64,000 nt of DNA, taken from contig CAKKNE010000005.1 of the NCBI GenBank assembly GCA_918797485.1, forward strand, positions 2,542,001 through 2,606,000. The letters run 5' to 3'. This DNA comes from Pelagomonas calceolata (Eukaryota; Sar; Pelagophyceae; Pelagomonadales; Pelagomonadaceae). The notes beneath the pieces were generated by a model, which was given only the letters and a program-made list of their open reading frames with translations, ran no database searches and was not told the DNA's origin. Positions 1 through 64,000 of the stretch are shown here, one piece after another. Numbering within the stretch: the first letter of the stretch is position 1; every line of letters starts with the position of its first letter. Both the position numbers and the translations under genes were made by a program.

Positions 1-1
1 G

Positions 2-1816
2 TGCGGGGACCACGCCTGGGGCGCCGATCGCGACGGATACTCCAAGTGCGCCTGGCTGGGTAGAGAGCCCTATCCCGAGGGCGACGCCGCCCTCCACGCG
101 ATGGGGGACGACGCGGAGACGTGCTGCCCGGGCGAGGACTGGAGGTCGGCGAACGGCTGTCGCCAGGACTACTGCACGTCCACGGGCGACGACTGCTACG
201 CCTCGATGGACTGGGGCGAGCCGGCGACCTGCTCAAACGGCTACACTCCGTCGCCGCCGAACCCGACTATGGACGACCCCGAGTACACGTGCTGCCCGAG
301 CGCGACCAGCTGCGAGTACGTCGCCGGCCAGCCGTTCGTCCTCGTGGCGTTTGAGCCCGATCCAGCCACCCAGGCAATGTTGGGCCTGGCAGACGGGGAG
401 TTCTCGGTGGGCCTGAATGATGCGGACAAAAACTACATCGCCGACGAGACTCCAAACGTCCACAGCAACACATTTGTCAGCACGCAAACGACGGAGGGCA
501 CGAAGATGCTTCAGGTCTGTTCGAACCCGACGTGCTCCGACGGCAGCGCCGCGACGTGCTGCGACGTCGATGGAGACTGCGAGGACGGCGACGACGACTA
601 CTGCTGCGGCGCAGACTACTACTGCTCGAACGACGGTGCCGAATACGCGGCGACCATGGGCGGCGTGCTCTGCTGCTCGCTCGGCCACGCGAACGGCGGC
701 ATAACTTTCCCGGATATGCCGGACGAGTGGACGACGGACGCGACGCGGCCGCCGTCCATCGACGAGGACTTCCTCATCAACGTCGGTCTGCACGTTCACT
801 GCCAAGAGTACGCGTCGGGGGTCAAGGCGATAGCGATCGGGAACGCGGGCTCCGCCGGGAGCTGGGTCGTCAACGGTGACGGGACAATTTCGCCGCATGA
901 TGCCCCGCACCTCGTGCTCGTCTGGGGCGACTTCACCACGGCCTCGTGCTGGGAGTCCGCGACTGGGTACATGGACCCGCAACCGAACAACCTAGTCCTC
1001 ATGGACTCCGCGATGGCGCTCGGTTGCGAGGCCGCGAGAGAGGCCGATCCTGCTCAGATGTGCGCGCCGGTCTTCCGCGCGAGAGGCGTCGACTGCGATC
1101 ACGCCGGCCACGACCATGGCAGCGCCTGCGACGGCCTCCACCCCATGGCGGGCTGGACCGGTGAGGCTTGCAGCTGGGCGCACGGGGAGACGCACGGCTG
1201 CCCGGTCGCGAACGTGCCGCGGCACCGGTGGGAGTCCGACCTCTGGTCCTGCGACCAGCTGTGCGGGGAAATCGGCGGGCGGTGCAACCGCGCGGCGTAC
1301 ATGAGCAACAACCACTGCGGGTCGGACGTGACCGAGCAGTGGGAATTCTCGTGCTGGGACCACGTCAACGGAATGGGGGCATGGGTCGAGGACTTCGATC
1401 CGGAGCACGCGCTGTGCTGGTGCGAGGCCGACGACACGGACCACTGGTGGCACTACTACGACGAAGACGACGACGACGACGACGGGTTAGGCGGCGGCTC
1501 GGAGCTCGTCATGTCCGGCGGCCTCGTCGCGATTGGCCTCACGTTTACCGGAATCAGCATCGCTGCGATCGCAAATGCGGTCCAGGAACAATGCGCCTTG
1601 GGACCGACGATCGTCTACGAAGCTGGCACGACTCACCCCTACTACATCTCCCCAAATCTATGCTCCATCGGGACCAAGACCTACGCTTCGAAGACGACTG
1701 TCCGCGACGCGTCGCCGCGCAAGGTCTGCCGCAAGTTTTGCGAGGCAGCTTCAGAGAAGGGGAAACTTGCACTGAAGCACGTGCAGGGCCTCACTTGCTA
1801 CTGCAAAAGGAAGTAA
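2..1816 (+). CDS. Cys-rich membrane-anchored surface protein, C-terminal part (5' end outside window)
   Basis: The frame is open from the left edge (first full codon at base 2) to TAA at 1814-1816, giving 604 residues in the window. The start codon is not visible. The ectodomain is very rich in cysteine (CC pairs, CxxC) and acidic residues, and I recognise no named fold in it. Near the C-terminus an Asp-rich stretch (about 1459-1485) precedes one hydrophobic helix (about 1515-1580). A basic six-Cys tail follows, starting QEQCALGPTI and ending CYCKRK. The whole cassette recurs almost unchanged in the gene at 26285-28822 although the two ectodomains differ. This is probably a single-pass surface or wall-associated protein whose function is unknown. 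It converges on the giant gene at 2327. Confidence 0.8.
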   Translation, partial: CGDHAWGADRDGYSKCAWLGREPYPEGDAALHAMGDDAETCCPGEDWRSANGCRQDYCTSTGDDCYASMDWGEPATCSNGYTPSPPNPTMDDPEYTCCPSATSCEYVAGQPFVLVAFEPDPATQAMLGLADGEFSVGLNDADKNYIADETPNVHSNTFVSTQTTEGTKMLQVCSNPTCSDGSAATCCDVDGDCEDGDDDYCCGADYYCSNDGAEYAATMGGVLCCSLGHANGGITFPDMPDEWTTDATRPPSIDEDFLINVGLHVHCQEYASGVKAIAIGNAGSAGSWVVNGDGTISPHDAPHLVLVWGDFTTASCWESATGYMDPQPNNLVLMDSAMALGCEAAREADPAQMCAPVFRARGVDCDHAGHDHGSACDGLHPMAGWTGEACSWAHGETHGCPVANVPRHRWESDLWSCDQLCGEIGGRCNRAAYMSNNHCGSDVTEQWEFSCWDHVNGMGAWVEDFDPEHALCWCEADDTDHWWHYYDEDDDDDDGLGGGSELVMSGGLVAIGLTFTGISIAAIANAVQEQCALGPTIVYEAGTTHPYYISPNLCSIGTKTYASKTTVRDASPRKVCRKFCEAASEKGKLALKHVQGLTCYCKRK

Positions 1817-2326
1817 GCGACCCCTGTTCTCCCCCCTCCCTCTTCTTGACTGTTTGACAGTTTGCATCGGCAGCGCCGCCCTAGACGCCGCCCGTTCCGA
1901 AAGAAGCTTCCCCGCCCTACCTTCATCCAACCATTCGTAACTGCAGATTTCATGACCACTCCTAGTACTCCGCTGCATCAATAACTATGGGCCAGCGGAG
2001 CTTCGAAACACGAGGTGCATATTCTGTTGCTTTGCTTAGAGCTAGCCCGCCTAGTCTGTTCCGCTGGGGGAAAGACACCGCGCGTCGCCGATTCATCGCG
2101 CCGACCCGAACCAGGATCCCTACGAGTCGTGAATACACCTAGAGGGCGGCCGGCGTCTGGGGAAACCGACGGGATACGACTACAAAAGGCCAGCGGTGCC
2201 TGTCGTGGATCCGAAGCGGCATCAATATTGAAACTTCGGAGGAAGATGGATACCACCGAGTCCGAAATAGTAAGTAGCAAATTACTGCAGCGGACACGAG
2301 GGGGGTGGGGAAACGAAGCATATACA
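1817..2326. other. convergent 3' intergenic region
   Basis: These 510 bp lie between the stop of the Cys-rich gene on + and the stop of the giant gene on -. I see no supportable coding region; the short ORFs here have no recognisable content. It presumably holds both 3' UTRs. Confidence 0.6.
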
Positions 2327-5300
2327 TCAAAAGTCGCCCGGCGCCGCCCGGCGCGGGCCGCGGAATCCGTCGTCCGGTGCCGCCCGGCTCGGTGGGCCGC
2401 GGTTGGGGGAGCCGAAGCCGTCGTCCGGTGCCGCCCGGCTCGGTGGGCCGCGGTTGGCGGAGCCGGAGCCGTAGTCTGGTGCCGCCCGGCGCGGCGGACC
2501 GCGGTTGAGCGGCGGCAACCGGCCCTGGCGGACGGGCGGGGCGCGCGGCGATTCCGCGTCGTAGGCGCGCCGTGGGGACTCGAGCGGCGCCGCCGCTGGT
2601 TCGATACGCGGCGTGGCGCGGCGCGAGGCCCAGCGCTCCGTCGTCAAACCTCCGCCCTGCGCGGCCTCGGCGACGGCCACGGCAGAAACCTTTCCTCGCC
2701 GCGTGCTCACGAGGTAGCCGCCGATGCCTGACAGGAGCATCAAAATAACAACTACCAACACCACAATGATGATGATAAGAGTGCCACCGCCCGAGTCGGA
2801 GCCGCCGCCGCCAGAGGCGGGGGCGGGGGCGGGGGCGGGGGCGGCGTCGTCGGCGGTGCCGTCGTCGTCGCCGACAGCGCCGCCAGGTGCCCCGCTCGAA
2901 GTTGTGGCCGTCGGCCGCGGGGACGGTTTTGTCGTCGGCCGCGGGGACGGCGCCGGCGAGGGCCTGGACGTCGGCCGCGGGGACGGCGCCGGCGTGGTGA
3001 CGACGAAGACGACCGTGGCCGCCGCAATCGCCGCGTACGTCGCCGTCACGTCCACGGTCACGGCGGCGAACGCGGAATCCGCGGCCTGCAGCGTGGTCAA
3101 GAAGCTCCCGTCGTCAATCGCCAGCGTCAGAGCGTCCATGGACTGCTCCAGCCTTTCCGCCGAGACTTGTTCGCCGTTATCCGTGCCGTCGATGCGGGCG
3201 ATGCCCGTGTACGAGATCGCGACGCCCGCGCCGCCGTCGTCGAGGCGCCGCCGCCCCGCGGCCACAATGTCTATGATCTCTTCGAAGAGACCGCCGGTGC
3301 TGTCCATGATCGACTGCGCGAACGCCGCCTGCCTGCCGGTCTTGTCGGCGTTAAACAGGACGGGGTTGACGCCCTCGAGCGTCACCGACGAAGCGACCTG
3401 GACCAGCGTCTGAGCTTGCGACGGCGCGGGGGTGGGGATGCGCGTCGGCCGGTGCGTCGGCGACGGCGACGGCGGCTCGGTCGTCGGCATTGGCGTGGGA
3501 ATGGGAGACGGCGCTCGCGTCGGTCGCGGCGTGGGCGTTGGCGTGGGCCGCGGCGTCGGAGCAAAGACCGGCGCCGCCGTGGGATTGCCGGGTAGGGGCG
3601 TCGGCGCCGGCGTGGGGGCCGGCGTCGGCCGGTGCGTCGGCGACGGCGACGGCCCCGGCGTGGTCGGCTGCGCCGTCGTGGGCGCCGGCGACGGCGCCGA
3701 CGTCGTAGGCCGAGGCGTCGGCTTCGGAGTCGGTCCGGGAGTCGGCGCCGTAGACGGCGCCGGCGAGGGCGGAAAGCCTACGACGACGTCCGCGTCGGCC
3801 GCGATCGTCGAGGCGGCGAAGTCGGTCAGATGCGTACACGCGCACGTCACGCCGGACGCCGTGTTCGCGACGACAGAACAGCCGTCGGAGGACCAGCTTC
3901 TCGTCACATTATCCCAGAACGAGCACGCGGCCGTCTTGGCGGGGCAGGTCACGGTGACGTCGAGCGGGACGCCGTCTCCCGAGTAAACGGGCGCCTCGAA
4001 GGTCATCGTCGACCCGTCGGGGAGCGTCACTTCGCGAGACTCCCCGCAGTCAAAGGTCGTGGGCACGTCGCAGTTGAAGGTCAGGACCTGGGACTGATTA
4101 AAGCACGTCTCCGTGTCCGTGCCCGGGTCGTAGTCGGCCTCGAGCGTCGGGTCGTAGTCGAACGGGATGTCGAACACGATGGGTTCGGCGAGATTGTCAA
4201 CCTTGACCGTGGCGCCTTCGCCGCCGAGTTCGATCTGCAGCAGATCCGAGACGGCGCCGTCGCCCTCAGAAGCGTGGACGTTCTTCAATTGGGCCACTTT
4301 CACGTCCACGTCGGCCGGCTCGCCGTCCAGGAGCCGTCGCCTCGAACGCCCGCGCCGCCTCGCGTCGGCGTCGCAGCTGCCGCCCCCGGCCTCGTCGAGG
4401 GCCGAGGCGGGCAGGTCCGTCACGCCGGCCCCGGAGGACAGTCGAAACGCCGCGTCCCGCGTCCCGCAGTCGGTCCGGAAGGCGCGCAGCTCCAGGTTGT
4501 CCGTGACGACGCTCTTGTTCTGGCCGCCGTAGGCGCCCGCGATCATGCCGGTGGCGAGGGCCCCCACCGTGCCGGCCATCTGCCCGTCTAGGGAGGTGTT
4601 CGACGCGCCCGACGCGAACAGGCTCGCATCCAGGAGGCTCGAGACGGTATCCGCCGCCGACGCCGCCGTGTCGTCGTCGATCCCATGTTTCGCGGCGTCG
4701 CCGACGACCTCGCCGAGCAGCCCGATCGCGCCCGTCTGCGAGCTCTCAGAGAGAGAGTCGGGGTCCCCGGTGAGCGTCGAGACAGTGAACAAGACTTGAG
4801 TCGCCGCCGCCGCGGACGAGCCCGTGCCCACCAGGCTCGCCGCGCTGATCGTGTGACCCATCAGGTCGTCGATCAGCTCCTGCTCGGAGGAAAGTCTCCG
4901 CCGACTCATGTCGGTCCCGCCTATGACGCTCGCCACGTTCGAGACCAGAGACAGCGACGCCTCGCCGTCGCCCGTGTTCGCCGACTCTGATAATAAATCG
5001 CCGGCGAGCGCCGAGAGGTCCTCGCCCGAGATCTCGAGCGGATCCACCCGCACGGGCGTGAAGGCTTGCGCGTAGGACAGGTAGCGGTCGAAGACGCGGC
5101 CGACGCAGGTGAGATTAACGTTGTTCGCCTGCGGCAGCGTCGTGACGAACCACGAGCTCGCGTACTGGTCCGCGACGAGCGGCGTCAAGGCCGAGTTCGC
5201 GGCCCGACGGTCCGCGAAGCTTGTCCCGCCCCCGCCGCCACGACTGCTGCCGCGCCTGCTTACCCGCTGGCGGTAGCTGTACGTGTACGTGAGCGGGTAG

Positions 5301-8300
5301 TCGTCGACGTCGTCGGACCAGCCGTCGAGCAGGAATTCAAACTCCGTCGTCAGCGCGGTGCCCCGGTACGGCGAGACGGCGAACGTGCCCGAGGTGGGCG
5401 GGCCGTTCGTCGTCAGGGAGACGACGGTCGAGGACGTCGACCCGATGCTGTCCGTGACCGTAAGTCTCAGCCGATACACGGCGTTGGGCCGCGTCTTGCC
5501 GAGGTCGATGAGCATGGGAGACGGTGCCCCGCTGGGCTTGCCGAGGAGGCCCGCCGACTGCCCGTCGCCGACGGACCAGGCGGTTTGCTCGATCGTTCTA
5601 GCAGAATCGGGGGACGTCGCCTTGAAGTAGATCGCCGTGAACGCGCCGTCCATGGGTTTGTACTTGACGCTCTCGTCGAAGTCCGTGATCGTCGCGCGGG
5701 GCATGTACTCGTCCGACGAGATTGACACCAGCACGCTGTAGGCCGCGCGCCGCGTGCCGCGCGAGACGGTCAGCGTGAATTCGTAGGTCGCGCCGCTCGT
5801 CCAGCCCGCGGCCGTCGTCGGCGTGAACGCGAGGACGGGTTGCGTCGCGTTTACGGAAGCGAGTAACGAGTTCGCGTCTTCCCTACTCCCGTCGTCCAGC
5901 ACGTGCGCCACGGTCCACGTGTATGCCATCGCGCCCTCGGCGTCGTTGTCGTCGGGGTCGTACGACTCGGACCCGTCCAGCTCGGCGTCGGCGCCGATCG
6001 CCACGGTCTGCTCGACGCCGCCCGATATCGAGGCCATCAAGTCCTGAGACCCGACGACGACCGTCGTAGTAGCGGAGTTGTTGATCGTCATGCTGTCCGC
6101 GAAGCCGACGGTCACCTGGAACTTGTAGGTCGTCTGCGCGTCCAGGGCGTCCGCCGGGAGGCGACACGTCACGGGGTTGGCGGTGTATTCCGCCAGTTTC
6201 GGGACGAGGTCTCGGACGTACGTCTCTCCCTCCAGCCGCCACGCGCGCCACACGTAGCCCAGCGCCGTGGACGACATGTTCGCGTCCGCGCAGGTCAGGT
6301 TGGGCAGGGCCACGTCGAGCTTGAGCGACTTTTTATCGGACCGGACCATGTTTTGCGTCGCGGCGCCCTGGAACTGGACGCCGGGCGCCGGCGAGGCCAG
6401 CTTGTGGACGGTCGCGGACACGGTCGTCGTCCCACCGAGAAAATTCGTCGCGGCGATGAGGAAGTCGTAGGCCCGACCTTCGAGGAGGTCGTCGAAGCCG
6501 AGGTCCAAGGTCACGGCGCCGGCGGCGTCGGCCTGTTGAAGCTTGGCCTCGAGCGCCGCCACGCTGGCCATGTCGGCGTCCGTCTCGGCGTCCCAGGTCG
6601 TCAGCACGCCCCAGTTGTACGTCAGAGCTCGCGAGCCACCACCCGTGGCGCCGCGCGCGTCGAGGACGACGCCGTCGCATTTGCCGACGCTCTCCGGCGC
6701 CGTGATGGAGATCGCCGGCAAGATGGGGTCCAGCGGCTTTTGGGCCTCGGCGTACTGGGCGGCGCTCGTGAGCGTCGCGCCGTCGAGGTCGTTCTTCAGC
6801 AGGCCGCCCTTGAGATGCGCGCTGTTGAGGGTCGTCGCGGCCACGTAGTCAAATGGCACGATCTGGGCGCCCGCGCCGAACGTTACGCGCAGCGCGCTCG
6901 AATTCGTCCAGGCGCACGTACCGTCCGCGCCGAATTGCTGCGCCGCGTACTCAAAGAGCGTGGCGCAATCAATATCCCACTCGCCGTCGATCATGTTCGT
7001 CGGGCTGTCGAAGAGCACGTCGAGGCCGTTGCCGCCGTCCAGGAACCGCACAAGTTCAAGCTTGGGCGGTGGCACACTATCTACAGAGAATTCGACAGCA
7101 ATCTCGACGTCTGAGACGGCGAGGTCGTCGAAGAAGGCGTCGGCGGATTCGACGTAATGCGTGAGTCTGGCCGTCCTGCCCTCCAAGACGTCTGGGTCTG
7201 CGAGAGAGGCGTTGACGGCCACGTACTTCCGAGCCCAGTCGTCCGGCGTGAACACGAGCCGCTTCGTGTAGAACACATTCGTGTCGGCGCAGTCGAGCGA
7301 CACGACGACGTTGGCCGTCGGCGGCGCGGAGAGCGTGATCCAGTAGCCGTCGCTGAACGTCGGACCGTCGACGCCGGCCCCGACCGTCAGCGCCTTGCCG
7401 CTCACGGTGGCGAAGGCGACGTCGTCCTCGATGACTTGGCACGTCATATTGGGCGAACGAACGCCGTCGTAGTTGGCGTCGGCAGAGCGCGCCACGAACC
7501 AGACGGAGTAGTTGCGGTCGCCGGATAATACAGCGTCGTCAGCAACGCGGAGAGTGTACGTCGCGAGCGAGGCCCAGTCGGCGGGCTCGACGGTCCGGTT
7601 CATTCCATCGGCACCGTCGACGGAGATGCTCTCGAACGCGTCGACGTCGCCCTCGACCTCGAGGCGCACGGCGGAAAACGGTAGGCTCGTCAGCGCCGCC
7701 GTGAAGACGAAGGTCGCGGCGTTCTCCTTTGCTTTCGCCGTGAGGGCCGCCGCGTCGGAGGTGACGGGGTCCGTCGTCGCCAGGAATTTGTTCACCGCGA
7801 TCAGCGACACGTCGACGTCCAGCACATTTACGGAAACCGTCTTCTCGAAGCCGCGCGCGCGGCCGTAGATCGGGTCCGTCGACGAGAGGAAGACCGTGAC
7901 GCTCTGGGCGACGCTGTCCCCGTTGTCGACGCGGTCCCGGAGCGCGCCGGCGGCGAGGGTAAGAATGGTGTCGCCGGCGGGGATCCACCTCGCGACGGAG
8001 GTGCTTCCGGCGTCCGACGTGAGCGCGTAGCCCGGGTTATCTGGGTCCTCGTCGTAGAAGCGGAGGGCACTGCCGGTCCGACCGCCGCCGCGCAGCGTCA
8101 ACCTCACGGGCTTGGTCGCCGGGACCGTGAGGTTGACGACCAGATGCTCTACTTTGAGACCCGTCCCCGTGAAGGCCGCCTCGGCCAGCTCCGGCGGCGC
8201 CGCCACCGAGAAGTCCGCGAGGCGGTAGTTTATGGTCGTCGGGGCGGTTGTAGGTACTGCCGACGGCGGCGAAGAGATCGTGGGCAGGCTCGTGGGCGCG

Positions 8301-11300
8301 GGCGTGGGCTCGGCCGTGGGCGCGGCCGTCGGCGCGGCCGACGGCGCGGCCGACGGTGCGGCCGACGGAAGCATCGTCATCGTCGGCGACGGGCTTGGTG
8401 ACGGCGTCGGCGCGGACGACGGCGCGGGCGACGGCTCGGCCGTCGAGGGGACAGGCGTCGGGGACGACGTCGGCAACGGCGAGGGCAAAGCCGACGGCGT
8501 CGCCGTCGTCGGATTGGGCGTCGGCTTGTGCGACGGCTCCGGAGAGGGATTAAGCGTCGGTCGCGGCGACGGCCGCGGCGTCGGCTTTTGCGACGGGTCC
8601 GCGGTCGGCGCGGGCGAGGGCCAGGGCGTCGGCGCAGGCGTAGGGCGCGACGACGGCGCCGGCGACGGTTTGGGCGTGGGCCGCGCCGTGGGCACAAATG
8701 AGGGCGCTGGCGTGGGCCGTGGCGTGGGCGTAGGTGTCGGGCGCGAGGACGGCGCCGGCGAGGGCTCCGGCGAGGGTCGTGGCGTCGGCGCAAACGAGGG
8801 CGCCGGCGTCGGTCGCGACGAGGGGCCCGGCGTCGGGCCCGGCGTCGGCGCAGGCGACGGCAGAGGCGTGGGCTTGGGGCTCGGCGCCGGCGTGGGTCTT
8901 GCCGTCGGCGCGAAGACGGGAGACGCCGTCGGGCTGCCCAGTGTGACCGACGGCGCGGGCGTAGGTCGTGTGGTCGGCCCCGGGCTCGGCGCCGTTGTTG
9001 GTGCGGGCGTAGGCCGCGGCGTGGGCATTGGGGTCGGCTTGCGCGACGGGGCCGCGGTCGGCGCGGGCGAGGGCCGGGGCGTCGGCGCAGGCGTAGGGCG
9101 CGACGACGGCGCCGGCGACGGTTCGGGCGTGGGCCGCGCCGTGGGCACAAATGAGGGCGCTGGCGTGGGCCGTGGCGTGGGCTTAGGTGTCGGGCGCGAG
9201 GACGGCGCCGGCGAGGGCTCCGGCGAGGGTCCTGGCGTCGGCGCAAACGAGGGCGCCGGCGTCGGTCGGGCCGACGGCCGGGGAGTCGGCCGGGCCGACG
9301 GTGCAGGCGTCGGTCGGGCCGTCGGCCGCGGCGTCGGCCGCGGAGTTGGTCTGTGCGATGGCGACGACGTCGGGGTCCCGGAAGGTCGCACGGTCGGGAC
9401 AGTTGACGGAATCGCGGTCGGCGCAGATATCGGGGACGACGTCGGAAGGGACGTGGGCGTGGCCGTCGGCGCGGCTGTCGGCGTGGACGTCGGGCGGGCC
9501 GTGGGCGTGGCCGTCGGCCTAGCCGTCGGAGCTGACGTCGGCATAGACGTCGGCGTCCACGTTGGATCGGATGTCGGCGTTGACGATGGCATGGCCGTCG
9601 TCGGCGCATCCGTCGGTATGGACGTCGGCGGCGCCGTAGGCTTGGCCGTCGGCACGACCGTCGGCACGATCGTCGGCGTAGGCGTCGGCGGCGCCGTAGG
9701 CTTGGCCGTCGGCACGACCGTCGGCACGATCGTCGGTGCGGACGTCGGAAGGGCGGTGGGCGTGGCCGTTGGCACGATCGACGGCACGATCGTCGGTATG
9801 GACGTCGGCGGCGCCGTAGGCTTGGCCGTCGGCACGACCGTCGGCACGATCGTCGGTGCGGACGTCGGAAGGGCGGTGGGCGTGGCCGTTGGCACGATCG
9901 ACGGCGCAGCCGTCGGTGTGTATGTTGGCGTCGACGTGGGCGTCGACGACGGCAGCGGCGAAGGAAGCAGGGTCGGCGGCTGCGTCGGGCTGGCCGTCGT
10001 CGGAGCGGGCGACTCCGCTGTCGTCGGCGCCGCCGTCGGGCCGAAGGTCCCGAGCTCGACGCGGCCGTCGTCGTCCCAGTCGCGCGCGACCGCGCCCGCG
10101 CGCGAGGCCACGTACGTGACCAGGGTCGCGGTCACGACCGCATCGCACGCAAACGCGCGGTTCGGCTTGGCCTCGTAGCTCCAGGGCTCGCCGTCCATCC
10201 GCATCGCGACGGCCATCGAGCTCGAGACGACCTTCGCGTCGCGCCAGACGCCCGCGAAGCCCTCGCGGAGGCCCTCGATCGCGGCGCCGCCGTCCATGTC
10301 CATCGTCAGGCTGTCGAACCCCATCAGGTCGGTGCTGTTCATGTCCACCGCGCCGTAGACGCACGACGTGCGCTCGTGGACCTCCTGTTCCGCCTTGAGC
10401 TCCGCCACGGTCGCCAGGCGCCGCCCGCCGGAGGTCGAACCCGTCGGCGTCGGGGTCGCAAACGGCGTCGACGACGACGGCGCGGCCGTCGTCGCGGCCG
10501 TTGGCGGGGACGTTGGAAGCGCTGTGGACTCAGTCGCCGGCTGGCGCAGGTCCCCTTCCCTCTGGAGCAGGAAGCGCTGCTGCAGCACCGTCCTCCCGTC
10601 GACGTCGACGTGTCCCCCGTAGCCAAGAGCGAAGCGGTCCGTGGCGTCGTCCTTGACCCAGTCGTGGTCGACGTGGACGAGGAAGCGCTCCCGCGCGGCT
10701 TCCAGGTCGGTCACCTTCATGCCGAGGACGTAGGCCACGCCCGATTCGTTGTGGTCGCTCCATTTTACTGTGCCCGTGACCGTCTCGTTGAGCTTCTCGT
10801 CGCCGTCAACGCGCAGCGCGAGCCCAAGCGAGCCAGCCATGGCCTCGTCCTGCGAGTCGCCGTCGGCGGTCATCGCCATGTGCAGCTTCTCGCGGTTCCG
10901 GTTGATGACCGTCATGCTGGCCTGCAGGTCGTCTCGATTCGCGTCGGTCATGCCGCTCCAGTCGACGGCGCCCGACAGATGGCCATCAAGCTTGTCGTCA
11001 GCGTCCGTTCGCACGAGTAGCCCAAGCGAGCCAGCCATGGCCTCGTCCTGCGAGTCGCCGTCGGCGGTCATCGCCATGTGTAGCCGTTCTCGCTGCTTGT
11101 TGATGACCGTCATGCTGGCCCGTAGGTCCTCCTCGGTGCCGCTCCAGTCGGCGGTGCCCGAGACCGTCGCATCGAGCTCCTCCTTTGCGTCGACGCGCAG
11201 CGCGAGCCCGAGCGAGCCAGCCATGGCCTCGTCCTGCGAGTCGCCGTCGGCGGTCATCGCCATGTGTAGCCGTTCTCGCTGCTTGTTGCTGACCGTCATA

Positions 11301-14300
11301 GTGGCCTCCAGGGCGTCGCTCCAGTCGAGGCCGCCCGAGACGCGGCCGTCAAACTTCTCGTCAGCGTCGACGCGCAGAGCGAGCCCGAGCGAGCCAGCCA
11401 TGGCCTCGTCCTGCGAGTCGCCGTCGGCGGTCATCGCCATGTGCAGCTTCTCGCGGTTCCGGTTGATGACCGTCATGCTGGCCTGCAGGTCGTCTCGATT
11501 CGCGTCGGTCATGCCGCTCCAGTCGACGGCGCCCGACAGATGGCCATCAAGCTTGTCGTCAGCGTCCGTTCGCACGAGTAGCCCAAGCGAGCCAGCCATG
11601 GCCTCGTCCTGCGAGTCGCCATCGGCGGTCATCGACATGTGGACCTTCTCTCTACCCTCGTTGCTGACCGTCATAGTGGCCTCCAGGGCGTCGCTCCAGT
11701 CGAGGCCGCCCGACACAAGGCCGTCGAACTTCTCGTCAGCGTCGACGCGCAGAGCGAGCCCGAGCGAGCCGTCTCTAGCCTTGTTTCGAGAGTCGCCGTC
11801 GGCGGTCATCGCCATGTGCAGCCGTTCCCGCTGTTTGTTGCTGACCGTCATGCTGGCCCGTAGGTCCGTCTGATCCGCGACCTCCGTGCCGCTCCAGTCG
11901 AGGTTGCCGGACACAAGGCCGTCGACTTCGTTCTCGTTATCGACGCGCACGAGCAGCCCGAGGGAGCCGTCCCTCTCGCGGAATCGCGAGTCGCCGTCGG
12001 CGGTCATCGCCATGTGCAGCCGTTCCCGCTGGTTGTTGCTGACCGTCATGCTGGCCCGTAGGTCCGTCTGATTCGCGACCTCCGTGCCGCTCCAGTCCAA
12101 GCCGCCGGACACAAGGCCGTCGATCTCCTCCTCGTCATCGAGGCGCACGAGCAGCCCGAGGGAGCCGTCCCTCTCGCGGAATCGCGAGTTGCCGTCCGCG
12201 GTCATCGCCATGTGCAGCTTCTCGCGGTTCCGGTTGCTGACCGTCATGCTGGCCTCGAGGGCGTCGCTCCAGTCGAGGCCGCCCGAGACGCGGCCGTCGA
12301 GCTTCTCGTCCGCCTCAGCGAACAGAGCGAGCCCCAGCGAGCCTGACACGGCCTCGTCCTGCGAGTCGCCGTCCGCGGTCATCGCCATGCGGAACCGTTC
12401 TCGGTCCTTGTTGCTGACCGCCATGCGGACCCGTATGTCGTCTCGGCTCGGGTGCGTCGTGCCGCTCCAGTCCAAGCCGCCGGACACAAGGCCGTCGATC
12501 TCCTCCTCGTCATCGAGGCGCACGAGCAGCCCGAGGGGCCGTCCTCTCGCGGAATCGCGAGTTGCCGTCGCGGTCATGGCCATGTGCAGCTTCTCGCGGT
12601 TCCGGTTGCTGACCGTCATGCTGGCCTCGAGGGCGTCGCTCCAGTCGAGGCCGCCCGAGACGCGGCCGTCGAACTTCTCGTCCGCCTCAGCGAACAGAGC
12701 GAGCCCCAGCGAGCCTGACACGGCCTCGTCCTGCGAGTCGCCGTCCGCGGTCATCGCCATGCGGAACCGTTCTCGGTCCTTGTTGCTGACCGCCATGCGG
12801 ACCCGTATGTCGTCTCGGCTCGGGTGCGTCGTGCCGCTCCAGTCCAAGCCGCCGGACACAAGGCCGTCGATCTCCTCCTCGTCATCGAGGCGCACGAGCA
12901 GCCCGAGGGAGCCGTCCCTCTCGCGGAATCGCGAGTTGCCGTCCGCGGTCATGGCCATGTGCAGCTTCTCGCGGTTCCGGTTGCTGACCGTCATGCTGGC
13001 CTCGAGGGCGTCGCTCCAGTCGAGGCCGCCCGAGACGCGGCCGTCGAACTTCTCGTCCGCCTCAGCGAACAGAGCGAGCCCCAGCGAGCCTGACACGGCC
13101 TCGTCCTGCGAGTCGCCGTCCGCGGTCATCGCCATGCGGAACCGTTCTCGGTCCTTGTTGCTGACCGCCATGCGGACCCGTATGTCGTCTCGGCTCGGGT
13201 GCGTCGTGCCGCTCCAGTCGAGGCCGCCGGACACAAGGCCGTCGATCTCCTCCTCGTCATCGAGGCGCACGAGCAGCCCGAGGGCCGTCCTCTCGCGGAA
13301 TCGCGAGTTGCCGTCCGCGGTCATGGCCATGTGCAGCTTCTCGCGGTTCCGGTTGCTGACCGTCATGCTGGCCTCGAGGGCGTCGCTCCAGTCGAGGCCG
13401 CCCGAGACGCGGCCGTCGAACTTCTCGTCCGCCTCAGCGAACAGAGCGAGCCCCAGCGAGCCTGACACGGCCTCGTCCTGCGAGTCGCCGTCCGCGGTCA
13501 TCGCCATGCGGAACCGTTCTCGGTCCTTGTTGCTGACCGCCATGCGGACCCGTATGTCGTCTCGGCTCGGGTGCGTCGTGCCGCTCCAGTCGAGGCCGCC
13601 GGACACAAGGCCGTCGATCTCCTCCTCGTCATCGAGGCGCACGAGCAGCCCGAGGGAGCCGTCCCTCTCGCGGAATCGCGAGTTGCCGTCCGCGGTCATG
13701 GCCATGTGCAGCTTCTCGCGGTTCCGGTTGCTGACCGTCATAGTGGCCTCGAGGGCGTCGCTCCAGTCGAGGCCGCCCGAGACGCGGCCGTCGAACTTCT
13801 CGTCCGCCTCAGCGAACAGAGCGAGCCCCAGCGAGCCTGACACGGCCTCGTCCTGCGAGTCGCCGTCCGCGGTCATCGCCATGCGGAACCGTTCTCGGTC
13901 CTTGTTGCTGACCGCCATGCGGACCCGTATGTCGTCTCGGCTCGGGTGCGTCGTGCCGCTCCAGTCCAAGCCGCCGGACACAAGGCCGTCGATCTCCTCC
14001 TCGTCATCGAGGCGCACGAGCAGCCCGAGGGAGCCGTCCCTCTCGCGGAATCGCGAGTTGCCGTCCGCGGTCATGGCCATGTGCAGCTTCTCGCGGTTCC
14101 GGTTGCTGACCGTCATGCTGGCCTCGAGGGCGTCGCTCCAGTCGAGGCCGCCCGAGACGCGGCCGTCGAACTTCTCGTCCGCCTCAGCGAACAGAGCGAG
14201 CCCCAGCGAGCCTGACACGGCCTCGTCCTGCGAAGTCGCCGTCCGCGGTCATCGCCATGCGGAACCGTTCTCGGTCCTTGTTGCTGACCGCCATGCGGAC

Positions 14301-17300
14301 CCGTATGTCGTCTCGGCTCGGGTGCGTCGTGCCGCTCCAGTCGAGGCCGCCCGACACAAGGCCGTCGATCTCCTCCTCGTCATCGAGGCGCACGAGCAGC
14401 CCGAGGGCCGTCCTCTCGCGGAATCGCGAGTTGCCGTCCGCGGTCATGGCCATGTGCAGCTTCTCGCGGTTCCGGTTGCTGACCGTCATGCTGGCCTCGA
14501 GGGCGTCGCTCCAGTCGAGGCCGCCCGAGACGCGGCCGTCGAACTTCTCGTCCGCCTCAGCGAACAGAGCGAGCCCCAGCGAGCCTGACACGGCCTCGTC
14601 CTGCGAGTCGCCGTCCGCGGTCATCGCCATGCGGAACCGTTCTCGGTCCTTGTTGCTGACCGCCATGCGGACCCGTATGTCGTCTCGGCTCGGGTGCGTC
14701 GTGCCGCTCCAGTCGAAGCCGCCGGACACAAGGCCGTCGATCTCCTCCTCGTCATCGAGGCGCACGAGCAGCCCGAGGGCCGTCCTCTCGCGGAATCGCG
14801 AGTTGCCGTCCGCGGTCATGGCCATGTGCAGCTTCTCGCGGTTCCGGTTGCTGACCGTCATGCTGGCCTCGAGGGGCGTCGCCCAGTCGAGGCCGCCCGA
14901 GACGCGGCCGTCGAACTTCTCGTCCGCCTCAGCGAACAGAGCGAGCCCCAGCGAGCCTGACACGGCCTCGTCCTGCGAGTCGCCGTCCGCGGTCATCGCC
15001 ATGCGGAACCGTTCTCGGTCCTTGTTGCTGACCGCCATGCGGACCCGTATGTCGTCTCGGCTCGGGTGCGTCGTGCCGCTCCAGTCGAAGCCGCCGGACA
15101 CAAGGCCGTCGATCTCCTCCTCGTTATCGAGGCGCACGAGCAGCCCGAGGGAGCCGTCCCTCTCGCGGAATCGCGAGTTGCCGTCCGCGGTCATGGCCAT
15201 ATGCAGCTTCTCGCGGTTCCGGTTGATGACCGTCATGCTGGCCTGCAGGTCGTCTCGATTCGCGTCGGTCATGCCGCTCCAGTCGACGGCGCCCGACAGA
15301 TGGCCATCAAGCTTGTCGTCAGCGTCCGTTCGCACGAGTAGCCCAAGCGAGCCAGCCATGGCCTCGTCCTGCGAGTCGCCGTCGGCGGTCATCGCCATGT
15401 GTAGCCGTTCTCGCTGCTTGTTGATGACCGTCATGCTGGCCCGTAGGTCCTCCTCCGTGCCGCTCCAGTCGGCGGTGCCCGAGACCGTCGCATCGAGCTG
15501 CTCCTTTGCGTCGACGCGCAGCGCGAGCCCGAGCGAGCCAGCCATGGCCTCGTCCTGCGAGTCGCCGTCGGCGGTCATGGCCATATGCAGCTTCTCGCGG
15601 TTCCGGTTGATGACCGTCATGCTGGCCTGCAGGTCGTCTCGATTCGCGTCGGTCATGCCGCTCCAGTCGACGGCGCCCGACAGATGGCCATCAAGCTTGT
15701 CGTCAGCGTCCGTTCGCACGAGTAGCCCGAGCGAGCCAGCCATGGCCTCGTCCTGCGAGTCGCCGTCGGCGGTCATGGCCATATGCAGCTTCTCGCGGTT
15801 CCGGTTGATGACCGTCATGCTGGCCTGCAGGTCGTCTCGATTCGCGTCGGTCATGCCGCTCCAGTCGACGGCGCCCGACAGATGGCCATCAAGCTTGTCG
15901 TCAGCGTCCGTTCGCACGAGTAGCCCAAGCGAGCCAGCCATGGCCTCGTCCTGCGAGTCGCCGTCGGCGGTCATCGCCATGTGTAGCCGTTCTCGCTGCT
16001 TGTTGATGACCGTCATGCTGGCCCGTAGGTCCTCCTCCGTGCCGCTCCAGTCGGCGGTGCCCGAGACCGTCGCATCGAGCTGCTCCTTTGCGTCGACGCG
16101 CAGCGCGAGCCCGAGCGAGCCAGCCATGGCCTCGTCCTGCGAGTCGCCGTCGGCGGTCATGGCCATATGCAGCTTCTCGCGGTTCCGGTTGATGACCGTC
16201 ATGCTGGCCTGCAGGTCGTCTCGATTCGCGTCGGTCATGCCGCTCCAGTCGACGGCGCCCGACAGATGGCCATCAAGCTTGTCGTCAGCGTCCGTTCGCA
16301 CGAGTAGCCCAAGCGAGCCAGCCATGGCCTCGTCCTGCGAGTCGCCGTCGGCGGTCATTGCCATGTGCAGCCGTTCTTGGTCCTTGTTGCTGACCGTCAT
16401 GCTGGCCCGTAGGTCCGTCTGATCCGCGTCCTCCGTGCCGCTCCAGTCGAAGCTGCCTGACACAAGGCCGTCGACCTCGTTCTCGTTATCGACGCGCACG
16501 AGCAGCCCGAGGGAGCCGTCCCTCTCGCGGAATCGCGAGTTGCCGTCCGCGGTCATCGCCATGTGGACCTTCTCTCTACCCTCGTTGCTGACCGTCATGC
16601 GGGCCTCCAGGGCGTCGCTCCAGTCGAGGCCGCCCGACACAAGGCCGTCGAACTTCTCGTCAGCGTCGACGCGCAGCGCGAGCCTGAGCGAGCCCTCCCT
16701 AGCCTTGTTTCGCGAGTCGCCGTCGGCGGTCATTGCCATGTGCAGCCGTTCCCGCTGCTTGTTGATGACCGTCATGCTGGCCCGTAGGTCCTCCTCCGTG
16801 CCGCTCCAGTCGGCGGTGCCCGAGACCGTCGCATCGAGCTGCTCCTTTGCGTCGACGCGCAGCGCGAGCCCGAGCGAGCCAGCCATGGCCTCGTCCTGCG
16901 AGTCGCCGTCGGCGGTCATGGCCATATGCAGCTTCTCGCGGTTCCGGTTGATGACCGTCATGCTGGCCTGCAGGTCGTCTCGATTCGCGTCGGTCATGCC
17001 GCTCCAGTCGACGGCGCCCGACAGATGGCCATCAAGCTTGTCGTCAGCGTCCGTTCGCACGAGTAGCCCAAGCGAGCCAGCCATGGCCTCGTCCTGCGAG
17101 TCGCCGTCGGCGGTCATCGCCATGTGTAGCCGTTCTCGCTGCTTGTTGATGACCGTCATGCTGGCCCGTAGGTCCTCCTCCGTGCCGCTCCAGTCGGCGG
17201 TGCCCGAGACCGTCGCATCGAGCTGCTCCTTTGCGTCGACGCGCAGCGCGAGCCCGAGCGAGCCAGCCATGGCCTCGTCCTGCGAGTCGCCGTCGGCGGT

Positions 17301-20300
17301 CATGGCCATATGCAGCTTCTCGCGGTTCCGGTTGATGACCGTCATGCTGGCCTGCAGGTCGTCTCGATTCGCGTCGGTCATGCCGCTCCAGTCGACGGCG
17401 CCCGACAGATGGCCATCAAGCTTGTCGTCAGCGTCCGTTCGCACGAGTAGCCCAAGCGAGCCAGCCATGGCCTCGTCCTGCGAGTCGCCGTCGGCGGTCA
17501 TTGCCATGTGCAGCCGTTCTTGGTCCTTGTTGCTGACCGTCATGCTGGCCCGTAGGTCCTCCTCCGTGCCGCTCCAGTCGGCGGTGCCCGAGACCGTCGC
17601 ATCGAGCTGCTCCTTTGCGTCGACGCGCAGCAGCGAGCCCGAGCGAGCCAGCCATGGCCTCGTCCTGCGAGTCGCCGTCGGCGGTCATGGCCATATGCAG
17701 CTTCTCGCGGTTCCGGTTGATGACCGTCATGCTGGCCTGCAGGTCGTCTCGATTCAAGGCGTCGGTCATGCCGCTCCAGTCGACGGCGCCCGACAGATGG
17801 CCATCAAGCTTGTCGTCAGCGTCCGTTCGCACGAGTAGCCCAAGCGAGCCAGCCATGGCCTCGTCCTGCGAGTCGCCGTCGGCGGTCATTGCCATGTGCA
17901 GCCGTTCTTGGTCCTTGTTGCTGACCGTCATGCTGGCCCGTAGGTCCTCCTCCGTGCCGCTCCAGTCGGCGGTGCCCGAGACCGTCGCATCGAGCTGCTC
18001 CTTTGCGTCGACGCGCAGCGCGAGCCCGAGCGAGCCAGCCATGGCCTCGTCCTGCGAGTCGCCGTCGGCGGTCATGGCCATATGCAGCTTCTCGCGGTTC
18101 CGGTTGATGACCGTCATGCTGGCCTGCAGGTCGTCTCGATTCGCGTCGGTCATGCCGCTCCAGTCGACGGCGCCCGACAGATGGCCATCAAGCTTGTCGT
18201 CAGCGTCCGTTCGCACGAGTAGCCCAAGCGAGCCAGCCATGGCCTCGTCCTGCGAGTCGCCGTCGGCGGTCATCGCCATGTGTAGCCGTTCTCGCTGCTT
18301 GTTGATGACCGTCATGCTGGCCCGTAGGTCCTCCTCCGTGCCGCTCCAGTCGGCGGTGCCCGAGACCGTCGCATCGAGCTGCTCCTTTGCGTCGACGCGC
18401 AGCGCGAGCCCGAGCGAGCCAGCCATGGCCTCGTCCTGCGAGTCGCCGTCGGCGGTCATGGCCATATGCAGCTTCTCGCGGTTCCGGTTGATGACCGTCA
18501 TGCTGGCCTGCAGGTCGTCTCGATTCGCGTCGGTCATGCCGCTCCAGTCGACGGCGCCCGACAGATGGCCATCAAGCTTGTCGTCAGCGTCCGTTCGCAC
18601 GAGTAGCCCAAGCGAGCCAGCCATGGCCTCGTCCTGCGAGTCGCCGTCGGCGGTCATCGCCATGTGTAGCCGTTCTCGCTGCTTGTTGATGACCGTCATG
18701 CTGGCCCGTAGGTCCGTCTGATCCGCGTCCTCCGTGCCGCTCCAGTCGAAGCTGCCTGACACAAGGCCGTCGACCTCGTTCTCGTTATCGACGCGCACGA
18801 GCAGCCCGAGGGAGCCGTCCCTCTCGCGGAATCGCGAGTTGCCGTCCGCGGTCATCGCCATGTGGACCTTCTCTCTACCCTCGTTGCTGACCGTCATGCG
18901 GGCCTCCAGGGCGTCGCTCCAGTCGAGGCCGCCCGACACAAGGCCGTCGAACTTCTCGTCAGCGTCGACGCGCAGCGCGAGCCTGAGCGAGCCCTCCCTA
19001 GCCTTGTTTCGCGAGTCGCCGTCGGCGGTCATTGCCATGTGCAGCCGTTCCCGCTGCTTGTTGCTGACCGTCATGCTGGCCCGTAGGTCCGTCTGATCCG
19101 CGTCCTCCGTGCCGCTCCAGTCGAAGCTGCCTGACACAAGGCCGTCGACCTCGTTCTCGTTATCGACGCGCACGAGCAGCCCGAGGGAGCCGTCCCTCTC
19201 GCGGAATCGCGAGTTGCCGTCCGCGGTCATCGCCATGTGGACCTTCTCTCTACCCTCGTTGCTGACCGTCATGCGGGCCTCCAGGGCGTCGCTCCAGTCG
19301 AGGCCGCCCGACACAAGGCCGTCGAACTTCTCGTCAGCGTCGACGCGCAGCGCGAGCCCGAGCGAGCCCTCCCTAGCCTTGTTTCGCGAGTCGCCGTCGG
19401 CGGTCATTGCCATGTGCAGCCGTTCTTGGTCCTTGTTGCTGACCGTCATGCTGGCCCGTAGGTCCGTCTGATCCGCGTCCTCCGTGCCGCTCCAGTCGAA
19501 GCTGCCTGACACAAGGCCGTCGACCTCGTTCTCGTTATCGACGCGCACGAGCAGCCCGAGGGAGCCGTCCCTCTCGCGGAATCGCGAGTTGCCGTCCGCG
19601 GTCATCGCCATGTGGACCTTCTCTCTACCCTCGTTGCTGACCGTCATGCGGGCCTCCAGGGCGTCGCTCCAGTCGAGGCCGCCCGACACAAGGCCGTCGA
19701 ACTTCTCGTCAGCGTCGACGCGCAGCGCGAGCCTGAGCGAGCCCTCCCTAGCCTTGTTTCGCGAGTCGCCGTCGGCGGTCATTGCCATGTGCAGCCGTTC
19801 CCGCTGCTTGTTGCTGACCGTCATGCTGGCCCGTAGGTCCGTCTGATCCGCGTCCTCCGTGCCGCTCCAGTCGAAGCTGCCTGACACAAGGCCGTCGACC
19901 TCGTTCTCGTTATCGACGCGCACGAGCAGCCCGAGGGAGCCGTCCCTCTCGCGGAATCGCGAGTTGCCGTCCGCGGTCATCGCCATGTGGACCTTCTCTC
20001 TACCCTCGTTGCTGACCGTCATGCGGGCCTCCAGGGCGTCGCTCCAGTCGAGGCCGCCCGACACAAGGCCGTCGAACTTCTCGTCAGCGTCGACGCGCAG
20101 CGCGAGCCCGAGCGAGCCCCTCCTAGCCTTGTTTCGCGAGTCGCCGTCGGCGGTCATTGCCATGTGCAGCCGTTCCCGCTGCTTGTTGCTGACCGTCATG
20201 CTGGCCCGTAGGTCCGTCTGATCCGCGTCCTCCGTGCCGCTCCAGTCGAAGCTGCCTGACACAAGGCCGTCGACCTCGTTCTCGTTATCGACGCGCACGA

Positions 20301-23300
20301 GCAGCCCGAGGGAGCCGTCCCTCTCGCGGAATCGCGAGTTGCCGTCCGCGGTCATCGCCATGTGGACCTTCTCTCTACCCTCGTTGCTGACCGTCATGCG
20401 GGCCTCCAGGGCGTCGCTCCAGTCGAGGCCGCCCGAGACGCGGCCGTCGAACTTCTCGTCAGCGTCGACGCGCAGCGCGAGCCCGAGCGAGCCCTCCCTA
20501 GCCTTGTTTCGCGAGTCGCCGTCGGCCGTCATTGCCATGTGCAGCCGTTCCCGCTGCTTGTTGCTGACCGTCATGCTGGCCCGTAGGTCCGTCTGATCCG
20601 CGTCCTCCGTGCCGCTCCAGTCGAAGCTGCCTGACACAAGGCCGTCGACCTCGTTCTCGTTATCGACGCGCACGAGCAGCCCGAGGGAGCCGTCCCTCTC
20701 GCGGAATCGCGAGTTGCCGTCCGCGGTCATCGCCATGTGGACCTTCTCTCTACCCTCGTTGCTGACCGTCATGCGGGCCTCCAGGGCGTCGCTCCAGTCG
20801 AGGCCGCCCGACACAAGGCCGTCGAACTTCTCGTCAGCGTCGACGCGCAGCGCGAGCCCGAGCGAGCCCTCCCTAGCCTTGTTTCGCGAGTCGCCGTCGG
20901 CGGTCATTGCCATGTGCAGCCGTTCCCGCTGCTTGTTGCTGACCGTCATGCTGGCCCGTAGGTCCGTCTGATCCGCGTCCTCCGTGCCGCTCCAGTCGAA
21001 GCTGCCTGACACAAGGCCGTCGACCTCGTTCGTTATCGACGGCAAGCGCACGAGCAGCCCGAGGGAGCCGTCCCTCTCGCGGAATCGCGAGTTGCCGTCC
21101 GCGGTCATCGCCATGTGGACCTTCTCTCTACCCTCGTTGCTGACCGTCATGCGGGCCTCCAGGGCGTCGCTCCAGTCGAGGCCGCCCGACACAAGGCCGT
21201 CGAACTTCGTCAGCGTCGACGCGCAGCGCGAGCCTGAGCGAGCCTCCCTAGCCTTGTTTCGCGAGTCGCCGTCGGCGGTCATTGCCATGTGCAGCCGTTC
21301 CCGCTGCTTGTTGCTGACCGTCATGCTGGCCCGTAGGTCCGTCTGATCCGCGTCCTCCGTGCCGCTCCAGTCGAAGCTGCCTGACACAAGGCCGTCGACC
21401 TCGTTCTCGTTATCGACGCGCACGAGCAGCCCGAGGGAGCCGTCCCTCTCGCGGAATCGCGAGTTGCCGTCCGCGGTCATCGCCATGTGGACCTTCTCTC
21501 TACCCTCGTTGCTGACCGTCATGCGGGCCTCCAGGGCGTCGCTCCAGTCGAGGCCGCCCGACACAAGGCCGTCGAACTTCTCGTCAGCGTCGACGCGCAG
21601 CGCGAGCCCGAGCGAGCCCTCCCTAGCCTTGTTTCGCGAGTCGCCGTCGGCGGTCATTGCCATGTGCAGCCGTTCCCGCTGCTTGTTGCTGACCGTCATG
21701 CTGGCCCGTAGGTCCGTCTGATCCGCGTCCTCCGTGCCGCTCCAGTCGAAGCTGCCTGACACAAGGCCGTCGACCTCGTTCTCGTTATCGACGCGCACGA
21801 GCAGCCCGAGGGAGCCGTCCCTCTCGCGGAATCGCGAGTTGCCGTCCGCGGTCATCGCCATGTGGACCTTCTCTCTACCCTCGTTGCTGACCGTCATGCG
21901 GGCCTCCAGGGCGTCGCTCCAGTCGAGGCCGCCCGAGACGCGGCCGTCGAACTTCTCGTCAGCGTCGACGCGCAGCGCGAGCCCGAGCGAGCCCTCCCTA
22001 GCCTTGTTTCGCGAGTCGCCGTCGGCAGTCATTGCCATGTGCAGCCGTTCCCGCTGCTTGTTGCTGACCGTCATGCTGGCCCGTAGGTCCGTCTGATCCG
22101 CGTCCTCCGTGCCGCTCCAGTCGAAGCTGCCTGACACAAGGCCGTCGACCTCGTTCTCGTTATCGACGCGCACGAGCAGCCCGAGGGAGCCGTCCCTCTC
22201 GCGGAATCGCGAGTTGCCGTCCGCGGTCATCGCCATGTGGACCTTCTCTCTACCCTCGTTGCTGACCGTCATGCGGGCCTCCAGGGCGTCGCTCCAGTCG
22301 AGGCCGCCCGACACAAGGCCGTCGAACTTCTCGTCAGCGTCGACGCGCAGCGCGAGCCCGAGCGAGCCCTCCCTAGCCTTGTTTCGCGAGTCGCCGTCGG
22401 CGGTCATTGCCATGTGCAGCCGTTCCCGCTGCTTGTTGCTGACCGTCATGCTGGCCCGTAGGTCCGTCTGATCCGCGTCCTCCGTGCCGCTCCAGTCGAA
22501 GCTGCCTGACACAAGGCCGTCGACCTCGTTCTCGTTATCGACGCGCACGAGCAGCCCGAGGGAGCCGTCCCTCTCGCGGAATCGCGAGTTGCCGTCCGCG
22601 GTCATCGCCATGTGGACCTTCTCTCTACCCTCGTTGCTGACCGTCATGCGGGCCTCCAGGGCGTCGCTCCAGTCGAGGCCGCCCGAGACGCGGCCGTCGA
22701 ACTTCTCGTCAGCGTCGACGCGCAGCGCGAGCCCGAGCGAGCCCCTAGCCTTGTTTCGCGAGTCGCCGTCGGCAGTCATTGCCATGTGCAGCCGTTCCCG
22801 CTGCTTGTTGCTGACCGTCATGCTGGCCCGTAGGTCCGTCTGATCCGCGTCCTCCGTGCCGCTCCAGTCGAAGCTGCCTGACACAAGGCCGTCGACCTCG
22901 TTCTCGTTATCGACGCGCACGAGCAGCCCGAGGGAGCCGTCCCTCTCGCGGAATCGCGAGTTGCCGTCCGCGGTCATCGCCATGTGGACCTTCTCTCTAC
23001 CCTCGTTGCTGACCGTCATGCGGGCCTCCAGGGCGTCGCTCCAGTCGAGGCCGCCCGACACAAGGCCGTCGAACTTCTCGTCAGCGTTGACGCGCAGCGC
23101 GAGCCCGAGCGAGCCCTCCCTAGCCTTGTTTCGCGAGTCGCCGTCGGCGGTCATTGCCATGTGCAGCCGTTCCCGCTGCTTGTTGCTGACCGTCATGCTG
23201 GCCCGTAGGTCCGTCTGATCCGCGTCCTCCGTGCCGCTCCAGTCGAAGCTGCCTGACACAAGGCCGTCGACCTCGTTCTCGTTATCGACGCGCACGAGCA

Positions 23301-25533
23301 GCCCCATGGAGCCAGCCATAGCCTCGTCCTGCGAGTCCCCGTCGGCGGTCATCGCCATGTGTAGCCGTTCCCGCTGCTTGTTGCTGACCGTCATGCTGGC
23401 CCATAGGTCCGTCTGATTCGCGTCGGTCATGCCGCTCCAGTCGACGGCGCCCGACAGATGGCCATCAAGCTTGTCGTCAGCGTCCGTTCGCACGAGTAGC
23501 CCAAGCGAGCCAGCCATGGCCTCGTCCTGCGAGTCGCCGTCGGCGGTCATCGCCATGTGTAGCCGTTCTTGGTCCTTGTTGATGACCGTCATGCTGGCCT
23601 GGAGGTCCGTCTGATCCGCGTCCTCCGTGCCGCTCCAGTCGACGGCGCCCGAGACCGTCGCATCAAGCTCCTCCTTTGCGTCGACGCGCACGGTTAGGGA
23701 CGTTAGGCCCGAGGCTCTTTTTCCGCTCGCCGCGCCATCCGCGACGAAATCGGCGCGGAGCAGCTCTCCCCCCTTGTCGCTGATGTTCAAGTAGGATTCG
23801 AGGGCTGGGCGCCCGGGCTCGCCGACGAAACCGCGGGCCTCGACGGCGACGAAGCGGGGCCTGGCCGACTTGGCGTCCTCGAGCCGCCCCAGGACCGCGT
23901 TGCCGTCCGCCGTGTCGAAGACGGCGCGCCAGTCCACCTTCGTCCTGTTCGCCGTGGGGTCCACGACCTCGAGGTGGGCGCAGAACGCGCCCTTGGCCGA
24001 GATGCACAACTTGCAGTCGAGCGAGTCGTCCCAGATCATCGGCTGGCAGCCGGCGTCGCGCGGGCAGCTCCGCTCGAAGAGGCCGGGGGCGGCGGCGGTG
24101 CGGAGGCGCCGGCGCCCGCGCGGCGCCCCGCGCGGCAGGACGCGCGCCCGCGCCTCGGGCGTCGCGACGTCGAGCGCGTGGTCGCCGGCGAGCGCGCCGA
24201 GGAACGTCGCGGCGTCCATGCGCGTGCGGACCCGGAGCTCGCGCCGCAGGAGCTGGTGCTTGAGCGCGCGCTTCGCCCGGCCGTCGTCGTCGGTGGCGCG
24301 CAGGACGAGCGGCCCGCACGCGGCGGCGCGCGGGCTCGCGCACGCGGTTCCCAGCGCGCCGCGGCGCAGGTCGACCTCGAAGGCGGCGAGCTCGACGCGC
24401 GCCGCCGCCGCCGCGGCGTCCGTCTCGTTGAGCGCCGGCAGCAGCGCGTCGACCGCGACCGCCGGCACCGCGAGGACGACGCGGTCGACCGCTGGAGGCA
24501 GCGCCACGGCGAACGCGGGCGGCGCGTACGCGAGCGCCGCGCTGTCCTCGCGCCACTCGGGCTCGACGCGCGCGAGCTCCCGCACGACCTCGCGCAGCGT
24601 CCGCGCGACGCGCCGGATCGGGTCGGTCGCGTCGATGGTCTCGGGGGCGGCGACGACGCCGGCGTCGGCGTCGGCACCGGGGGCGGCGGCGGCACCGGGG
24701 GCGGCGGCGGCACCGGGGGCGGCGGCGGCGCTGTCGGCGCCGGCGCTGTCGGCAGCGCCCTTGGCGCCGGCGCCGGCGCCGCGCCAGGACGCGCGGACGC
24801 CGCGGAGCAGCACCTCGACGGGCAGCGCATGCCAGAGCCGCGTTCGCGTCCGCACGTCGCAGACCAGGCGCGCGCCGGCGAGGTCCTCGGGGCGGTGCAG
24901 GCGCCGCAGCTGGTCGAAGTCGATGCGGTGGAGGCGCAGGTCGACGCGCCGGCGCGTGCGCTCGCGCGCGGACACCAGCGGCCACGCGCGGCCCGGCTGG
25001 GCCGAGAGGCGCCCGGCGCGCGCGAAGTCCTCGCCGGCGAAGCGCAGATCGACGGCGCAGTCGGCGGCGGTCACGACGACCTCGTGGAGCGTGGACCGGA
25101 GGAACTGCGGCTTCGCGTCGACGGCGACGACGACGTCGCGCCCCTCGAGGGTCACGCGCGCGACGGCGCCGGCCGCGCCGAGGCCGCGCGCCGCGAGCGC
25201 CGCGAGCCAGATCACGGGCACGAGCGACGCCAGCGCCGCGACGACGACCGCCGCCGTCGCGATGGTCAGGGGGCGCCGGCGCGCCGCCCTCAGCGCCCGG
25301 CGCGCGCGCGACCGCGGCGGCGGCGGCCGCGCGGCGACGAGGCCGGCCTCCTCGATCAGGTCGCCGGACCGGCCCGACTTCCGCGCGACCTCGAGGGGCT
25401 GCGCCGCCTCGCCGGGGTCGACGGCGCCCGCCGCGGCCGACTTGCGCGCGACCTCGAGGGGCTGCCCCTCCTCGGCCGCCGCCCCGCCGGGCGCGACGGC
25501 AGCCCGCTGCCGCCAGGGCGCGAGCACTCTCAT
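2327..25533 (-). CDS. giant REJ-GPS surface protein with about 69 tandem beta-repeats, mucin-like regions and two membrane helices
   Basis: ATG at 25533, TGA at 2327-2329, about 7,735 codons. Parts in order: an Arg-rich N-terminus with two QPLEVARKS copies; membrane helix at residues 88-116; a 500-residue unknown region; about 69 repeats (23700-10755); a short conserved segment; a Pro/Thr mucin-like region (10070-8235); Calx-beta-like then REJ-like sequence (about 8230-4900; Cys-Asp-Gly at about 6680); a GAIN/GPS motif (about 3930-3800); Pro/Thr (3775-3430); a beta-rich domain; Pro/Thr (2995-2875); helix (about 2790-2710); a tail of [14 protein letters not shown]-type repeats. The reading frame breaks twice inside the repeats, near 17632 and 14233. 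Each break is one extra base compared with neighbouring copies, so I read this as one gene with likely consensus errors. In known families REJ plus GPS occurs in polycystin-1-type proteins, but this one lacks their channel part. The role (adhesion, mechanosensing or coat) is inferred. Confidence 0.8.
2335..2520 (-). repeat. C-terminal tail repeats of the giant protein
   Basis: Three near-identical units of about 17 codons encode NRGPP-[SR]-RAAPD-[YD]-GFGS and variants. They form the last 60 residues of the cytosolic tail after the second membrane helix. The units are Pro/Arg-rich and probably disordered. Confidence 0.8.
2875..2995 (-). repeat. Pro/Thr/Ser-rich linker 3 of the giant protein
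   Basis: A short run of PSPRPT/PSPAPS units lies just before the C-terminal membrane helix, with an Ala/Pro stretch beside it. Likely an O-glycosylated stalk. Confidence 0.7.
3430..3775 (-). repeat. Pro/Thr/Ser-rich linker 2 of the giant protein
   Basis: Repeating PTP/PAPT/RPTP units separate the GPS motif from the membrane-proximal beta-rich domain. The composition matches the larger mucin-like block at 8235-10070. Confidence 0.75.
3800..3930 (-). other. GPS autoproteolysis motif (end of GAIN-like domain)
   Basis: Read on the minus strand, the segment carries the full GPS signature: CSFWDN, then W-S, a Gly-Cys, and CACTHLTDF. In adhesion GPCRs and polycystin-1 the chain cuts itself between Leu and Thr/Ser of His-Leu-Thr. 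Here those codons are CTG (3827-3829) and ACC (3824-3826). All four motif cysteines and both tryptophans are present, so cleavage competence is plausible. Confidence 0.85.
8235..10070 (-). repeat. mucin-like Pro/Thr-rich region of the giant protein
   Basis: About 600 residues of PTxxPT, PTPAPS and PTARPT units with a near three-residue rhythm, including exact repeats of about 100 bp (9620-9720 against 9780-9850 and beyond). Expected to be extended and heavily O-glycosylated. Codon bias also leaves the opposite strand open here. Confidence 0.85.
12084..15179 (-). repeat. higher-order repeat block D (372/375 bp)
   Basis: About eight copies of a two-unit repeat. One unit carries [15 protein letters not shown] and FRMAMTADG; the other carries EADEKFDG and SDALEASM. 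The period is 375 bp, or 372 bp where a 3-bp loss changes RERDGSLG to RERTALG (near 13280, 14401 and 14776). Confidence 0.8.
15180..18733 (-). repeat. higher-order repeat block C (381 bp)
   Basis: Copies of a 127-residue pair: a unit with [13 protein letters not shown] and [10 protein letters not shown], alternating with a unit with [12 protein letters not shown] and TEEDLRA. The segment at about 17026, 17407, 17800, 18180 and 18560 recurs every 381 bp (one extra codon near 17755). One extra single unit (201 bp) is inserted at 15683-15884. Confidence 0.8.
18734..23230 (-). repeat. higher-order repeat block B (12 x 375 bp)
   Basis: Twelve head-to-tail copies of a 125-residue pair (66 + 59 residues), starting at 18734, 19109, 19484 and so on every 375 bp to 22856; one copy is 3 bp short. 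Copies are nearly identical, which points to recent expansion or strong homogenisation. Confidence 0.9.
24655..24770 (-). repeat. low-complexity Pro-Gly-Ala run in the giant protein N-terminal region
   Basis: An 18-bp unit encoding PGAAAA is repeated several times. It lies between the N-terminal membrane helix and the first beta-repeat. Confidence 0.7.
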
Positions 25534-26284
25534 GATGGTCTAGAGCTCATGGCAGCGATCGGCTGGGGCTACTGCCCTCTAGCGCCGAACTTATACCACA
25601 TCTCCTGCTGGCTTGGAACTAGTATGTACAGATATGCTAGCGTCTTTTCGAAGCGCGCACCCACGGTTCTCAGGAGCCGCCCGGCCCCGCGGGCGCGTCC
25701 GGCGAGATGTCCGCCGGCTTTACGCTCGCAACAACCCGAGACCTCGGCCCCGCGCCCCTGGCGCGCGCGCGGCGCGCAAGTACTACCGCATGTGCTCCCG
25801 GGGATCCTGTCCCTCTCGGGGCCGCGCGAGTCCATACCGGGCCCCGGGCTCCCCGAGACGAACGCGAAGCTGGTCGCGCGGCGTGACGGACGCCTCGCGT
25901 ACTACGCGCAGCGCAGGGGGGGGGTGCCTCGGAACTCGTCCGGGGGGCCTCCGCCGGGCCGCGCAGCGCGGCCCGGAGACTCCTCTCGGGCGGAGGAGAC
26001 GCCGCCGCCCGACGCCGCGCGCCGCTTCCGGGACGCGAGCGCGGCCGGAGCCGTCCCGGCGCGGGGACCACAACATGCGGGGGTCGCGCTGATGCGTGCG
26101 AAACCGGGCCGGCCTCTGCTAGCCGCACGTGCGCTCCTGCCGCCGGGCCTTGTTTTTGGCAGCGCCAATCCTTGCCAGCTGCTCCAAAGGGCGGCCTCGC
26201 ACCTGTTTGCCCGTCGCCTCCACGCCCGCGGTGTGGGCGCTGAGCTGCCCTTGCTCTCACGCGGTCTCGGCTAGCCGGCTGCCC
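25534..26284. other. divergent promoter region between giant gene and FEA1-like gene
   Basis: This 750-bp GC-rich gap separates the two divergent ATGs at 25533 (-) and 26285 (+). It contains one copy of the GCTAGC...ACTAG element. No supportable gene; the ORFs crossing it are Arg/Pro-rich noise. An in-frame ATG at 26129 was not used because the ATG at 26285 starts a clean signal peptide. Confidence 0.6.
25618..25642 (-). promoter_or_regulatory. palindromic intergenic element, copy A (divergent variant)
   Basis: Read on the minus strand: GCTAGC, spacer with CTGTACA, then TACTAG. It lies 85-110 bp upstream of the giant gene start. It is weaker than other copies because GCG is replaced by GCA. 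Confidence 0.45.
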
Positions 26285-28822
26285 ATGCGGTTCCTCGTTC
26301 TCGTGGCGGCCTGCGCGGGCGCGCGGCGGCTCGACATCGTCGGGGATGGCACCCGCCAGTATGCGAGCCAGGGCGCCTGCTATGACCCGACCACGCAAAT
26401 CACCGTTTGCTTCCGTCCCTGGGCATACGATTGGTCTTCCAATTTGACTCAAGCCGAACGACTGTCTCAATCAGAGTGCGAGGCAGTTGGCAATACGTGG
26501 TACGCAAAAGGCCACATCGGCTCCGACGGCTGCTGCCTGTGTGACTCGAACTGCGACCACTCGCTGGAGACGGCGGCTGCTGGAACCTGCAACTACCCCG
26601 ACAGGAACGCGGGGAGCTGCCAAAACGCCGCAACGGGTCAAGTGACGTGTGACGTGACGGCGGGCCAATGCGCTTCCCCGAACGTCTGGTCCGAAGCCGG
26701 CGCGCTCGACTCGGACGGCTGCTGCTTCTGCGACGAGACGTGCGACCATTCGGCCAAAACGGGGACGGACTGTTACTTGAAAGACTACGCCGATGAATCG
26801 CAGAGCGACGGCTCGTGCTACGATTTTACGACGCACCAGGTCACGTGCGACGTCGGGCACGCGGCTTGCGACGCCATGGGCGCCTACTGGTATTCACCGG
26901 GCTACATTAGCGGTTCCAGTGGCTGTTGCCACTGCGACGCGTCGTGCGACCACACGCTTGAGACGGGCTCGGACTGTAGCAGTAATTACTACGGTGCCGA
27001 CGGCACGCAAGGCTCAGGAGGGGGTCACGGTGCCGAGTATGGCCCAGCTGACGGGGGCGCCTGCTATAACGCCGACGGCACGCATGGCATCACGTGTAAC
27101 GTCGCTGAGGCGGACTGCACGGGGGATTACTTGGCTCCGGGATACACATACGGTGGCTGCTGCCTGTGCGAGGCCGGCTGCGACCATTCCGCGGAAACAA
27201 GTACGGACTGCTCATACTACGACGATGAGGGCGATGCTGACGACCCCAATCCCTGGGGTTGGCAGACGCTCGCCGGCTACCAGACGGCCACGGACGTCGG
27301 GCCGCACGCGAAGATCGACCTCGATATGGAGGAGCTTGAAATCAGGGTGGGCGAGTACGACATCAACCCAAACTGGATCACCGAGGCCATGTTCATCTAC
27401 GAGAACGGCGGCGGCGGCTTGTGTTCGCAGGCCGACGTCGACGCGGCGATGACCTCGGACACGACGCCCTGGTGCACGGACACGACTCAGGCCCTCGGCA
27501 ACTCCCAGAAGTTCACCTCGATCCGCACGCTCAAGGGCTTCGCGACGAAGAACTACGCTTCGGACAAACTCACCGGCGCGGATGGTGGGAATTACGGCGA
27601 GCGGATGCCCCCGATCTACGCCGGCTACTGGAACGACTGGGCGTGGGCAGACACGTTCATCACGAAGGACTACTCCGCGACAGTCAAACCCTCTGGGTGG
27701 AACCAGCTCATCAAGAAGGGCGCCAACTACCAGGCGGTCTGGATGTACGTGCTCCACGAGCTCGAGGACGCCATCGGCGACTGCTATGATGGCGACATCT
27801 ACGCCAACGACGGGACCCCGACCGGCGGCGCGCCGCACGCGTGGGACGAGGGCTGGGCGTTTTACGCCGGGTCGCTGGTCGCAGAGACGGCGCACGACGC
27901 CGTCACGGTCCGCGGTACGCTGATCTGGGAGCTCGCGGAGAAGCGTGGCCAGGATTTCGGCACCACACACTCTACCGGCCCCGCCTCGGTGAACGTCCAG
28001 CTCCTCGCCAAATTCATTGAGGGCCGCGACAAAATCATCGCCGCTGACTGCGCCGGCGCCGAGCCCCTCGTCGAGGACATTCGCAAGCTGATGACCGTGC
28101 CGCTCGTCCAGGGCACGCTCAAGTACGCGTACAAGGCGGACCCGGCCAACGCCGGTGGCGAATGCGTCGCCGACGCGGGAATGAATGCCATGACCGCCAG
28201 CGACGGTTGCGTCAAGTCGTGGGCCGAGGCCTGGGCCTTCGCCGCGGCCGTGCTCCCACAGATCGCCGAGTGCGACTGGGGGGTCGCCGAGAAGATCAGG
28301 TATAGCTTAGACATCGAAGCGGCGACGCCGGTGCAAGGGGGCTTCTACAGCGTCAAGGCGGCGATCGAGTCGACATACCCGTGCCTGGGCATCACGTGCG
28401 CCGACGTCGGCGCTTACGCGGGCACTATGCCCTGCGGTGACCCCGGCCCTACCGACGACGACGACGACGACGACGACGACCTCCTCGACGGCGGCCTAAG
28501 GGAGGTCATGTCCCTGGCGCCCATGGGCCTCGCGGCGATCGGCATAACGTTCACCGGCATCACGATTGCGACGCTTGTCAATCTGGCCCAGGAACAGTGC
28601 GCCCTGGGTCCCACGATCATCTTCGAGGCCGGCACGACGCACCCGTACTACATCACCCCGAACCTGTGCACGATCGGCGCCCACACGTACTCGTCCAAGA
28701 AGACTGTGCGCGACGCGTCGCCGCGCAAGGTGTGCCGCAAGTTCTGCGAAGCGGCGTCCGCTGCTGGGAAGCTGGCGCTCAAGCAGGTGCACGGCCTGAC
28801 GTGTTACTGCAAGAGGAAATGA
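26285..28822 (+). CDS. membrane-anchored Cys-rich protein with FEA1-like (low-iron-inducible periplasmic) domain
   Basis: 845 residues. The ATG at 26285 begins MRFLVLVAACAGA, a signal peptide. Residues about 20-320 hold five Cys repeats of the form GxCYD...QVTCDV...GCCxCDxxCDHxxET. Residues about 338-718 resemble the FEA1/H43 low-iron or high-CO2 inducible periplasmic proteins of algae; supporting motifs are VLHELEDAIGDC and AWDEGWAFYAGSL. A poly-Asp linker, one membrane helix (residues about 741-767) and a six-Cys basic tail follow, matching the gene ending at 1816. FEA1 proteins assist iron uptake in Chlamydomonas; here the domain would be tethered to the membrane. The fold assignment rests on remembered motifs, so it is moderate. 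Confidence 0.7.
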   Translation: MRFLVLVAACAGARRLDIVGDGTRQYASQGACYDPTTQITVCFRPWAYDWSSNLTQAERLSQSECEAVGNTWYAKGHIGSDGCCLCDSNCDHSLETAAAGTCNYPDRNAGSCQNAATGQVTCDVTAGQCASPNVWSEAGALDSDGCCFCDETCDHSAKTGTDCYLKDYADESQSDGSCYDFTTHQVTCDVGHAACDAMGAYWYSPGYISGSSGCCHCDASCDHTLETGSDCSSNYYGADGTQGSGGGHGAEYGPADGGACYNADGTHGITCNVAEADCTGDYLAPGYTYGGCCLCEAGCDHSAETSTDCSYYDDEGDADDPNPWGWQTLAGYQTATDVGPHAKIDLDMEELEIRVGEYDINPNWITEAMFIYENGGGGLCSQADVDAAMTSDTTPWCTDTTQALGNSQKFTSIRTLKGFATKNYASDKLTGADGGNYGERMPPIYAGYWNDWAWADTFITKDYSATVKPSGWNQLIKKGANYQAVWMYVLHELEDAIGDCYDGDIYANDGTPTGGAPHAWDEGWAFYAGSLVAETAHDAVTVRGTLIWELAEKRGQDFGTTHSTGPASVNVQLLAKFIEGRDKIIAADCAGAEPLVEDIRKLMTVPLVQGTLKYAYKADPANAGGECVADAGMNAMTASDGCVKSWAEAWAFAAAVLPQIAECDWGVAEKIRYSLDIEAATPVQGGFYSVKAAIESTYPCLGITCADVGAYAGTMPCGDPGPTDDDDDDDDDLLDGGLREVMSLAPMGLAAIGITFTGITIATLVNLAQEQCALGPTIIFEAGTTHPYYITPNLCTIGAHTYSSKKTVRDASPRKVCRKFCEAASAAGKLALKQVHGLTCYCKRK

Positions 28823-28942
28823 TCAGGGGTCGATCTCTCCTTCTTCTCTGGACCCGTCCGCGCCGAACCTGACCTTTCCCTTCTTTTGTAAATTTTAATA
28901 TCCGCCGCCTTCGGCTATTTGTTTCTTCACCGGGCGAGCTAC

Positions 28943-31161
28943 TTACCCCTCCTCGACAAGCAGGTCGCGGGAGAACGACACGGACCGCCGCGTCCGACAC
29001 GTCGACGGCGGCGGCTTCGCGGCCGCCGAGGGCGAGAGGACGCCGCGCCGCACGAGACGCGCGTCGCGCGCCGCCGTCTTGCGCCGCTGCGCGCGGTCGA
29101 CCTCGCGCCGGTAGAGCGCCTGGACGCGCTCGGCCAGCGACGCGCGACGGCCCGCGGCGGCCGCCCGCCGGGACTGCTTGCCCGCGACCATGGTCCAGAC
29201 GCGCTGGCCGGACGGCGTCAGGGGCCCGTCCGCCGCGCGGCCCGCCGCGGAAACCGCCGTCCAGGCGGGCGAGGGGAGCGGCGACGGCGCGGCCCACGGC
29301 TTCTTCGGGCTCCGCGGCGCGTGGACCCGCCACGCCTGCGAGTAGAGCGGGAGCACGGGCACGAGCTTCGACCGGGGGATCGCGCCCCGGCCGCTGCCCC
29401 TGACGACGCTCCGCGCCTCGCCGACGCCGTGCAGCTCCGCCTTGGCCCGTTCGAGCGCGACGCCGCCGCTGCGCGCCGCGAAGGCGCGCCGCGCGTCGGC
29501 CAGCAGCCGCTTCAGGACGGCGTCGCGCCGGCGGGGCGGCACCGCGTGCTTCACGGCCGCGACGACGGCGTCCGTGCCCGTCGTCCGGCGCCGCCTCCCG
29601 GAGAAGCCGCCTTCCGAAGCCGCGGCGTTCCCCATCTCGACGAGCGCGTCCGCCTGTGTGGAAATCAACCATTGCGTCGGGTGCTATTCTCGGGCTGGCT
29701 CCGTCGAGCGGCGAGGAACCGGCACTCTCACGCTATCGAGCAGGCGCCGCGTCGGTGGAGTGGAGGACGACGCGACGATTCAGCACGAACGCGCCGTAAA
29801 ACTTCGATTTCCACGCAGGCAAGCGCCTTTCGGAGCCGCGTCCGCATGTCCCCGATGCGCTGCTTGATGGTGCGGAACTTGTGGTCGCGCTCGGCGTCGT
29901 GCGCGGCCGCGCGCCGCCGCGCCGTGCGCAGGTCCTGGACGCGGCGCGCCTGCTCGGCGTCGGCCGAGAGCGCCGACCGCTCCCGGCGCTCGCGCGCGTC
30001 GAGCGCGTCGCAGACGCGCCGCTCGCGCGCGACCTCGGCCTCGACCGACCGCTGCCAGACCAGCCGCAGCGCGGCGAGGCGCGCGGCGGTGCAGACGCGG
30101 TAGTCGCGCGCCGCGCGCTGGACCACGCGGACGCGCCGGGCCAGCTCGCGCACCGCGTGCCGGAACTTGCCCGCGGCGCCGGCGCTCGCCTCGAGGACGA
30201 ACCGGAGCCGCCGCGCCGCGAGCCGCCGCCGCCGCGCGCGCTGCGTCACGGCGTAGCGCAGCGACCCGCCCACGCACCGGCCGACCGCGGCGAGCGCCGC
30301 GAGCCGCCGGACCACGACGGTTCGCCGCCGCCACGCCGCGAGCGTCGTCGCCGCGCGCGCGCGCCGGCGGCGCTCGCGCGCGGCGCGGAGGCCCTCCGCC
30401 AGGCGCGCCGCGGCCCGCGCCGCCGCGACCGTCGCGAGCATGTCGCGGCCGCGCCTCAGGGCGGCGCGCCGCGCCTCGCGCGCCTTCACCTTCTCCGCGA
30501 TGCGCGTCCGCTCGGCCTCCAGGAGGGCGTCCTTGCGTTTTTTCGCGGCCTCCTGCGCCGACTCCATGCGCCGGTGCGCGGCGCGAACGGCCGTCGCCGC
30601 CGAGCCGCGGGGCCGGCGCCGCGCCGCCGGCGACGGCGGCTCGAGCGCGAGGGGCGACGGCGCCGCGAACGCCGACGGTTCGTCCACCGGCGGCTCGAAG
30701 GCCGACTCGGCGTCCACCGGCGGCTCGAAGGCCGACTCGGCGTCCACCGGCGGCTCGAAGGCCGACGGGTCGTCGGCGGCGGCCGGCAACGGCTCGAACG
30801 CCGACGGGTCGGCCGCGGCGTCCGGCTCGTCTTCGGCGGTCGGCTTCGGCGCGGCCCAGGGCGCCCACTGCTGCGGCGCCATGAGCGGCGGGGGCGGCGG
30901 CGGCGACGCGAGCCGCGGCGCCGCGACGGGCGTCGGCGGCGGCGCCTCCGCCGCCGCGTCGGGGGCGGCCGCGTTCTCCTTCTCCGACGCCGCGCGGCGC
31001 GCGTCGCTCTTCTTCTTGATGATCTCCAGGTTCCGCTCCTGGCGCATCACGCTGGAGAAGGCCTTGCTCTTGGCCAGCCAGCCGGGCCGCTGCTCGCCGA
31101 GCCGGAAGCGGTGCGCAGCGGTGATGCCGGCCATCCGCTCGTCCGCGCGGCGCTGCGCCAT
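28943..31161 (-). CDS. Arg/Ala-rich helical protein (IQ/coiled-coil-like), two exons
   Basis: ATG at 31161; exon 1 runs to 29815 (449 codons, phase 0), an intron spans 29654-29814, and exon 2 runs 29653-28943, giving about 685 residues. The N-terminus has a conserved-looking basic helix (PGWLAKSKAFSSVMRQERN). A Pro-rich segment with three or four copies of DAESAFEPPV follows. Then comes a long Arg/Ala/Glu helical region with IQ-like spacing. The C-terminal exon is basic and unrecognised. Without the intron the two ORFs would look like separate genes. Function is unknown; cytoskeletal proteins often look like this, but that is inference. Confidence 0.6.
29654..29814 (-). other. 161-nt intron with terminal inverted repeats (introner-like)
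   Basis: GT at 29814 and CAG at 29656-29654 on the minus strand. The flanks form an inverted repeat: GCCTGCGTGGAAATC at the 5' end (29820-29806) and its near-perfect complement at the 3' end (29652-29666), 14 of 15 matching. Splicing joins two ORFs in phase 0. This is the structure expected of introner elements made by DNA-transposon-like insertion. Confidence 0.65.
30675..30775 (-). repeat. 30-bp tandem repeat inside the Arg/Ala-rich gene
   Basis: Three to four copies of a 30-bp unit encode DAESAFEPPV. The copies are nearly identical at DNA level. Confidence 0.85.
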
Positions 31162-31304
31162 CGTTTGGGCCGCGACCGGGACGGGCGGCGGCGCCTGGGG
31201 GCAGCCCGCGGACGGTGCAACAAAAACGGACGCGCCGGCGGGTTTTTTTTTTACTCGCGCACAAAAAAAAACGGCCTAGTACTACGACATACAGGCGGGT
31301 CAAG

Positions 31305-31853
31305 TTAGTTGTAGTTCTCCCGCTCGACGGGCTGGTGGATCGTGTGGTGGATGCCCGCGCGCTGGCGCTTGATCGAGTCCTCGAGCCAGGCCGGCCGTTT
31401 AGCCGCGTCGGCCCGCGCGACGGTCTCCGCGTAGACGTCGTCGCCGTCGCCGCCCGGGCCCGGGGCCGCCGCGCGCGCGGCGGGCCAGAGCGCGACGCCC
31501 TCGGCGGCGACGAAGGCCGCCTCGCGCGCGGGCGCGTCGGTGAAGAACTGGTCCACCCTGACGAAGGCCCGCGGCACCTCGCCCCGGAACGACGGCGCCA
31601 CGAGCTGTGTGGGTTGGAAGAAGCCGGCCGTCCACCAGTGGCGCATCTGGCCGGGGTAGAAGGGGCCCTGGCGCTTGCCCTGTTTGTCGCGGTAGTACCA
31701 GAGCATGGCCCGCCCGATGTCCTTCTTCGCCCACTTCTCCGGCATCTCTGGCATTTCGTCGTCGGCCTCGTCGGCCTCGTCGCGCGCGCGCTTCTTCGAG
31801 TCCTTCTCCTCTTTTGCGGGGGCGGCTGCCGCGGCGCTCGCCTCGTCGGCCAT
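31305..31853 (-). CDS. GYF-domain protein
   Basis: 182 residues, ATG at 31853. After an acidic/Lys-rich N-terminus, residues about 45-95 form a GYF-type domain: MLWYYRD, QGPFYPGQM, WWTAGFF. In this family the GPF turn and following aromatic residues bind proline-rich peptides in spliceosomal or trafficking proteins. The C-terminal part, with a short basic WLEDSIKRQRAG helix, is typical of nuclear RNA-processing partners, but the exact orthologue is not clear. Shares the divergent region with the + gene at 32275. Confidence 0.75.
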   Translation of the reverse strand: MADEASAAAAAPAKEEKDSKKRARDEADEADDEMPEMPEKWAKKDIGRAMLWYYRDKQGKRQGPFYPGQMRHWWTAGFFQPTQLVAPSFRGEVPRAFVRVDQFFTDAPAREAAFVAAEGVALWPAARAAAPGPGGDGDDVYAETVARADAAKRPAWLEDSIKRQRAGIHHTIHQPVERENYN

Positions 31854-32054
31854 CTGTGTGCTAATCTGCTGATCGCTTAAGCAGAACTTTGTCCTCTTAT
31901 ATGGAGAGGTGTGCTGTGTAGAGCTGGTTATGCAACTCCCTCACTGTCGGCCTCTTCGCTACGCTGCGCGCGGGTGTCAAGGGCGATTTCTCGGCAGTCT
32001 GTGGCTACGAGCTTTCGTCTGCTGCCTTTTTTTTACCTCTGCGCGCTCGACAAG

Positions 32055-32076
32055 GCTAGCGGTTGTAAGGCACTAG
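32055..32076 (+). promoter_or_regulatory. palindromic intergenic element, copy B
   Basis: GCTAGCG, then GTTGTAAGG, then CACTAG. It lies about 200 bp from both divergent ATGs (31853 - and 32275 +). Confidence 0.6.
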
Positions 32077-32274
32077 AAATCCCAGCCTAAAAAGTGGCCG
32101 CCAAAAACGCGCCAAAAAAGAGTGTCCACACCCTCGGCTCTCGCGTCTGAAGTGGCCAAAACTTTCCTCACAGCCTCGCCTGCGACGAGACCGCAGCGAG
32201 CGCAAGCCTGGAAATCACACCCTCGCGGGAGAGCCACTCTTCGCCGCCTCTCCGCCCGCGCCCTTAGCTTCGCC

Positions 32275-33654
32275 ATGCTGCGCTGCCTCGCCGTCGCCGG
32301 CTGCGCGGCGGCCCTCGCGCCGCGGCTGCCCCACCGCCGGCGCGCCCCCCCCAAAACGCGGCTGCGCATGGCGCCGCTCGAGCCCTTCGACCCGCTCGGC
32401 AAGCTCGAGGCCCTCACGCAGAGCTGGCGCGACGGCGGCTGGCAGGTGCGCAAGCGCAAGGGCGCGCTCTTCCCCGAGATCGTGCCGCAGCCCGGCCCCC
32501 AGGGCTGGGCGGCCGACGAGGCGCAGCAGGTCGAGGTCCGGACCGAGGCGGCGACGCAGGAGATCACGACGACGGCCGCCGCGGGCCGCGACGCGTGGCT
32601 AGCGACGACGAGCAATGGCGCCAAGGCGCTGTCGGCGCCGGACTCGAGCGACGGCAGCAAGGAGCTCGCCGTCGCCGGCGACTTCTCGGCGTTCCTGCAG
32701 CGGCCCGAGATCGCGGACCGCTACGAGCGCACGGCCGAGGGCGCCATCGTCTTCCGCGACGAGGGCCAGCTGGGCGCGACGGTCGCGGCCTTCGCGACGG
32801 AGCTCACGCGGGAGCTCGGCGCGGCGGCGCGCGCGCTCGCGCGCTACGTCGACGACCTCGAGGCCGAGCTCGCCGCGGCCGACGAGGGCGCGGTGCTGCT
32901 GCGGAGCCAGCTCGCCGACGCGGAGAAGTCCGTCGAGGAGAAGGTGAGCGTCGCCGAGGCCGAGGCGGCGCGCGCGCGCGAGGCGCGTGAGCTCGCCGCG
33001 CAGGCCGAGGCCGCGAAGCGCAAGGCCGAGGCCGAGGCGGCCGAGGCCGAGGAGGCCGCCGAGGCCAAGGCGGCGGCGCTGGCCCGCGTCGAGGGCGAGG
33101 CGTCGTCGAACGAGCAGGACGTCCAGGCCGCGCGCGCGGCGGCCGTCGAGCTCGAGACGCGCCTCGTCGACGCGGAGAGCCGCGCGCGCGCGCTCGCGGA
33201 CGAGGCCCAGGCCGTGGCGCGGCGCGCGGCCGCGGCCGAGCGCCAGGCCGCGTCGGCGGCCGGCGCGCAGGAGGCGACCGAGGCCGTACTAGATGCGATG
33301 AAGCGGCGCGCCGAGGCGGCGGAGGAGTCGGCGGACGCCGCCGCGCGGGCGTCGGCCGAGGCGCTGGCGCGGGCCGAGGCGTCCGAGGCGCAACTTAAAA
33401 AACAGCTCGCGGACCTCGCCGACAGCGTCGACGACGCGGCCGTCGCGGAGGTCGTCGCCGACGCGACGGCGGCCGTCGCCGAGGTCGCCGCCAAGGCGTC
33501 CGCGTCTGGGAAGAAGCCGGCGCTGTCGCGCATGCGCAAGGCCGACCTCATCCTCGAGTGCGAGGCGCGCGGGCTGGCCTTCGAGGGCCTCAAGGTGCCC
33601 GAGCTGCGCGTCCTGCTCAGGGGGGCGCGCGCGAACGACAATAATGCGAACTGA
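32275..33654 (+). CDS. plastid-targeted coiled-coil protein with C-terminal SAP-like domain
   Basis: 459 residues from the ATG at 32275. This start was chosen because it gives a bipartite leader: a hydrophobic signal ending AALAP, then a basic RLPHRRRAPPKTRLRM transit region, as in ochrophyte plastid proteins. A conserved-looking segment follows (LTQSWRDGGWQVRKRKG). Residues about 200-400 are a long Ala/Glu-rich coiled coil. The last 45 residues (MRKADLILECEARGL, EGLKVPELR) match SAP/Rho-N-like helix-turn-helix domains that bind nucleic acid. Possibly a nucleoid or thylakoid-associated scaffold; that role is inference. Confidence 0.7.
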   Translation: MLRCLAVAGCAAALAPRLPHRRRAPPKTRLRMAPLEPFDPLGKLEALTQSWRDGGWQVRKRKGALFPEIVPQPGPQGWAADEAQQVEVRTEAATQEITTTAAAGRDAWLATTSNGAKALSAPDSSDGSKELAVAGDFSAFLQRPEIADRYERTAEGAIVFRDEGQLGATVAAFATELTRELGAAARALARYVDDLEAELAAADEGAVLLRSQLADAEKSVEEKVSVAEAEAARAREARELAAQAEAAKRKAEAEAAEAEEAAEAKAAALARVEGEASSNEQDVQAARAAAVELETRLVDAESRARALADEAQAVARRAAAAERQAASAAGAQEATEAVLDAMKRRAEAAEESADAAARASAEALARAEASEAQLKKQLADLADSVDDAAVAEVVADATAAVAEVAAKASASGKKPALSRMRKADLILECEARGLAFEGLKVPELRVLLRGARANDNNAN

Positions 33655-33677
33655 TGATATATATATATACCTTAGAC

Positions 33678-34877
33678 TTAGTCCGCGCGCCCGGCGAGCA
33701 CCGCGCGCTGGTACGCCTTCCGCGAGTCGCCGTCGCGGAGCGCCTCGTAGGCCGCGGAGATGCGCTTGAAGAGCTCCGCCGACGCGTCCGCCGTCGCCGA
33801 GCCGACGTGCCGGTCGGGATGATGCGCGCGCGCGAGGTCGCGGAAGCTCCGCTTGATCTCCGGCGTCGCCGCCGTCGCCGGCAGGCCGAGCGCGACGTAG
33901 TGCCGCGCCTTGCCGAGGCGTAACGCGGCGGAACTCGCCGGCGCGAAGACGCCGGCGGCCGCGCGCTGCGCCGCGCGCGCGTAGTAGGCGTCGTCGGCGT
34001 CGCAGGACTCGCGGCCGCCGCACGACTCGCGGCCGCCGACGGAGCTCCGCTTGAACTCGAACGACGACCGGCGCGCCTGCTCCTCGCCCTTGCGCTGGGC
34101 CTGCTTGAAGCGCTCGGCGAAGGACTCGCGCTTGCGCATCTGGGGCTGCCGGTGCTGCGGCGGCGCCGCCTTCTGGGGCGTCGGCGACGGCGTCGTCGTG
34201 CGGAACGCGGGGAAGCCGCTCGGCGTGGCGCCGGCGCCGGTCGCCAGGGAGGGTCCGGGCGGCGGCGGCGGCGGCGGGGGCGGCCGCGCCGCGGCCGCGA
34301 CGGCCGCCCGCCGCCGCGCCGCTTCTGCCGCGTCGCGCGCCCGGCTTTCCTCGGCCGCCTGCCGCCGCCGCGCCTCGTCGGCGCGGGCGCGTGCCTCCTC
34401 CCGCGCCCTGCGGGCGCGTGCCGCCTCGAGCGCGAGCTGCTCCTGGCGCTGGCGCTCCAGCTCCTTCTCCGCCGCGACCTCGAGGTCGCGCGTCGGCGGC
34501 GTCGGCGGCGGGCGCGCGGGCTGCGGGGGCGTCGCGGCCGGCGGCGGCGGCGGCGGTGGGGTCGGCGGCGTGGCCACGGCCGGGGGCGGTGGCGGTATGG
34601 TCTGCTGCAGCAGAGCCGCGGTTTGTGCCGACACCGCTGCCGGCGCGGCCGGCGACGCGGCCGCCGCGGTGCCCGCGTTCTCCTTGCCGGCGGCCACCTG
34701 GTCGACCTTGTCCACCGACGCCCGGCCCTGCACCTTGACCGTGCCCAGCGGCGTCAGGATCTTCATCCACCCGCCGCCCGTCTTCTCCAGCACCACGCCG
34801 ACGGCGCCCTCGTGCGCGCCTTTGAGGAGGCGCACGGTGTCGCCCACGGCCAGGGCCTCGGCTTTTTGGCGCGGCAT
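33678..34877 (-). CDS. KOW-like plus J-domain protein
   Basis: 399 residues from the ATG at 34877. An in-frame ATG at 34979 would add a basic low-complexity leader and is less likely. Residues about 8-45 form a small beta barrel resembling KOW (VGDTVRLLKGAHEGAVGVV). The middle is Pro/Ala-rich with an Arg/Glu/Ala helix. The last 75 residues are a DnaJ J-domain with the HPD motif (AHHPDRH) that stimulates Hsp70 ATPase. No Gly/Phe or zinc region is present, so this is a class C (type III) J-protein. The client is unknown. Confidence 0.75.
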   Translation of the reverse strand: MPRQKAEALAVGDTVRLLKGAHEGAVGVVLEKTGGGWMKILTPLGTVKVQGRASVDKVDQVAAGKENAGTAAAASPAAPAAVSAQTAALLQQTIPPPPPAVATPPTPPPPPPPAATPPQPARPPPTPPTRDLEVAAEKELERQRQEQLALEAARARRAREEARARADEARRRQAAEESRARDAAEAARRRAAVAAAARPPPPPPPPPGPSLATGAGATPSGFPAFRTTTPSPTPQKAAPPQHRQPQMRKRESFAERFKQAQRKGEEQARRSSFEFKRSSVGGRESCGGRESCDADDAYYARAAQRAAAGVFAPASSAALRLGKARHYVALGLPATAATPEIKRSFRDLARAHHPDRHVGSATADASAELFKRISAAYEALRDGDSRKAYQRAVLAGRAD

Positions 34878-35039
34878 CCTTGCTCGCGCTGTTGTTGTCT
34901 GTTGTCGTCTGTTATTAGCCGTTTCGCGCCGCTGTCTCGACGCAGCGCGCGGGGAGCAGTGGCGGCGCTTAGCAGCCAAACTGAGCTCTCTGCGAGCCCC
35001 CGTCAGCGCGCACTGCGCCGTCGTTGGAGTTTGCGCCGG

Positions 35040-35065
35040 CCTAGCGTGGCCTGTAAGACACTAGG
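35040..35065 (+). promoter_or_regulatory. palindromic intergenic element, copy C
   Basis: CCTAGCG, spacer GGCC, then TGTAAGACACTAGG. It lies about 165 bp upstream of the J-protein ATG at 34877 (-), at the edge of the gene-free island. Confidence 0.6.
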
Positions 35066-36372
35066 ATGCCAAGGGCAACGCTCCACACAGCCGTTTGAGT
35101 ATCCTTCAATTCGCTAATGGTCCGAAGAGATCAATGGGACACGTATTGGGGGCCTTCTTGTTTCGCGGTGCGGAGGCGGACGAGGCCACAGGCCAGCCCT
35201 GCCGGCTGAATCCTGTCAATCCCTGTCAAACAGGTCTCCCCGGGGTCGCCTAGGGTCGGTACTATACACGTGCAAGCGGCTACGCCGCATGCGCCGCCGC
35301 TTCAATCATTCTTGGCCGAATTCTCTCAGCAGCCCGCGCTGTTTTAGCAATAATAGGCCAAGGTTTGCTTCCAGGGCTCTCGGGGAGCACTAGGCTGCTT
35401 CATCGATCGCGTATGCGGTACAGGCGACTACCCACTACCATATCTAAGCCAGAGCGTGCCCGAGAGCCGATCTGCCCCCACAAACAGTGTGCAATTTGGG
35501 CCCGATGGCGGCCCGTTCCCGTCAAAAACGTCAATCACCCGAGGCCCCCCAGGAATCGTAATAGCGGTCTCGCTGGGCCCCATGCTACCCCACCGATAGT
35601 CAACTACAAGTATATGGCATCTACACCACGAGAAGGGTACTTTGGACTGTCCACGCTCGAGACGTGAACATCTTGATCTGGACCCCGCGCAAGTCAATCG
35701 TTTATGAAACAAATGATCGCGCCATGGTCCATGGTGATGGTACACGGGCTGATGGTCGCAGTTCCAGTCAGGTAATCGAAATTAGCGAGATCTTGGGGTC
35801 TCGAGACCGACGAGGCGCGATGAGCCTCTGGTAACAAAAATCAAATGTGCGACGCATTCAGGCCAATTGGATGGCCCGTCCGGTAACCGAAGTGCCTCAA
35901 ACGCAAATTTATTTTATAAACCACCGGTCTGGGGCCAATACAGTGCCCCGCGTACGCACCGTCGTCCGCGGAGAACGGGCAAGTCGGTCGATCGTGAATA
36001 GAACAACGGCGTTTTGGTCCATTGTGATAGTGACGTCGCTGATACTCGCGGATGCAGGTGTTTCGCTCGCCTTCATATAAATGCGCGGTACCGAAGTCGT
36101 CGAATCCCGCGGCTCTAATGGAATATCTAAAATAGCTCAGTGGCCGCTGATTCGGCCTAAATGGACTCTACCACTAACAAACGGAAGGAAACGAACATAA
36201 ACTCGGGAGTTGTCTGGTAAAATTCTTTTCCCGCCCTCCGAGCGCGGGCCGTCGGCTCCGGTTCCGTCGATTGTGTATGAAAACTGGGCTGGAGTTGATA
36301 TGATGTACCATTTGGACGGTAGAAGGCACCGTCAATCGCTGGTGTATTTTGGCGAGCCGCAAGACCTGGTGA

Positions 36373-36394
36373 TCTAGCGTATCGACACACTAGG
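36373..36394 (+). promoter_or_regulatory. palindromic intergenic element, copy K (no nearby gene start)
   Basis: TCTAGCGTATCGACACACTAG is almost identical to copy H at 57530, yet it lies in the gene-free island and not near any recognised ATG. It may mark an unannotated transcript or show that the element is not only a promoter part. Confidence 0.5.
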
Positions 36395-36400
36395 AATCCG

Positions 36401-36453
36401 TATATTATATATATGTGTATATATATATACATACATATAGTATACATGTATAC
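36401..36453. repeat. AT-rich microsatellite
   Basis: Imperfect (TA)n/(TATG)n run of about 50 bp in the gene-free island. Confidence 0.85.
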
Positions 36454-36684
36454 AGGCCTAGGCAGATGGCTTTTGAGAACAGACCTCTCCGACTGACCCC
36501 CGAATAGTGAAGTTCAGAGCTTAATACCCGCTGTGCCGGCGGCCGCGCGGAACTTCAGGAGTGAACAGTCGATCTCAGTGGACGCCTATATTTGTGGGTT
36601 CCTTTATTGCACGCTATCGAGGGGCGAGTATGCCATAGATAGGACAACTAACTTTAGTAACCTTATGCACAATCACGTAAACTA

Positions 36685-37893
36685 CTAGAACGGAAACGGC
36701 CGCGTCAGGCCGTCGAGCCCCGTGAAGCTCCCAAAGGGCCCGTACGACGCGCCGCGCCGCAGCTCGGCGCCGCTCCGGCGCCGCTCGAGGCCGTGGCCCC
36801 GGCCCAGGTGCGCGCGGACGAAGAGGATGGCCGCGTCCGCGATCGCGTCGACGGACGCCGGCGAGAGCATCTGCGACGCGAGCACGTGCGGGTCGCCGCC
36901 GTCGGGCTCGTCGACGGGGCAGCAGAAGAACTGCTTGCTGCCGCAGCCGAGGCGGTGGAAGAGCGCCGCGGCCCGCGCCACGTCGATGACGGGGTCGCGC
37001 TCGTTGAGCGCCACGAACGTCGGCGCGGCGACGCGCGCGACGTCGACGCGCTCGAGCGAGAACAGCACGTCCAGCAGGTGGAGCAGCGCCGCTTGCGGGT
37101 AGACGAGCGCGTTGAAGCGCGCGTGCTCGGCGCCGCGCTGGAAGACGCGCTTCGTCCGCCCCAGCAGCAGCGCGATCGCCGCGGCCCGGAGCGGCCTACA
37201 TAGAACCGCGGGCAGCAGCCGCAGCGCCGCGAAGGGAATTTTCAGGAGCGGGTAGAGCGGATGGCCCAGACCGAAGCACGGGCTCACGAGGACCAGCGCG
37301 GCGACGTCGTCGCCGGCCTGCGTCGCCGCGAGCCACGTGCAGAGCGCCGCGCCCGTGGACACGCCCACCAAAATGACGCGGTCGCCGAGGGCCCGCCCGA
37401 CGCGCAGCGCCTCGAGCGCGTCCCGGAACAGGCGCCCGGGCGTCGCCTCCCTTAATAAAATGTCGCCGTCCGGCGACGACGCCGGCGCGCTCTCCTCCCG
37501 CCGCCGGCCGTGGCCCGAGAGGCGGTGGCAGTACAGGTTCGCGCCCAGCGCCCGCGCGAGCAGCTGCGGCGTCGGCGCGATCTCCTGGCGGCACGCGGCC
37601 CAGCCGTGGATGTACACGACCGCGAACTCCGTCGGCCGCCGGAGGCCCCGCGTCGCCCAGGTCACGCTCTTCGCCGCGCCCTCCGTCGTCGGCTTCGTCT
37701 CGCGGACGAAGGCCTCGACGTCCTCGCACGTCAACGGCGGCTCGAGCAGCGCCCGCGCCTCGGCCGCCGCCGGCGCGACGGGGTCGACGGCCTCGACGAG
37801 GCGCCGGCCGACGCGCCGCAGGATCTCGCGCGCTACTAAAAGCGTGGATATCGCGCCGGCGGCGACGAGGGCCTGGCGCTTGGTTTGGAGCAT
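36685..37893 (-). CDS. alpha/beta hydrolase (serine lipase/esterase-like), membrane-anchored
   Basis: 402 residues from the ATG at 37893, which is followed by a hydrophobic N-terminal helix (LVAAGAISTLLVA). The fold markers of the serine aminopeptidase/monoacylglycerol lipase group are present: YIHGWA (oxyanion loop, about residue 95), GVSTGA (nucleophile Ser about 180), NERDPVID (acid Asp about 298) and GDPHVL (His about 335). Substrate is unknown. The C-terminal 40 residues are Arg/Gly-rich and variable. It shares a divergent promoter with the Mpv17 gene. Confidence 0.75.
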   Translation of the reverse strand: MLQTKRQALVAAGAISTLLVAREILRRVGRRLVEAVDPVAPAAAEARALLEPPLTCEDVEAFVRETKPTTEGAAKSVTWATRGLRRPTEFAVVYIHGWAACRQEIAPTPQLLARALGANLYCHRLSGHGRRREESAPASSPDGDILLREATPGRLFRDALEALRVGRALGDRVILVGVSTGAALCTWLAATQAGDDVAALVLVSPCFGLGHPLYPLLKIPFAALRLLPAVLCRPLRAAAIALLLGRTKRVFQRGAEHARFNALVYPQAALLHLLDVLFSLERVDVARVAAPTFVALNERDPVIDVARAAALFHRLGCGSKQFFCCPVDEPDGGDPHVLASQMLSPASVDAIADAAILFVRAHLGRGHGLERRRSGAELRRGASYGPFGSFTGLDGLTRPFPF

Positions 37894-38088
37894 CGTTCCG
37901 GTCTCCGGCGCCGCTCGTTCTTGGCTGCAGCTTCTGAGTGCCTCAGTATTTGGCCTCCTATGCGTAGGAAGCGGCGTTTTTTTAAACTTTAAGATTGGCT
38001 GAGCAAGACTCTTGGTGGGTTCGACGCGCAAATTACAAGTTTACGTGAGAAATGGCTGCAAAAACAGCGGTTTCGAATCAGCAAAAAA

Positions 38089-38112
38089 GCTAGCGTCCTG
38101 TAAGGCACTAGC
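38089..38112 (+). promoter_or_regulatory. palindromic intergenic element, copy D
   Basis: GCTAGCG, TCC, TGTAAGG, CACTAGC. It sits midway between divergent ATGs at 37893 (-) and 38290 (+). Confidence 0.65.
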
Positions 38113-38289
38113 ACGCCCGAGCGTTCACGAAACGCGCCTGTTATTGCTGTTGTTGGGACCCACACGATGCTTCGGGCTGGTCAATGATCGCTTCGGGCTG
38201 TGGCTGAAAAGCTTGCCGCTCGCGCATGTCTGCACTCTGAACCATATAGGCCTCCATATTCCCCACCAATAACCAGCTGTGCAACAAGA

Positions 38290-39201
38290 ATGATGCGAGC
38301 ACTGTTCGTCGCACTGCTGCTGGCGTGCTGCAGCGTCTGCTCCGCAACAGGGGCAATATCCTTGCCTGTTTACACACACCTCCAATGTACACGCGCTGCA
38401 CGGACGGCGCGCGCGTCGCATGACAATTGCCGCCACACGCGAGGAGTGCGGGCGGCACCGCGCACGCGACGCGCGCAAGCGCTTGCACTGGTTTGCATGG
38501 TTTGGGCCGTTGCACGCACACGCCGCGCTCGTCTGCAGTCACACGCGCGCAATCACGCCCGCCTGCAATCGCATCTCACCCTCGTCAAACCGCAGGCGCC
38601 CGCCGCGGCCATCACGGCCCCGAAGAGCAAGGTCAAGGCCGTGAAAGCCGTCGAAGTCCCGAAGGGAGACGCCGTCCTCGACTCCTACCAGAAGGCCCTG
38701 GACGACAAGCCCATCTTCACGAAGGCCTGCACGTCGGGTATTGGATTTGCGGTGAGCGACGTCCTCACGCAGCTGTTCATCGAGAAAATGGACTTCGATT
38801 TGAAGCGTTTGGTGAAGATGGCCAGTTTTGGCTTCCTGCTGCACGGCACGACGGGCCACTTCTTCTACAACTTTCTGGACGGGAAATTGAAGGGAACGGA
38901 CCCGCTAACCGTGGCCGCGAAGGTGGCGATCGACCAGACGTGCTGGGCGCCCGTCTTCATGGTCATGTTCTTCTCCTACATGATGGTCTTCGAGGGCACG
39001 CCGGACCTCATCGAGGCCAAGATCCGCCAGGACGTCTTCACGGCCGTGAAGGGGTCGTGGATGACGTGGATCCCGGCCCACACGATCAACTTCGCCTTCG
39101 TGCCCTCGGACATGCGCCTGCTGTACATCAACACGATCCAGATCTTCTTCAACATGTTCATGAGCGTCATCGGCAACACGGAGGCCGTCGCCGCGGAGTA
39201 G
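38290..39201 (+). CDS. Mpv17/PMP22-family membrane protein
   Basis: The ATG at 38290 starts a signal peptide (MMRALFVALLLACCSV). Removing the in-frame intron 38368-38595 gives 227 residues, close to the family size; unspliced the ORF has an Arg/His-rich insert that the family lacks. The C-terminal signature is complete: W-APVFMVMFFSYM, then KGSWMTWIPAHTINFAFVP, then NTIQIFFNMFMS. Four hydrophobic helices. Family members sit in peroxisomal, mitochondrial or plastid membranes and form small channels; the signal leader here suggests a plastid or ER-derived membrane. Confidence 0.85.
   Translation: MMRALFVALLLACCSVCSATGAISLPVYTHLQCTRAARTARASHDNCRHTRGVRAAPRTRRAQALALVCMVWAVARTRRARLQSHARNHARLQSHLTLVKPQAPAAAITAPKSKVKAVKAVEVPKGDAVLDSYQKALDDKPIFTKACTSGIGFAVSDVLTQLFIEKMDFDLKRLVKMASFGFLLHGTTGHFFYNFLDGKLKGTDPLTVAAKVAIDQTCWAPVFMVMFFSYMMVFEGTPDLIEAKIRQDVFTAVKGSWMTWIPAHTINFAFVPSDMRLLYINTIQIFFNMFMSVIGNTEAVAAE
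38368..38595 (+). other. 228-nt in-frame intron in the Mpv17 gene
   Basis: GT at 38368 directly after codon 26, and CAG ends at 38595. The length is 76 codons with no stop, so ORF finders read through it. The encoded stretch is Arg/His/Thr-rich and absent from the family. The 5' edge reads CTTGCCT|GTTTAC and the 3' edge GTCAAACCGCAG|GC, a partial inverted repeat; the 5' exon edge CTTGCCTG also precedes the intron at 29814. Confidence 0.6.
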
Positions 39202-39524
39202 ATTTGAGCCGGGCACCCCCCCTAAGACGAACGTAGCCCCCTTTTTTATCTCGACGGCGTGGGGATCCGCAGAGAGAGTCGCTCATTCCATGCGCGCGCG
39301 CCGCAAAACCCGAGCCGCCTCTGCAGCGCAAGCGCTTAAGCTTGGGCCACTGCTGGCAGCCGCACGCATCACCAGCGCTGCGTCGACGGCGTACGCAGAC
39401 GCAGGGCGGCCTTCGTCGCGCGGCGACGCGTTTCGGGCAGCCTGAACACGGGGGGCGTGCTGTGTCCAATTGGAGACAGCTGGAACAGGGCCAGTGCGCT
39501 TGTGCAATCATGCGGGACGCATAG

Positions 39525-41045
39525 ATGGCCAGCCGCCGCCGCAGCATCCGCGTCGGCGTGCGCCTGCGGCCGGCCGACGGTGTGGCCGCCTGGCGCGTCG
39601 ACGGCGCCGCCGTCGTCGAGTGCCCGCGCGCGGACGCGTACGCCTCGCAGCAGCGCGCGCCGCGTGTCTTCCGCTTCGACGACGTCTTTGATGTGCGCGC
39701 GGACAACGCCGCCGTCTACGAGCAAGTCGCGAAGGACTTCGTCGACGACGCGCTGCGCGGCAACAGCGGCGCTCTCATCGCCTACGGCCAGACGGCGTCC
39801 GGCAAGACGCACACGATGCAGGGAACGCCCGAGTCGCCCGGTCTGATTCCCCGCGCCGTCGTGGACGTCTTCAAGACCCATCAAAGGTGCCGCGTGTCCT
39901 ACGTCGAGAGCTACAACGAGCGCGTGCGCGACCTGCTCGGCGACGCCGACGATTTGAGGGTTCTGGACGGGGGCCCGGTGGGCCGCCGCGAAGTGGACGT
40001 CGCGTCGGTCGACGCCGTCTTCGCCGCGATCACGCGGGGCGAGCGGCGGCGCAGCGTCGGGGAGACGGCGTACAACGACAGGTCGTCGCGGTCGCACGCG
40101 ATCCTCACACTCACGTTAGCGAACAATGCGATCCTTACGTTCGTGGACCTCGCTGGCTCAGAAGCGACGGCCTCGGCCGAGGGCCACTGCATCAACCGGT
40201 CGCTCCACGCGCTGGCGCTCGTGATTGCCAAGCTGGCCGACGGTCATGGATATGTGCCGTACCGCGACTCGAAGCTGACGCGGCTGCTGCGGCCGGCGCT
40301 ATCCGGCCGCGTTACGCTCGTTTGCACCGTGGCGCCGGACGCGGGCGAGGAGACGACGAACACCTTGCACTTCGCACGGCGGGCGACGCGTGTCGTCCAG
40401 GCGCCGGTGCCGCGCGCGTCGCCGCTGGTCGCGCGGTATCGGCAGCAAATGGACGCTTTGCAGACGGAGCTACAGGCGCCACACGAAGTGTTGCCGCCGG
40501 AGCCGCCCGCGCGCGAGGGCGTCCGCGAGGCCATCGCGGACCTCGAGCGGCTCATCGTGGCGCCGGTAGTGGTCTCGGCGACGCCCGCCCGCCGCCGCGG
40601 GAAGTCGCTGCCCCCCGCGCGGACGCTCTTCTTTGAGCCGATCGACGACGATGACGACGGCGCCGCGTCGCCGGAGCGCCTGCCGCCGCGCGCCGAGTCG
40701 CCGTGCTCGCCGCCGTCGAGGTCCTTCCCCGCCACCGGCGGCAGGTCGCACACGGCCGCCGCGGACCCCAGGTCACCCGAAATCCCGCCGTCGACGCCAT
40801 CCGCGCCTACTGATACGGCCGCGCTCCGCGAGGTGCAACGGAAGCTCCAGGACGCGCTCGCCCGGTCCGAGCCGGACGAGAACCTCTTTGCCGCCGCAGA
40901 GGTCCTGGAGCGCCTCGACAAGTCGGAAGCCGAGAACAAAGTTCTCAAGGCCAAGCTCGCGCGCGTGTCGACTATATTGGCAGCGCGGGAGCGGGAGCTC
41001 GTGAAGATGAAGGGTTTGGCATCGCCGGAGGATGAAACGTTTTGA
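39525..41045 (+). CDS. kinesin motor protein
   Basis: 506 residues with an N-terminal motor domain (about 1-310). The P-loop is GQTASGKT at 88-95, switch I NDRSSRSH at about 184-191 and switch II DLAGSE at about 208-213; YRDSKLTRLL is also present. All nucleotide-contact motifs are intact. The compact motor start and lack of an N-terminal extension resemble the kinesin-7/CENP-E group, but this is by eye. The tail is short, with a Pro/Ser-rich linker and a coiled coil in the last 100 residues. Plus-end directed microtubule transport is expected for an N-terminal motor. Confidence 0.85.
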   Translation: MASRRRSIRVGVRLRPADGVAAWRVDGAAVVECPRADAYASQQRAPRVFRFDDVFDVRADNAAVYEQVAKDFVDDALRGNSGALIAYGQTASGKTHTMQGTPESPGLIPRAVVDVFKTHQRCRVSYVESYNERVRDLLGDADDLRVLDGGPVGRREVDVASVDAVFAAITRGERRRSVGETAYNDRSSRSHAILTLTLANNAILTFVDLAGSEATASAEGHCINRSLHALALVIAKLADGHGYVPYRDSKLTRLLRPALSGRVTLVCTVAPDAGEETTNTLHFARRATRVVQAPVPRASPLVARYRQQMDALQTELQAPHEVLPPEPPAREGVREAIADLERLIVAPVVVSATPARRRGKSLPPARTLFFEPIDDDDDGAASPERLPPRAESPCSPPSRSFPATGGRSHTAAADPRSPEIPPSTPSAPTDTAALREVQRKLQDALARSEPDENLFAAAEVLERLDKSEAENKVLKAKLARVSTILAARERELVKMKGLASPEDETF

Positions 41046-41153
41046 ACTAATGTGTGTGTGCTATTTTTTTGCTTAGAGCTAGGCCGCCTAGCCGCCTCCC
41101 TGCGCGACCGCACACCCCCCGCCTGACCCTCATACTATTACATTTTTACACAG

Positions 41154-42335
41154 TCACGACACCTTGAACTGGTCGTTGTAGCGCCGCGAGAACACCTCGA
41201 TGTAGTATGAGGCGCCGCTGTAGATGGCGGTTGCGAACATGGAGAACAGGCACAGGGCGTGGAGGGCTTTGTACCGCCAGAGCAACGGCGTGGCGACGAG
41301 CGTCACGACCGTATACACGAGCTGGCCCGCCCAGAACGTGAGCTTGGTCTTCCGCGAGGCGTCGTCGAAGGACTCGTCCGGCGCCATTTGCCCGAGTTTC
41401 ACACAAACATACTTGCAGAGCCGGTTCATCCCGTTGCTTTCGTCGCGACTCAGCCAGCGCAGCGACGTGACCTCCTCCGGGGCCGTCTCGAGGTAGGCCG
41501 CGTCGATGAACTCCGTTTTTACGATGTAGAGCACCTGCCAGACGCCGTAGAAGAGTATCGGTATCGCGTATCAGCTAACAAGGTCGACATCCGCGGGGTA
41601 CTGCGAGTCCGTGCACCACCGTTCGACGAACGTCCACAGCGGGGGCCCGGCGTGCAACGCCGTCGACGTCACTTTGTCGAGGTTGTGAAAGACGAACGAG
41701 TTCCGCCACGCGAGCACCGCCGCGAGCAGCGGCCCGTTACACAGCGCGAACGCGCAGGGGAATCCCCACGCCGCCGGCCGCTGGTCGCAGAAGAGCTGCC
41801 ACGAGCCCCAGTTCCTCGCGTCAAGTGGCAGCAGGATCAGCGAGAAGACCAGGCCGTTTAGAGCGTAGCAAAAGTCAAACATGAAGTACGTCCAGTGGCG
41901 CACGAAGTAGTAGTCCATCGCACGATAGATGAGCAGCGGCGTCATCGTGCAGACGTACAATAGCCCTAGGAGCTTCGGGTAGCACAAGACGACGTACTCG
42001 GTCAGCAAAATCCAGCCCACCGCGCCCGTGAAGAGCGCCTTATCGACCGCCCTGACCACGCTCGGTCGCTTCGGCCGCACGAACGCCTCGCGCGCGCGGT
42101 CTCTGATGCGCATTTCGGGGTCGCCCGTGATGCTGCGTCGCGCGGCACGCGTCGCGGTCTCTGGCAGCGTCGAGATGGCCTTCCGCATCGCCTGGAGCAG
42201 CTCGCCATCGATGGTCTTCGCCCGCCCGCGCCGCGGCGAGTAATACTGCTCCGCAGCGCGTGCGCAGGCGTCGAGGACGGCGGAATCTTCTGATGAGGGT
42301 GGGGGCGGCGGTTCGCCGCCATCGCTTTGGGACAT
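41154..42335 (-). CDS. GPC1: glycerophosphocholine acyltransferase (GPC1 family) with an in-frame TGA
   Basis: ATG at 42335. The frame is open for 254 codons to TGA at 41573-41571, then continues in the same frame to a stop at 41154, giving 393 positions in all. The first part holds GPC1/DUF2838 motifs (FMFDFCYALNG, WRNSFVFHNLDKVTS, GPPLWTFVERW). The part after the TGA continues the same family (ILFYGVWQVLY, TSLRWLSRD, then YIEVFSRRYN). The family makes lysophosphatidylcholine from glycerophosphocholine and acyl-CoA in the ER membrane. The TGA may be a sequencing error, a true nonsense change or recoding. A 45-54 nt intron ending at GGCAG near 41535 could also remove it but would delete conserved helix residues. 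Confidence 0.8.
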
Positions 42336-42500
42336 GGTGGGTGGTCAAATGCGCTGTGGAAGCGGTTTTAGCTTTTGAGCTAATGTTGGCGTGCTGATGA
42401 CCGAATTGCTGGGCTGCGATGGTTAAAATGAACACAGAGACAGCCGCTGTGATCCTGGTCCACCAAAACCGACTGCGCTCAGGTCCGAGCTGGAGCCGGT

Positions 42501-42526
42501 GCTAGCGTGTTGTAAGACACACTAGC
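42501..42526 (+). promoter_or_regulatory. palindromic intergenic element, copy E
   Basis: GCTAGCG, TGT, TGTAAGACA, CACTAGC. It lies 107 bp upstream of the DTW gene ATG (42633 +) and 166 bp upstream of the GPC1 ATG (42335 -). Confidence 0.65.
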
Positions 42527-42632
42527 AAGCACCGAGCCTCTTTGAGTCCTTTATATTGAAGCAGTGACGGGCCGATATGAGCAGTGAAGATTGATTTGCG
42601 AGGGCTTCGTGGCTGCTGTGAGCCTGTGCTGA

Positions 42633-43624
42633 ATGCGTTTCCTGCTCTACGCCGCCGCTGCGGCAGCCCTCGCACCGCAGCAGCAGCACTCAGCAGCCCT
42701 CGATGCCGTCGAGCGCGCAATAGACGCAGCGGTCGCGAGCACGTCGCAACCGATCGAGGCGCTGCCGCCCGCCGAGCGCGAGTCCGTGGCGATTGCACGG
42801 CGGCTGCGGCGGCGGCTCGACTCCTTTGCGCGCAACGGCGACTGTCGGCGCGTGGCCCGCGTCTCGAAACTCGCTTCGTAAGTGCGCGATGCGGAACCCC
42901 TTTTTTGATGATTCACCGGAATTGCAAGCCTGTCGACAAAAATTTAGACTCCTTGAACTCGAGCGCACCGTCGCTTCGATATCGGCAATCGCTTGTCCCG
43001 CCGGCGTGCGCCTTACTTTATCATTACCGCAGGCGCTGCTGGCTGCAGCGCGCACACTGCGTCTGCGACAGCTGTAGGCCGCTCGATGATCTGGGACCCG
43101 CGGTCCGACGGATATACGTGTACATGCACCACAAGGAGGTTTTACTGGCCGTCGACACGGCGAAAATAATCCTTGCGGCGTATCCCGAGGCGCACCTAGT
43201 GGTAGCGGGTCTCAAAGGGCAGCCCACGGAGGCCGAGATGCGCGCGGCGCTGGAAGCTGGAGACGCCGTCGTGCTATTTCCGTCCGACGACGCGGCGCCG
43301 GCGTCGGCGCTCGCCGGACCCGTCGACGTCGTCGTCATTGACGGCACGTGGGAGCAGGCGCAAAAACTGAACGCGCGCCTGCCCGGCCGTCGCGCGAAAC
43401 TCGACGATGATATTGTTGACGAGCTGTCAAAGGGTGAGGGCCGCCAGCTGCGCTCCCACCCGACGGCCTGGCGCGAGGTCGGGACGCTCGCGGCGACGCG
43501 CCACTTCCTCGGGGCGCTCGGTGTGTCGTCGGCGCCGGTCCTGGCGGACTACCAGGCCGTCGCCGACGCGGCGGCCCGGCGGCAGCTCGGTCCGCCGCGC
43601 CTCTCCCCCAAGAGGCTTGTGTAA
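42633..43624 (+). CDS. DTW-domain tRNA-uridine aminocarboxypropyltransferase, organelle-targeted, two exons
   Basis: Exon 1 starts with a signal-type leader (MRFLLYAAAAAALAP). Exon 2 starts at 43033. Splicing 42847 to 43033 gives DCRRCWLQRAHCVC, the C-x2-C-x6-C-x-C metal site of the family, about 268 residues. Using the stronger GTAAGT donor at 42878 also keeps frame but adds ten residues inside the site. The core motif is DGTWEQAQKL (usual DGTW-x-x-A-x-K), with VLFPSDDA upstream. The family puts the acp3 group on uridine in tRNA variable or D-loops using S-adenosylmethionine. The ALAP leader suggests plastid delivery. Confidence 0.75.
42848..43032 (+). other. intron of the DTW gene with GGCGC repeated at both edges
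   Basis: GC donor at 42848, AG at 43031-43032, 185 nt. GGCGC occurs at both exon-intron edges, like a target-site duplication. An alternative GTAAGT donor at 42878 gives a 155-nt intron in the same phase. The 3' edge ACCGCAGGCGC is the same 11 bases as in the Mpv17 intron. Confidence 0.55.
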
Positions 43625-43650
43625 TTTGTGCTTTAAAACAGACAGAACAA

Positions 43651-44568
43651 TTATCCCCTCGACCGCGACCGGTGCCGCCGCGGCGCCTTGCGCTGGAGCG
43701 CGGGGTTGGCGAGTTGCGAGCCCCACGGCATCTCGCGCGAGCGCGATCGAGAGCGGCGCCGTCGCGACCGTCGTCGCCGCGAGCGCGACCGGCTCCTCCG
43801 ACGCCTCCCGCGCGACCGCCGCCGCCCGCGTGAGCGCGACCGTGACCGCCGCCGCCGTCCGCACGAGCGTGACCGCGACCGCGGGACGGCCGGCTCGGCG
43901 GCGGCTGGGGCCGGCACCTCGGCTCGGCTCTGAAACGCGATGATCGCGTTTCGCAGCGTGATATTTGGTCTCAGCTGCTTGTCAGCGAGCGGCTCGTTCG
44001 AGTGCGGCGACGTGTCGTGCCCTTTGAGCCACGCCTCGATCGCGGCGCGCTCGTACGAGCGACCGTCCGCGCACACGCAGGGGTCGACCATGGGCGCCTG
44101 GGTAATCGGACATATGAAGTCCTGGGGTAACGACGCGTCTTCGGCGGCCGGCTCGCCCGACGGCGGAGAGGCGGCGACCGGCGGCGGGAGCGACGGCTCG
44201 GGCGCGCTCTCCGGCGGCGGCGGAGGCGCGGCCGCCGGCGGAGCGGGAGCCGGTGAAGGCGGGGCGGCGACGGCGGGCGCCGGAGCGCCCTCGGGATCCA
44301 TCGTCCGCCGGCGACATCCTTGGCACAGCCACGTCGTCACGCCGTCGCCGTCTTGATCTAGGATCATGCCCTTTTTTTCGTCGTCGTCGTCGTCCGTGCC
44401 TCCAGGCAAGATGCAAGCGATGTGCGCGACGGGCGCGCGCTTGTGCCCAATCCTGGCGTCGTTCGAGCACCCGTCGCAGGACACGTCCGGTTCCTCGAAC
44501 GTCACTGGGCGCAGGAATTGTGCGCAAACGACGCACGGTTGCTGCGCGCGGCGGCGTCTCGGTGGCAT
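43651..44568 (-). CDS. U-box E3 ligase-like protein with PHD-like zinc region and RS tail
   Basis: 305 residues from the ATG at 44568; an ATG at 44706 would add 46 residues of low-complexity leader. Near the N-terminus, cysteine pairs CVVC, CDGC, an H-x2-C and CQGC form a PHD-like zinc region. A Pro/Ala-rich spacer follows. Residues about 147-212 are a U-box: DFICPITQAPM, DGRSYERAAIEAWL. U-boxes recruit E2 enzymes without zinc. Residues about 225-290 are an Arg-Ser dipeptide domain typical of splicing factors. The combination suggests ubiquitin ligase action at speckles or spliceosomes, which is inference. Confidence 0.75.
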   Translation of the reverse strand: MPPRRRRAQQPCVVCAQFLRPVTFEEPDVSCDGCSNDARIGHKRAPVAHIACILPGGTDDDDDEKKGMILDQDGDGVTTWLCQGCRRRTMDPEGAPAPAVAAPPSPAPAPPAAAPPPPPESAPEPSLPPPVAASPPSGEPAAEDASLPQDFICPITQAPMVDPCVCADGRSYERAAIEAWLKGHDTSPHSNEPLADKQLRPNITLRNAIIAFQSRAEVPAPAAAEPAVPRSRSRSCGRRRRSRSRSRGRRRSRGRRRRSRSRSRRRRSRRRRSRSRSREMPWGSQLANPALQRKAPRRHRSRSRG

Positions 44569-45232
44569 GGCTGCTGATTGGCAGCCTCTTGCTCCTGCAG
44601 CCTTTGCTGCCTCTGCAGTCAAGGTGCCACGGCTCACCGGAGTTTCAGAGCTGGATGGTTGGATCGTGGCAGACGTCTGGCATTGTTCAAACGTATCTAA
44701 GGCCACCGGTGCGCCGAACGCAGCCTGATTTTAGCTCGGTGCTGCCCACAGACATCTACAGACAAAGGTGACTTGGTTGCCTTGAGCGGGACGCGTTCCG
44801 AGAAACAGAGGAGTCTTCGGGCGGCGAGGAGCCCCCTCTAAGAGTCGAAACCGGCCGGCTGTTTGTCATCCTAGTGTGTTTGCGCGCGCTAGCTCGTCCG
44901 AAGTGCAGGCAGTTTGAGCTCCGCGCTGGGCCGCTGAGCCGCATCGAGCGTAATCACTCCTCTCGTGCAGCGCTCGGAAGACTTGGAGACCTGTTCCTGG
45001 GACGCAGCCGCAGCTTGTTACGCCGGTAGCGTCTATACCGGCTTTTTTAGCTCGAGCGCGCAGACGCCCTAAAAGCCGTCGCGCGACGTAACGAGCGTAA
45101 CAGCGACCCGTAGCGGACGACCACAGCCCCTGTCGCCGTCGCCGCGCTAAAGAAACCGGTAGCGGAAGCCGACAGTCACATTTGCCGCCACCGCGCAAGA
45201 ACCGCGGACGCAAACCACGAACGTAACAACCA
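44569..45232. other. divergent promoter region between U-box gene and SMC4
   Basis: No supportable gene. Holds one palindromic element (44870-44893). The stretch 44569-44706 is open in frame with the U-box gene and could be its N-terminal extension. Confidence 0.5.
44870..44893 (-). promoter_or_regulatory. palindromic intergenic element, copy F
   Basis: On the minus strand: GCTAGCG, spacer CGCGCAAACA, CACTAGG. It lies about 340 bp upstream of the SMC4 ATG (45233 +) and about 300 bp upstream of the U-box gene ATG (44568 -). Confidence 0.55.
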
Positions 45233-48200
45233 ATGGCGGACGCCGACGCCACCATGGGCGACGCGCCGGCTTCTCGCCTGATGATCACGAAGATGGTCCT
45301 CGAGAACTTCAAATCTTATGGAGGCGTGAGGGAGATCGGGCCCTTCCACAAGCGCTTCTCAAGTGTCGTCGGGCCCAATGGGTCCGGCAAGTCCAACGTC
45401 ATCGACGCGATGCTCTTCGTCTTCGGCAAGCGCGCCAAGAAGCTGCGATTGAACAAAGTCTCGGAACTCATCCACCGCTCGGAACAGTACCCGAACCTAG
45501 ATAGTGCTAGAGTATCCGTGCACTTCGCCGACGTGCTCGACGAGGACGGCGCCGACCCGGACTCATTTACCATCGTCGAAGGGAGTGAGTTAGTCGTCTC
45601 GAGGACGGCCTTCAGCTCGAACCAGTCGAAGTATGATGTCGATGGTAAGGCTGCCACGTTCAAGGAAGTCGGCGCGTTGCTCCGAAGGAAGGGCATCGAC
45701 CTGGACAACAACCGCTTCCTCATCCTCCAGGGCGAGGTCGAGCAGATCGCCATGATGAAGCCCAAGGCCCCCTCGCCTCATGAAGAAGGTTTGTTGGAAT
45801 ATTTGGAGGACATTATTGGGTCGAACAACTACGTCGAGCCCATCGAGGCGGCCTCTCAAAAAGTCGACGAGGCCTGCGAAGCTCGAACGGAGAAGCTGAA
45901 TCGTCTCAAAGTTACGGAGAAGGAGCGCGAGTCCCTTTCAGCTGCTCGTGATGAGGCCGAGGCCTTTGTTGGTGCCGAGGACGCGTTGAGGCGGCAGCGG
46001 AACTTGTTATATCAGGTGTCGCGGCACGAGGCCGCGTCGAACGTTGCTCTTGTTGAGGGTCGGCACGCCGAGCTCTCGCAGCGATTGAAGGAGGAAGGCG
46101 AGAAGCGCAAAGCCGTAGAAAAGTCTTTACAAGGAGACGTCGCCGAGGCCAAAGCGCTGGAGACGAGCTATGCGGAGGCCTCGAAGGCGCTGGACGAGGC
46201 GTCGAGTCGAGCGACGGAGGCCGAGAAGCGCGCCGCCGAACTCACGGAAGGGCGGAAACATAGAGTCGTAGCTCTACGGAAGGCCGAGGCCGCGAGGAAG
46301 AAGGAGCAGGCCGTGATTCAGGAGAAGGAGGAGTTCATTCGCGAGCAGTTGGAAGAGGAGCAACCTAGGTGCGCCAAGAAGGCTGAGGTCATGTCCCGCA
46401 AGGCCGACGAGGCCGAGGCGGCTTTGGATGGGGTGCGGGAGGCCTGCGCGGCCGAGACGGCCTCGGCGCAAAAAGCTCTTGACGATAAAACTTCCAGTGA
46501 TTTGGCGCCGTTGACGGAGAAGCTCTCCGAGGCGGAAGCGGCGGTGCGCGAAGTGCAAGATGAGTTGGACGTGGTCCTGGACGGCCCCCGGGCCGCGCAG
46601 ACCGAACTAGAAGCCGTGGAGGCCAAGCTCGCGTCGGCCGACGAGGAACGCGCCGGTAAGGAAGAGAAGCTTCGAACAGCGAAGAAGGACGTGGCTGACC
46701 TGCGGAAGAAGGCGTCGACCTACGAGAAGCAGCTCGGCGAGGACGGGTCCCTCGTGAAGAAGCGGCGCCAGGCCGAAAGTGCGCGGGATGCGGCCCTCCA
46801 GCGGTTAGAAGATGCGAAAGCACTTCTACAGCGCCAGAAGGAGAGCAACAACAAGGCCAGCAATAGTGTGGTCGGCGAGGTCCTCAAGGCCGCGAGGAAA
46901 GGGTCTCTCTCGTCATGTGGAGTGTGCGGCCGACTCGGCGACCTAGGCTCGATAGACCCCAAGTACGACGTCGCCGTGTCGACGGCGGCGGACATGCTCG
47001 ATCATGTGGTCGTCGAGACCGCTGCCGGGGGTCAGAAGTGCATTGAGTTTTTACGGGCCAAAAACTTGGGCCGGGCGAACTTTATAGTGTTAGATCAGGT
47101 GAAGAAGGCCAAAGGAAAGCCGACGACGCCGGATAACGCTCCGAGACTACTTGACTTGATCGAGATCTCGGACCCGAAGTACGCCGATGCCTTCGCGATG
47201 ACGCTGCGGGATACACTAGTTGCGGAGTCGCTCGACGAGGCCGTGAAGCTCGCCTATCGGCCCGACAATTCGCGGTGGAGAGTCGTCACGACGAAGGGTC
47301 AACTTATTGATACCTCTGGTACCATGTCAGGAGGTGGGGGCAAACCGCGGCAAGGGAGGATGCTGTTGGACGGCGAAGCTACTGTTGCCATCGCCCAATG
47401 TGCCGCGCAGGAGGACGAGGTCAAGGAAAAAGATTTACCTCCCTTGGAGAAGGCTTGTGTTAAGGCTACGAAAGACGCGGAAAAGGCCTCTGAACAAGTG
47501 AGAGTAGCGGAGGAGGCGTTGGCTGACCTGGAACGGCAGATCCGTCGTTTAGAAGATCTCGTGATGCCGACCTTGGAAGCGGAGATCGGCGCGGTCGAAG
47601 CGACGTGCAAGCAGCTCCAGCCGCGGCTCGAGACGTTGCGGAAGGCTACCGTCGTCGATGCCGCGACGAAAAAGAAGTGTGCTGCCTTAGAGAAGAAGCT
47701 TGGAACCTTGGAAGCGTCCAGAGACAAGGCCAAGAAGGCCTTCGACGTCGTCGACGCCGAGGTGCAGGAACTGCGAGCCGCGGTCGTCGACGCGGGCGGC
47801 GACCCTCTCAGAAAAGCTCTGGCCAAGGCGGAAATTTGCAGACAATTAGCCGACGACGCGTCCAACGAAGTGGAAAGCATTGCCGTGCAGGTGAAGGCCG
47901 CGGAGAAGGCCCTCAAGAAGGCCAAAAAAGCCTACGACAAGGCCGACGCGGATGCTACGCGATTAAAGGAGGATGTCGATGGCTCGCAGGAGGAGCTCGA
48001 GCGAATCGCCGCGGAGAAGGATGAGGTCTTACAAGCTAAGGTACAAGCCCAGCAAGCTTGTGATAGCGCGGCGAACGCCCTGTCCGTGAAGAAGGCTGAA
48101 TTAGAAACCTTATCCCAGGACGCCGACGCCATCAAGGCCGTGGAAGTGGACATCCAGAATCAAGTGGATGACTACGCGCGCGCCTTGAAGGACAACGGCA

Positions 48201-49306
48201 AAAAACAGAAGCAGTGCGACGCGTTGCTCAAGGAATTGCGAGCGGAGCACGCGGCGGAAGTGCGGGACTTCGCCCAAGTGTTCCAGGAGATGGATGCTCG
48301 GAAGCGGGAGGAGGCGCGCGAGGCGGCGTTAGTCGGTGGCGCCGCGCCGATGGACGAGGACGCTCCGCCGCCGGTGCCGGAGGAGGGCGCCATGGACGAG
48401 GACGCGGCACCGGCCGACGCCGACGCTGATGCGCCTCCGCCCGTACCCGAGGAGGGCGACGGCGCCGCACCGGCCGAGCCGGAGGCGGCTGCCGCCCCTC
48501 CGCCCGCGCCCGAGACCGACGAGCGGCCCTGGGAGACGCTGCCTTCACTAGATACGGAAACCTTGAAGAGCGCCGACAAGGAGCAAATTAAATATGATAT
48601 AGCGGTCCTGGAAGAAGAGCGCGACCGCCTCAAGAAGATTTGTAATCTGGACACGATCCGCCAGTACCGCGAGAAGGAGTCCGAGTACCAGGAGCGACTC
48701 ACGGAGCTAGAGAAGGCGACGGACGTGAGGAACACCTGTCGGGAGAAGCTCGAGGACTTGCGGAAGAAAAGATTAGATGAGTTCATGGCGGGATTTGCCA
48801 GAATCACATTAAAGCTCAAGGAGATGTACCAGATGATCACGTTGGGCGGCGACGCGGAACTAGAGTTAGTCGACTCCTTAGATCCGTTCTCGGAGGGCGT
48901 CGTGTTCAGCGTACGACCGCCGAAGAAGTCCTGGAAGCACATCGCGAACTTGAGCGGTGGCGAGAAGACGCTGTCGTCCTTAGCTCTAGTCTTCGCGCTG
49001 CACCACTACAAGCCCACGCCGCTCTACGTCATGGACGAGATCGACGCGGCGTTGGACTACAAGAACGTGTCCATTATTGCGAACTACATCAAGGACCGGT
49101 GCACGTCGGCGCAGTTCGTGATCATTTCTTTGAGAAACAACATGTTCGAGCTCGCGGACCGATTAACGGGCGTCTACAAGACGCACAACGTGACGAAGAC
49201 GATCACGATCTCGCCGGCGGCCTTCGCGGCGACGCTGTCGGGGTTGCCGGCGCCGCCCTCGAACGCGCTCGGCGACGCGACGAACACTGCTGTTGCGGCG
49301 CAGTAG
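45233..49306 (+). CDS. SMC4: condensin subunit SMC4
   Basis: 1,357 residues, intron-free. Walker A GPNGSGKSN begins at residue 47. The SMC4-typical segment LLEYLEDIIGSN marks the start of the first coiled coil. The hinge lies at about 550-700 (CGVCGRLGDLGSI). The ABC signature NLSGGEKTLSSLALVFALH (about 1238) and Walker B with D-loop PLYVMDEIDAALD (about 1263) complete the head. SMC4 pairs with SMC2 in condensin to compact mitotic chromosomes. Unusual: an acidic/proline-rich insert (about 1038-1103) with two [15 protein letters not shown]-type repeats interrupts the second coiled coil before the head. Confidence 0.95.
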   Translation: MADADATMGDAPASRLMITKMVLENFKSYGGVREIGPFHKRFSSVVGPNGSGKSNVIDAMLFVFGKRAKKLRLNKVSELIHRSEQYPNLDSARVSVHFADVLDEDGADPDSFTIVEGSELVVSRTAFSSNQSKYDVDGKAATFKEVGALLRRKGIDLDNNRFLILQGEVEQIAMMKPKAPSPHEEGLLEYLEDIIGSNNYVEPIEAASQKVDEACEARTEKLNRLKVTEKERESLSAARDEAEAFVGAEDALRRQRNLLYQVSRHEAASNVALVEGRHAELSQRLKEEGEKRKAVEKSLQGDVAEAKALETSYAEASKALDEASSRATEAEKRAAELTEGRKHRVVALRKAEAARKKEQAVIQEKEEFIREQLEEEQPRCAKKAEVMSRKADEAEAALDGVREACAAETASAQKALDDKTSSDLAPLTEKLSEAEAAVREVQDELDVVLDGPRAAQTELEAVEAKLASADEERAGKEEKLRTAKKDVADLRKKASTYEKQLGEDGSLVKKRRQAESARDAALQRLEDAKALLQRQKESNNKASNSVVGEVLKAARKGSLSSCGVCGRLGDLGSIDPKYDVAVSTAADMLDHVVVETAAGGQKCIEFLRAKNLGRANFIVLDQVKKAKGKPTTPDNAPRLLDLIEISDPKYADAFAMTLRDTLVAESLDEAVKLAYRPDNSRWRVVTTKGQLIDTSGTMSGGGGKPRQGRMLLDGEATVAIAQCAAQEDEVKEKDLPPLEKACVKATKDAEKASEQVRVAEEALADLERQIRRLEDLVMPTLEAEIGAVEATCKQLQPRLETLRKATVVDAATKKKCAALEKKLGTLEASRDKAKKAFDVVDAEVQELRAAVVDAGGDPLRKALAKAEICRQLADDASNEVESIAVQVKAAEKALKKAKKAYDKADADATRLKEDVDGSQEELERIAAEKDEVLQAKVQAQQACDSAANALSVKKAELETLSQDADAIKAVEVDIQNQVDDYARALKDNGKKQKQCDALLKELRAEHAAEVRDFAQVFQEMDARKREEAREAALVGGAAPMDEDAPPPVPEEGAMDEDAAPADADADAPPPVPEEGDGAAPAEPEAAAAPPPAPETDERPWETLPSLDTETLKSADKEQIKYDIAVLEEERDRLKKICNLDTIRQYREKESEYQERLTELEKATDVRNTCREKLEDLRKKRLDEFMAGFARITLKLKEMYQMITLGGDAELELVDSLDPFSEGVVFSVRPPKKSWKHIANLSGGEKTLSSLALVFALHHYKPTPLYVMDEIDAALDYKNVSIIANYIKDRCTSAQFVIISLRNNMFELADRLTGVYKTHNVTKTITISPAAFAATLSGLPAPPSNALGDATNTAVAAQ

Positions 49307-49346
49307 ACCCTTCCCCCCTCCTAAGCTCTCTGAAAATACACACTAG

Positions 49347-49559
49347 TTACTCCTTGGCCTCGGCGGCGCCCTCGTCCTTGGCCTCGGGCGTCGCCTCCGT
49401 CGCCTCGCTCCGCGCTGATTTTACACCGGCGAACATGGCTTTGAGCTCGGCCTCCTGCGCGGCGCGGGCCTTCGCGTCCATGGTCACCATCATGGGGTCC
49501 TCGAGGTGCTCGCCCTTCTTGCTCGGGTCGTGGTCGGGGCCCAATTGTGATGGGTCCAT
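49347..49559 (-). CDS. small acidic hypothetical protein
   Basis: 70 residues from the ATG at 49559; the frame stays open upstream to 49631 without another ATG. It begins MDPSQLGPDHDPSKKGEHL and ends with Ala/Glu-rich residues. No known domain. It converges on SMC4 with 40 bp between stops. It may be a true short protein or the last exon of a longer one. Confidence 0.45.
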   Translation of the reverse strand: MDPSQLGPDHDPSKKGEHLEDPMMVTMDAKARAAQEAELKAMFAGVKSARSEATEATPEAKDEGAAEAKE

Positions 49560-49838
49560 CTTTCCTGGACTCGGCGGCGCCGCGGCGCTGCTTGGGTCGT
49601 TCTTCTTTCTTGTATTACTTCGCCGGCGCACGGGGTCGTCTAGCGTCCCTGAGCAAACTTGTGCTGCTTGGCTCTTTTTGTGTGGGGAGCTAGTTGTGGC
49701 TCTGGCGGCGGCGTCACCGCACAGCAGCTCACGCGGCGCGGTACGCGTCTCGCAATCACCGAAGGCGCGTCCACAAGCTGCCCGGCGCGTAAAAGTGCGC
49801 TCGTTTCCGTTTGAAACACCGGATGATCACATCGCCTA

Positions 49839-49860
49839 GCTAGTATGTATATTGCGCTAC
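49839..49860 (-). promoter_or_regulatory. palindromic intergenic element, copy J (weak)
   Basis: On the minus strand: GTAGCGC, spacer AATATACA, TACTAGC. Similar to copy A. It lies between divergent genes at 49559 (-) and 50103 (+). Confidence 0.35.
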
Positions 49861-50102
49861 GTATCCGCGGCGCAGCGAGTCCTCCCGCCCCGTCCGTACT
49901 CCTCGTCGGGCGGCAAAAGTGCCGCCGTCGAGAGGACGTACGGGCTCTCGGGACGCGCCATCTCCCGGCGCTGCCCTTGGGACGAGCGGGCGCCGCACGC
50001 CATCGACGCGGCGGGCAGCAATACTTGGTCAAGCGCCATCCACCACTCGCATTTGTAGCATCGGTAGCAGCTTTGGCTGCCCCCTGGCACACACAGTGCA
50101 CC

Positions 50103-51842
50103 ATGCTCGCGCCCCCCTCCCCCACGAAGACGGACCGCGGCCGCGTGTCCTTCGCGCGCAAGGCGACCTATTCGGAACTCACGGCGAGCGCGACGCCGAG
50201 CATCGTTTCACGCTTACCGCCCGGCTCGTTGCACGGCGTCCGCCGCGACACCTCGATTGATGCGGGCCCCGCATCAAAATGGCTCCGCGACGGTTTATCA
50301 TCAGCGGCCGATGCGAATGAAGCGCTGCGCGTGGTCGAGACGATTTTTATCAGTGACGGGGTGGTCACGGATTGGTTGGGGTGTACGCCGCAGGGCATAC
50401 TCAAGAGGAGGCCCACGCCTTCAAGAAAGGACGCCTGGCCGGCCGTCTTCCGGGCGCTCGGCCCGAAGCGCGACCTGGAAATAAGGAACGCGACGCGGGC
50501 TCGGAGAGCGTCGGAGTTAGCGCGGAAGAAGAAAGTGGCCATTGTCTGGTGCGACGACGGCAGCGGTTCTTTGAAACGCTACGGCCTCACGACCCAAGAA
50601 CTTGAAATATTATGCTGCTTCGAGCACCAGCGCGCGAACGACAACAAACATTTGGGGAGTTGGGCCGTCGACTCCGAGCGAGCTATCAGTGCAAGGCGCA
50701 TGGTCGTGGCGCTGCAACGGTATGAACCACCACCAACATGTTGCAAGGGCGCCGGCGTCTTCACGCAGTCCTACGAGCGGGGACGGCCTCGACCGATTCT
50801 GACGTCCGTCGAACTACGAACAAAACTGAAAACGCCGACGTGCGAGGACTGCCCCGAATCGCTATTACCAGGCCCCGTGCTCGACGCGAAGGACGAAGCT
50901 GCGGCAAGGATGCCGTGGGGCGCCCCCCAGAAAGAGCACCTCGAGAACGAGTCCCTGTTACAAGAGGAGGCGCCGCCCGTTATTGGTAGCGTGGCGAGCG
51001 GCACGGCGTCGCAACTGCGAGACGCGGGTTTAGCTGTCCCTGTTGGGGGCGAGTTCCGCCGTCGATTGGGCGACGCGATCGATAGTGTCGTAAGGGTGCT
51101 GCAGCGCCACACGAAAAGACGAGTTACATCAATAACCTGCGACTTTCTATTTGGTGCCGACGAGGAATGTTACTTGTTGTGCTGCCGGGGCGTGTCGCTC
51201 CTCGCTGTTAAAGCTAGACATCTCCAGCCGCCGGCGCCGACGTCGCCGGCGACGGGGCGGTTGCTTCCCGTCGAATTCACGGAGGAATCAGAAGAAGAGG
51301 AGGAGCCGGAGCCGGAACCCGAGCCCGAGAAGTACGAAGTCTGGCATCCACCCCCAGGCCAGGACTCGATTCATAATAGGGCCAACTCCGCGTTCGAAGA
51401 CCGGCAGTTCGTCGAATGGCTCTGCGAGGTGAACGCGCCGCCCAGATACGTGCCACCGAAAAAGAAGAGCGCTGTTATGAGTTCGAAGATGGTCGGCGTG
51501 CTGTCGCGCCGACTGACGATGTCGCGCACTTCTATAGCAGCAGCGAAGGAGGCCGCGCGTCTGGAGGAGGAGCGAAAAGAGGCCGAAGCTCGGGAACTCG
51601 CGGGCCCGCCGTCCGAGGCCGTCGTGGCCGCGCGCGAGATCGAGGACACCGTCGCGGCGATGGAGGCGAGGCTTCATGATAGGTTGTCCCGGTCGCTGAG
51701 GGGCGAGAAGGTGTGCAAACTGAACCACAGGCAGATGCTGCGCCGCGTGAAGCAGGCGCTGCGGGCGCCCAAGGTCGTTCCCGCTTCTGGTGCGCCGGCG
51801 CCGGCGCCCGGGGGCGTGCCGGAGGCGCCGGTGCCGGGGTAA
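50103..51842 (+). CDS. hypothetical protein, 579 residues
   Basis: The ATG at 50103 was chosen over the upstream in-frame ATG at 49845, which lies inside the promoter region. No family is recognised. Visible features are a globular first half with cysteines; a segment TSITCDFLFGADEECYLLCC resembling a short beta unit seen in some flagellar/IQ proteins; an acidic Glu/Pro run at about residue 395-415; a helical Ala/Glu segment; and a Pro/Ala-rich C-terminus. The stop codon lies in GGGGTAAGT, which looks like a splice donor, but no convincing downstream exon was found. Confidence 0.6.
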   Translation: MLAPPSPTKTDRGRVSFARKATYSELTASATPSIVSRLPPGSLHGVRRDTSIDAGPASKWLRDGLSSAADANEALRVVETIFISDGVVTDWLGCTPQGILKRRPTPSRKDAWPAVFRALGPKRDLEIRNATRARRASELARKKKVAIVWCDDGSGSLKRYGLTTQELEILCCFEHQRANDNKHLGSWAVDSERAISARRMVVALQRYEPPPTCCKGAGVFTQSYERGRPRPILTSVELRTKLKTPTCEDCPESLLPGPVLDAKDEAAARMPWGAPQKEHLENESLLQEEAPPVIGSVASGTASQLRDAGLAVPVGGEFRRRLGDAIDSVVRVLQRHTKRRVTSITCDFLFGADEECYLLCCRGVSLLAVKARHLQPPAPTSPATGRLLPVEFTEESEEEEEPEPEPEPEKYEVWHPPPGQDSIHNRANSAFEDRQFVEWLCEVNAPPRYVPPKKKSAVMSSKMVGVLSRRLTMSRTSIAAAKEAARLEEERKEAEARELAGPPSEAVVAAREIEDTVAAMEARLHDRLSRSLRGEKVCKLNHRQMLRRVKQALRAPKVVPASGAPAPAPGGVPEAPVPG

Positions 51843-51878
51843 GTTTATTGACTGTGTATTATTTAGTTTTATCTGAAC

Positions 51879-52178
51879 TTAGGAACTCCCCGGCGACGAC
51901 GGCGTTTCGCGGGCGCGGAGCGCGGCTCGCGCGTTTTGCAGGGACTTCTCAGCCACCTTTGTGGTCGGGTGCGCGCCGCCGAACACGCGCCGCACGATCC
52001 GTTCCGTGTCCTCGAGCGTCGTCACGGCCTCGCGGAGATCGTCGAGCGTGGCGCTGTCGTCGCTGCGCGAACACGCGAAAGCGCGAGAGCGCCTCGCCGA
52101 CGCCCGCGCGTCGTCCGAGCAATTGGCGCTCGCGGCCCTCGCCTTCGTCGCCGCGGTGGCGTTCCTCGCCGGCCGCCG
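51879..52178 (-). pseudogene. C-terminal remnant of a TPR-repeat protein
   Basis: On the minus strand the frame is open from 52178 to TAA at 51879-51881. Codons from 52064 encode LREAVTTLEDTERIVRRVF, GGAHPTTK and SLQNARAALRARET. As I recall, this is the typical last repeat and tail of kinesin-light-chain-type TPR proteins that are abundant in Aureococcus. No ATG-initiated TPR array precedes it; upstream is the next gene. A candidate splice acceptor lies just before 52064. Best read as a gene relic or an orphan last exon. Confidence 0.55.
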
Positions 52179-52209
52179 CTACCTCAGGAGGTAATAACAC
52201 GATTCGACA

Positions 52210-53355
52210 CTACTTAGTCTTTGCCGCCCCCACACCCAACGCCCGGAGCAGCGCCTTCACGACGCCCGCGACGGCCTGCACCATCCTTTTCACATTCTGG
52301 ATCGGCGACCGGTAGGGCATCGTCAGCCCGTACTCGTCGGCCATGACCTTCTGGACCCCGTCGCAGGTGATCACGCTCCCTATTTCATTCGTGTCCATGA
52401 AACACAGCGTCGGGAAGCCCTTCGCGTGGCCTTTTTGTTGGAAGGCCTGGACCAGGCGCCCCGCGAGCGGGAACGGCGCCGCGGGCCAGGGCATCTCCTT
52501 CAGGTACGCGTCGAAGGCCTCCTGCGACCGCGACGCCGAGACCCACAAAATCTCGAGCTTGTCGTCGCCCTTGCGCTTGGCCAGCTCGTAGTATTTGACG
52601 AGCTTGGGCACGAAATCTCTACAAGGTTTGCACCAGTCCGCGGCAAACAAGAACGCGACGTTCTTCTTCTTTTCGAGAGCATCGGCGCTCAGCGAGGCGC
52701 CGCCCCGCGCCACGAGCGCCGGGCCTACTAACCGAGCCCAGTCCGACGGCGTCTTGGCCGGTGCGGACTTGGTCTGCTTCTGCGGCGGCGGCGCGGTCTT
52801 GGCCGGCGCCGCGTCCTGCTTTGGTGCGGTCTTGGCCGGTGCCGCGTCCTGCGACGCGCCGCCCGCGCCCGCCGACGCGTCCGCCGCCGACGCGCCGCCT
52901 TCCTCGGCGGCCGCGAGCTGCTGGGCCTTTTGCACCGCGCCCTGGACCAAGTGATGGGCGCACACCGGCACCTTATCTTCAGCGACATACTCGCTGCAGA
53001 ACGTGTGGGCCTCCAGCCGCAGATCGCCGCCCTCAACGTGGGAGAACGTCGCGGTCTTGTCCTCCGCGACCTGGACCTCCAAATCGAGGGCGGGCAATTC
53101 GGCCTCCATGAGCGACGCCGCGACCTGCTGCTTGACCGCACTAATGCAGCGCTCCCAGAGCTCCTCCTTCGTGTTTTCCTTGCAGTACTGGGTAGCTTTC
53201 TCGGTGACGTCCTCGCCCTCGGTCCAGGAGAACGCCGCGCGGCCGCCCTCCTCGTTCACGACGGCCTCGAACTCGACCTTGCGCGGCTCCTTCGTCGCCG
53301 TCTCTTGCGCGACGCTGCAGGCGCAGAGGAGCAACGCTACTGTTCGTTGCATCAT
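52210..53355 (-). CDS. secreted thioredoxin-like (nucleoredoxin/tryparedoxin-type) protein
   Basis: 381 residues from the ATG at 53355, followed by a signal peptide (MMQRTVALLLCACSVAQ). Residues about 20-150 hold a Cys-containing region of unknown fold. A long Ala/Pro/Lys linker contains AAPAKTAP repeats. The C-terminal half is a thioredoxin fold with the active site ADWCKPCRDF (about 239-243) and a cis-Pro loop GFPTLCF. The WCxPC site and the inserted helix after it match nucleoredoxin/tryparedoxin rather than classical PDI. It is probably active in the secretory pathway. There is no KDEL-type retention signal at the C-terminus. Confidence 0.75.
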   Translation of the reverse strand: MMQRTVALLLCACSVAQETATKEPRKVEFEAVVNEEGGRAAFSWTEGEDVTEKATQYCKENTKEELWERCISAVKQQVAASLMEAELPALDLEVQVAEDKTATFSHVEGGDLRLEAHTFCSEYVAEDKVPVCAHHLVQGAVQKAQQLAAAEEGGASAADASAGAGGASQDAAPAKTAPKQDAAPAKTAPPPQKQTKSAPAKTPSDWARLVGPALVARGGASLSADALEKKKNVAFLFAADWCKPCRDFVPKLVKYYELAKRKGDDKLEILWVSASRSQEAFDAYLKEMPWPAAPFPLAGRLVQAFQQKGHAKGFPTLCFMDTNEIGSVITCDGVQKVMADEYGLTMPYRSPIQNVKRMVQAVAGVVKALLRALGVGAAKTK

Positions 53356-53799
53356 CGTGCGTCGATGGCGTGCTGCAATGCAGCGCCTGGCTTGCAATGT
53401 GCAGTCCTTGCAATGCGTTGGTTGCAGGCGTGTCCTGCTCGCCTGGCGCGCTGTTGCACGAATGCGACTCGCTGCTGCAACCGAGGAGCAGTGCGAGCGT
53501 TTGCGATGCAGTTGCAGCGTCGCTGTCTTGGCTTCAGCTGCAGGCCTTTGCCCAACACCGGTGCCTCAGCCTCGCTCGCGGCGTATGGATGCATCCGTTG
53601 CAAAGTCGTTACGGACGCGTTCCAGGTTGTGAAGCCATGTTTCTCGCTTCGCACGGGTTTTGGCCCCGCGGCGAACGAGATGGCGAACGGCAGCGGACGG
53701 CGCCATTATTGTGCCAGCGCGACGACGATCGGTGATTGTTATATTGTTAAGTATTTATTAGTTCACACACCCAATTACAAGATTGGGAGTGTGAACTGT
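53356..53799. other. intergenic region with clustered TTGCA/TGCAA motifs
   Basis: About 440 bp between two tandem minus-strand genes. From 53370 to 53550 the hexamers TTGCAA, TTGCAG, GTTGCA and CTGCAA occur more than eight times. This is upstream of the thioredoxin-like gene. No palindromic element is present here. Confidence 0.4.
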
Positions 53800-55773
53800 T
53801 CACACATCGCGCGCCCGGAAGAAGCCGCCCTGACGAAACGCGGGCTTCGACCGGGCGGCGGCGTAGACCTCGGCGTGGCACCAGCTGTCCTCGAGGACGC
53901 GCGCTCGTAGTGATGGCGCCACGGACAGGTCGCCGACGGGCTTCACGGTGGCGACTCGCGGCGCCTCGACGTCGTAGAGGCCGTGCAACACCGCCGCGAG
54001 GTCGCGCAGGCCGCCCGTCGCCAGGGACGCCGCGTCTACGATTAAATCGAACTCGTCGAGGTTGCGGAGCGCGCGGTCGCACTGGCTCCGCGTGATCGCG
54101 GAGCCGGGGACGAACTGCAGCCCGGCGAGCCGCTGCACGTGGCGCTGGACGCCGTGCGGGAACGACGCGTTGACGAACGCGTCGGGGTCGTCCGCGCGGC
54201 CGCCGTCGACGTACAAGGACTCCACGACGCGCCACGCGTCCTCGACGACCGTGAACGCGAAGACCTTCGGCGGCAACGCCTGGTGCACGCGCGTGACGTT
54301 GAAGGGAAATTCGCCATCCAGAATATCGAGGGACCCGGAGTCCTCCGCGTCCTCTGCCGTGAGCGGCCCGTACTTGTTCTTCGTGCGATCCACGACCTCT
54401 TCGCCGAGGTGCGCGGGTACGGGCACGTCCTTGCCGTGGCCGTCGACCTGGGACTGCCAGCACGCCAGGCCCCGGTCGTCGCAGAGCCGCTGGACCACGC
54501 CGTCCACGAGGACGCCGCCGGCGTGGCCGAGGTCCGTGAAGGACACCGACGCGTAGTCCCAGAACGCCTTGCGGCGCCGGTCGTTGCTTTGAATAAGAGC
54601 CGACTCGTATAAGCGCGCCTTCGGGCCCGGCTTGAACGGCACGGGCGCCTTCGCGAACGCGTCGATGCGGTCCACGAGCTCCCGGAACGACGGTCGGTCG
54701 TCCGGCCGGCCGCGCCCCGCGAGGCGAATCAAACTCCGCAGGAACTCCCCCGCGGCCGGGTCCGCGGCCTTGGCCGCTATGTAAGGCAACAACCAAGGTC
54801 GATTGGCGACGTCGTAGACGTGCGTCTTCTCCGAGAGCCGCACGCAGACATCCTCGCGGCATTCCCCGCGCGCCTCCGGCGCGCCGCGCGCCCCGGGCTC
54901 GCACGTGCCGGCGCCGCGGCACGAGTGGCTCTCCTTCGTGAAGGGACAGTCCGCGTCTCTCGTGCACGAGTGCGCAACGAATGGATACTTGCTCTCCCTC
55001 ACGTCGGGCGGACCCCAGGCGCGCCAGATGGCCCGCCCGAGCGGCCGGTCCGGCGCGACCTTCGGGCCGTCGACCATGAAGACCGTGCCATGTGCATCCA
55101 TCGTGAACTGTTGGGCTTTGAGGTCGTCCTGCAAGAAATCCAAAGCCCAAGAGCCGAAGCACTCCAGGATGGACCTCGCCAGCGCCAGCGGCTGGTTTCG
55201 CGCGCGCGCGTCGAAGGCAGCCGTCATGACGTTGGGGGCCGTGCCGACGCCCGGGGGGCCCTCGCCAATGGCCTCGCCGCCGTCAGCGACGACGAGCACG
55301 ACGTGCGGCCCGTCCCACCACGCGCCCAGCAGCTCGGGGATGCCCGGTCGGCCGCGGAGCGCCTCGAGGTACACCATCTCCAGGTACAGCACGCCGCCCC
55401 CCTGGTCGTGTCTCGCGTCGCCCGTCCATCCATTCTTTCGCATCTTCCGGCCCTTCACTATCACTGATTTACCTTTCACGGTGGCTCGATACACGGTCTT
55501 GGACTTGCTCGACGCCCCGATCTCGTGCCACGGCCGCGGCACGTCGTCGGGCTTGGTGACGGTCCAGGCTTTGGGCGCGTAGCTCTCGTTGTTCGTGTGG
55601 AACTGGAACCAGCGGTCGATCGCCGCCGTGGCGGCCGACACATTTTGTGCAGGTCTCGTCACCGGAAACGTCGTACCACCGCCGATCGCCGCCGTACCGC
55701 CAAGTCGCGAGGAACCAGAAACGTCGTCGTCGGCGGTGGCTGCCGCGAGCAGCAGCAGGACGAGGGGCTTCAT
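53800..55773 (-). CDS. secreted FAM69/VLK-like protein kinase with a possible sulfotransferase-like C-terminal domain
   Basis: 657 residues from the ATG at 55773, with signal peptide MKPLVLLLLAAATADD. The first half matches secretory-pathway kinases of the FAM69/PKDCC group: VYRATVKGKSVIVKG (ATP loop and Lys), LRGRPGIPELLGAW, then the active-site region DDLKAQQF...VDGPKV in place of the usual HRD/DFG. A Cys-rich insert (CTRDADCPF...C-R-G-A-G-T-C) and RPWLLPYIA also fit FAM69. The second half (from about residue 400) has an HAGG turn and FAFTVVEDAWRVVESLYV, reminiscent of sulfotransferase PAPS-binding elements. That part is low confidence. If right, one Golgi protein could both phosphorylate and sulfate. 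Confidence 0.65.
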   Translation of the reverse strand: MKPLVLLLLAAATADDDVSGSSRLGGTAAIGGGTTFPVTRPAQNVSAATAAIDRWFQFHTNNESYAPKAWTVTKPDDVPRPWHEIGASSKSKTVYRATVKGKSVIVKGRKMRKNGWTGDARHDQGGGVLYLEMVYLEALRGRPGIPELLGAWWDGPHVVLVVADGGEAIGEGPPGVGTAPNVMTAAFDARARNQPLALARSILECFGSWALDFLQDDLKAQQFTMDAHGTVFMVDGPKVAPDRPLGRAIWRAWGPPDVRESKYPFVAHSCTRDADCPFTKESHSCRGAGTCEPGARGAPEARGECREDVCVRLSEKTHVYDVANRPWLLPYIAAKAADPAAGEFLRSLIRLAGRGRPDDRPSFRELVDRIDAFAKAPVPFKPGPKARLYESALIQSNDRRRKAFWDYASVSFTDLGHAGGVLVDGVVQRLCDDRGLACWQSQVDGHGKDVPVPAHLGEEVVDRTKNKYGPLTAEDAEDSGSLDILDGEFPFNVTRVHQALPPKVFAFTVVEDAWRVVESLYVDGGRADDPDAFVNASFPHGVQRHVQRLAGLQFVPGSAITRSQCDRALRNLDEFDLIVDAASLATGGLRDLAAVLHGLYDVEAPRVATVKPVGDLSVAPSLRARVLEDSWCHAEVYAAARSKPAFRQGGFFRARDV

Positions 55774-55934
55774 CGACGCATGATGTTGTCTTCGTGGCAG
55801 CCCTGGGGGCAGCCGCACGAATGAGTCGCTGTGCACTGCTTTTCTCTGTTTTGCACCAGCTGGCGGTACAGCGCACGCGGACGAGAATATCTGAGCAAAT
55901 CTTGACTCTTGAGCAATTAATTTTTTTTAGATTG

Positions 55935-55958
55935 CCTAGTGCCTTTACAAACGCTAGC
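55935..55958 (-). promoter_or_regulatory. palindromic intergenic element, copy G
   Basis: On the minus strand: GCTAGCG, TT, TGTAAAGG, CACTAGG. It lies between divergent ATGs at 55773 (-) and 56096 (+). Confidence 0.65.
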
Positions 55959-56095
55959 TGCGTCGAGCGCCCCAAAAACGACACGGCTCTCGCATCGCTG
56001 CGGTACGCGCGCCAATTTTGTGCGCATCGCTCCTAAGAAACGTCGTCGCCGCGGCTGCGCAAGCCATCTGCTGGCCGTTGCGCTACACAAGCAAA

Positions 56096-56440
56096 ATGAG
56101 CTCACCCCTCTCCGAGTTCAGGACCATCCTAAGGATCCTGAACAAGTGGCCGTCGACGCGGCCGCGCGACTCAATCTGGAAAACCTACCTGCGCGAGGAG
56201 TACCGGCGCAGCGCCGCCGACGCGGCATCGTTAGAAGCGCTGCGGCGGCGCGCGCGCGACTACGCCAATCTATTAGACGGCGTCGAGGAGCAGAAGCGCC
56301 TGCGCGCGCTCGACACGGGCGCGGAAGTCAGCGAGGGCGTCAAGGAGGCGATCCGGCGGTCGGCCGCGCGGTCGGGCCTCGTCGCGCCCGACGACGTCGA
56401 CGCGCCGTTCGTCGACCTGAACAAGGAGCGGAACGGGTAA
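56096..56440 (+). CDS. FMC1-like LYR-family mitochondrial assembly factor
   Basis: 114 residues from the ATG at 56096 (an in-frame ATG at 56018 would add a weak leader). The helix FRTILRILNKWPSTRP, then WKTYLREEYR, then ARDYANLL and EAIRRSAARSGLVAP follow the layout of FMC1/C7orf55, a small LYR-related protein needed for F1 ATP synthase assembly. The strict LYR triplet is replaced by LRI. Length fits the family. Mitochondrial location is inferred from the family. Confidence 0.6.
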   Translation: MSSPLSEFRTILRILNKWPSTRPRDSIWKTYLREEYRRSAADAASLEALRRRARDYANLLDGVEEQKRLRALDTGAEVSEGVKEAIRRSAARSGLVAPDDVDAPFVDLNKERNG

Positions 56441-56526
56441 TATTGTTGTGTGTCGTGTCTAGTGTACTTACATAATACACATGCAGTTGTTACGCCACCG
56501 CCTATCGTATCAGCTCGCCATCCGAG

Positions 56527-57387
56527 TCAATAATATTCCGAGTCTTCCGTGTTGTGCGCAGCGGAATACTGACGCGCCGCTTCATCCGCCGCTCGGCGGC
56601 GCTCCGGTCCTGCCGCTTCGAGCGCCGTGGTGATCAGATCCACGAGGTGCCTGTTTTCTACCGTTCTGTCGAAGCCATTCAACAGGTCGACGAGACTTCC
56701 ATTGCTGTACTGACACGCGTAATCGGCCTCGGCCTGGACGACGTCGCAGCCTTGCTCGATTAAGAAGACCGCCACGTCGTAACATGGTTGGTGTCCCTCC
56801 CCGCATTCTATGCTCCAGGTCAACGGCGTCAAGCCTGCGCCATTTGGAGCAAGAGTGCGGGCGTTGATATTTGCGCCGGCTGCGATTAGCAGCCGCGCGA
56901 GCGCGACCGGGTCGTCCGCTACATACGCAAGATGCAGGAGGGTGTTCCCAAAGTCTGAGTCCTCCGGCACGCTGGGCTCTGCGCCATACGCGAGCAAAGC
57001 TTCGACCATTCCCTGGTAAATGCGCGGCTCTCCTCCTGCCGGCTCTCCTCCCAGTAGGGGCCCATCCACTACATTTACATTGGACCTCGTCGTGAGCGCC
57101 AGACCGGCCGCCCTTCGAGACGCCAAGTCGCTCTCGCCCAAGATGTGCGGATAGCGAGTCCGGAGCACCCGTTCTGCTTCGCGGACCGTCATCCCGATGC
57201 CTCCGAACCGAGAGCGCTCGGCCTCGTCCGTGCCTTTGCGTAGCGCGGTCCGCGCTTCCAAATTCGTCCCCGCGGCGACGACGAGCCCCGGCGCCGCGGT
57301 ATGCGTGGCTATTTTATGCAAGACGTCGGTCGGCAACCGCAGCAGCGCCGCGCCGCGCTGTCGCGCGCGCCGGCGCGTTTGCACCAT
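56527..57387 (-). CDS. ankyrin-repeat protein
   Basis: 286 residues from the ATG at 57387. Upstream codons are open but lack an ATG. Two to three ankyrin repeats are visible (about residues 125-235): GNTLLHLAYVADDPVALARLLIAAGANINART, and GLTPLTWSIECG...VAVFLIEQGCDV, quoted here in parts. The N-terminus has an F-box-like short helix (LLRLPTDVLHKIATH) after a basic start. Protein-protein adaptor; partner unknown. Confidence 0.7.
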   Translation of the reverse strand: MVQTRRRARQRGAALLRLPTDVLHKIATHTAAPGLVVAAGTNLEARTALRKGTDEAERSRFGGIGMTVREAERVLRTRYPHILGESDLASRRAAGLALTTRSNVNVVDGPLLGGEPAGGEPRIYQGMVEALLAYGAEPSVPEDSDFGNTLLHLAYVADDPVALARLLIAAGANINARTLAPNGAGLTPLTWSIECGEGHQPCYDVAVFLIEQGCDVVQAEADYACQYSNGSLVDLLNGFDRTVENRHLVDLITTALEAAGPERRRAADEAARQYSAAHNTEDSEYY

Positions 57388-57529
57388 CTCTCGTTTGAGG
57401 CTATTTTTCCACAAGCAGTGATGCGCGAGCGCTTCGGAGCGATGCACGCAGCGCGAGGCGGAGTTATGCGATTCTCAACTGACCGCTGGCCGTCCTGGTG
57501 ACAAAGTAGCCTGGTCGGGATTTGAGAAA

Positions 57530-57550
57530 GCTAGCGTAACGACACACTAG
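57530..57550 (+). promoter_or_regulatory. palindromic intergenic element, copy H
   Basis: GCTAGCGTAACGACACACTAG ends 7 bp before the ATG at 57558 and 143 bp upstream of the ankyrin gene ATG. It lacks the TGTAAG core and is nearly identical to copy K at 36373. Confidence 0.6.
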
Positions 57551-57557
57551 AAAGAAA

Positions 57558-57980
57558 ATGGCCGCGATCCGGGCCGCGCAGAGACGAGCCGCTGCCGCGG
57601 CGCAGCACGAGCGCGCGGCACCGGAGTCGGCGTCGGCCGCGCAGGCGCCCGCCGCCCCGGCAACGCCGCCGCGGACCGCGACTATGACATGTTGGGCAAG
57701 TAGGCGATTCATCCTCGGCTACCTCGCAATTCAACGGGTCGACGGGCCTTCATTGGCGATGTTGACTCACCCCAGCAATTCAAGCTGCTTCCTTGTGTCG
57801 GCCCGCCCGGGTCCGTTGCCGTGTCGTGCGGGATATTTGGTGGGTGTGTCTTTCGTGACTCCCCATCAGGTCCCCGTGCGCGCGGCGACGAGGATACCTA
57901 GACTTCGGGGGCGGCCTTGGCGGCGGCACTCGGGCACGACTCCACGGAGCGGCGGTGCGGCGGGATCCCAAATACCTTGA
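57558..57980 (+). CDS. doubtful small Ala-rich protein, possibly two exons
   Basis: 140 codons from the ATG at 57558 that follows element H directly. Residues 1-45 are Ala/Arg-rich and credible; the rest is not protein-like. A GC donor (GCAAGT after 57693 or so) with an acceptor after CTCACCCCAG near 57774 would join exon 1 in frame to a stretch reading FKLLPCVGPPGSVAVSCGIF and ending near 57900. I cannot decide between these. The piece 57738-57757 is shared exactly with the multicopper oxidase gene. Confidence 0.25.
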   Translation: MAAIRAAQRRAAAAAQHERAAPESASAAQAPAAPATPPRTATMTCWASRRFILGYLAIQRVDGPSLAMLTHPSNSSCFLVSARPGPLPCRAGYLVGVSFVTPHQVPVRAATRIPRLRGRPWRRHSGTTPRSGGAAGSQIP

Positions 57981-58400
57981 CTAGCTCTTGGTCGGGTCTC
58001 AAGCAAAGCGCCTTCGCGTCCGCGTTCAGCAGACTCAAGGTTGTGCGGCGGCGGTTCCCTTTTTTTTCCCGCACATCGCTGCACGACCTCTGCGACGAGT
58101 CCCCTGGGGCGGGGAGGGGTCCCGCAGGACCGCGCGCAAAAACCCGTCGGTTAAGCAGAGGCTAGGGCTAGGGCAATATTCGTTTTCAGCTCTGAACGTC
58201 GAGGTTCACTGCTTGCACTTTAGTCAGAGCAAGCAGCGCTGAAGCTCTGCAGTCAACGGCACCACTGATAACCGCACAACTACAGCGAGACCTCATACGC
58301 CGCCACCGAAGCGCCCTCAGCGCCACTGGTTTCAGACACTGACTTGGCGCATACAAATAGAGACGAGAAGCCTCGCTCAACCGCCAACGACGAGAGCACC
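57981..58400. other. region upstream of the multicopper oxidase
   Basis: No supportable gene. It has GGCTAGGGCTAGGGC near 58165, possibly a decayed palindromic element. Confidence 0.4.
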
Positions 58401-60347
58401 ATGGCCGACGAGCAAAAAACCACGACCCCGGACCGCACCACCTACACCTCGCTCAACCTGGGCCGAGAGTCCGTCGACCGCCACCCGAGCCAACAACCGG
58501 AGACGCTCTACTCGTCGCCGGCGCAAAGAGCAGCATTGTTAAGAACCTGCGGCGGCGCCGCCATCCTGCTGGGGATTGTCATTTCATTGGTGGCGAGCGC
58601 GGCGATGGTGGCCACGGCGCCACCGCCCGTCGGCACGGTGCGCTTCGGCCTGCCCCAGCCGCAGGCGAAAAGATCTGTTGCGGGGAGACTGAGGCAGCGC
58701 TTAGTTGTTGATGTCGGCACGGACAACTTTGGAGTTGTTGCACGGCGCTACGGTGCTACAGCCCCGGCGCCGACGTTACTCGTCGAGCCGGGCGACACGT
58801 TGACCGTGGATTTACAAAACAAGCTCGGCCCCGAGGCCCCGGGCGACGCGCTCATGACCGGCCTGCATCGACCCAATACGACGTCCTTGCACGTGCACGG
58901 CTGGCACGTGTCGCCGAGGGAGGACGACGTTTTTACACTCATAGCGCCCGGCTCTAGCAAAAAGTATGTGTACCACCTGCCCCAAACACACCCGGCGGGC
59001 ACGTTCTGGTACCACGCCCACGGCCACGGGAGCTCGTCGCTCCAGGCGGGCTGGATGGCCGGGGCGCTGATCGTCCACGACAAGGACCACCGGCGCCTCC
59101 CGCCGGACGTCGTGCTGCTCATGACGCAGGTCCGCGCCGGCGTCCTCATTTTGTTGCGGCGACTATCATGCGCCGTCGAAACACACACAAACACGCTCCG
59201 AGCCGTAACGTCTGGCCGCGCGGTCGACGCGGCACCCGTACGACGCCCTCGCGCCCTCGACGCGCCGTCGACGCCATCGCCGCTGCCGCCGCGCGACGAA
59301 AGAAAAAACACACAGGTCAACCTCGTCGCGGGCAAGGCCCGGAACTACGCCTGGGCGTCCTACGCGTCCGGCTCGAAGCTACCAGTTGTGAGGGGAAAGG
59401 AGGTGAGCGCGGGGTCGACGGACGGCATGGCCCTCGCATTGGCCAACAAACTCAAGGCACCGCTCAATGCTAGTTTTTTCGCGGTCAATGGATTACGGAT
59501 TCCTACTTTGAGACCGCCGGCGAAGGCCTGGGTTAGGTTTAGGTTAATCCAGGCCGGGACGAACGACGTGCTGGCTTTGCACTTGCAGGACGAGCACGCC
59601 TGCGAGACCTTTGTGGTTGCTCGGGACGGCTACACGCTGCAGGACCCGCGCGGCGACCAGTTAACTCGTGAATCACCATTAGTGCTGGCACCCGGATCTA
59701 GAGCGGACGTCTACGTGCGGTGCTCGCGTAAAACGTCGCTCAAGTCCGCGTTTTCTGATGAGTTAAAAGCCTATCTGGGCTCCGGCTCGGACGTGTACAG
59801 CGGTTCGATCATCAAAATAAGACCGACGGCGTCTCAGGTGGTCACGAAGGATACTGATGATGTTTCAGGAGAGGACCCGCGTTTCCCTTCCACACCAGAC
59901 ATACCTTCCTTACTCGCGGCGACCCCGGACCGAAGGGCCACCCTCGAGATGGTCCAGCGCGGTTCCATCGTCAAGGACGGGAACGGCTACACGGACTATG
60001 CGTTGGATGTGGTCCAGGGCGACGGTTCTGTAAAAGTGGGGGACGTCGTCGAGTGGACCATTGTTAACATGCACAAAGGGGCGCCGGGCGAGGTCGTCCC
60101 GCAGGACACGACGCACCCGTTCCACCTCCACACGAACCACTTCCAGGTCGTGGCGACGTCCCACGGCGACGGCGTCGATTATAGTGTGGGCGACTGGCGC
60201 GACACGATCACGCTGCCGACGCCGGGCAACGTCACGATCCGCTTCCGCGCGAGCGACTTCGACGGGCCTTCATTGGCGCACTGCCACATCTTCTCGCACG
60301 CGGACCTGGGCATGCTCCACGCGTTCTCTATTCAACCCGCGGCGTAG
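58401..60347 (+). CDS. membrane-anchored multicopper oxidase (laccase/ferroxidase type)
   Basis: ATG at 58401 in a good context (ACCATGG). Removing the intron 59130-59315 leaves about 586 residues. One membrane helix at about 51-72 follows a hydrophilic N-terminus, giving a type II orientation. All four copper-ligand motifs are present: HVHGWH, FWYHAHGHG, HPFHLHTNHF and HCHIFSHADLGM (type 1 site with axial Met). Three cupredoxin domains are expected. Such enzymes oxidise phenols or Fe(II) with O2; a ferroxidase role for high-affinity iron uptake would fit an iron-responsive alga but is not shown by sequence. It converges with the next gene. Confidence 0.9.
   Translation: MADEQKTTTPDRTTYTSLNLGRESVDRHPSQQPETLYSSPAQRAALLRTCGGAAILLGIVISLVASAAMVATAPPPVGTVRFGLPQPQAKRSVAGRLRQRLVVDVGTDNFGVVARRYGATAPAPTLLVEPGDTLTVDLQNKLGPEAPGDALMTGLHRPNTTSLHVHGWHVSPREDDVFTLIAPGSSKKYVYHLPQTHPAGTFWYHAHGHGSSSLQAGWMAGALIVHDKDHRRLPPDVVLLMTQVRAGVLILLRRLSCAVETHTNTLRAVTSGRAVDAAPVRRPRALDAPSTPSPLPPRDERKNTQVNLVAGKARNYAWASYASGSKLPVVRGKEVSAGSTDGMALALANKLKAPLNASFFAVNGLRIPTLRPPAKAWVRFRLIQAGTNDVLALHLQDEHACETFVVARDGYTLQDPRGDQLTRESPLVLAPGSRADVYVRCSRKTSLKSAFSDELKAYLGSGSDVYSGSIIKIRPTASQVVTKDTDDVSGEDPRFPSTPDIPSLLAATPDRRATLEMVQRGSIVKDGNGYTDYALDVVQGDGSVKVGDVVEWTIVNMHKGAPGEVVPQDTTHPFHLHTNHFQVVATSHGDGVDYSVGDWRDTITLPTPGNVTIRFRASDFDGPSLAHCHIFSHADLGMLHAFSIQPAA
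59130..59315 (+). other. 186-nt in-frame intron of the multicopper oxidase, CAGGTC at both edges
   Basis: CAG|GTCCGC at the 5' edge and ACACACAG|GTCAAC at the 3' edge. The 62 codons are stop-free but unlike multicopper oxidases and would split domain 1 from domain 2. CAGGTC is duplicated across both splice sites, as if a target site had been copied on insertion. Confidence 0.7.
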
Positions 60348-60440
60348 GCGACCCCTCACATCCCCTCCCCCAGTGTTGTTGACCCCGAGCCCCTGTCTAA
60401 CCGATGTAACAAAATAGACTTAAGGCACGGCACCGCGCCG

Positions 60441-62108
60441 TCAGGACGACACGTCGGGCGGCGCCGGCGGCCGCTTGATCGCCGTGTCGATGCACGTGGG
60501 CGACTCGTCCTCCCAGGGCCCCACCCCGAACCGCTGGATCTCCGAGTCCGACCGCTCCCGCAGCGACGACGCGGAGTCGATGCTCGACGCCCACCTTAGT
60601 AGTACGTCCCAGTGCGGCGACGGCTTCTTGCGCACCTTCTCCTCGAGGAACGCCGAGGCCTCGCGCACGGCGTCGCGCGCCGTGCCGCCGGCCGCGCGCT
60701 GCTTCGCGGCTGCGCGCGCGATTAGAGGCCGCACGTGGAGATCATACAACTCCAGATTCAGCAACGCCGCGCCCCAGGCGCCCCGGACCACATTGTTGAC
60801 GCACAAACTGAGAGTCACGTCGAAGAACCCATCATTGGTGTGAACATTTCCGACGCACACCGCCATGCCCCCTTCGTAGTCGCTGTCGAGCTTCGGCCGC
60901 GGCCGGCCCACTTCATCCAGCACGACGATGGGCCGGTCCGGCATCGACGGCAGTCCCAAGCCAGCTAACGGCGCAAAGTCCCTCAGTATTTTCTTGACCT
61001 CGTCCTTTGTAGTTACGGGACGCTTTGTTTGTAGTTTTAAATCAACAAAGTGGCCGTTCTGGACCGGGACCCTATGAGCCGAGACCGCGCACCGTTTGAG
61101 GAGAGGAAAGATGCGCATGAGCTCTTTTCTTTGATACTCGTCCGTCCTTTCTACCGTGTTCCTCAGAGGATAGACATTACCTACCACTAATTCAGGATCG
61201 TACTTCGCGTCGCCCCGTCCACTCAGCGCTTGAAAGGTGGTGATCGAGACGCCGACGACGCCATACGCGTCATCTAGCGCTTTGAGGACGACGGAAACAC
61301 CGCAACTCACACAATTCGGGCTCTTCACGAGCGGTATCGTCTCGTCATCATCTTCCACACTTTTTGAGAGAGCATGCAACAGCGCATCACCGTTCACCTC
61401 GGGCACGACTAACGGGTTCCTTTGTACTTGCCGCGCGTGCGGGCTGATGGAGAACACCGCAATGCCCGCCTCTTGCAAGGCGTCCTCGATGTGGCCCAAT
61501 GACGGCGCGATGGCGCTAATGACGTACTTCACGTTCGATCGCAGCAAGTCTTCCACGCTCGAGACCTTGACTCCCTCTAAGCTAGTGGGGCAAGGTTTAG
61601 CCTGCCAGATCGCACTCCCGTAGTGGTCCTCCAACGCTTGCTCCTTCTTCCTCCACACATCAGCGAGCTTCGACCCGACAGTTTGAGGCGAGCCGAGGAC
61701 GGGCCCGAGCGAGTAGATCGGGTGGGCCGTCAGAGCCGCCGCTAAGGCTCGTCCGACTAAACCCGTGCCCCCCAAAATGCCGACGGGCTGCTTCTCGCCC
61801 GCTTCCACGAGATTGACGGTGTAAGGGGAATCACAAGCATGACAGACCGCGCCGGCCGCCCATTGCCTATTCCGGCGCGCGATCGTCTGCCACCTCCTCA
61901 GGCACGTCTCGTGCACCGCACTCCGATTGCCCGCGCAGTTGCACGGCGTCGGTCTCAGGAATGCACCCATGCCGTCCTGGAACTCCGCGCTGTAGCAGAT
62001 GCGGCAGGTGCGGTGGAGCTCGCCGTCCGTCGCGTCGCTGTCGGACTTCGATTCTTCGCCCGAGCTGATTATCGGTCCAGCACTGCTTTGTTGTACGTTT
62101 TTCGCCAT
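60441..62108 (-). CDS. RING-CH domain fused to aspartate-semialdehyde dehydrogenase
   Basis: 555 residues, one uninterrupted frame. Residues 35-92 are a canonical RING-CH (MARCH-type) zinc domain: C35, C38, C56, C58, H67, C70, C89, C92. Residues about 107-450 are an aspartate-semialdehyde dehydrogenase of the archaeal/fungal type: NADP loop GGTGLVG at 113-119, active-site SPNC with Cys266, and RVPVQNGH with the catalytic His. The enzyme makes aspartate semialdehyde for lysine, threonine and methionine. RING-CH domains transfer ubiquitin. I know of no such fusion. No transmembrane helices, unlike most MARCH ligases. The C-terminal 100 residues are a helical extension of unknown role. Confidence 0.85.
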   Translation of the reverse strand: MAKNVQQSSAGPIISSGEESKSDSDATDGELHRTCRICYSAEFQDGMGAFLRPTPCNCAGNRSAVHETCLRRWQTIARRNRQWAAGAVCHACDSPYTVNLVEAGEKQPVGILGGTGLVGRALAAALTAHPIYSLGPVLGSPQTVGSKLADVWRKKEQALEDHYGSAIWQAKPCPTSLEGVKVSSVEDLLRSNVKYVISAIAPSLGHIEDALQEAGIAVFSISPHARQVQRNPLVVPEVNGDALLHALSKSVEDDDETIPLVKSPNCVSCGVSVVLKALDDAYGVVGVSITTFQALSGRGDAKYDPELVVGNVYPLRNTVERTDEYQRKELMRIFPLLKRCAVSAHRVPVQNGHFVDLKLQTKRPVTTKDEVKKILRDFAPLAGLGLPSMPDRPIVVLDEVGRPRPKLDSDYEGGMAVCVGNVHTNDGFFDVTLSLCVNNVVRGAWGAALLNLELYDLHVRPLIARAAAKQRAAGGTARDAVREASAFLEEKVRKKPSPHWDVLLRWASSIDSASSLRERSDSEIQRFGVGPWEDESPTCIDTAIKRPPAPPDVSS

Positions 62109-62307
62109 GCCGGTGCGCGTCGGCGGCGTTGATGCTAAGCGATGCAGTCAGGCCCCAAGGTGCAGTGAGGTTCAGGTGCACGACGATTAGAGTTTCGTGC
62201 ACATGCTTCAAAGCACGCGTCGTGGCATCAAAAAGCAGTCTCTGGCCTAATTTCCTGGCGTGTAGCTGCAACGCGGAGGCGTTTTGAGGCACACGCTTCA
62301 CGCGCTT

Positions 62308-62330
62308 CTAGTGACTTACAGACCGCTAGC
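62308..62330 (-). promoter_or_regulatory. palindromic intergenic element, copy I
   Basis: On the minus strand: GCTAGCG, GTC, TGTAAGT, CACTAG. It lies about 200 bp upstream of the ATG at 62108 and just past the 3' end of the next gene. Confidence 0.65.
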
Positions 62331-62440
62331 AAATCGGCAGCGCGCCAGGGTTCAACGCGCGGAGGACGGAGGTGTGGCAGCTCACCGGAGCGCATAAAGC
62401 CACGTCGACAAAACAACAGGCGTCAAAATTCCACAAGAAG

Positions 62441-64000
62441 TTAAAACCCCCCGACCGCGTCCGCGAAGCCGGCCGGCGCCCACGTCGCCAGGGCCCAGGC
62501 GCCGTCGGCCGCGCCGCTCTTCGCCGCCTCGAGCTCGGCGGCCACGGCCTCGAGCTCGTCGGCCTCCAGCGCCACGTCGAGCAACGTGCTCGCGGGCGCC
62601 ACGTCCCGGCGGAAGGAGCACGAGAGCGTGGACGCGAGCGCGACGACGGAACCTGGTGCCGCGGCGCCCAGCGCCGCCGCGTGGCCGCCCGTCGCCAGCA
62701 CGCGCACGCCGAGCGACTGAGGACCGGAAACTAACCGAAACGCCGTCGCGTTCGACGCCGAGGCCTCCCGCGCGAGCAGGGACGCGACGAACGCAGTAGC
62801 TGACGCATCATCATCCAAAAGCCGGTGGCGGTACAACGCCGCGTCGGCGCCGCCGAAAACATACCCAACATGAGTACCACACGCCTGGCACGCCAGCCGC
62901 CGCGCCAGCCGCCCGCCGCACTGCTGGTGGCAGCCCCGCGGCGCCTCGAGCGTCTTCGCGCCGATTTTTAGGAGCGACGTGTCCGCGCCGCAGAGCCGGA
63001 TCGAGCAGCGCCCGACGAAGCGTTCTCCATCAATAGGTACGGTCGCCGCGCTCTGCAGGACGGGCTGGGCCGTGTCGCAGGACAGCGCCGCGGCGACCTC
63101 GTCGGGCTCGAGGTCGCCGTCGCGGACGCGCGCGGTCGCCTCGCGGCGCGGGGCTAGTGGCGCGGAGCAGGCCCTACAGGCCGGTGCCGCCGGCGGTTCT
63201 GTAATTGTGCCGTGGTCCTCAAAAATAACCGTGGCGGCCTCGGCGTCGCGCGCGCCGGGGGCGAGCCGTCTCAATCTAGAATACGGCAGGCGCACGCGTA
63301 GGAATTTCGCGCCGTCCTGTTTGACCTTGGACGCCTGACATTTGTTTGGTTCCAACTGCGCGGGCAGGCGCAGCGTCTCGCGCGTGGTCGGCGAGGCGAG
63401 CTCGACGCGGTCGCCGTCCACGCTCAGCTCGCCGCGGCCGTCGGGCAGCGTGAGCACGAAGGTCCGGATGCCGGGCAGGTGCTCGACGCGGCCGCCGGCG
63501 AAGGTATAGGGCTCTTTGGTTTTTGTTGTTGTCGGCGCGGCGGCCGGCGCGGGCGGCGTCGGTGGGTCGGCCGGCTTCGGCGGCGTTGGCGGAGGCACAG
63601 GCGCGGCGACAGGCGGCGCCGCGGGCGGCGCGGCGCGGGCCAGGGCCTGGCGGGTCGCTTTGGAAGCGAAGCCGCCGACGGCCGCCGCGGCCTTCGGGGG
63701 AGGCGGCGGCGCGACGGTGGCCGACGCGGCAGCTGGAGGCGCCTTCGGGGCCGCGGGCGGCGGCGGCGCGGCGGAAATGGACGGCGCGGCCCAGACGGCC
63801 GCTTCCTTCGCGGCCCAGTCGACGCGGACGACGCGCGGCGCCTCGCAGAGCATCGTACCGGCCCGCGTCTCGAGGCGGCAGCTCAGGACCGTCGGGGAGG
63901 GACACGTCGACCGCGTCGCCGCGCGCTTGTCGCCCTGGCGCCTGTAGTGCGCGCAGGCAGCCGTGGCCTCGGAGAGCGATATTTTGAGGTCCTCTTCCAC
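62441..64000 (-). CDS. UBE3D-like (HECT_2 family) protein, N-terminus outside window
   Basis: The frame is open to the right edge with 519 residues visible; the first ATG inside is at 63853. A Pro/Ala-rich region interrupts the N-terminal half. The remainder follows the layout of UBE3D, an atypical E3 ligase that binds cyclin B/UbcH10: a beta segment with LRLPAQL and FLRVRLPYSRL, then CRAC, GRCSIRLCGADTSLL, CQACGTHVGYVF, and a C-terminal domain FRLVSGPQSLGVRV. Two CxxC pairs suggest zinc. Assigned by remembered family pattern, so moderate. Confidence 0.55.
   Translation of the reverse strand: MEEDLKISLSEATAACAHYRRQGDKRAATRSTCPSPTVLSCRLETRAGTMLCEAPRVVRVDWAAKEAAVWAAPSISAAPPPPAAPKAPPAAASATVAPPPPPKAAAAVGGFASKATRQALARAAPPAAPPVAAPVPPPTPPKPADPPTPPAPAAAPTTTKTKEPYTFAGGRVEHLPGIRTFVLTLPDGRGELSVDGDRVELASPTTRETLRLPAQLEPNKCQASKVKQDGAKFLRVRLPYSRLRRLAPGARDAEAATVIFEDHGTITEPPAAPACRACSAPLAPRREATARVRDGDLEPDEVAAALSCDTAQPVLQSAATVPIDGERFVGRCSIRLCGADTSLLKIGAKTLEAPRGCHQQCGGRLARRLACQACGTHVGYVFGGADAALYRHRLLDDDASATAFVASLLAREASASNATAFRLVSGPQSLGVRVLATGGHAAALGAAAPGSVVALASTLSCSFRRDVAPASTLLDVALEADELEAVAAELEAAKSGAADGAWALATWAPAGFADAVGGF

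Follow-up and report, generated by a model that had tools for sequence, protein, structure and literature searches.

In the polycystin-1 family, whose members include PKD1, PKD1L, PKDREJ, the sea urchin REJ proteins, s-Themis and the algal protein Esi0130_0068, a REJ domain is followed by a GPS motif in a large ectodomain. A cut is predicted at HL/T, and most described members continue after the GPS with several to 11 membrane helices. The sea urchin protein suREJ1 has a single helix, and a REJ protein with just one helix may therefore have precedent. For ascidian s-Themis, 5 or 11 helices have been described (PMC9265791). Nor is the REJ-GPS module new to stramenopiles, since the brown alga Ectocarpus has a described protein, Esi0130_0068, that carries REJ and GPS with 6 or 7 helices after the GPS (PMC4700764). 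In polycystin-1, the GAIN-REJ region is reported to be critical for the HL/T cut, and the two halves can stay joined non-covalently (PMC4810088). PKD1-like proteins are named in a 2025 paper as the only GAIN family besides the adhesion GPCRs (PMC11697300). A GAIN domain tethered by a single unrelated helix is reported to still cut itself, and in adhesion GPCR constructs cleavage improves with proximity to the membrane, with N-glycosylation and with the complete seven-helix part (PMC12488864). The origin of the GAIN domain has been placed before Holozoa (PMC12716839). A domain of that age, predating animals and their kin, would be unsurprising in an alga.

The locus described here lies on the minus strand of a 64,000-nucleotide stretch of DNA from the alga Pelagomonas calceolata (contig CAKKNE010000005.1), hereafter the window. 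It shares with the polycystin-1 family the order of REJ and GPS, a large ectodomain and a predicted HL/T cut. It differs in having one strong helix after the GPS, and its 69 beta-repeats and probable second anchor at the N-terminus are unmatched there. With adhesion GPCRs the likeness lies in the GPS, which can be aligned to chains of ADGRF1, G3, L3 and E5 and retains the four cysteines and two tryptophans; HLT is common to F1, G3 and L3, and the E5 chain reads HLA. Unlike in those receptors, there is no seven-helix part, and the stalk exposed by the cut would enter a P/T-rich linker of more than 100 residues rather than a receptor core. As REJ and GPS are present and the multi-helix part is absent, the protein is filed neither as a polycystin-1 nor as an adhesion GPCR, and it may still work like them.

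The favored reading, with a probability of about 0.5, is that of one gene for a giant cell-surface glycoprotein that would be anchored in the membrane at both ends and held by a self-cleaving REJ-GPS clasp, its repeats forming a spacer or ligand-binding sheet. The protein is read as an adhesion or mechanosensing protein of the REJ/GPS type without a seven- or 11-helix part. Its cleavage, second anchor and function are what we infer from the sequence.

Coding sequence of the locus

An ORF scan finds three long ORFs, overlapping end to end, on the minus strand between 25533 and 2327 (Table 1). ORF A opens with an ATG at 25533, and an in-frame stop lies just upstream. GC content by codon position (0.65-0.70, 0.45-0.57 and 0.87-0.89 at positions 1, 2 and 3) fits the pattern of coding DNA in a GC-rich genome. 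When the 11.9 kb of ORF C were shuffled by mononucleotide 200 times, the longest open run was at most 476 codons, compared with 3963 observed. ORF C alone encodes, without interruption, the last 19 repeat units (one of them partial), a stalk, the REJ domain, the GPS motif, a second stalk, the helix and a basic tail. Because one ORF contains both parts, the fusion of the beta-repeats to REJ-GPS is secure, and the view of the first-pass annotation that they belong to one gene holds at the ORF level. That annotation had further proposed a single protein of about 7,700 residues. The part that runs from the last 19 units through the C-terminal helix stands as one ORF; the part upstream is interrupted by two frame breaks. 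These breaks are irrelevant to the fusion, and it is the double anchor that hinges on them.

The GC content of the window ranges from 0.605 to 0.785 in 2-kb steps, and the genes nearby include a kinesin, an SMC protein and a Fea1 protein. Both observations fit a eukaryotic alga; published genome values are 67.4% GC for Aureococcus and 63.6% for Pelagomonas (PMC9481584), in keeping with a pelagophyte source. One neighboring ORF was compared with phages and gave no match.

Table 1. Features of the locus, with positions in the window.
Feature	Position	Strand	Size or basis
ORF A	25533-17428	-	2701 aa
ORF B	17543-14184	-	1119 aa
ORF C	14218-2327	-	3963 aa; stop at 2327
N-terminal hydrophobic helix, ORF A residues 90-113	25195..25266	-	hydropathy 2.54, the strongest of the ORF; charge flanks
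N-terminal ectodomain, ~495 residues	23710..25194	-	no Pfam, PDB, NCBIfam or PHROGs match above cut-off
Tandem beta-repeat array, 69 units	10742..23709	-	profile search, unit spacing, tandem-array scan, AlphaFold, frame-specific constraint
Frame break ORF A/B, repeat units 32/33	17633..17650	-	three-frame translation; unit spacing not divisible by 3
Frame break ORF B/C, repeat units 50/51	14212..14232	-	three-frame translation; unit spacing not divisible by 3
Divergent C-terminal end of array	10541..10741	-	ORF C sequence to REGDLRQ; pLDDT 39-58 per ten-residue block, beta predicted at low confidence
Short T/P/S-rich linker and ~130-residue cysteine-containing segment	10019..10540	-	sequence; best stretches of the ORF C Pfam hits lie elsewhere
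P/T/S-rich stalk, 588 residues, PTxxPTxxPS	8255..10018	-	composition scan; tandem repeats
Segment between stalk and REJ, ~386 residues	7073..8230	-	weak Ig-like match only
REJ domain	4943..6262	-	Pfam PF02010, E 2.8e-40, 437 of 452 profile positions
Presumed GAIN region, 338 residues	3929..4942	-	position between REJ and GPS; sequons
GPS motif	3815..3928	-	Pfam PF01825, E 3.1e-9; CTHL/T
Second P/T-rich stalk	3425..3775	-	composition scan
Domain of ~140 residues, stalk to membrane	2993..3418	-	sequence
C-terminal transmembrane helix	2711..2782	-	hydropathy 3.56; basic side after helix
Basic tail, presumed cytosolic, NRGPP(S/R)RAAPD repeats, then stop	2327..2710	-	sequence; tandem repeat 2363-2512

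A tandem array of beta-repeats

The count of about 69 tandem repeats in the first-pass annotation is confirmed by a repeat profile seeded from two units and run against both strands. It returned 70 hits, which correspond to 69 contiguous units, one of them split in two by a local shift. All hits fall on the minus strand, from 23709 to 10742, and none was reported on the plus strand. The final unit is partial. Unit lengths of about 59 or 62 and 66 residues alternate, though not throughout, and the units fall into three sequence classes arranged in blocks, with 4 of the 69 left unassigned by simple labels. A stretch within the array, 11986-15244, repeats with 97% matches between copies. For that reason the count of 69 could be a figure of the assembly, and the number in the real genome may differ.

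Comparison of the units with one another reveals constraint on the encoded protein. Among 63 of the 69 units (1953 pairs; six were left out as incomplete in the profile hit), the summed pN/pS is 0.56, with a median pS of 0.36 and a median pN of 0.20. In a frame control with ungapped units of equal length, the reading frame gave 0.37 for a set of 16 units (120 pairs) and 0.48 for one of 21 units (210 pairs), and the other two frames gave 1.16-1.52. As pN/pS is well below 1 in the reading frame only, the repeat is under selection as a protein.

Each unit contains four stretches of alternating hydrophobic and polar residues, with strand limits drawn by eye on the alignment, and none of 100000 within-strand shuffles was equally strong. 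In the strands, hydrophobic residues mostly occupy one face and polar ones the other. Across the repeat segments of ORFs A and C and the whole of ORF B (4310 residues) there are only 2 N-glycosylation sequons and 2 cysteines, the latter both in frame-shifted stretches of ORF A; 18 sequons are found in the 2334 residues of ORF C after the array. The mean net charge per unit is -5.2 (63 units). Long arrays of highly similar units, whose number may vary, are also described for the Periscope-type surface proteins of bacteria (PMC9704523). Those arrays consist of separately folding domains in proteins with one attachment, whereas the present array is modeled as one continuous sheet in a eukaryote-like gene.

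Predicted fold of the repeats

For six units, the best of five AlphaFold models reached a pLDDT of 76.1 and a pTM of 0.76, the others having pLDDT values of 58.2, 51.9, 49.1 and 47.2. The alignment behind it (A3) has 12 rows, all from the window. This model is beta throughout save for three-residue helical turns, and DSSP assigns it 16 strand elements, with some hairpins merged. A four-stranded pattern for each unit shows best in the central units of a weaker model, A1, which covers the last units and the array end (best pLDDT 59.8 and pTM 0.65; others 56.0, 36.7, 31.8 and 30.8) and was derived from 42 rows, namely the query and 41 of 49 six-unit stretches. A further alignment, A2 (19 rows, 521 columns), was dropped because its rows were out of phase. 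The weaker models argue against over-reading the fold. On the best model the repeats are read as a continuous antiparallel beta-meander with one hydrophobic face.

The first-pass view of a beta-repeat of no known family is likewise upheld, and the sequence matches no convincing described family. The repeat profile found no chain among PDB sequences at E ≤ 10, neither repeat model matched a solved structure in Foldseek at E ≤ 0.001, and a viral structure library gave no match at that same threshold. Two Pfam families exceed the whole-protein cut-offs, though only as sums of weak pieces: DUF4754, with a cut-off of 27, scores 69.8 bits in ORF A and 59.8 in ORF B, and Gemin6_C, with a cut-off of 33.4, scores 58 bits in ORF B. 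Both were rejected because no single stretch passes and about 30-38 of 80 profile positions are covered. The NCBIfam entries infA and pgm on a repeat piece were set aside as below cut-off, again with no stretch passing. Relatives of the repeat piece and of REJ-GPS were confirmed neither in viral nor in prokaryotic contig collections, and none of the N-terminal piece in viral contigs; this absence says little, as the collections scanned were viral and prokaryotic.

The N-terminal region and the frame breaks

The hydropathy maximum of ORF A lies at residues 95-113, within the N-terminal helix. Seven basic residues occur in the 15 before this helix and two in the 15 after it. About 90 residues precede it, arginine-rich near their end and presumed cytosolic, and the helix is probably a type II signal anchor. 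The ectodomain that follows the helix is poor in matches. Residues 1-500 alone gave no Pfam match, and a search with the whole ORF placed DUF2939 at residues 352-391 below cut-off (E 0.13). Searches of PDB sequences (E ≤ 10) and of NCBIfam and PHROGs (E ≤ 0.1) were negative as well. A weak match to the repeat profile occurs at residues 573-602 (E 0.11), and the ectodomain may end in a degenerate half repeat. An internal repeat within the N-terminal region is unsupported, its score being reached in 100 of 300 shuffles.

Both frame breaks fall inside the array. At each of them the unit spacing has a remainder of one base, and the flanking units lack no more than five or six residues. An intron at the ORF junctions was rejected, as there is no room for one between nearly complete flanking units. 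Sequence errors are more likely than introns at both breaks, and errors in a near-identical array of 13 kb would provide the simplest account of the two together. Compensated local shifts also occur in a few other units, and three class II units (48, 50 and 56) have a small variant in common. Some of the length variation in the array may therefore be genuine.

The REJ-GPS module and the C-terminal region

Beyond the array and a short linker, ORF C enters a long proline-rich stalk that is probably O-glycosylated. Its PDB matches, to circumsporozoite protein (the best, E 7.5e-18), OCM3 (E 2.9e-12) and similar chains, are taken as low-complexity matches. Stalks of the same PTxxPTxxPS kind recall the proline-rich surface glycoproteins of algal mastigonemes and cell coats, and OCM3, a PDB chain name which we take to denote an Ochromonas mastigoneme protein, matches the P/T-rich stretch. 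However, nothing matches beyond the stalk, and circumsporozoite protein matches the stalk better than OCM3 does. The segment between stalk and REJ possibly consists of three beta domains of about 115-140 residues; Pfam weakly places the Ig-like Gmad2 at ORF C residues 2112-2149 (E 0.25), and two further profile scans gave no match. Its second and third portions show a weak similarity (score reached in 8 of 300 shuffles). A three-fold domain repeat was rejected, the scores of the other two comparisons being reached in 48 and 248 of 300 shuffles.

The module order read in the first-pass annotation was correct, and the Pfam scores of REJ and GPS support the assignments (Table 1). Within the REJ domain there is a K319L-like PKD match (PF22352, E 1.5e-6). 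Over the presumed GAIN region and the GPS, the GPS is the sole Pfam match (most matches with E >0.1 being left out), and the presumed GAIN region holds three of the four sequons of the GAIN-GPS stretch. The tripeptide HLT occupies 3832-3824, with the predicted cut between leucine and threonine at 3827/3826. The single strong helix and the four sequons would suit self-cleavage as reported for tethered GAIN. From this site to the membrane helix there are 348 residues, however, and at such a distance the cut may be made less efficiently than in adhesion GPCRs.

After the GPS, Pfam and hydropathy give one strong helix and one weaker hydrophobic stretch, with no multi-helix part, PLAT or channel family and no seven-helix domain. 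This bears out the contrast drawn earlier with polycystin-1 and its 11-helix channel part. In the piece 2330-3778, the sole Pfam hit is MCM, below cut-off (E 0.18). The hydropathy maximum of ORF C lies at residues 3814-3832, with no basic residue in the 15 before the helix and three in the 20 after it. The weaker stretch (residues 3722-3740, hydropathy 1.92), located between the GPS and the strong helix, could complicate the topology.

Topology, mechanism and rival explanations

The charge flanks of both helices, together with the positive-inside rule, point to a cytosolic location of both ends. If both frame breaks are sequence errors, about 7,470 residues would lie outside. The protein is probably anchored at both ends, as the first-pass annotation had it. 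The charge pattern fits at either helix; for an N-terminal anchor to sit on the REJ-GPS chain, both breaks must be bridged and the first helix must remain uncut.

In the favored reading, the putative GAIN module, supported by REJ, would cut itself between leucine and threonine during synthesis in the ER. The products would be a large N-terminal part and a C-terminal part of 499 residues, clasped non-covalently. As each part would have its own membrane helix, the result would be a loop closed by the membrane rather than a fragment that can be shed. A pull on the array or the stalk, whether from the cell coat, a surface or a neighboring cell, could then undo the clasp. The stalk behind the cut would be released and the C-terminal half altered, with both halves remaining on the cell. 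The repeats would serve as a very long, acidic and nearly sequon-free beta spacer or as a ligand-binding sheet. A mechanical role would be reasonable, and mechanosensing, adhesion and coat building are all candidate functions. A more elaborate version is speculative and rather unlikely. Here the protein would be a new sort of GAIN protein, a self-nicked, double-anchored loop whose N-terminal half is a continuous amphipathic beta ribbon of about 130 nm (about 276 strands at 0.48 nm, if laid flat) attached to the same membrane as the C-terminal half; load would open the REJ-GAIN buckle with nothing shed, and the hydrophobic face would carry lipid or polymer in the coat.

The topology would be simpler if the N-terminal helix were a cleaved signal or belonged to another product. 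Only the C-terminal anchor would then remain, and a fragment comprising array, stalk and REJ could be shed into the water or the coat. The two frame breaks do separate the N-terminal part from REJ-GPS, the sequence reads small residues (A-L-A, A-V-A) right after the hydrophobic core, where signal peptidase might cut, and GPS proteins are usually attached on a single side. Yet about 90 residues precede the helix and become arginine-rich at their end, and a long arginine-rich segment before a helix is what signal anchors typically show and is unusual for a signal that is removed. Moreover, the nearly intact repeats on either side of the breaks make these look like sequence errors. An attachment at the C-terminus only is a serious possibility, albeit a less probable one than the double anchor. 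The breaks could also be taken at face value, in which case the allele would be broken and the array an unstable minisatellite of little function. Such a decaying or variable repeat gene would account for two uncompensated breaks, the few compensated local shifts, the variant shared by units 48, 50 and 56 and the 97% matches in one stretch. It is nevertheless very improbable, given that pN/pS is well below 1 in the reading frame only, that the three ORFs contain no further stop or break, that REJ, GPS and helix are intact and that the bias of GC by codon position is retained; assemblies also err in long near-identical arrays.

A different question concerns what the array does. Its strands have a hydrophobic and a polar face and are predicted to form one continuous meander, as in the beta belt of apoB-100 and the bridge-like lipid-transfer proteins. 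The array could accordingly be an amphipathic belt or groove in which lipid or another hydrophobic compound is bound outside the cell, with REJ-GPS controlling its release or opening. In Foldseek, both models matched apoB-100 best (E 0.49 and 0.36), and three of the best eight matches of the second model are apoB-100; a chain of microsomal triglyceride transfer protein stands at rank 33 of the 50 matches listed. None of these matches is significant, the best (E 0.36) having a TM of 0.16, and there is no sequence relation. Many of the same 50 are porins or other beta barrels, as expected for any long meander, and a self-packed beta stack would need a hydrophobic face just as much. No lipid-transfer family (bridge-like, AsmA or TamB) appears among the Pfam hits of the three ORFs at E ≤ 1, and the strict short repeat and the fusion to REJ-GPS set the present protein apart. 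Lipid binding as the main task of the array is accordingly improbable, and the spacer or ligand-binding sheet of the double-anchored protein is preferred.

Implications

Nothing known was found to match the family of the repeats, their fusion to REJ-GPS or the second anchor that is probable at the N-terminus. No description of an architecture running from helix through repeats, REJ and GPS to a second helix appeared among the literature matches listed, which comprise titles and the openings of abstracts from a body of work with few subscription journals, and this is weak evidence of novelty. The 69-unit repeat, which has no convincing family and a moderately confident model, is practical to produce and solve. 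With an anchor at each end, if that is the case, shedding of the ectodomain could not be what the cut is for, and the purpose of GAIN cleavage becomes a testable question. A REJ-GPS protein without a seven- or eleven-helix part would suggest that a lineage distant from animals uses GAIN self-cleavage outside receptors and channels.

Composition and domains of the giant protein

The array of 69 tandem beta-repeats in the giant surface protein (10742-23709) is strongly acidic and nearly free of N-glycosylation sequons and cysteine, in contrast to the protein part downstream. Past the proline/threonine-rich stalk that follows the GPS motif lies a domain with an RRRL stretch at its middle, to which a Pfam scan of the piece 2330-3778 matched no family above cut-off; an additional module for cleavage or dimer formation is one possibility for it.

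Features of the giant gene and its surroundings
Feature	Position	Strand	Remark
Fea1-domain gene	26129-28822	+	PF07692, E 4.2e-15
~140-residue domain	2993-3418	-	between GPS stalk and membrane helix
17-residue tandem repeat, three copies	2363-2512		within basic C-terminal tail; NRGPP(S/R)RAAPD(D/Y)G
RING-variant + semialdehyde dehydrogenase ORF	60441-62108	-	domain matches
Multicopper oxidase PF07731 + PF07732	58344-60347	+	domain matches

Neighbouring genes

The Fea1-domain gene is divergent from the adjoining giant gene, with 752 bases between the start of the latter and its own likely methionine (26285), and encodes Cys-rich repeats and a likely signal peptide. Fea1 is a low-iron-inducible periplasmic protein. 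An odd combination elsewhere joins RING-variant (residues 35-92) and semialdehyde dehydrogenase domains in a single ORF. The multicopper oxidase gene is a second gene of the window with a possible link to metals.
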